IMG/VR virus record: IMGVR_UViG_3300020596_000120
Span: 1-20,997 of that record
Length of the DNA stretch: 20,997 bases
Strand: one strand, 5' to 3'
Origin: a virus
Below the pieces are notes generated by a model, which had not been told where the DNA came from, did no database searches, and saw only the letters and a list, made by a program, of their open reading frames with translations. The translations under genes were made by a program, and so were the position numbers. Of this stretch, positions 1 to 20,997 are shown one piece after another. Every line of letters starts with the position of its first letter. Position 1 is the first letter of the stretch.

Positions 1-949
1 TACCATATCCGGTAGACTGTGTTCGAACAATAGGGTCTCTAATAATTGGGGTGATGGCAAATACATTAAGCCCAGTCCCGGTCTTGTCGGACAAGGCGGC
101 TAATAACTGGGCGGAAGTAAATGAACCTAGAACCGTGGTGTTACCGGTGCTCGTTACGTGTCCAATTAGGTTAGCGTTTGTCACAACGGTAGTCGCAAAA
201 CTACCCGTTCCCGATCCCGTCACACTTCCCGTCAAGGTGATGGTCTGATCACCCGTATTCGTTCCGCTATTCGTTCCGGTGATATCGTTAATAAACGCAA
301 TCGTACCAGCAGCATCCTTCAGCGTATAGATTCGATCAGCTGTGTTCGCATTCGTAAACGATCCGTTAAACGTATTAGCGACGTTACGCAGCAGTAGCGT
401 AGTAGCGTTAAACGTCTTAGCTCCGCTTACGGTTTGTGCCGATGCAAGGACCATGTCACCGCCGCCAGCCGGAGTGGCCCAACTTCCATCGGCACGCAAG
501 AAATTCGTAGTACCGCCGCCGCTAGCTGGGGCGAGACCCTTCAGTGAAGTAGTGACAGTGTCTATCAGGGTAGTCGCCTGCGTCCCAGTCAACGCCTCAG
601 GCACTCCAGTCGCTGCGGTTACTCTCCCGATAAATCTAGCGGTGGCTATGTCAGCCTGTTTAGCGAGTGTAACCACTCCCGCATCAATGATCCAAGAGGC
701 CCCACCACCAGACACTGTTATGTCTACTTTATCGCCATCAGTTACGCCTGCTCCAGATATAGCGTCCACGACAGATTGACGCACCAAAGCCCCTGTTCCA
801 TTCATGGCATTAACAGCATCTACACTATCTAAGAAAGCACTCCAAGCCTGAACATTAACCCCTATAGCTAAACCAATATTTGTCCTAGCGTATTTCTTCT
901 GGGAAGTTGTAGTCTGTAGTGGACCAAAAACTCTATCGATGGAAGGCAT
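1..949 (-). CDS. Tail fibre-like / virion appendage protein, partial (3' end beyond window)
   Basis: An open frame runs on the minus strand from ATG at 949 off the left edge with no stop, giving 316 visible codons. An in-frame TAG lies 15 bases before the ATG and AGGA about 10 bases before it, so the start is well fixed. The protein begins MPSIDRVFGPLQTTTSQKK and is rich in Gly, Thr, Ser and Ala. It carries phrases common in phage tail-fibre and appendage shafts: RFIGRVTAATGVPEALTGTQ near residues 105-125, GGGTTNFLRADGSWATP near 147-165, and GTNSGTNTGDQTITLTGSV near 224-242. These suggest a beta-rich trimeric fibre or collar appendage acting in host attachment. The receptor-binding C-terminal part is outside the window, so the exact role is open. 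It follows the 145-residue structural gene and has its own copy of the late motif at 1003-1028. Confidence 0.8.
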   Translation of the reverse strand, partial: MPSIDRVFGPLQTTTSQKKYARTNIGLAIGVNVQAWSAFLDSVDAVNAMNGTGALVRQSVVDAISGAGVTDGDKVDITVSGGGASWIIDAGVVTLAKQADIATARFIGRVTAATGVPEALTGTQATTLIDTVTTSLKGLAPASGGGTTNFLRADGSWATPAGGGDMVLASAQTVSGAKTFNATTLLLRNVANTFNGSFTNANTADRIYTLKDAAGTIAFINDITGTNSGTNTGDQTITLTGSVTGSGTGSFATTVVTNANLIGHVTSTGNTTVLGSFTSAQLLAALSDKTGTGLNVFAITPIIRDPIVRTQSTGYG

Positions 950-1002
950 TAGTCTAAAGTCCTATAAAGAAACCCCGCCGACCAAATCCTGTTTTGTGGT
1001 AG

Positions 1003-1028
1003 GATAAGGTGGCAAAAAGAAAAAATAG
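1003..1028 (-). promoter_or_regulatory. Late-promoter-like motif, copy A
   Basis: The plus strand reads GATAAGGTGGCAAAAAG followed by an A-run and TAG. On the minus strand this is CTATTTTTTC then TTTTTGCCACCTTATC. It is one of six related copies in the window and lies about 54 bases upstream of the tail-fibre start at 949. The first part (GGATAAGGTG, one mismatch, CAAA) is almost identical to copy D. Role as promoter is inferred from position and recurrence only. Confidence 0.55.
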
Positions 1029-1031
1029 TAT

Positions 1032-1060
1032 GGGGGCGAACGACCCGACCCATTAGGGTG
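1032..1060 (-). repeat. 29-bp dispersed repeat (core TGGGTCGG), copy 1
   Basis: On the minus strand this reads CACCCTAATGGGTCGG and then GTCGTTCGCCCCC. It matches copies 2-5 at nearly all core positions. It begins four bases after the TAG stop of the 145-residue gene and ends just before late motif A. ACCC and GGGT can pair around a TAAT loop. A terminator or processing role between two transcription units is possible. Confidence 0.6.
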
Positions 1061-1064
1061 GACC

Positions 1065-1502
1065 CTAGCTAAGTTCTGTAACTTGGAGTATACTTACAGC
1101 GGCTGTTGGGCCATTTATTACAGCTATAAAGGGGTTTCTAAAACGTCCTACATCGAGAGTAACTCTATCCCCAACTCCAACAAACATGCTTGTAGCGGAG
1201 GCAGTCTGGGTGCCTTCACCAATTCTAATGTAGGCGTCATTGTTGCGGGCGTATACTGTGATAGCTCTTATTCCGGACGTTAGGGCCGTGGCAGCACTAG
1301 TGCCCGAAGTAGTTAATACATGAGAAGTTCCGGGCGTAAAAACGTTTGGGGAATCTACAGTACTGTTGGTATCCTTAAGGGACGTATTAGGAATAAAATT
1401 ATTAACAGTCAGGTCAGACTGAAAAACTCCGTTGGGCATAGCTCTCTGTACATAAGAACCGGTTTTATAAGGATTGGCGTTGATGCATTTGGTGTAAGAC
1501 AT
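1065..1502 (-). CDS. Small beta-rich virion structural protein, 145 aa
   Basis: ATG at 1502 is preceded by GGAAGG with good spacing. The product has no membrane segment or coiled coil. It is rich in Ser, Thr, Val, Ile and Gly, with alternating hydrophobic residues that suggest beta sandwiches. The C-terminal half (ITVYARNNDAYIRIGEG through VISILQ-like VSILQVTELS) resembles small phage virion proteins that sit near capsid or tail genes, but I do not recognise a named family. It is set off upstream by a roughly 270-base leader region carrying late motif B and a strong hairpin, and is followed by the tail-fibre gene after 29-bp repeat copy 1. A structural role is inferred from context and composition; it could be a head fibre, a neck protein or a small tail protein. 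Confidence 0.65.
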   Translation of the reverse strand: MSYTKCINANPYKTGSYVQRAMPNGVFQSDLTVNNFIPNTSLKDTNSTVDSPNVFTPGTSHVLTTSGTSAATALTSGIRAITVYARNNDAYIRIGEGTQTASATSMFVGVGDRVTLDVGRFRNPFIAVINGPTAAVSILQVTELS

Positions 1503-1570
1503 ATTTACCTTCCGATCTGCCTCTGGCAGTAAATAGGAATTTTATTCCGCCACGCGAAAAGCGGGCTCCA

Positions 1571-1590
1571 TGTGGGGTTTCGCCCCCACA
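1571..1590 (-). other. Hairpin in the leader of the 145-aa gene
   Basis: TGTGGGG and CCCCACA pair perfectly over seven bases around a six-base loop. It lies between late motif B and the start codon at 1502, so it would be in the 5' untranslated RNA if transcription begins near motif B. No T-run follows on either strand, so it is not an obvious terminator; RNA stability or translational control are possibilities. Confidence 0.4.
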
Positions 1591-1602
1591 CGACGGGTTC
1601 GT

Positions 1603-1633
1603 GATAACAAAGGGTGGCAAGGAAAAAATATAG
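1603..1633 (-). promoter_or_regulatory. Late-promoter-like motif, copy B
   Basis: The plus strand reads AGGGTGGCAAGGAAAAAAT and then ATAGG. On the minus strand this is CCTATATTTTTTCCTTGCC followed by ACCC. It lies about 105 bases upstream of the start at 1502 and matches the six-copy consensus. A nearby AGATATATACTCA (1647-1659) is identical to a 13-mer just before the sigma gene (16646-16658). Confidence 0.55.
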
Positions 1634-1723
1634 GGCATTTCCCTGTAGATATATACTCAATGTGGGCGGGCGAACGGGTAAGTCGGGAATTATGTGGGTG
1701 GGCGATTTAATAAAAATGGGCAC

Positions 1724-1750
1724 AAAAAAACCCCCGGAATTCCGGAGGTT
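1724..1750 (-). terminator. Intrinsic terminator after homing endonuclease
   Basis: On the minus strand CCTCCGGAATTCCGGGGG forms a hairpin around the CCGGAATTCCGG palindrome and is followed directly by seven T. It lies 25 bases past the stop of the endonuclease gene at 1775. Confidence 0.85.
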
Positions 1751-1774
1751 GATGAAAATAATAAATAGATATCT

Positions 1775-3373
1775 TTAAGGAGTTTTTATATATTTAGCCT
1801 GACCACAATCCCAAAGTTTGTTATAGCCCATCTCATACCCAGTATTTCCGGGGAATCTCATTCTATGAATTCTTTTATGGCCATTGGTCCAGCAAAATGA
1901 CTTATAGCAAGATTCAAATACAAACCCAAGATCTGCCAAATAAAGACCCTCTCCATATCTCTTATCTATAAATGTAAGAATCGAAGTATGTTCAACGGTT
2001 TTCTCAAAATGAGACAAAAGTTTAGAAAATGCCCCCATCACAGAAACATTCAACTTAGAACAAAACCTTGAAACCTCGTAATCCGAACCCTTTTTACGTT
2101 TCATCTGCAAGCAGGATACTGGATACCCATCATACATAAGAAAATATGTCAAGCTACTCGGGCCGGGGCCCATTAGATGATTATCCTGAACAAACCGGAC
2201 ACCATCTTGAGTGGAAACCTCTTTAATTTCACATTTCCGGGCAGCAATTTTTTCTGTAATTAATCCAGCCTTGTTTTTTATTATAGATTTAATGATTTCG
2301 GGTTTTTCAACAACCTCATCTTCCCAAAAAAACAATGACCTATATCCCAAACTTTTATAATATTCTAGTTTTTCAACATGATAATCGTCATTAGGTTGAT
2401 ATCGGTCGGAATGCCATATTACGCCGCATGGCTCTAAAATTAGCTTCTTGTCTTCTATATTAAAATCAGGATAGCATTTCCCAAGCTTGTTCTTATTAAA
2501 CTCAAGACCCATGCCAGAAACCCAAGAGGCCATAATCTGTTCTAGAGAACTAATCTTGGGGGTCATTTTACAAGCTTCATCATATCCGTAACTATGTATT
2601 AAATACCTAAATCTAGAATCAGAATATCCCGAAGACTCTCTTAGTTCAGAGACGGTTTTACCATTATATGTTTTGAGTTTACCAGTATCTTTTTTTATTT
2701 GCAAAATTCTTTTTCCATGCTCATCTCCATGCTTTGGAACCTTTAAATAATGATCATAACCATATTTAGCCATATTAATAGCTTTAATTTTTTCTTTAAT
2801 TTCTTCTGCCTGAAAAGGGTTCTCCACTCCAAAATTAACCATCATAGATTCTTTACATGCTTTTCTACCAATATCTGAGCTTAAATAACATTTACTTCCA
2901 TATTTTTCAGTATTAGTGTTACGTACTTTATCTTTAACCTCTTCGCTTTGACTAGAGTATTCAACTCCAAATTTTTCTAAATTAGTTGCTTTAGTTCTTT
3001 CTATAATTTCTGGCACTAACTGCATATTATCTGTACCGTATTTTTCTATGCAGGTCTTAGATCTCTTATCTTTGAAATCTTGAGTTTTTAACCTTTCTAT
3101 CGATGCTGGAATTAATTTATCCATTATTTCTTTTCGTTCAAATTGCGATTTAACTCCATATCTCATTAAATTAATTGCTTCTATTTTTTTGTGCTTACAT
3201 TTTTTGCAACAGTCTGTCGCTATATCTTTATGAGCTATCGTGCGAATTTTCATAGATTTGTCAAAATCTTTTCCACAATAATCACAAATTAATACCAAAA
3301 GTTTATTTGAGCCCGGAGTTAAAGAACTTCCATAATACCCAAATTTTTCCATAGTCTTTTCGTCTTGAATCAT
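1775..3373 (-). CDS. Free-standing Vsr-like (EDxHD) homing endonuclease, 532 aa
   Basis: AAGGA six bases upstream supports ATG at 3373. Residues 30-59 hold a CxxC...CxxC zinc-binding pair (C30, C33, C56, C59). Residues 70-205 contain six (K/R/N)(Y/F)G motifs, at 71, 111, 134, 157, 180 and 203; the last five are spaced exactly 23 residues apart and look like DNA-binding repeats. Residues 275-365 carry a Vsr-like nuclease core: E278, YPDF with D303, EPCGVIWHSD (E314, H321), YHVEK and FFWEDE. This fits the EDxHD family of phage homing endonucleases. The tail (about 385-510, DNHLMG, VSRFC, LADLGFVF) resembles a GNAT-like fold often appended to such proteins. Such enzymes cut an unoccupied site in a related genome so that repair copies the gene in. 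It sits between capsid and structural genes, lacks the late motif, and is bracketed by terminators. Its visibly A/T-rich sequence differs from its neighbours, as expected for a mobile gene. Confidence 0.8.
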   Translation of the reverse strand: MIQDEKTMEKFGYYGSSLTPGSNKLLVLICDYCGKDFDKSMKIRTIAHKDIATDCCKKCKHKKIEAINLMRYGVKSQFERKEIMDKLIPASIERLKTQDFKDKRSKTCIEKYGTDNMQLVPEIIERTKATNLEKFGVEYSSQSEEVKDKVRNTNTEKYGSKCYLSSDIGRKACKESMMVNFGVENPFQAEEIKEKIKAINMAKYGYDHYLKVPKHGDEHGKRILQIKKDTGKLKTYNGKTVSELRESSGYSDSRFRYLIHSYGYDEACKMTPKISSLEQIMASWVSGMGLEFNKNKLGKCYPDFNIEDKKLILEPCGVIWHSDRYQPNDDYHVEKLEYYKSLGYRSLFFWEDEVVEKPEIIKSIIKNKAGLITEKIAARKCEIKEVSTQDGVRFVQDNHLMGPGPSSLTYFLMYDGYPVSCLQMKRKKGSDYEVSRFCSKLNVSVMGAFSKLLSHFEKTVEHTSILTFIDKRYGEGLYLADLGFVFESCYKSFCWTNGHKRIHRMRFPGNTGYEMGYNKLWDCGQAKYIKTP

Positions 3374-3423
3374 AATTTTCCTTCGTTAGGTTATTACTGT
3401 TGGATGTCGCATAAAGACATACC

Positions 3424-3455
3424 CTGTTTTATTATACCTGTTCAACCGAAAAAAG
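3424..3455 (-). promoter_or_regulatory. Possible sigma-70-type promoter for the homing endonuclease
   Basis: The minus strand has a perfect TATAAT (3431-3436) in the short gap between the capsid terminator and the endonuclease start. The -35 region is poor: a T-rich stretch lies at the right distance and no TTGACA-like box is clear. It would let the endonuclease be transcribed apart from the late operons. Confidence 0.35.
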
Positions 3456-3478
3456 AAACCCGGAATTAACCGAGTTTC
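3449..3478 (-). terminator. Intrinsic terminator after major capsid gene
   Basis: On the minus strand GAAACTCGG pairs with CCGGGTTTC around TTAATT, with one mismatch, and is followed by six T (3454-3449). It lies about 40 bases past the capsid stop and separates it from the endonuclease gene. Confidence 0.8.
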
Positions 3479-3519
3479 TTATTTTGTTATCAAATACCCG
3501 CTAAGGGGGCGAATTCTGC

Positions 3520-4515
3520 CTAGAAGCTGCCTACTAGGGTGCGTCTTCCGTCTAATACTGCGAACCCGCAAGACATCCAGCTGTAATAACCTTGTCTCTG
3601 TTGACGATGCAAAGCTTCGTCCTCAAACACTTGGAGAGGTTGATCAATTGGCATCAGGAAGGAAGTGTCGCTAGACATATCCAATCCAACAACCAATTCG
3701 GTGTCAGTACCAGAAAGGGTAGCTGCAAGATCAGTAATAAAGTAATCCTGATATTCTTGTCCATCACCCAACTCGAACAAATCGTGGAGTGTAACTCCAT
3801 AGATTCGGGAGAGTGGAGCACCGCCATCAGCGGCAACATAAATTTCTCGGCGAGAAGTATCGTCAAGTTGATCAATTCCCCAATTTCGAATGTCTTCGAC
3901 ACCTTCAATCGAGAGGAACAAGTCAGTCAATCGACCGTTGGCAGTAACCGAATTACCGCCACCATTTCGACGCATAACAGACTTCATGAGCGAAAGCAAT
4001 CGCTTGGTCATTTGACCAGCGGCGGCGTCAGCATCGAAAACCAAAATATTTCGGTCAGCAGCGGCAGCCAAAAGAGTATGCCATCCGTCATCATTAAGTT
4101 TCTTAACGAAACCATTTTCCATAACTTGAACTGCTCGGCTCAAGATGTTCCACGATCCATTCTTTGCATACTTCAAAAGAAAGTCGATGCTAGAAGCAAT
4201 TCCGTATGTTGCAATACGAACATAATCGCTTTCAACAGACTTCTGAGGAATATAGCCGTGTCCGGGATTGGTGTAGGCAGTAAACTGGCCTTCAGTTCCG
4301 GGTGCTAGCAAGTCAAGAGGATATTCAGTCATTCCGTCAGTCGTGGTGGTAAAAATACCTTCCAAAACATTACCGGCCTGAATACCTTTGCGAAGTGGCA
4401 ACTCAATCGCCCGAGCGATTTGTCGTTGTGCTTCAAGTGCCGTTGCTTTATCTGAGCTACCAGAAGCTTTAAGAAGTTCTACAAACTCTGGCGTTGGTTC
4501 TACAATATTTTTCAT
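3520..4515 (-). CDS. Major capsid protein, HK97-like, 331 aa
   Basis: The gene follows protease/scaffold and decoration genes in the usual phage order, with AGGAG seven bases before ATG 4515. The product fits a capsid subunit in size and composition. It has a helical N-terminal stretch (residues 1-50), then a mixed alpha/beta body with a helix-rich middle (about 105-190, including FLLKYAKNGSWNILSRAVQV) and a beta-rich end with GVTLHDLFELGDGQEYQDY, then FLMPIDQPLQVFEDEALH near 285-305. The end pattern resembles the part of HK97-fold capsids that contacts neighbouring subunits. The N-terminus may be trimmed by the prohead protease. A strong terminator lies just downstream. Assignment rests on gene order plus these features rather than on a diagnostic motif; a second virion protein is the main alternative. 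Confidence 0.8.
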   Translation of the reverse strand: MKNIVEPTPEFVELLKASGSSDKATALEAQRQIARAIELPLRKGIQAGNVLEGIFTTTTDGMTEYPLDLLAPGTEGQFTAYTNPGHGYIPQKSVESDYVRIATYGIASSIDFLLKYAKNGSWNILSRAVQVMENGFVKKLNDDGWHTLLAAAADRNILVFDADAAAGQMTKRLLSLMKSVMRRNGGGNSVTANGRLTDLFLSIEGVEDIRNWGIDQLDDTSRREIYVAADGGAPLSRIYGVTLHDLFELGDGQEYQDYFITDLAATLSGTDTELVVGLDMSSDTSFLMPIDQPLQVFEDEALHRQQRQGYYSWMSCGFAVLDGRRTLVGSF

Positions 4516-4541
4516 TCTATGTCTCCTAATCTATTATTTTA

Positions 4542-5015
4542 TTATCGTGTAGTTGCTGGGAAATTAACTTCAACCTTGGCGTATCCATCTTGATCAGGAA
4601 TACTCATCCACTGACCAATTACAGAAGCACCGCCAAAAGTATTGGCCGCTGCAAGGTTTCCAGAGTTACCCACATGACATGGGGCACCAGCCGTTGGAGC
4701 GGTTCCTTGAATTCTGTTGGTAACAACCCAACCTTGACGAAGCAAGGTTACTTTAGAACCCCGTTGTACTTCATTTCTGAATGGATTCAAGTATTGACGA
4801 GTTAGGTCAATATTTACCATATCATTCAAAAGAATTCCCATAGGAATTTTATTCGTAGGGTTAGCCGCATATGTTACCAAGGCAGCACCTTGGTCCATAG
4901 CCGCACCTGAACCGGACGTAGTGCCAAGGCAAACAGCCCCGCCACGCTCAGCAACTTCATTCATGAAGAAGGTAATGTCTGTGTGAAGTTCTAATCGATC
5001 TGCTTTAAGAGCCAT
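4542..5015 (-). CDS. Capsid decoration / stabilising protein, 157 aa
   Basis: GGAG ten bases upstream supports ATG 5015. The gene is tucked between the protease/scaffold gene (18-base gap) and the capsid gene (26-base gap), the place occupied by decoration proteins in many phages. The product is small and beta-rich, with an internal pattern like head-stabilising proteins: a Gly-rich segment AVCLGTTSGSGAAMDQGAAL, then NKIPMGILLNDMV, then a barrel-like stretch GSKVTLLRQGWVVTNRI and APCHVGNSGNL. These echo the layout 'value, default, multiplicative label, gain or loss of barrel' seen in decoration proteins of the lambda gpD/DUF2190 type. It probably binds the expanded head surface. No catalytic motif is visible. 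The family assignment is tentative; the structural role is well supported by context. Confidence 0.65.
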   Translation of the reverse strand: MALKADRLELHTDITFFMNEVAERGGAVCLGTTSGSGAAMDQGAALVTYAANPTNKIPMGILLNDMVNIDLTRQYLNPFRNEVQRGSKVTLLRQGWVVTNRIQGTAPTAGAPCHVGNSGNLAAANTFGGASVIGQWMSIPDQDGYAKVEVNFPATTR

Positions 5016-5033
5016 ATTATATATTCTCCGTTT

Positions 5034-5624
5034 TTACTTGTTGGAAGTTTTTAGTACATTTTTGCCCATCCAGCTAGTAGCAACTTCCTGCAAGGAAGGA
5101 ACTACTATTGGCTCGGCGATATCATTAAGGGAAGCGACAGCTTTTTCAGTTTCTACAATAATAGAAATTTCTTTAGCTACTGTCTCCTCAGCTTTAATAC
5201 CCATTTTTTCTTTTTTCTCTTCTTTATCTTCTTCTTTTTCTTTAACAACTTTGCAATTAGCCTTTTTCATAGCTGCTGCAACCTTATCAAAAGCTTCGTC
5301 GCTCAATGCATCAAAGCAAGAACAGTCTTCATCTTCATAACCAGCTTCAGCCAAAGATGCTTTACGCTTGTCGTCTTTAGCCTTCTTTTCAAAACCTTGC
5401 CATTTAGCAACGGCTTCGTCTCGGGCTTTAGTAACATCAAGCAAAGTAGCTTTAGTTCCAGTAAGTTCAGCCTTTGTAGATTCAGCTTGGGATACAAGAT
5501 CCTTAAGGCTTAGGCTCAAAGTTTCAGCTTCAGTTTTAAAAGACGTGAGAGATGCAATAGTAGCTTCTGCTTCTACAAGCTTAGCTTTTACGCTCTCAAG
5601 CTCCAATTCTAGTTCTTTCGGCAT
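5034..5624 (-). CDS. Nested in-frame scaffold protein, 196 aa
   Basis: Inside the protease gene, ATG at 5624 (residue 276, MPKELELELESVKAKL) is preceded by a perfect AGGAG with eight bases of spacing, better than the site of the full gene. The shorter product would be exactly the charged coiled-coil part, rich in Glu, Lys and Ala, with a C-terminal tail ending in SWMGKNVLKTSNK. In lambda-like phages the scaffold is made from such an internal start in excess over the protease fusion. The sequence shows the site and the domain boundary; production of the short form is inferred. Confidence 0.6.
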   Translation of the reverse strand: MPKELELELESVKAKLVEAEATIASLTSFKTEAETLSLSLKDLVSQAESTKAELTGTKATLLDVTKARDEAVAKWQGFEKKAKDDKRKASLAEAGYEDEDCSCFDALSDEAFDKVAAAMKKANCKVVKEKEEDKEEKKEKMGIKAEETVAKEISIIVETEKAVASLNDIAEPIVVPSLQEVATSWMGKNVLKTSNK

Positions 5625-6449
5625 ATCATTTTCTCCTGATTTATCGTTAGCGGCACATTGTACCAATTCTTCTTCAGTAACAGGCTCGGTAGTTAATTCG
5701 ACTTTTTCTGAATCTACTGAACCAATAATTATTACACTTTTTGGATTAGCTGGCTTATTTACAAGACCAACTCCAGAAAAAGCCAAGTCTTTTAAAACTC
5801 GGCCAACTTTATATCCTTCATATACTCCGGTGCCGCCATATGCCCGCAAATGTTTACTTAGATGTGCGGTAGCTTCACTTCTTTCTATATATTTTAAATC
5901 TCCAGAGTCAGACTTTAATTCATAATCAAAAGTCGGAAATAAACACTCCATTGAAACAAACCATTTTCCCTCTTTAATCTCAGCTATAATCTTTTCGCAT
6001 CTAGCCTGAAGGTCTGCGTCTGTCCAAGAAGTATATATTACAGCGTTATTAACTATGTTAAAATCACCCGGAATCTTAAATTCTAAATGCTCAATATCAG
6101 AGATTTCGTTTCCTTCAAAATCTGTAGCATAACTTCCAGTCATATGCCCAATAATATCTTTTTCATTGTGCATAAAATTAAATTGTTTATCTTCTGGAGT
6201 ATGACGTGCGGCCCATGTAATTTCGGGCAAAAATACGTCATCATTATTGTTCCACCCAGTACTAACTAAGATCGACTTTAAGTAAAAAAGGTCAGACTGA
6301 AATGGGTTGGCAGAAGCTACAGCAATCTGTAGGGGTTTTTGATTATGAGGAAATGTATCAATTTGGGCTAAAGACATACAGGCGACCGAAACATTGGAGC
6401 TAATTTGTTCCGCAATCCCGTCAGCTATTTCTTTAGCGAATATTTTCAT
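5034..6449 (-). CDS. Prohead protease fused to scaffold region, 471 aa
   Basis: ATG at 6449 follows a weak GGAA. Residues 1-250 look like a head-maturation protease of the T4 gp21/herpesvirus-assemblin kind. They contain NNNDDVFLPEITWAARHT (about 67-84), a histidine in NFMHNEKDIIGHM (about 90-102) and SMECLFPTFDYEL (about 171-183) as candidate catalytic His and Ser. From about 276 the protein becomes highly charged and helical, with long heptad-like stretches (ELELELESVKAKLVEAEATI, then repeated K/E/D runs), typical of an assembly scaffold that is later digested. A nested start with an excellent ribosome site lies at the domain boundary (see 5034-5624), as in the lambda C/Nu3 arrangement. It heads the operon protease-scaffold, decoration, capsid and has late motif F about 49 bases upstream. 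Catalytic residues are inferred, not proven. Confidence 0.75.
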   Translation of the reverse strand: MKIFAKEIADGIAEQISSNVSVACMSLAQIDTFPHNQKPLQIAVASANPFQSDLFYLKSILVSTGWNNNDDVFLPEITWAARHTPEDKQFNFMHNEKDIIGHMTGSYATDFEGNEISDIEHLEFKIPGDFNIVNNAVIYTSWTDADLQARCEKIIAEIKEGKWFVSMECLFPTFDYELKSDSGDLKYIERSEATAHLSKHLRAYGGTGVYEGYKVGRVLKDLAFSGVGLVNKPANPKSVIIIGSVDSEKVELTTEPVTEEELVQCAANDKSGENDMPKELELELESVKAKLVEAEATIASLTSFKTEAETLSLSLKDLVSQAESTKAELTGTKATLLDVTKARDEAVAKWQGFEKKAKDDKRKASLAEAGYEDEDCSCFDALSDEAFDKVAAAMKKANCKVVKEKEEDKEEKKEKMGIKAEETVAKEISIIVETEKAVASLNDIAEPIVVPSLQEVATSWMGKNVLKTSNK

Positions 6450-6497
6450 ATTTTTGTTCCAAGTTATTATTTTAATACATTTACCTAAGAATCAATA

Positions 6498-6521
6498 CAC
6501 CAAAGAAAATATATATATTAG
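6498..6521 (-). promoter_or_regulatory. Late-promoter-like motif, copy F
   Basis: The plus strand reads CACCAAAGAAAATATATATA then TTAG. On the minus strand this is TATATATATTTTCTTTGG followed by TG, matching the consensus except that the C doublet before ACC is changed. It lies in the 82-base gap between the portal stop and the protease start, about 49 bases upstream of ATG 6449. Confidence 0.5.
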
Positions 6522-6531
6522 TTTAGAGGCA

Positions 6532-8634
6532 CTATTCTTCAAAATTTATATTGTTTTCCGAAAATATAATAGCGTAAATCATCCTGACTTCCTCAATTGT
6601 GGGTTTTCTTTTATGAATTTCTAGAAAATCATCACTCTTTTGGCCCGCTTGGGCATAAAATGCTCCCGAAGGTTTCACCCCCCTATTTAATGCAAGTTTT
6701 ATAGAATCTTCATTAATCTGGGATAATGCTTCTAGTCCCAAAAACGCACAAAGCTTCATTTCTTCTAGTTGGGAAAATTCATCGCGGGCCAAACTTCTTA
6801 CGTTTTTACGATCTGACAAAGATAAAAATATAGGAGTCAATACTTCTGACACTTTATTCTGGGCCTCTATAGACCACATTAAAACTGAGGAATAATCCTG
6901 AGCCTTAGTTTTAGGAAGTAATCTCTTTTTCTTTCGGGGGCCTTTATCGGCAGCATTTTGTGGGCGACCCCCAGCAGGACCAGCCTTTACAGGTTTCTTT
7001 TTTATTGATTGCCCTAAGGGAGCTTTTACTATAGGGGCCTTTTGATAGGGTAGACTCAATTCATCAAAGTAGTCTTTTCCAACATTCCCTGAATTTAGCC
7101 CGATTTTTGCCATATCTTCCCTGTGTGTTGGGGCGGCGAAGGGACCCATCTTTCCGGGCATATCGGGACTTGCCTTACGGGCCTTTTGTTCCCTCTCTAT
7201 TCTCATCTTTTCAATATCAGGGATCTCCCGGAATCTTTCTAGGAGGGTTTCTTCGGACATTATGGAGCGATCCACCAGATTTACTAATTGATTCTTAATA
7301 GCGGCCTCATCAGAAAGTATAATACTATCGAAATGGATTCGGGCAGAATCTTCAAACTTCATAGCTTTTTGAACTAATTCAAGTTCTTGGTTCCAAAACT
7401 GTAAAAGAACAGACCTTCCGTATTCAAGTCTTTCTACCAACATTTTAATTGATACATAATTATTTGTGTAGCTGCCCGAACTACCCGACCCAGCCAGAGC
7501 AGCCGATATCCCTAGTCCTTGATAGATGTTGTTTAGTACTGGTTCATATTTCTGGTTCCCAAGGAACTTATATACTTGACTATTAGATTCTGTAAATTGT
7601 AGATCAGGGCCCCATACTAGATCAAAGGTTCCTCCCCCAACATTACTAGCCAATATATCTCGAAGCTGATTCATTACAGCGGCCCTAGGAGCAATTTTAT
7701 GTTCCAAGCTGCCAAGGCTCCACAATCTAATATTAGATATTGCACCATCAAGAGCGGCAACGTCCGCGAGCTTCATCTTCTCAAGCATCGCTATATCATC
7801 AAGGATGGGGTTAATCATAGGATTAGCCCAAACTAACCAGTCGTCCTTCTTATAATGGTATAGGTTAATCTTGTCAGGATCAAGCAGAACATCGGTATTG
7901 CCCTCTTTAATCTGCTTTTTTATATAGTCTGGTAAATATTCGTTGTCCTGATTTATTTCGCCCCCAGAAAAGGTCTTATCGTTAATCTTTAGGAAGTATG
8001 ACTTTTTTCCTTGTATCTTCTTCGCTTCCACTAATAGTGGATTCAAAAACTCATAGGACCAAGGTATTTCCCGCCTATAAATCTTAGGCTCGTTCTCAAC
8101 TTTTAAATCAGCCCCACTAGATTCTTCAGCAGAAGTCTTCTTGAATTCTTCCTCGTGGCCCTTTGTTATCTTAGCTGTGGACCTATTTATAATTACATTT
8201 CCGGCCCTATACAGATAATTTAGGAACCTCTCGGATCTATCATATCCCCCAACCTGCTTAAACCAATTCTTATAAAACTTCTCAATAATAGGATCTTTAT
8301 GGACTATGGTTAATCCTTGGCAGGCAAAGTCGCCCATCAAATCTATTACGTTTCTAATCAGGCCCACCTTATCATAAGCATTCATAGATGCCCGGATAAT
8401 AGCCTTTTGACGGGCCGGAGTCATCTCTTGAGGGCGGAAAGCTTCATAATCCTGCCGACTAAAAGATGGCCGAACAGAAATTCCCGGCTCCACATTAAGA
8501 TATTCTCTGTTTAGGGCCCCATAAGATTTTTCTACTCCACCATATGCTTCAATATCAAGCCCGGTAAGTTTAGACATAAATCCATTACCAGCATAGGGGG
8601 TCATCTGGACGGCGGGAACTGGAATATTTTGCAT
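6532..8634 (-). CDS. Portal protein, 700 aa
   Basis: The long protein between large terminase and protease fits the portal in place and size. The N-terminal third contains NAYDKVGLIRNVIDLMGDFA (about 89-108), a helical segment with the polar/aromatic pattern found near the start of phage portal cores, then DPIIEKFYKNWFKQVGG and YLYRAGNVIINR. The middle has DKINLYHYKKDDWLVWANPM and a helix-rich region with YQGLGISAALAGSGSSGSYTNNYVSIKML (about 369-397), a pattern seen in portal stems and loops. The last 200 residues, from about 500, are Lys/Pro-rich then helical and may be an added C-terminal domain. Portals form a dodecameric ring through which DNA enters the head. The ribosome site (GGAT) before ATG 8634 is weak. 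Late motif C lies about 110 bases upstream. Confidence 0.75.
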   Translation of the reverse strand: MQNIPVPAVQMTPYAGNGFMSKLTGLDIEAYGGVEKSYGALNREYLNVEPGISVRPSFSRQDYEAFRPQEMTPARQKAIIRASMNAYDKVGLIRNVIDLMGDFACQGLTIVHKDPIIEKFYKNWFKQVGGYDRSERFLNYLYRAGNVIINRSTAKITKGHEEEFKKTSAEESSGADLKVENEPKIYRREIPWSYEFLNPLLVEAKKIQGKKSYFLKINDKTFSGGEINQDNEYLPDYIKKQIKEGNTDVLLDPDKINLYHYKKDDWLVWANPMINPILDDIAMLEKMKLADVAALDGAISNIRLWSLGSLEHKIAPRAAVMNQLRDILASNVGGGTFDLVWGPDLQFTESNSQVYKFLGNQKYEPVLNNIYQGLGISAALAGSGSSGSYTNNYVSIKMLVERLEYGRSVLLQFWNQELELVQKAMKFEDSARIHFDSIILSDEAAIKNQLVNLVDRSIMSEETLLERFREIPDIEKMRIEREQKARKASPDMPGKMGPFAAPTHREDMAKIGLNSGNVGKDYFDELSLPYQKAPIVKAPLGQSIKKKPVKAGPAGGRPQNAADKGPRKKKRLLPKTKAQDYSSVLMWSIEAQNKVSEVLTPIFLSLSDRKNVRSLARDEFSQLEEMKLCAFLGLEALSQINEDSIKLALNRGVKPSGAFYAQAGQKSDDFLEIHKRKPTIEEVRMIYAIIFSENNINFEE

Positions 8635-8743
8635 GACATATCCGAACTTTTAAGAAAAGTGCCAAAAGTGCCGCATAATTGTAATACAATTGGTAATGCG
8701 ACTACAAATGAATACTCAAACAAAAATCACAACCGCTAATCGC

Positions 8744-8769
8744 GGATTGGCAAAAGAAAAAATATATAC
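8744..8769 (-). promoter_or_regulatory. Late-promoter-like motif, copy C
   Basis: The plus strand reads GGATTGGCAAAAGAAAAAAT then ATATA. On the minus strand this is TATATATTTTTTCTTTTGCC followed by AATCC. It lies in the 157-base gap between the resolvase-like gene and the portal gene. The leader after it contains an ATTGTA/TACAAT inverted repeat and two AAGTGCC copies (8657-8675). Confidence 0.55.
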
Positions 8770-8791
8770 ATGTTGGTTAGGAAGAAGGTAA

Positions 8792-9436
8792 TTATCCTAT
8801 CGAATGTTTGTAGAAGCTTACCCGGCCTTTTTCTACACATTCCTTAATTTGCTTCTGGACTTTGTTTAGGGCGGATTTTCCAGTCTTTATATCTACTAGT
8901 ACTATTCCAGTTACTAGGCCCTTAGACATTCCCTCAAATATTACTAAGTCGATGGGGCTTCCCATGAAACGGGCATCTGAAGACTCATAAGGGAACTCGG
9001 GCAGGAATGGGGCCATTTCTTCCGAGATTTGCCCTTTTAACACGGCCCGGCTCGTATCTACTGCGTCCTTACGTGCTAGTTGAATATCTTTGGTGTGGAC
9101 TTGCTCGGACTCAACCTGAGCGATTTTAAGGGCCCCCACCTGTTCTTGATATCCTTTTATCTGGAGACCCATCTGTTGATTCTGCGATAGGAACTCATTA
9201 AAGGTTACAGAAAGGCTCTTGTTCTGAGTCTCCAAAATACCTATTTTTTCTATTGCATTATTATGCTTTTGAATTAGACTATTTGCAGCCTCGTCCCAAA
9301 TTTCCACTCCTTCTTTTTGCCTAAGTAGTTCCGCGTTAAGGTTAGCTATTTTGGCTAAGTTGGGCCCCCAAATAGAATCAAAAACAATGTAAATAGTTAA
9401 AACCATAATTGATAAACATAAACCTAATATTACCAT
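8792..9436 (-). CDS. Membrane-anchored Holliday-junction-resolvase-like nuclease, 214 aa
   Basis: The gene starts four bases after the terminase stop, with AGGA six or seven bases before ATG 9436, so it is translated with the terminase. Residues 1-20 (MVILGLCLSIMVLTIYIVF) form a membrane segment. Residues 28-125 are a long coiled coil rich in Glu, Gln, Asn and Lys. Residues 155-210 hold a nuclease core: GSPIDLVIFEG (D163), IVLVDIKTGKSALN (D182, K184) and a helix with QKQI. This PD-(D/E)xK pattern and the coiled-coil-plus-core layout match the 'endonuclease related to archaeal Holliday junction resolvase' family. It may trim or resolve branched DNA before or during packaging. The membrane anchor is unusual for a packaging helper and could point to replication at the membrane or to another role. 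Confidence 0.7.
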   Translation of the reverse strand: MVILGLCLSIMVLTIYIVFDSIWGPNLAKIANLNAELLRQKEGVEIWDEAANSLIQKHNNAIEKIGILETQNKSLSVTFNEFLSQNQQMGLQIKGYQEQVGALKIAQVESEQVHTKDIQLARKDAVDTSRAVLKGQISEEMAPFLPEFPYESSDARFMGSPIDLVIFEGMSKGLVTGIVLVDIKTGKSALNKVQKQIKECVEKGRVSFYKHSIG

Positions 9437-9440
9437 TTTT

Positions 9441-12400
9441 TTATCCTGCGTTTATAAACCAGTCGGGGCCATCATACATTTTACCATCATTAAGTTCTTC
9501 AGGCTTCATCTTTCGGGAGAATCCACCCGCATTAGAATACCCATCAAATACGCTAGTCACAACGCCGGTACGGGCAGACATGTTAGCCATGACTAGGGCC
9601 GAATACCTATCCTTACGCAACTTTCCCTTTTTACCAGTTCCCGCCGAAGAATCAGGGGTGTCCCATCTTTCCCGGCCTGTCGCGGTTTGTGTCACCACGA
9701 TCATAGCTAATTCATCTTTAAGTTCCTCTATGTCCATCACACAATCTTCTAGGGTGTCATAAACACGACCCTCGGCAGCATCTTCTTGGTATGACATTTC
9801 TAGGGCGATAGGATCGTAGTACGGAAACAGTAGGACCTTATCTTCCATATCTTTCCTTAGGCCGTGATTAGCTGTTCCCGTCCAATCCGATTTAGCAAAA
9901 TTAACCATATTTAATATGTGGAGCCCATTATGATCATCAGTATCCTTAGGTTTTTCCGGATCTATAGTGGGCCACAGAGGTATCTCCCCGGCTTTTATCT
10001 TATCCTTATCGTGTAAACACTCCTCTATAGCCCGGCCCCCACCCTGAGAGTCAATAGCTATCTCCTGTGTTGGGAATACCTTCATTAAGTCCCGGATCTT
10101 CCTAGAGCAATATGCGTAAAAGTCAGTCTCTTCTACAGTGCCCGTCTTAATTTTTTCTTTGTGTTGTTGTTTATTGGTGGTCCATACATGCACGATCCTT
10201 CTATGGTCAGGATTAACTTCAACTACTACGATAGCAAAATGATCCACCTCAGAAGCAGGGTCAACGCCTATAACGTATTTTTTAGTTGTGTCTCCCCGAA
10301 GCATCGCCTCGAAAAAAACTTCGCCCGAAGCTAATAATATAGGATGGTTATGTTTTACAGTGCAGGACTCTATAAGGGTGCGTTTAAAAAATCCCACACT
10401 GTCTCCTGAAAAGCAATTATGAACGGTTGCAGTCGGCAAAGAGTAAGAATTGTCCTCCTCCACCTCTAAATTATAAACATAGTCGTAATAATCAACAATT
10501 TTACTGGATTTTATTCTGTGATACTGATTAAAATCGTCTGACCATAGATATGTAGAATTTTGAGTCTTTATAAAATGTTTCTTATCTGGATAAAACTCAT
10601 TTATAAACTTAGCAAAACTTCCGCCACTTATTTTTATTCCATATGCCTGTTGTGTCTTATGGATCTTACCATTGATTACTGCAAAACCTTTATTTTTTGG
10701 TCTTAACATATTTGAAGGTATATTAAATATCGATAACACTAATCTTATTTGGGTTATAAGATTCTCGTTAGTTAGTTGTATTCCGGCAGATCCACATCTA
10801 ATGTGACCGTCACCATTAAAAGCTCCAACAATAAATCCTTTTAAAAACTCCTTATTTGAAAAAAGTATTTTAGTGTCAATAATTTTGTCATAACAAACTC
10901 CGGGACATATTGATTTAAATAAATCTACTAAAATTCTAGAATTATATACAACATTAACATTTTCATCAGTTTTGCATAAATATTTTTTTGTACTTATCCC
11001 AAAAGTTTTAAAAGCAGATGCCTCAAGAGTTTCGACAATTTTTTGTAAACTATAGTCTACATGAGAATCTAACGAAAAACAAACGGTTTTTCCTTTAGAT
11101 CCGCAAGATCCTTCTGAAGCATAATATCCAACACAAACACCAAAATCATAATCTAGTCTTATGTTTGAATTAACCGCAGTCTTTGGTCTTTTTTTAGACT
11201 GCTTAATTGTTTGACTAACAAGAGAAAAATGAACCCCAGTCTCTTTTGCTATGTCGCACTGTCTAAAACCAGTCTTATACATATCAATTATTTTATCTCT
11301 AATTTTATCATCCATTTTGTTTTGAGATGATTTTGGATATATGTATATTCCGTTATTATTAAAATTTCTCGTATAATCGCATAAATTTATGCTATCCAAA
11401 CCACTAAGTTCATGCAAATTAGATAAACATGTAGATCCTTCTACATTATATAGTGGAATAAAATCCTTTGAATCAAAAAAAGGATGATTGGGAGTTATTA
11501 GATATGGTTTATAATATCCAGAAGTTCTTATCTCGATCATATCCCCCTTATGAATCTTGTAGGTTTTTTTTAAAACTTTCCTGAACCTATTTTTATGAGT
11601 TAATACCAAATCTCCTATTTGTATATCTACTATATTCTTAGAGCCTGTAGGAGTTATTATTTGAGTCTCGGCATGTACACATGCTTCGTATTCCATATTA
11701 AAGGTGCCTGTATGAATACTTGCTTTGGCCTTAGCTATCATCCCCTCATCCATCAAACCTTCATCTAATTGACCAACAGGAATCCTAAGAATTGTATAAT
11801 CATCCCAATTAAAAGCTTTGCTATCAGAGGTGCCTAATGCGTCATCTAGTTTTTTCTTATCACCCTTGGTAGTTAACCAAGTTTTGTATTTTTTCCAATA
11901 ATCGTAAAAATGATTAAATGTATAATATGCAGTACCCGCCACAACAATTTGATTTCCTTTTTGTCCGGGCTCTGACTCATCTATCTTTATAAGACCTAGC
12001 CTTTCTCTCTTTTTTCTCTTGACCTTTTCAACTGGAGAAGAACTAACGACACCAAACCCAAAAACAACTGTTTCAAGAATATCTATTGGGATAGAATTAT
12101 GTTGAATAAAGCCGTTACCCATAAAAGAATTTGTTTCAGGCATGTAGAAATCGTAAAGATGTTCTTGTTTTGGAAGAAGTTCTACAGACCTGACTTTTAA
12201 AACAAAATTGCTAGTTTTTTTGTATTCAATAAAATAATCTACAGCTTCTTGCTCTGTATTAAAAGTGCCAAGATGGACATTCTTATTTGATTCACTGGTA
12301 GACAAATAATATCTATCTCCAAATTTCGTCTTTTTAAAAATGATATGAGGTTTTTTTACAAGAAAATGTCCGTCTTCAAATTTATTATCCCATTTTATAA

Positions 12401-13859
12401 TATCTAGGAGTTTACATAATTTGTGGGCGTTTTCCCCTCTAATAGAAAGCATCCAACTATCAGCCTTAGAGACTCTATTTTTATTTCTTTTAATTAAACA
12501 CGCAGAAATATTGAATTTAAGAAGAAGTATGTGTAATTGATCTATTAACCTTCTACCAGAACTGTAGTAGGCACAACCAATTCTTTTCTTATTTTGCTCC
12601 TTGTCCATATAGGTAAATCCACTTCCGTCACCCTCAAATAATCCAGACAAAAAAGCAATAACTACCGGCCTAGAGCTTCTTAAAATATCCTTAGGGATAT
12701 CTTTTTGAACAGCAATCTTGTATCCAAGACCAAACTGAAATAATTGATGCCTAAATTCAGTAGATGAATAAGTTATAACCCAAGACTCTTTACACTTCCA
12801 TCCCCTACCGTCCGTGTATTCTGGGCGATACGTTTCGGCCCAATGGAAATGCGGAAATCTATCTTTAATTTTATCTATAAGTTTTTTATCGGTATTAGTT
12901 ATTGATATATAGTTTCTATTCGCAACAGAGCCTTCAGACACAAGAACCCCTAATAACCATCCTATTTCTTCATCTAAAACCAAACCATCTTTTTCAATGT
13001 CTCTTTCTGGAAAATAATTATTTGTATCAAGAATTAAAGAATCTTTCTTAGGCTCTAGATCCTTAGCTAATTTCCATCCCTCCTGAGTCATTACTGTATG
13101 AATATTAGAGCATCTAAAATTATATCCGTTTTCAGTTGTTATCTTGTAAACATCCGTCAAAGGAGTTTTTACCATGTGGGCGGGCGATTCTAGTTTTCTA
13201 TCTTTATTAAGAAGTTGCATGGCATTAGAATTAGCCCAATCAGAGATTTCGATCAATCCGTCATCAGTTTGAATCAAAGTGTCTGATCCGAGGCAAGAGA
13301 ACTCATCGCATACTATGTCATGTGCCCGCTCTCCACGTATAGTATCCCCACTACCTAAAGGTAAACATGTTATGGTGCTATTATTGATTTTTACCGTACA
13401 TCTATCCACGCCCCCAAAACATCCACTTCCACCTGCACACACGTCTCTAAGTACCGGAGCATTATCCCAAATATCCTTCATATAAGCATAAAGAAATTTA
13501 GACTGACGAAAAGCCGCCCCCACAATAACAATTCTTCTTTTTGGTAACAAAAGTGCCCTAAGTATACAATAAACTGATAGGCAAAAACTTTTTGAAGCAC
13601 CTCTACAAGCAATCATCATTGGAAACTTCTTATCCCACAACTCCTTAATAATAACTAACTGCATCGGTAGCAAATCCACATTCAATATATACTTAGTAGC
13701 GAACCTAAAATATTCAGGCATACTCATTACTATATAGAGCTTCTTCATTACCTCTTCGGGGTCGGGATCACTATAGATAAATTCCATAGGATTAAAAAGC
13801 TCCTCATCAGGAATCTGTATGTCAAGCCAGTCATTATCAAATTCGCTCTCTATACTCAT
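9441..13859 (-). CDS. terL: Large terminase subunit precursor with two inteins, 1472 aa (about 650 aa after splicing)
   Basis: ATG at 13859 overlaps the upstream stop as ATGA. The three extein parts are residues 1-188, 589-726 and 1149-1472. The ATPase has Walker A-like CRGASKS (85-91) and Walker B DIVCDEF (181-187). The nuclease half has VIGVDPAS (D1200), IAIDSQGGG (D1270) and KDRYSAL (D1417), matching the three acidic motifs of the RNase H-like TerL nuclease. Joining the exteins gives VCDEFS-SIPIDI and NMEYEA-CFSGDS, both normal TerL sequence, and a 650-residue protein of usual length. TerL docks on the portal, pumps DNA with ATP and cuts concatemers. Both inteins sit at catalytically important conserved sites, so splicing must work for packaging. 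The exteins are less A/T-rich than the inteins. It is coupled to the ERCC4 nuclease upstream and the resolvase-like gene downstream. Confidence 0.93.
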   Translation of the reverse strand: MSIESEFDNDWLDIQIPDEELFNPMEFIYSDPDPEEVMKKLYIVMSMPEYFRFATKYILNVDLLPMQLVIIKELWDKKFPMMIACRGASKSFCLSVYCILRALLLPKRRIVIVGAAFRQSKFLYAYMKDIWDNAPVLRDVCAGGSGCFGGVDRCTVKINNSTITCLPLGSGDTIRGERAHDIVCDEFSCLGSDTLIQTDDGLIEISDWANSNAMQLLNKDRKLESPAHMVKTPLTDVYKITTENGYNFRCSNIHTVMTQEGWKLAKDLEPKKDSLILDTNNYFPERDIEKDGLVLDEEIGWLLGVLVSEGSVANRNYISITNTDKKLIDKIKDRFPHFHWAETYRPEYTDGRGWKCKESWVITYSSTEFRHQLFQFGLGYKIAVQKDIPKDILRSSRPVVIAFLSGLFEGDGSGFTYMDKEQNKKRIGCAYYSSGRRLIDQLHILLLKFNISACLIKRNKNRVSKADSWMLSIRGENAHKLCKLLDIIKWDNKFEDGHFLVKKPHIIFKKTKFGDRYYLSTSESNKNVHLGTFNTEQEAVDYFIEYKKTSNFVLKVRSVELLPKQEHLYDFYMPETNSFMGNGFIQHNSIPIDILETVVFGFGVVSSSPVEKVKRKKRERLGLIKIDESEPGQKGNQIVVAGTAYYTFNHFYDYWKKYKTWLTTKGDKKKLDDALGTSDSKAFNWDDYTILRIPVGQLDEGLMDEGMIAKAKASIHTGTFNMEYEACVHAETQIITPTGSKNIVDIQIGDLVLTHKNRFRKVLKKTYKIHKGDMIEIRTSGYYKPYLITPNHPFFDSKDFIPLYNVEGSTCLSNLHELSGLDSINLCDYTRNFNNNGIYIYPKSSQNKMDDKIRDKIIDMYKTGFRQCDIAKETGVHFSLVSQTIKQSKKRPKTAVNSNIRLDYDFGVCVGYYASEGSCGSKGKTVCFSLDSHVDYSLQKIVETLEASAFKTFGISTKKYLCKTDENVNVVYNSRILVDLFKSICPGVCYDKIIDTKILFSNKEFLKGFIVGAFNGDGHIRCGSAGIQLTNENLITQIRLVLSIFNIPSNMLRPKNKGFAVINGKIHKTQQAYGIKISGGSFAKFINEFYPDKKHFIKTQNSTYLWSDDFNQYHRIKSSKIVDYYDYVYNLEVEEDNSYSLPTATVHNCFSGDSVGFFKRTLIESCTVKHNHPILLASGEVFFEAMLRGDTTKKYVIGVDPASEVDHFAIVVVEVNPDHRRIVHVWTTNKQQHKEKIKTGTVEETDFYAYCSRKIRDLMKVFPTQEIAIDSQGGGRAIEECLHDKDKIKAGEIPLWPTIDPEKPKDTDDHNGLHILNMVNFAKSDWTGTANHGLRKDMEDKVLLFPYYDPIALEMSYQEDAAEGRVYDTLEDCVMDIEELKDELAMIVVTQTATGRERWDTPDSSAGTGKKGKLRKDRYSALVMANMSARTGVVTSVFDGYSNAGGFSRKMKPEELNDGKMYDGPDWFINAG
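10416..11681 (-). mobile_element. Intein 2 in TerL (LAGLIDADG with helix-turn-helix), 422 aa
   Basis: Precursor residues 727-1148. It opens with Cys in CVHAETQIITPTGSKNIVDI (block A) and has LITPNHPFF as block B with the conserved Thr and His. It closes with VYNLEVEEDNSYSLPTATV and a terminal His-Asn, followed by Cys+1 (CFSGD). All splicing residues are present, so it should be active. The endonuclease has two LAGLIDADG-like helices, FGVCVGYYASEGS (906-918) and FLKGFIVGAFNGDGH (1005-1019). An added helix-turn-helix (about 851-890, ..MYKTGFRQCDIAKETGVHF..) precedes the first helix and may help DNA binding. It interrupts TerL at NMEYEA/CFSGDS, the conserved end of the ATPase region. Confidence 0.92.
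12096..13295 (-). mobile_element. Intein 1 in TerL (LAGLIDADG with AP2-like domain), 400 aa
   Basis: Precursor residues 189-588. It begins with Cys (CLGSDTLIQTDDGLIEI, block A), has CSNIHTVMT as block B with the conserved His, and ends YDFYMPETNSFMGNGFIQHN (blocks F and G), followed by Ser+1 (SIPIDI). The nuclease has two LAGLIDADG-like helices, IGWLLGVLVSEGS (299-311) and VIAFLSGLFEGDGSG (400-414). Between the nuclease and block F lies an AP2-like DNA-binding segment (about 514-551, with VHLGTFNTEQEAVDYF). It is inserted immediately after the Walker B motif VCDEFS. The key splicing residues are intact. Asp in the second helix (GDG) supports a working nuclease. Confidence 0.92.
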
Positions 13860-14332
13860 TTACCCCGCCCGTACTTCTCATATATTCTTTTCATGACACA
13901 TGTAGTCATTGTGAAAGCACTACTAGGACTCCCACAAAACATTACATTTATCCCATATTCTAGCTGGACCTCGGTTAACAACTTAAGGACCATTTTGCCC
14001 GTCATCTTTATAAGCTTAAGCTTAGATGGAGGTATTCCAGACCCTTCCGGAAATCTAAGGAGGTCGTCCAAGTAGAACTCGCACATAATATATTTATGCT
14101 TAATAGGCCTCATTCTCTCTAGCTCTTTATAAAAGCGAACACTATCCATCCCTAAATTCGTAGATATTTCCGATGGAGTAGCCTTCCGCTCAACGCAAAT
14201 ATAATCCTCAAGACCCTTTATAGTGTAGTCGCCCGTTTTTATAGCAACGTGCTCACAACCTAAGCACTTATCATTAGGCTCGAAAGTCCACCCAGTCTTT
14301 TCACGAGTATCTGCAAGTATTATATAACCCAT
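13856..14332 (-). CDS. ERCC4-type nuclease domain protein, 158 aa
   Basis: The product is essentially one ERCC4/XPF-like nuclease domain. Residues 4-12 read IILADTREK (D8), residues 33-36 TGDY (D35) and residues 46-52 CVERKAT (E48, R49, K50), giving the GD...ERK active site. The rest, with FYKELERMRP and YIMCEFYLDDLL, continues the usual fold; no helicase or HhH domain is present. Such single-domain proteins in phages may cut branched or flapped DNA. The gene overlaps the terminase start by four bases (ATGA), so the two are translationally coupled, which suggests a job in preparing DNA for packaging. AAAGG precedes ATG 14332 with a short leader after late motif D. The function at packaging is inferred; the fold assignment is good. 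Confidence 0.75.
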   Translation of the reverse strand: MGYIILADTREKTGWTFEPNDKCLGCEHVAIKTGDYTIKGLEDYICVERKATPSEISTNLGMDSVRFYKELERMRPIKHKYIMCEFYLDDLLRFPEGSGIPPSKLKLIKMTGKMVLKLLTEVQLEYGINVMFCGSPSSAFTMTTCVMKRIYEKYGRGK

Positions 14333-14350
14333 TTTAAACCTTTGTTGTTG

Positions 14351-14378
14351 GATAAGGTGACAAAGAAAAAAATATAGG
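14351..14378 (-). promoter_or_regulatory. Late-promoter-like motif, copy D
   Basis: The plus strand reads GATAAGGTGACAAAGAAAAA followed by AATATAGG. On the minus strand this is CCTATATTTTTTTCTTTG then TCACCTTATC. It is the copy closest to its gene: the motif ends 19 bases before ATG 14332. If it is a promoter, the transcript would start inside or just after the CACC part. Confidence 0.6.
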
Positions 14379-14411
14379 TCATTTTATATTCACTTAATTA
14401 TGCTAGGGGCT

Positions 14412-14440
14412 AATCCGACTAGGTCGGGTGATCCGCCCCC
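14412..14440 (+). repeat. 29-bp dispersed repeat (core GGTCGG), copy 2
   Basis: Reads AATCCGACTAGGTCGGGTG and then ATCCGCCCCC on the plus strand. CCGAC and GTCGG pair perfectly around TAG (14415-14427), and the wider GGGGC/GCCCC arms can also pair. It touches the TAG stop of the ClpP-like gene and lies before late motif D, so it has the same stop-repeat-motif layout as copy 1 but with the repeat in the opposite orientation. Confidence 0.6.
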
Positions 14441-15081
14441 TACAAATACCCCTTAATTTTTTCTATTGTCTCATATTCTGAAGAACCTAATACTGCGTCA
14501 GAAAACCCGTAATATACAGCTTCATTAGAAGAGATCCACCAATCTTCCTTAGAAGATAACTTACGTTTTAAAAACGCCTTAACTTTAGATTCTTTATCGC
14601 CCCCAAAATGTTCCCCCCTAAGACAAACCCTAGCATAAATGTTGTACATCTTTTCTGTTGCTAACTTATTTGCCTCAGCGTATGAATTCGCCGCCCTATT
14701 TGTATGTTCCAAGCTTATAGATCCCTCGTGTATCAACCAATCACAATTAGGACTTGTTATTCTATAACCTTTTCCGGGCCTTACAGCCTGAGGAATTACC
14801 GAACCCATACTGGCCGCACACCCATGACTAATAAATAGGATAGGGCTACAGGAAAAAAATATAGTATCATATACGGCCATTCCGGCAGCCCAATCGCCCC
14901 CAACACTATACTGATGTATTATAATGGGATTTTGCCCACGAGCTTCTAGGGCCCTCATATTCTTAATAAAATTCATCGCCACATCAGAATTTATTTCATC
15001 ATATAGAAAAACTTCTCGGGCATCTAAGGAAATCCCAAATTCATGAATGCATTCAATGTTATCGTATTTTACTGTGGCCAT
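14440..15081 (-). CDS. ClpP-like serine protease (S14 family), 213 aa
   Basis: I start it at ATG 15081, where TAATG joins it to the HNH gene; a TTG start 14 codons further up is less likely. The ClpP fold is clear: YSVGGDWAAGMAVYDTI (about 58-74) for the first helix, HGCAASMGSVIPQA (about 86-99) with nucleophile S91, and WLIHEGS (about 115-121) with H118. A later KEDWWISSNEAVYYGFSDAVL end matches the ClpP pattern around the third catalytic residue and the YG.aD motif. ClpP-like proteases act as head-maturation proteases in many phages. Here a separate gp21-like protease is present near the capsid, so this one may process a packaging or head protein or have another role. It is followed by 29-bp repeat copy 2. 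Confidence 0.82.
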   Translation of the reverse strand: MATVKYDNIECIHEFGISLDAREVFLYDEINSDVAMNFIKNMRALEARGQNPIIIHQYSVGGDWAAGMAVYDTIFFSCSPILFISHGCAASMGSVIPQAVRPGKGYRITSPNCDWLIHEGSISLEHTNRAANSYAEANKLATEKMYNIYARVCLRGEHFGGDKESKVKAFLKRKLSSKEDWWISSNEAVYYGFSDAVLGSSEYETIEKIKGYL

Positions 15082-15332
15082 TATCGGTGCCCATCCAGTA
15101 TTTTGACAAAATAACTCGCCCAAATCGATTCTTGATTCCTAATAGAGAAGTGGCACGGCTTACATAAACATATTAGGTTTTTCATATCGTACCTTAAGTA
15201 TGGGTTGTCGGCCCACCTAAATATATGATGAATCTGTAGGTTCCGGGCCATCTTCCTTTTTTTGCACATTTGACAGGTGCTCTTATCTCTTTTGCGAACC
15301 CTCTTATTTAAATCTCGGTCAGACTCTCTCAC
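15081..15332 (-). CDS. HNH endonuclease, 83 aa
   Basis: The start is GTG at 15332, which overlaps the upstream stop as TAGTG; the stop overlaps the next ATG as TAATG. Cysteines C20, C23, C57 and C60 form two CxxC zinc pairs. The HNH core is H35/H36 in LQIHHIFRW, N52 in MKNLICL, and H61 in KPCH. Small HNH proteins next to terminases in HK97-like phages help cut DNA at packaging. The position between a candidate small terminase and a ClpP-like protease fits this. A stand-alone homing nuclease is the alternative, but the tight start/stop overlaps on both sides suggest a resident phage gene. Confidence 0.82.
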   Translation of the reverse strand: MRESDRDLNKRVRKRDKSTCQMCKKRKMARNLQIHHIFRWADNPYLRYDMKNLICLCKPCHFSIRNQESIWASYFVKILDGHR

Positions 15333-16135
15333 TAATCCGTCCTCATGACCGTATCGGAATTAAGAAGGGGCCTATCCACCACACCGTCCTCATATCTAAT
15401 GGCTGTTCCGAGCCTGTCATACTCGGCCTTAGCTGCCAGCCTATACTTTTCCATTTCTAGGCCGACCTGTTTCCTAAATTCGGAGTTCTCTGTTAGGCGA
15501 GTCATGAGGGCCGTGAATGTTTGCTTGCTATCCTCAATATGCTTAACTCTTTGATCTCGGGTTCCCTTAATGGCCTTGAGTAGGTCTGACTTTTGCTTCA
15601 TCAAGCTTTGATACTCGTCCGACATGTTTTTCATCGAGCCATACATCGTGGCAAGCTGACGCTCTAAAAGGCTAAGCATCTCAATATCCCAAGTCCCCGG
15701 TGGCTTTTGTTTTTCGCTTAGGATCGCGTACTGAATTTGCTCCATCTGTCTTCGTATGGTCCCCTGACCAATCAATATTCGGTCGCACATAATACTAATT
15801 TTAATAATATCAAGAATCTGCATTTCTTCGGTGTGGAACACGTCATCCTTGAACTGAGCATACATCTTGGCGTATTGCTCCTCAAACGTCTTGAGTTCGT
15901 CCCTATCGAACTGCTTCATCAGATCCCCATAGAATGGCCTCGTCTTTAAATGGGCCTTGGTGTCAATCTTAAGCTGCTCTATGCGGGCAACCCCCAAGTT
16001 CTGAATAATATAATCTTGAATCTTATCGGCTCTACGCCCCAAATGTGCCGCCATTTCTTTGCACGACAACTTATCTTTATTCTTAATTATATAGTCAACT
16101 TCTTCGACCGTAAATTTGCTTGGTTTATCTGCCAT
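15332..16135 (-). CDS. DNA-binding protein, candidate small terminase subunit, 267 aa
   Basis: I choose ATG 16135 (MADKPSKFTVEEVDYI), which overlaps the sigma gene's last codons by 11 bases; GGGAGG lies 15 bases upstream, rather far. A TTG start nine codons upstream is possible. Residues 8-45 contain a helix-turn-helix-like segment (FTVEEVDYIIKNKDKLSCKEMAAHL...). Residues 75-240 are long helices with heptad spacing and many Lys, Glu and Gln, which could form the oligomerisation region. A small DNA-binding, helical protein just upstream of HNH and in the terminase area is what small terminase subunits look like, but no family motif is clear. A packaging or regulatory role is inferred from the neighbourhood. 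It is followed by the HNH gene in a TAGTG overlap. Confidence 0.45.
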   Translation of the reverse strand: MADKPSKFTVEEVDYIIKNKDKLSCKEMAAHLGRRADKIQDYIIQNLGVARIEQLKIDTKAHLKTRPFYGDLMKQFDRDELKTFEEQYAKMYAQFKDDVFHTEEMQILDIIKISIMCDRILIGQGTIRRQMEQIQYAILSEKQKPPGTWDIEMLSLLERQLATMYGSMKNMSDEYQSLMKQKSDLLKAIKGTRDQRVKHIEDSKQTFTALMTRLTENSEFRKQVGLEMEKYRLAAKAEYDRLGTAIRYEDGVVDRPLLNSDTVMRTD

Positions 16136-16643
16136 ATACTTGAGCCATCGCCTCCCTAACAATATGCACTATCTCTTTTTTGCGAGTCTGACTAATTCTC
16201 ACCCCGGCCAACATTCTAAGATAGTCTTTTCTGTGGATGACCGGAATAAGTTTATCTAATTCTTTTTTTCTATCCATACCATCTATTAGGGCCGCATAAT
16301 CAACCTCATACATCTTACTTACCTTATCCATATTGCCGGGGCTCATCAGGGCCCTCTTGACAACCTGAAGGTGTTCAGCGGTGCCCGCATTGGGCCGATA
16401 GAAATGATCCCTCTTAAAGGTCTTCATTCTGTTGCTGATATGATTCGCTATAAAGTTTTTGAAGGGGCGAATCCCGTCGTAACGGGTTAAAGCATCCATG
16501 CCCATGATATAGGCCTCTTGAACTAGATCTTCCGCCGTAAAATTAGCGAACGCATACTTCGGGGCTATGTTATTGGCTAGCTCCCAAATTATTAGGTGAT
16601 GATCTTCATTTGAGAGAATTTTTTGATTGTTTTCTTTATCCAT
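16125..16643 (-). CDS. Sigma-70-like transcription factor (T4 gp55-like size), 172 aa
   Basis: Residues 20-82 match sigma-70 region 2: ELANNIAPKYAFANFTAEDLV-type helices, EDLVQEAYIMGMDALTRYDG (38-57), PFKNFIANHISNRMKTFKRD (60-79). These are the parts that bind the RNA polymerase clamp and the -10 element. The C-terminal half (about 100-170) is Lys/Arg-rich and helical and may hold a reduced region 4. The length, 172 residues, is close to the T4 late sigma gp55. It heads the leftward cluster, with late motif E about 220 bases upstream, and there is no strong ribosome site; an AGATATATACTCA element on the plus strand (16646-16658) lies directly before ATG 16643. The natural hypothesis is that it directs late transcription from the six-copy motif. 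Whether it is the sigma that reads that motif is not shown by sequence. Confidence 0.7.
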   Translation of the reverse strand: MDKENNQKILSNEDHHLIIWELANNIAPKYAFANFTAEDLVQEAYIMGMDALTRYDGIRPFKNFIANHISNRMKTFKRDHFYRPNAGTAEHLQVVKRALMSPGNMDKVSKMYEVDYAALIDGMDRKKELDKLIPVIHRKDYLRMLAGVRISQTRKKEIVHIVREAMAQVYGR

Positions 16644-16777
16644 GCAGATATATACTCATTTTATAAGGGGTTTTTACAAGTTACGCCTCAAAACAAGCAA
16701 TATGGGCACATATTAATAACCGTAATACTAAAAAATAAGTAACGTAATCTTCGCTAATCACTCAGATTGGAGATACC

Positions 16778-16799
16778 TCGTCTGAGAATTTTCAGACGA
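16778..16799. other. Perfect inverted repeat TCGTCTGA...TCAGACGA
   Basis: Eight-base arms pair perfectly around GAATTT. No T-run follows on either strand. It lies between the sigma gene and late motif E, about 140 bases from the sigma start, and could be an operator or an RNA hairpin in the sigma leader. A second inverted repeat, CAACTTTT/AAAAGTTG, follows at 16815-16832. Confidence 0.45.
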
Positions 16800-16862
16800 T
16801 CTTTCGCCAATAACGGCTTCAGATCAACTTTTAAAAAAGTTGCAAAATTGTGTGTTGGCCCA

Positions 16863-16886
16863 AATGGTACAAAGAAAAAAATAAGG
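16863..16886 (-). promoter_or_regulatory. Late-promoter-like motif, copy E
   Basis: The plus strand reads AATGGTACAAAGAAAAAAAT then AAGG. On the minus strand this is CCTTATTTTTTTCTTTG then TACCATT. It lacks the second TA of the TATAT box and is the most distant from its gene, about 220 bases upstream of 16643. Confidence 0.45.
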
Positions 16887-17059
16887 AAGGGGGCTTTTTA
16901 CGGGGGCGACTTCTGCCACTAGAGGGCCCCAAACCTAACTTTATGGGCCCCGACACCTCTTTTCCCAAAATAATTTACCTACTTGGGGAAATCTTGAAAG
17001 AATTTTACGGGTTCGTTGTTAAAACGATATCCCGACTTACAGTACATTCTGTATTAGCC

Positions 17060-17224
17060 TTTAACGCAGTGTAAGGCGTATGTGTTTTGTGTTTGAGATT
17101 ACCGATAGGTGACAATGTAGACCAACAGGGATGTTGGGCTAAGATGATAATTGAAGAAAGCGTAGCTATGACGAATTGACAGGATGTCTTACGAAGCCGG
17201 GGTATCGACCGAGGGCTTTTTTTT
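17060..17224 (+). ncRNA. Candidate small structured RNA ending in an intrinsic terminator
   Basis: There is no protein gene here, yet the stretch has several hairpins in order: CCAAC/GTTGG around AGGGAT (17122-17137), GACA/TGTC near 17177-17188, and a terminator at 17194-17224. A terminator this good with no gene before it on the plus strand suggests a short transcript. The 5' end is not determined; a weak TTGAGA/TGTAGA pair near 17093-17121 is one option. No Rfam family is recognised by eye. Confidence 0.3.
17194..17224 (+). terminator. Intrinsic terminator without an upstream gene
   Basis: AAGCC pairs with GGCTT, with an inner GGT/ACC pair around ATCG, and eight T follow (17217-17224). Confidence 0.65.
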
Positions 17225-17309
17225 ACCTAAAGGAAAAAACTTCTATAAAAGGCCCGCCCTCATATGTATGTTAATAGGAAGATGTACTAATTTTTTTATT
17301 TGCTACCTT

Positions 17310-17328
17310 AAGGGCCAAAGCCCTTTTA
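17310..17328 (+). terminator. Weak terminator-like hairpin
   Basis: AAGGGC and GCCCTT pair perfectly around CAAA and are followed by TTTAT-like sequence. The T-run is short, so termination would be weak. Confidence 0.35.
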
Positions 17329-17397
17329 TCTCACTACGTTCGCCCCCATCTCCAAAGTTGCGTTAAAGGTTCTTCCCCCAATCTTTTGGTTCCGCCT

Positions 17398-17426
17398 CAC
17401 CCTAGTGGGTCGGCTTATTCGCCCCC
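17398..17426 (+). repeat. 29-bp dispersed repeat (core TGGGTCGG), copy 3
   Basis: Reads CACCCTAGTGGGTCGG then CTTATTCGCCCCC. It is nearly identical to copy 1 read on the minus strand. A T7 run follows at 17440-17447. Confidence 0.6.
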
Positions 17427-17513
17427 ATAAGTTGTTTCATTTTTTTACATAGTTCTCCCCATCCATATTTACGATGTTGCGATAGGTGCTGTTCCAGAAT
17501 TATGGTGGGGGCC

Positions 17514-17542
17514 AATCCAGATGGGTCGGGTTAACCATTCCA
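17514..17542 (+). repeat. 29-bp dispersed repeat (core TGGGTCGG), copy 4
   Basis: Reads AATCCAGATGGGTCGGGTT then AACCATTCCA. It forms the 5' half of the bulged terminator 17514-17566. Confidence 0.6.
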
Positions 17543-17566
17543 GAAAGAATGGCCCGGATTTTTTTT
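17514..17566 (+). terminator. Bulged terminator containing repeat copy 4
   Basis: CCATTC pairs with GAATGG around CAGAAA (17535-17552). Below it, GGG can pair with CCC and AATCC with GGATT, the 5' side carrying bulges with the TCGG core. Eight T follow. The repeated core is therefore in the bulged 5' arm, not in the paired stem. Confidence 0.6.
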
Positions 17567-17582
17567 GGCATTTCTCTCGTAT

Positions 17583-17646
17583 AGAATAGAATATATTAGA
17601 ACCATATATAGTAGAATAGGATAGAGCTATGTATAACAGAATATAC
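17583..17646 (+). repeat. A/T-rich AGAATA repeats
   Basis: AGAATA occurs at 17583, 17588, 17613 and 17638, mixed with TATATA-like stretches. It lies between two copies of the 29-bp repeat and upstream of the endonuclease gene. It could be an unwinding element or a promoter cluster. Confidence 0.35.
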
Positions 17647-17659
17647 TAGCCCATTACTT

Positions 17660-17688
17660 TACCCGAGTGGGTCGGATGAACCATTGGT
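17660..17688 (+). repeat. 29-bp dispersed repeat (core TGGGTCGG), copy 5
   Basis: Reads TACCCGAGTGGGTCGG then ATGAACCATTGGT. GAACCATT in the 3' part is close to copy 4's TAACCATT, and both are followed by a T-run about 20 bases later (17705-17710 here). Confidence 0.6.
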
Positions 17689-17778
17689 AAAAGGAATTTC
17701 CAGATTTTTTAACATATTTGCTGGGATGTGTATTTAATTTAAACCACCCCGCACTAGTTTAATTAAAATGGAGAAACT

Positions 17779-18780
17779 ATGAGCCGTCCTATTGGAACAC
17801 CTCAGAAAAAAAGAAATTCTTTAACATATCTTGAAATTAAAAACGTTATTGTAGATCATGATTTATTGACTAATAACGAAATCTTAGAAAAATACAATAT
17901 TTCGCTTTACCAACTGAGAGATATCAGAAGAGAATATAAGTTAAAAAACAAATCTATATCCCACCTAATATCTAAGAAAAATAAAATAAAGATGCATCAT
18001 TCCGATGCTATTTGTGGAATTTATGGAATTTATAGGCATGATGGAAAGAAGATATATATAGGATCTTCTGTCAATATAAGGACTAGATTAAAAGGCCATA
18101 TATCTGACCTAGAAAATAAAAACCATACAAACAAAGAAATGCAGGAAGATTATTTTGATCATAGCTGGTCCTGCTATCTAATAAAAGAGTGTGATGAATC
18201 CGATCTATTAAAAATTGAAAATGAGATAATTTGCAGTTTACATAATTCAGTTATTTATAATAAAAATAAGTATACAAATTTAGAAGTTGATTATTTGGCG
18301 GCTTATGAAAAGATGAAAGATATGATTTTAATAGATCCCGTATCTGGATGTTGGAATTGGACTGGTAGGATTCATAAGAATTACGGAAGATTTGACTTTG
18401 ATGGAAAGATGTTAATGCCTCATAGAGTTTCCTATATTTGTCATAATAACAAATATTCTTATTGCGTTCATCATAAGTGTGGAAATAAAATATGTTGTAA
18501 TCCTGAGCATCTTGAGGATTCTAGCATATCTCAGAACAATCATCATTTTAGAAACACTGAGCAGTATATTGAAGGAAATAGCTTAGTCCATCTAATGAAT
18601 TCTAAGTTATGGCCTTATCGGGACAGGATAATAGAACTCAGGGAGTCTGGTATTTTTTTTAAAGACATTAAAGATGATATCCAGACAAGTGTGGAGAAAA
18701 ATACGATTAGACATTTCTATCTTAGATACAAAGATTATTTGGGAAAGAATGATGAGGCCGGAAACATGGGGGGAGTTTAA
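17779..18780 (+). CDS. GIY-YIG and HNH double-nuclease homing endonuclease, 333 aa
   Basis: GGAG six bases before ATG 17779 supports the start. Residues 15-55 are a helix-turn-helix-like segment (LTNNEILEKYNISLYQLRDI). Residues 80-152 form a GIY-YIG nuclease: GIYGIYRHDGKKIYIGSS with R101/R103, H107 and the E of KIENEII near 147. Residues 185-255 form an HNH_3-like domain: CWNWTGRIHKNYG, MPHRVSYI, then CVHHKCGNKICCNPEHL with H231/H232, N241 and H244 plus zinc cysteines. The C-terminal 60 residues hold another helix-turn-helix-like segment (RDRIIELRESGIFFKDI). Both nuclease cores look intact. Two nuclease domains of different families in one free-standing protein are uncommon. The sequence is strongly A/T-rich, as in a mobile gene. 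It has no late motif and is the first plus-strand gene after the strand switch. Confidence 0.85.
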   Translation: MSRPIGTPQKKRNSLTYLEIKNVIVDHDLLTNNEILEKYNISLYQLRDIRREYKLKNKSISHLISKKNKIKMHHSDAICGIYGIYRHDGKKIYIGSSVNIRTRLKGHISDLENKNHTNKEMQEDYFDHSWSCYLIKECDESDLLKIENEIICSLHNSVIYNKNKYTNLEVDYLAAYEKMKDMILIDPVSGCWNWTGRIHKNYGRFDFDGKMLMPHRVSYICHNNKYSYCVHHKCGNKICCNPEHLEDSSISQNNHHFRNTEQYIEGNSLVHLMNSKLWPYRDRIIELRESGIFFKDIKDDIQTSVEKNTIRHFYLRYKDYLGKNDEAGNMGGV

Positions 18781-18840
18781 TTAATAGGGAAAGTTTCGTG
18801 ATATGTGATGAAGCCATACCGAAAAAGGTTGAAAAATTCA

Positions 18841-18879
18841 ACCCCCCTCCAGAGGGGACAACCCCCGGCAGGGGGGGTG
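18841..18879. repeat. GC-rich double hairpin, REP-like
   Basis: CCCCT/AGGGG (18844-18857) and ACCCCC/GGGGGT (18861-18878) stand side by side in an A/T-rich setting, and outer arms of C and G runs can also pair. Paired GC-rich hairpins of this style are common bacterial intergenic repeats. Only one copy is in the window, so repeat status is untested. Confidence 0.4.
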
Positions 18880-18951
18880 AACAATTCCGCGTACCGATCC
18901 GAACAATTCCGGAAAAATATCCGAAATAATCTTGTGCCGTTTTTTGCCTCA

Positions 18952-19037
18952 TTTTGAGAATCCACGTCCCAATTTGAGAATTCTCATTATCAGACTGAGA
19001 TTCTCACTTTGAAACATTTCATCTCATTTTGAGAATT
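18952..19037. promoter_or_regulatory. Cluster of TGAGAAT operator-like palindromes
   Basis: TGAGAAT occurs at 18955, 18975 and 19030. TGAGAATTCTCA (18975-18986) is a perfect 12-base palindrome, TGAGATTCTCA (18996-19006) an 11-base odd palindrome, and TCTCATTTTGAGA (19022-19034) a spaced one. Regular, symmetric, close sites suggest cooperative binding of a dimeric regulator or an initiator protein. No matching regulator gene is recognisable in the window. Confidence 0.5.
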
Positions 19038-19388
19038 ATTTTTCTTGTGCCAAAACGTTCAAAAATTTCTTCCATAAAAAATCTTCTTTTCGTGGGTTTG
19101 GCATGGTATTAATTTTGTTTTGGATAAACTCCAATGCGGTTTCATAATGTGTGTTGTTCGAATCTTTCTCAGCGCGTGAGCGTATCGACTATCTCACAAG
19201 GACAATTTACCAAAAAAACAAATTAAAATTTAATGGTGTGAATTCTTACCTTTAATAACATTAGTTTTGCTTCATTTCGCTCAGAATCGACGATAAGACA
19301 CTAGTTGACCACAATATACCATTGGCGAAAAAACGCTTTAAAAATGATTCTAGAGTGTTTAAGCCGTATTTAAAAAATCAATTTAATA

Positions 19389-19512
19389 GTGCAATGAGGC
19401 GGTGCAATGAGGCGGTGCAATGAGGCGGTGCAATGAGGCGGTGCAATGAGGCGGTGCAATGAGGCGGTGCAATGAGGCGGTGCAATGAGGCGGTGCAATG
19501 AGGCGGTGCAAT
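19389..19512 (+). repeat. 13-bp tandem array, nine copies plus a partial
   Basis: GTGCAATGAGGCG is repeated nine times without variation (19389-19505), then GTGCAAT (19506-19512). The inverse of the first half, ATTGCAC, recurs nearby in CCCATTGCACTATATG (around 19539-19554). The perfect identity suggests recent expansion or selection. It lies just upstream of a small gene and could be an iteron-type origin element, an operator array or slippage. Confidence 0.9.
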
Positions 19513-19619
19513 TAATTCGTGAAAATATTTTTAGTTAACCCATTGCACTATATGGCATAGTCGCTACTCTTTATGTAGTGGTTTTGTTTTGTTTTGTTTC
19601 TAGTCTAAAGGGTTTAATC

Positions 19620-19985
19620 ATGGTTCAACGTGAGTTTTTCGATAACTATGTTACTAATATGCAAGTAGAGGATACTTGCGAATCAGAGCGTTTAGCATGG
19701 ATTGACGAATGGGGAACTAAGATACAACGTGATTGCGATATCTTGGTCGATTCTGATTCCGACATGGAATTGCTATCTCGCAAAGTGTTTGGTCTAGATG
19801 GAATTAAAATTCGCAAGGATAAAAAAATCGCGGATCAAATTGTTCCTACATCAATTACTAGTGCCGATATCGCACTGCGCGAAGAATTGTTTTGCAGGAT
19901 GATTAATTTGGGGAAGCTAGTTTCCCCAGAACAGTTTGAACGTGCGATGAAGCTAGAATCTCCCCTAGATCTAGTTGAGGAATAG
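19620..19985 (+). CDS. Unrecognised soluble protein, 121 aa
   Basis: I start it at ATG 19620, after AAAGGG with suitable spacing; a GTG start 14 codons upstream adds a hydrophobic stretch and lacks a ribosome site. The product (MVQREFFDNYVTNMQVEDTC...) is acidic and rich in Asp, Glu and Lys, with helical segments such as LAWIDEWGTKIQRDCDI and an end LVSPEQFERAMKLESPLDLVEE. No motif, signal peptide or membrane segment is seen. It follows the 13-bp array and precedes a tiny membrane peptide gene, with which it likely forms one short operon ended by the terminator at 20065. Like many early phage genes in such settings it may be a small host-takeover or control protein, but that is a guess. Confidence 0.7.
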   Translation: MVQREFFDNYVTNMQVEDTCESERLAWIDEWGTKIQRDCDILVDSDSDMELLSRKVFGLDGIKIRKDKKIADQIVPTSITSADIALREELFCRMINLGKLVSPEQFERAMKLESPLDLVEE

Positions 19986-19986
19986 C

Positions 19987-20052
19987 ATGGAATTAGTTAT
20001 CGTCGTTTTGGTAATATGTGTTTTTTTGGTAGAAATATCAAAAAATAGGTAA
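19987..20052 (+). CDS. 21-aa membrane micropeptide
   Basis: A 21-codon frame starts at ATG 19987, one base after the stop of the previous gene, and uses GAGGA (inside that gene's end) five or six bases upstream, a strong ribosome site. The peptide MELVIVVLVICVFLVE followed by ISKNR is a single membrane helix with an acidic N-terminal side and a basic tail. Its stop overlaps a downstream ATG as TAATG and is followed by a terminator at 20065. Small membrane peptides of this kind can bind host membrane proteins; nothing more can be said. Confidence 0.5.
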   Translation: MELVIVVLVICVFLVEISKNR

Positions 20053-20064
20053 TGTGGATTGTGT

Positions 20065-20093
20065 CCCCTCCCATATGTTTGGGAGGGGGTTTT
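20065..20093 (+). terminator. Strong intrinsic terminator
   Basis: CCCCTCCC pairs with GGGAGGGG around ATATGTTT and is followed by GTTTTG. It closes the small operon 19620-20052. Confidence 0.8.
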
Positions 20094-20120
20094 GTGAGAA
20101 TCTTAAGAAAGTTTATTAAA

Positions 20121-20675
20121 ATGTCGAACGCAAAAAAAATCGCTTTGAACGTAGTAAAAAGCATGGATTTCAATGGCAATTCCATCGATATCAAAGCAAA
20201 TTGGGTATTTGTGGAAACCGATAAAAACGATAGATCGGATTGTTGCTATGGCAACATAGAACACGCTTGGAGTTCGTATGGTGAATTCGCTTGGATGAAT
20301 TATGTGAGTGTAAAATCGTACACTGGAAAGCGCAGCTATGGCGAAAACAAAGGTAGCTGGCTTGACCATGACTACAATTTGGGAGCTGGCTTTAATCATT
20401 CCCGATTGAGTGCATTAGAGGATACTTGCAAGAAACTAAAATCGTTCGAAACCAAGCTTGGGAAACACGCTGAAAAATACGGATCGGCTGATTCGTTCGC
20501 AGAGTTTTTGTTTCGACTAGCTATCGTTTCGAAGTGTGATTTTATCCTCACTGAAAAGCGGGTTGAGTCGTCTTACAACTATAGGGCGAACCTAGTTGAC
20601 GGAGATGGAAAACAATATTTGAAAGCAATCTGCGAACTCCCCAAGATGGAAACCGTAGTGGTTGAAACCGAGTAG
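20121..20675 (+). CDS. Unrecognised protein, 184 aa
   Basis: I choose ATG 20121 (MSNAKKIALNVVKSMDFNG), after AAGAAAG; the in-frame ATG at 20052 would put the terminator hairpin inside the coding region and is rejected. The protein is rich in Lys, Asp, Asn, Tyr and Ser, with a beta-like middle (KANWVFVETDKNDRSDCCYGNIEHAWSSYGE) and helices at ALEDTCKKLKSFETKLGKHAEKYGS. There are no catalytic motifs, membrane segments or zinc pairs. It has a terminator before it and another right after it, so it forms its own transcription unit; its promoter was not found. It may be an early phage protein of unknown role. Confidence 0.75.
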   Translation: MSNAKKIALNVVKSMDFNGNSIDIKANWVFVETDKNDRSDCCYGNIEHAWSSYGEFAWMNYVSVKSYTGKRSYGENKGSWLDHDYNLGAGFNHSRLSALEDTCKKLKSFETKLGKHAEKYGSADSFAEFLFRLAIVSKCDFILTEKRVESSYNYRANLVDGDGKQYLKAICELPKMETVVVETE

Positions 20676-20705
20676 CAACTAGCTAGTTCGAATCATTCAC
20701 AATGC

Positions 20706-20736
20706 AAGCCCCTAGTAAATCACTGGGGGCTTTTTT
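20706..20736 (+). terminator. Strong intrinsic terminator
   Basis: AAGCCCCTAGT pairs with ACTGGGGGCTT (one wobble) around AAATC, and six T follow. It lies 30 bases after the stop of the 184-residue gene. Confidence 0.88.
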
Positions 20737-20824
20737 CGTTTTTTGGTATTGTGGCAACGTCAACTATTCCGATACAAGCAATATTGGAAAAATATTGTCC
20801 AGACACAAAAACGAGATTCGAAAA

Positions 20825-20950
20825 ATGAGATTCTACAATCTAGGAAAATACCACTACTTTAATAATTCAACCACGTTATTTGAGAGCGAATTCTACACGA
20901 TAGAATGCGAGGTTGAGAAATTCAACGGTCTATTTTGGGTAGTGGAATAA
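20825..20950 (+). CDS. Small open frame of uncertain start, 41 aa or longer
   Basis: The frame ending at 20950 can start at ATG 20825 (MRFYNLGKYHYFNNSTTL) or at ATG 20702. The latter overlaps the terminator at 20706-20736 and gives a frame of 82 residues; I think it unlikely to be translated as such. The peptide is Tyr- and Phe-rich and ends FNGLFWVVE. No clear ribosome site precedes ATG 20825. A non-ATG start is possible. It could be a real short gene or chance. Confidence 0.3.
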   Translation: MRFYNLGKYHYFNNSTTLFESEFYTIECEVEKFNGLFWVVE

Positions 20951-20951
20951 T

Positions 20952-20997
20952 GCTGGGCCGAGTCGCTGGGCCGAGTCGCTGGGCCGAGTCGCTGGGC
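20952..20997 (+). repeat. Second 13-bp tandem array at the window end
   Basis: GCTGGGCCGAGTC is repeated three times (20952-20990), then GCTGGGC reaches the edge, so the array continues beyond the window or the assembly stops in it. The unit length equals that of the 19389 array but the sequence is different. Confidence 0.85.

Follow-up and report, generated by a model that had tools for sequence, protein, structure and literature searches.

The window, by which we mean the whole stretch of DNA analysed here, is a virus record of 20,997 bases, and the known extent of this phage genome is ~21 kb. Mechanical gene calls place on the minus strand, in order, genes for a sigma-like protein, a 276-aa protein, an HNH protein, a ClpP-like protein, an ERCC4 nuclease, an intein-bearing terminase and a resolvase-like protein, followed by portal, 471-aa, cement-like, capsid, homing endonuclease, 145-aa and fibre genes; a plus-strand region with small genes lies beyond this block. 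The portal gene (6532-8634, minus strand) matches PHROG 2739 (E = 8e-10). The capsid gene (3520-4515, minus strand) is putatively that of the major capsid protein, its PHROG major head protein match reaching only E = 0.067, and the 471-aa gene (5034-6449, minus strand), which holds the prohead-protease position and is syntenic in relatives, is a putative protease gene whose PHROG head maturation protease match reaches only E = 0.08. The ERCC4 nuclease and large terminase genes together occupy 9441-14332 on the minus strand; the terminase (9441-13859) carries two intein-like insertions, with Intein_splicing and LAGLIDADG at approximately residues 207-588 and a Hint-like segment from approximately residue 727. 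Scanning of the window returned no RNA family and no tRNA.

The window phage belongs to an uncultured family with a common gene order and records of up to 169 kb: its portal has 379 related stretches in IMG/VR, on contigs reaching that length and arranged as in the window, and neither portal nor capsid has a match among cultured phages. Approximately 90 relatives, some of them near-duplicates, were found by exact peptide patterns, a form of search that skews the sample towards close ones; the capsid, which served as the query for finding relatives, reaches 71% identity with them. As no relative of the capsid was found in bacterial and archaeal genomes, no host was assigned, and a search with DnaE for the rest of the phage genome returned no contig from the sample (3300015360) that yielded contig L006. 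The latter is near-identical to the window over 233-15321 and, because its late gaps are nearly the same, is uninformative on conservation. Within the gap after the capsid gene (1764-3500), L006 has a strongly diverged homing-endonuclease-like region between nearly identical flanks, and comparison of the two sequences points to a likely recent swap of the element at this site.

An earlier note on this DNA had described an A/T-rich motif, with a minus-strand consensus, at six places (1003, 1603, 6498, 8744, 14351 and 16863), each intergenic and in front of a separate phage transcription unit. The motif is present at all six. Copy 1 (CTATTTTTTCTTTTTGCCAC, 1009-1028) lies before the putative tail fibre gene, which starts at 949, copy 2 (CTATATTTTTTCCTTGCCAC, 1614-1633) before the 145-aa gene, copy 3 (ATATATTTTCTTTGGTGTAT, 6495-6514, hereafter the 6498 copy) before the 471-aa gene, copy 4 (ATATATTTTTTCTTTTGCCA, 8748-8767) before the portal gene, copy 5 (CTATATTTTTTTCTTTGTCA, 14358-14377) before the ERCC4 and terminase genes in a gap missing in relatives, and copy 6 (CCTTATTTTTTTCTTTGTAC, 16867-16886) ~225 nt upstream of the sigma-like gene; the minus strand carries all six. 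A de novo EM search of seven minus-strand gaps, run without knowledge of this site list, recovered exactly the same six sites together with a weak match in the homing-endonuclease gap, with a motif score of 103.3 that exceeded those of all 60 dinucleotide-shuffled sets (82.6 ± 2.4, maximum 89.1). The absence of the motif from tight gaps, and of any good copy before the homing endonuclease, was likewise borne out. When a weight matrix built from the six copies was scanned over the window only, these ranked 1-6 among ~42,000 positions and were all noncoding, the noncoding share of the window being ~14%; with each copy left out of the matrix in turn, five stayed at rank 10 or better and the 6498 copy dropped to rank 43. 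Runs of at least six T on the minus strand are, however, over-represented in gaps generally (15 noncoding versus 12 coding), so that the invariably intergenic placement of the copies is less telling than it appears.

The details of the motif as first written fared less well. Allowing up to 3 mismatches, its consensus gave 11 matches against 1.6 expected, of which four were copies from the list and seven lay inside genes, two copies being missed; the 1003 and 6498 copies deviate from it in spacing. The appended CCACC is exact at 1003 and 1603 only, its place being taken by TCACC (14351), CCAAT (8744), TACCA (16863) and GTGTA (6498). Common to the five copies other than 6498 is T6-7–C–T2-5–G, with the T-tract half TATTTTTTTCTTTG. 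The distance from copy to start codon is variable, between ~30 and 230 nt. Masking of the T-runs in the window uncovered no clear second motif. A possible seventh, rightward copy (TTTTTTTATTTGCTACCTTA, 17291-17313, plus strand) sits in the long gap ahead of the plus-strand genes, with a score that lies within noise.

Sequence resembling TTTTTTTGTGTATTAT occurs in three gaps of the relatives, namely those preceding the 471-aa and portal genes and the one following the capsid gene. Following a T-tract, [TG]GNGTA stands before the 471-aa gene in 86 of 87 relatives; TG[TAC]GTA is present in the portal gap in 75 of 81, and TG[TAC]GTATA after the capsid gene in 45 of 77, compared with 0 for a reversed control. 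Six positions of the T-tract before GTA are conserved, with T at 61-72 of 73 aligned sites; as these sites were picked by GTA, the constancy of GTA is partly built in, whereas that of the T-tract is not. The same unbiased EM search applied to the relative G004 found TTTGTGTATA in seven of eight late gaps, 32-99 nt before starts, and in a second relative, G005, the best motif of the late gaps was not the box, though the box is present there. Summed over seven genomes, the box was enriched at noncoding positions no more than 120 nt from a start on its own strand, with 39 of 276 occurrences there compared with 9 of 153 when the pattern was reversed. Early genes of the sister phages G006 and G008 carry promoters of the ordinary CTTGACA-N17-TATAAT type, which sets the late box apart as a separate class; a limited literature search found no earlier description of it. 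These comparisons strongly suggest that the late-gene start signal of the family is a T-tract followed by TTGNGTATT, a box that just one of the six copies contains.

The choice of box was taken from the relatives and not from the window, where its p-values apply to single gaps. In the portal/471-aa gap, the family late box (ATTTTCTTTGGTGTATTGAT, 6491-6510, minus strand; p = 0.009 versus shuffles of the gap) coincides with the 6498 copy, the only one of the six to contain the GTA and T-tract of the box. Weak singly are the boxes before the portal gene (TTTTTGTTTGAGTATTCAT, 8708-8726, position 8715, minus strand; p = 0.064) and following the capsid gene (ACATTGAGTATATATC, 1648-1663, position 1656, minus strand; p = 0.107). 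A possible, weak box lies directly before the sigma gene (AAATGAGTATATATC, 16647-16661, position 16655, minus strand; p = 0.21), with a second candidate in that gap at 16728, and the ERCC4 and fibre gaps are without a good family box (p = 0.08 and 0.31). A family-type box is found, then, in three or four gaps, and in all but one it is separate from the T-run copy, which lies ~35 nt upstream of it before the portal gene, ~25 nt downstream after the capsid gene and ~210 nt upstream of the possible sigma-gene box. The invariant GTA is missing from the other five copies, which carry CCACC, CCACC, CCAAT, TCACC and TACCA after TTTG or TTG, the usual ending being (Y)CA(C)C where the family box has NGTATT. 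Relatives such as L008 and L035 have conserved CAATACNATT repeats in the interval that separates the late box from the start of the portal gene; the window weakly retains them as ATTACCAATTGTATTACAATT at about 8680-8700.

These five copies appear private to the population of the window phage. No counterpart was found in the late gaps of the relatives' loci and the seven related genomes scanned, and a scan of the whole of IMG/VR with the long motif returned only this phage population and five chance matches in unrelated contigs. Matches to T-run-CCTTTG in G002 and G005 were dropped, since on the opposite strand they read as ribosome-binding sites, rich in purines, that belong to small early genes.

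A candidate reader of the box is encoded in the window. The gene at 16125-16643 (minus strand) specifies a small phage sigma-like protein of 172 aa (Pfam Sigma70_r2, 8e-6), which also occurs in 12 of the 14 related records tested, with a region 2 that is conserved with relatives (NRxKxFKRDxxxR, including NRMKTFKRDHFYR). The quality of its predicted model is middling (pLDDT 73). Sigma factors, some of them ECF-type, head both the profile and the fold matches, the latter with weak E-values, none below 0.001. On these grounds the 172-aa protein likely reads the family late box.

The six gaps, judged from their sequence content and position, are very probably late-promoter regions. The explanation that we favour, with a probability of approximately 0.6 for the whole, is that the family late promoter would consist of a T-tract that leads into TTGNGTATT, a box of extended -10-like form whose GTA is invariant, read by the small phage sigma, with its one sigma-2 domain, on the host RNA polymerase; the 6498 copy would be the counterpart of this promoter in the window, and the five private copies would most likely act in cis in the late regions of this one lineage, as late promoters that have drifted or as upstream T-tract elements accompanying a distinct box. 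More broadly, each of these five may be a late promoter peculiar to the lineage, a T-tract element with a helper role, or a regulatory repeat of some other kind. The earlier note's claim of a dedicated late promoter unlike the T4 box TATAAATA survives in part, attached to a box that lies in the same gaps of ~75-86 relatives and has its counterpart at 6498. Its identification of the T-run/CCACC motif with that promoter agrees poorly with five copies lacking both GTA and counterparts in relatives, although no other signal is shared as strongly among the window's late gaps as the T-run copies, and a lineage-specific promoter role is accordingly still conceivable.

In its full form the earlier proposal, that T-run/YCACC is itself the late promoter and that the lineage rewired TTGNGTATT to TATTTTTTTCTTTG-YCACC, is in our judgement doubtful. 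The predominance of the motif in the six phage-unit gaps, with no good copy in that of the homing endonuclease, speaks for it, as does its occupying in the window the place held by TTTGTGTATA in G004; moreover, the fibre and ERCC4 gaps have a T-run copy and no family box, and the stretches downstream of these two copies (CACCTTATCCTACCACAAA in copy 1) are identical at 17 of 19 nt. Against this, the family box persists in three or four gaps, the scatter of start-codon distances is accompanied by no constant -10-like sequence, and sigma region 2, including NRMKTFKRDHFYR, is conserved with NGTATT-using relatives, so that a wholly new core would be unexpected.

That same 19-nt extension of copies 1 and 5, which a collection scan found in the same phage population only, could instead mark the five private copies as an intergenic repeat or operator without promoter function, i.e. 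a regulator site or a spreading hairpin/T-tract element. Such a reading, which we consider rather unlikely, would also accommodate the resemblance of copy 1 to plus-strand 17398-17444, which extends over 47 nt (79%) and takes in a GGGTCGG hairpin, the location of several copies in gaps that are shorter or missing in relatives, and the restriction of the motif to this phage population. However, most copies have nothing in common beyond the 20-nt core, and their strict tie to transcription-unit boundaries would have to be coincidence. Less probable again is a replacement, in one lineage, of the late core TTGNGTATT by T-tract-CTTTG-YCACC with the sigma kept, the 6498 copy, which fits both, being transitional.

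Sigma-70-type promoters, with the T-run as UP element and TTGNCA as -35 box, provide a very improbable account of the copies: TTGCCA or TTGTCA does follow the T-run in four of them, and T-tracts stand before the CTTGACA/TATAAT early promoters of G006 and G008, but inspection found no -10-like hexamer 16-18 nt downstream of any copy, and TTGACA-N17-TATAAT-like matches in the window are at chance level (47 versus 50 ± 7.5). It is just as improbable that the T-runs are U-tracts of intrinsic terminators closing the upstream unit since, although in four gaps the T-run begins 16-63 nt past the stop codon of the gene before it and GC-rich hairpins lie upstream of copy 1, a terminator scan gave none at any of the six sites, local folds were no better than shuffles at five of six, and a stable hairpin immediately ahead of the T-run is lacking in copies 3, 4 and 6.

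A phage sigma with its own late promoter, as in the favoured reading, is a known kind of system, exemplified by phiEco32 and T4. Late and middle promoters of phiEco32 and 7-11 are read by a phage sigma, with the phiEco32 consensus TAATGTATA (PMC4331800). phiEco32 and the window family both encode a sigma factor, which in the family would likewise act on host RNA polymerase, and both have a -10-like box only, ahead of structural genes and with TGTATA-like letters. The family box, in contrast, is a T-tract plus T[TG]GNGTATT without TAATGTATA, for which the window, at 1 mismatch, has 7 matches against 10.8 expected and hence no excess, and phiEco32-type phages are unrelated to the window phage by portal or capsid. 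The T4 late promoter is read by gp55 with gp33 and the clamp gp45 (PMC2988020). T4 resembles the window family in its small sigma, with similarity limited to domain 2, and in its -10-only promoter; the T4 box itself has two matches in the window, neither in a late gap, and is not enriched. Late promoters of AR9 and phiKZ (AACA-N6-TA/G; TATG) serve a phage multisubunit RNA polymerase (PMC5312081). These phages have in common with the window family dedicated late promoters and an AT-rich early motif, but differ in promoter sequence and in carrying their own RNA polymerase, none of which was seen in the 21 kb of the window.

The family box and its likely sigma would provide a concrete, testable late promoter for a large uncultured family, such that late genes could be called from sequence alone. 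Phage sigmas reading only a -10-like box are useful for asking what sigma proteins minimally need, and the window phage would add a possible case of promoter drift within such a family.

Several further features lie in these genomes. A GGGCCGACTTCGTCGGCC hairpin occurs many times at the start of the early region in G006 (L191-L193) and G008 (L176-L177), and after several of these copies come a T-tract and a CTTGACA/TATAAT promoter; related GGGTCGG hairpins are present in the window at 1051, 17407, 17523 and 17669. The 169-kb phage G008 also encodes a Ro60/TROVE protein (L178, 12361-13935, plus strand; Pfam 3e-33). Finally, the window contains two tandem arrays of 13-bp units, one at 19389-19512 (GTGCAATGAGGCG, ~9 copies) and one at 20945-20997 (GCTGGGCCGAGTC, at least 3 copies) that continues past the contig end.
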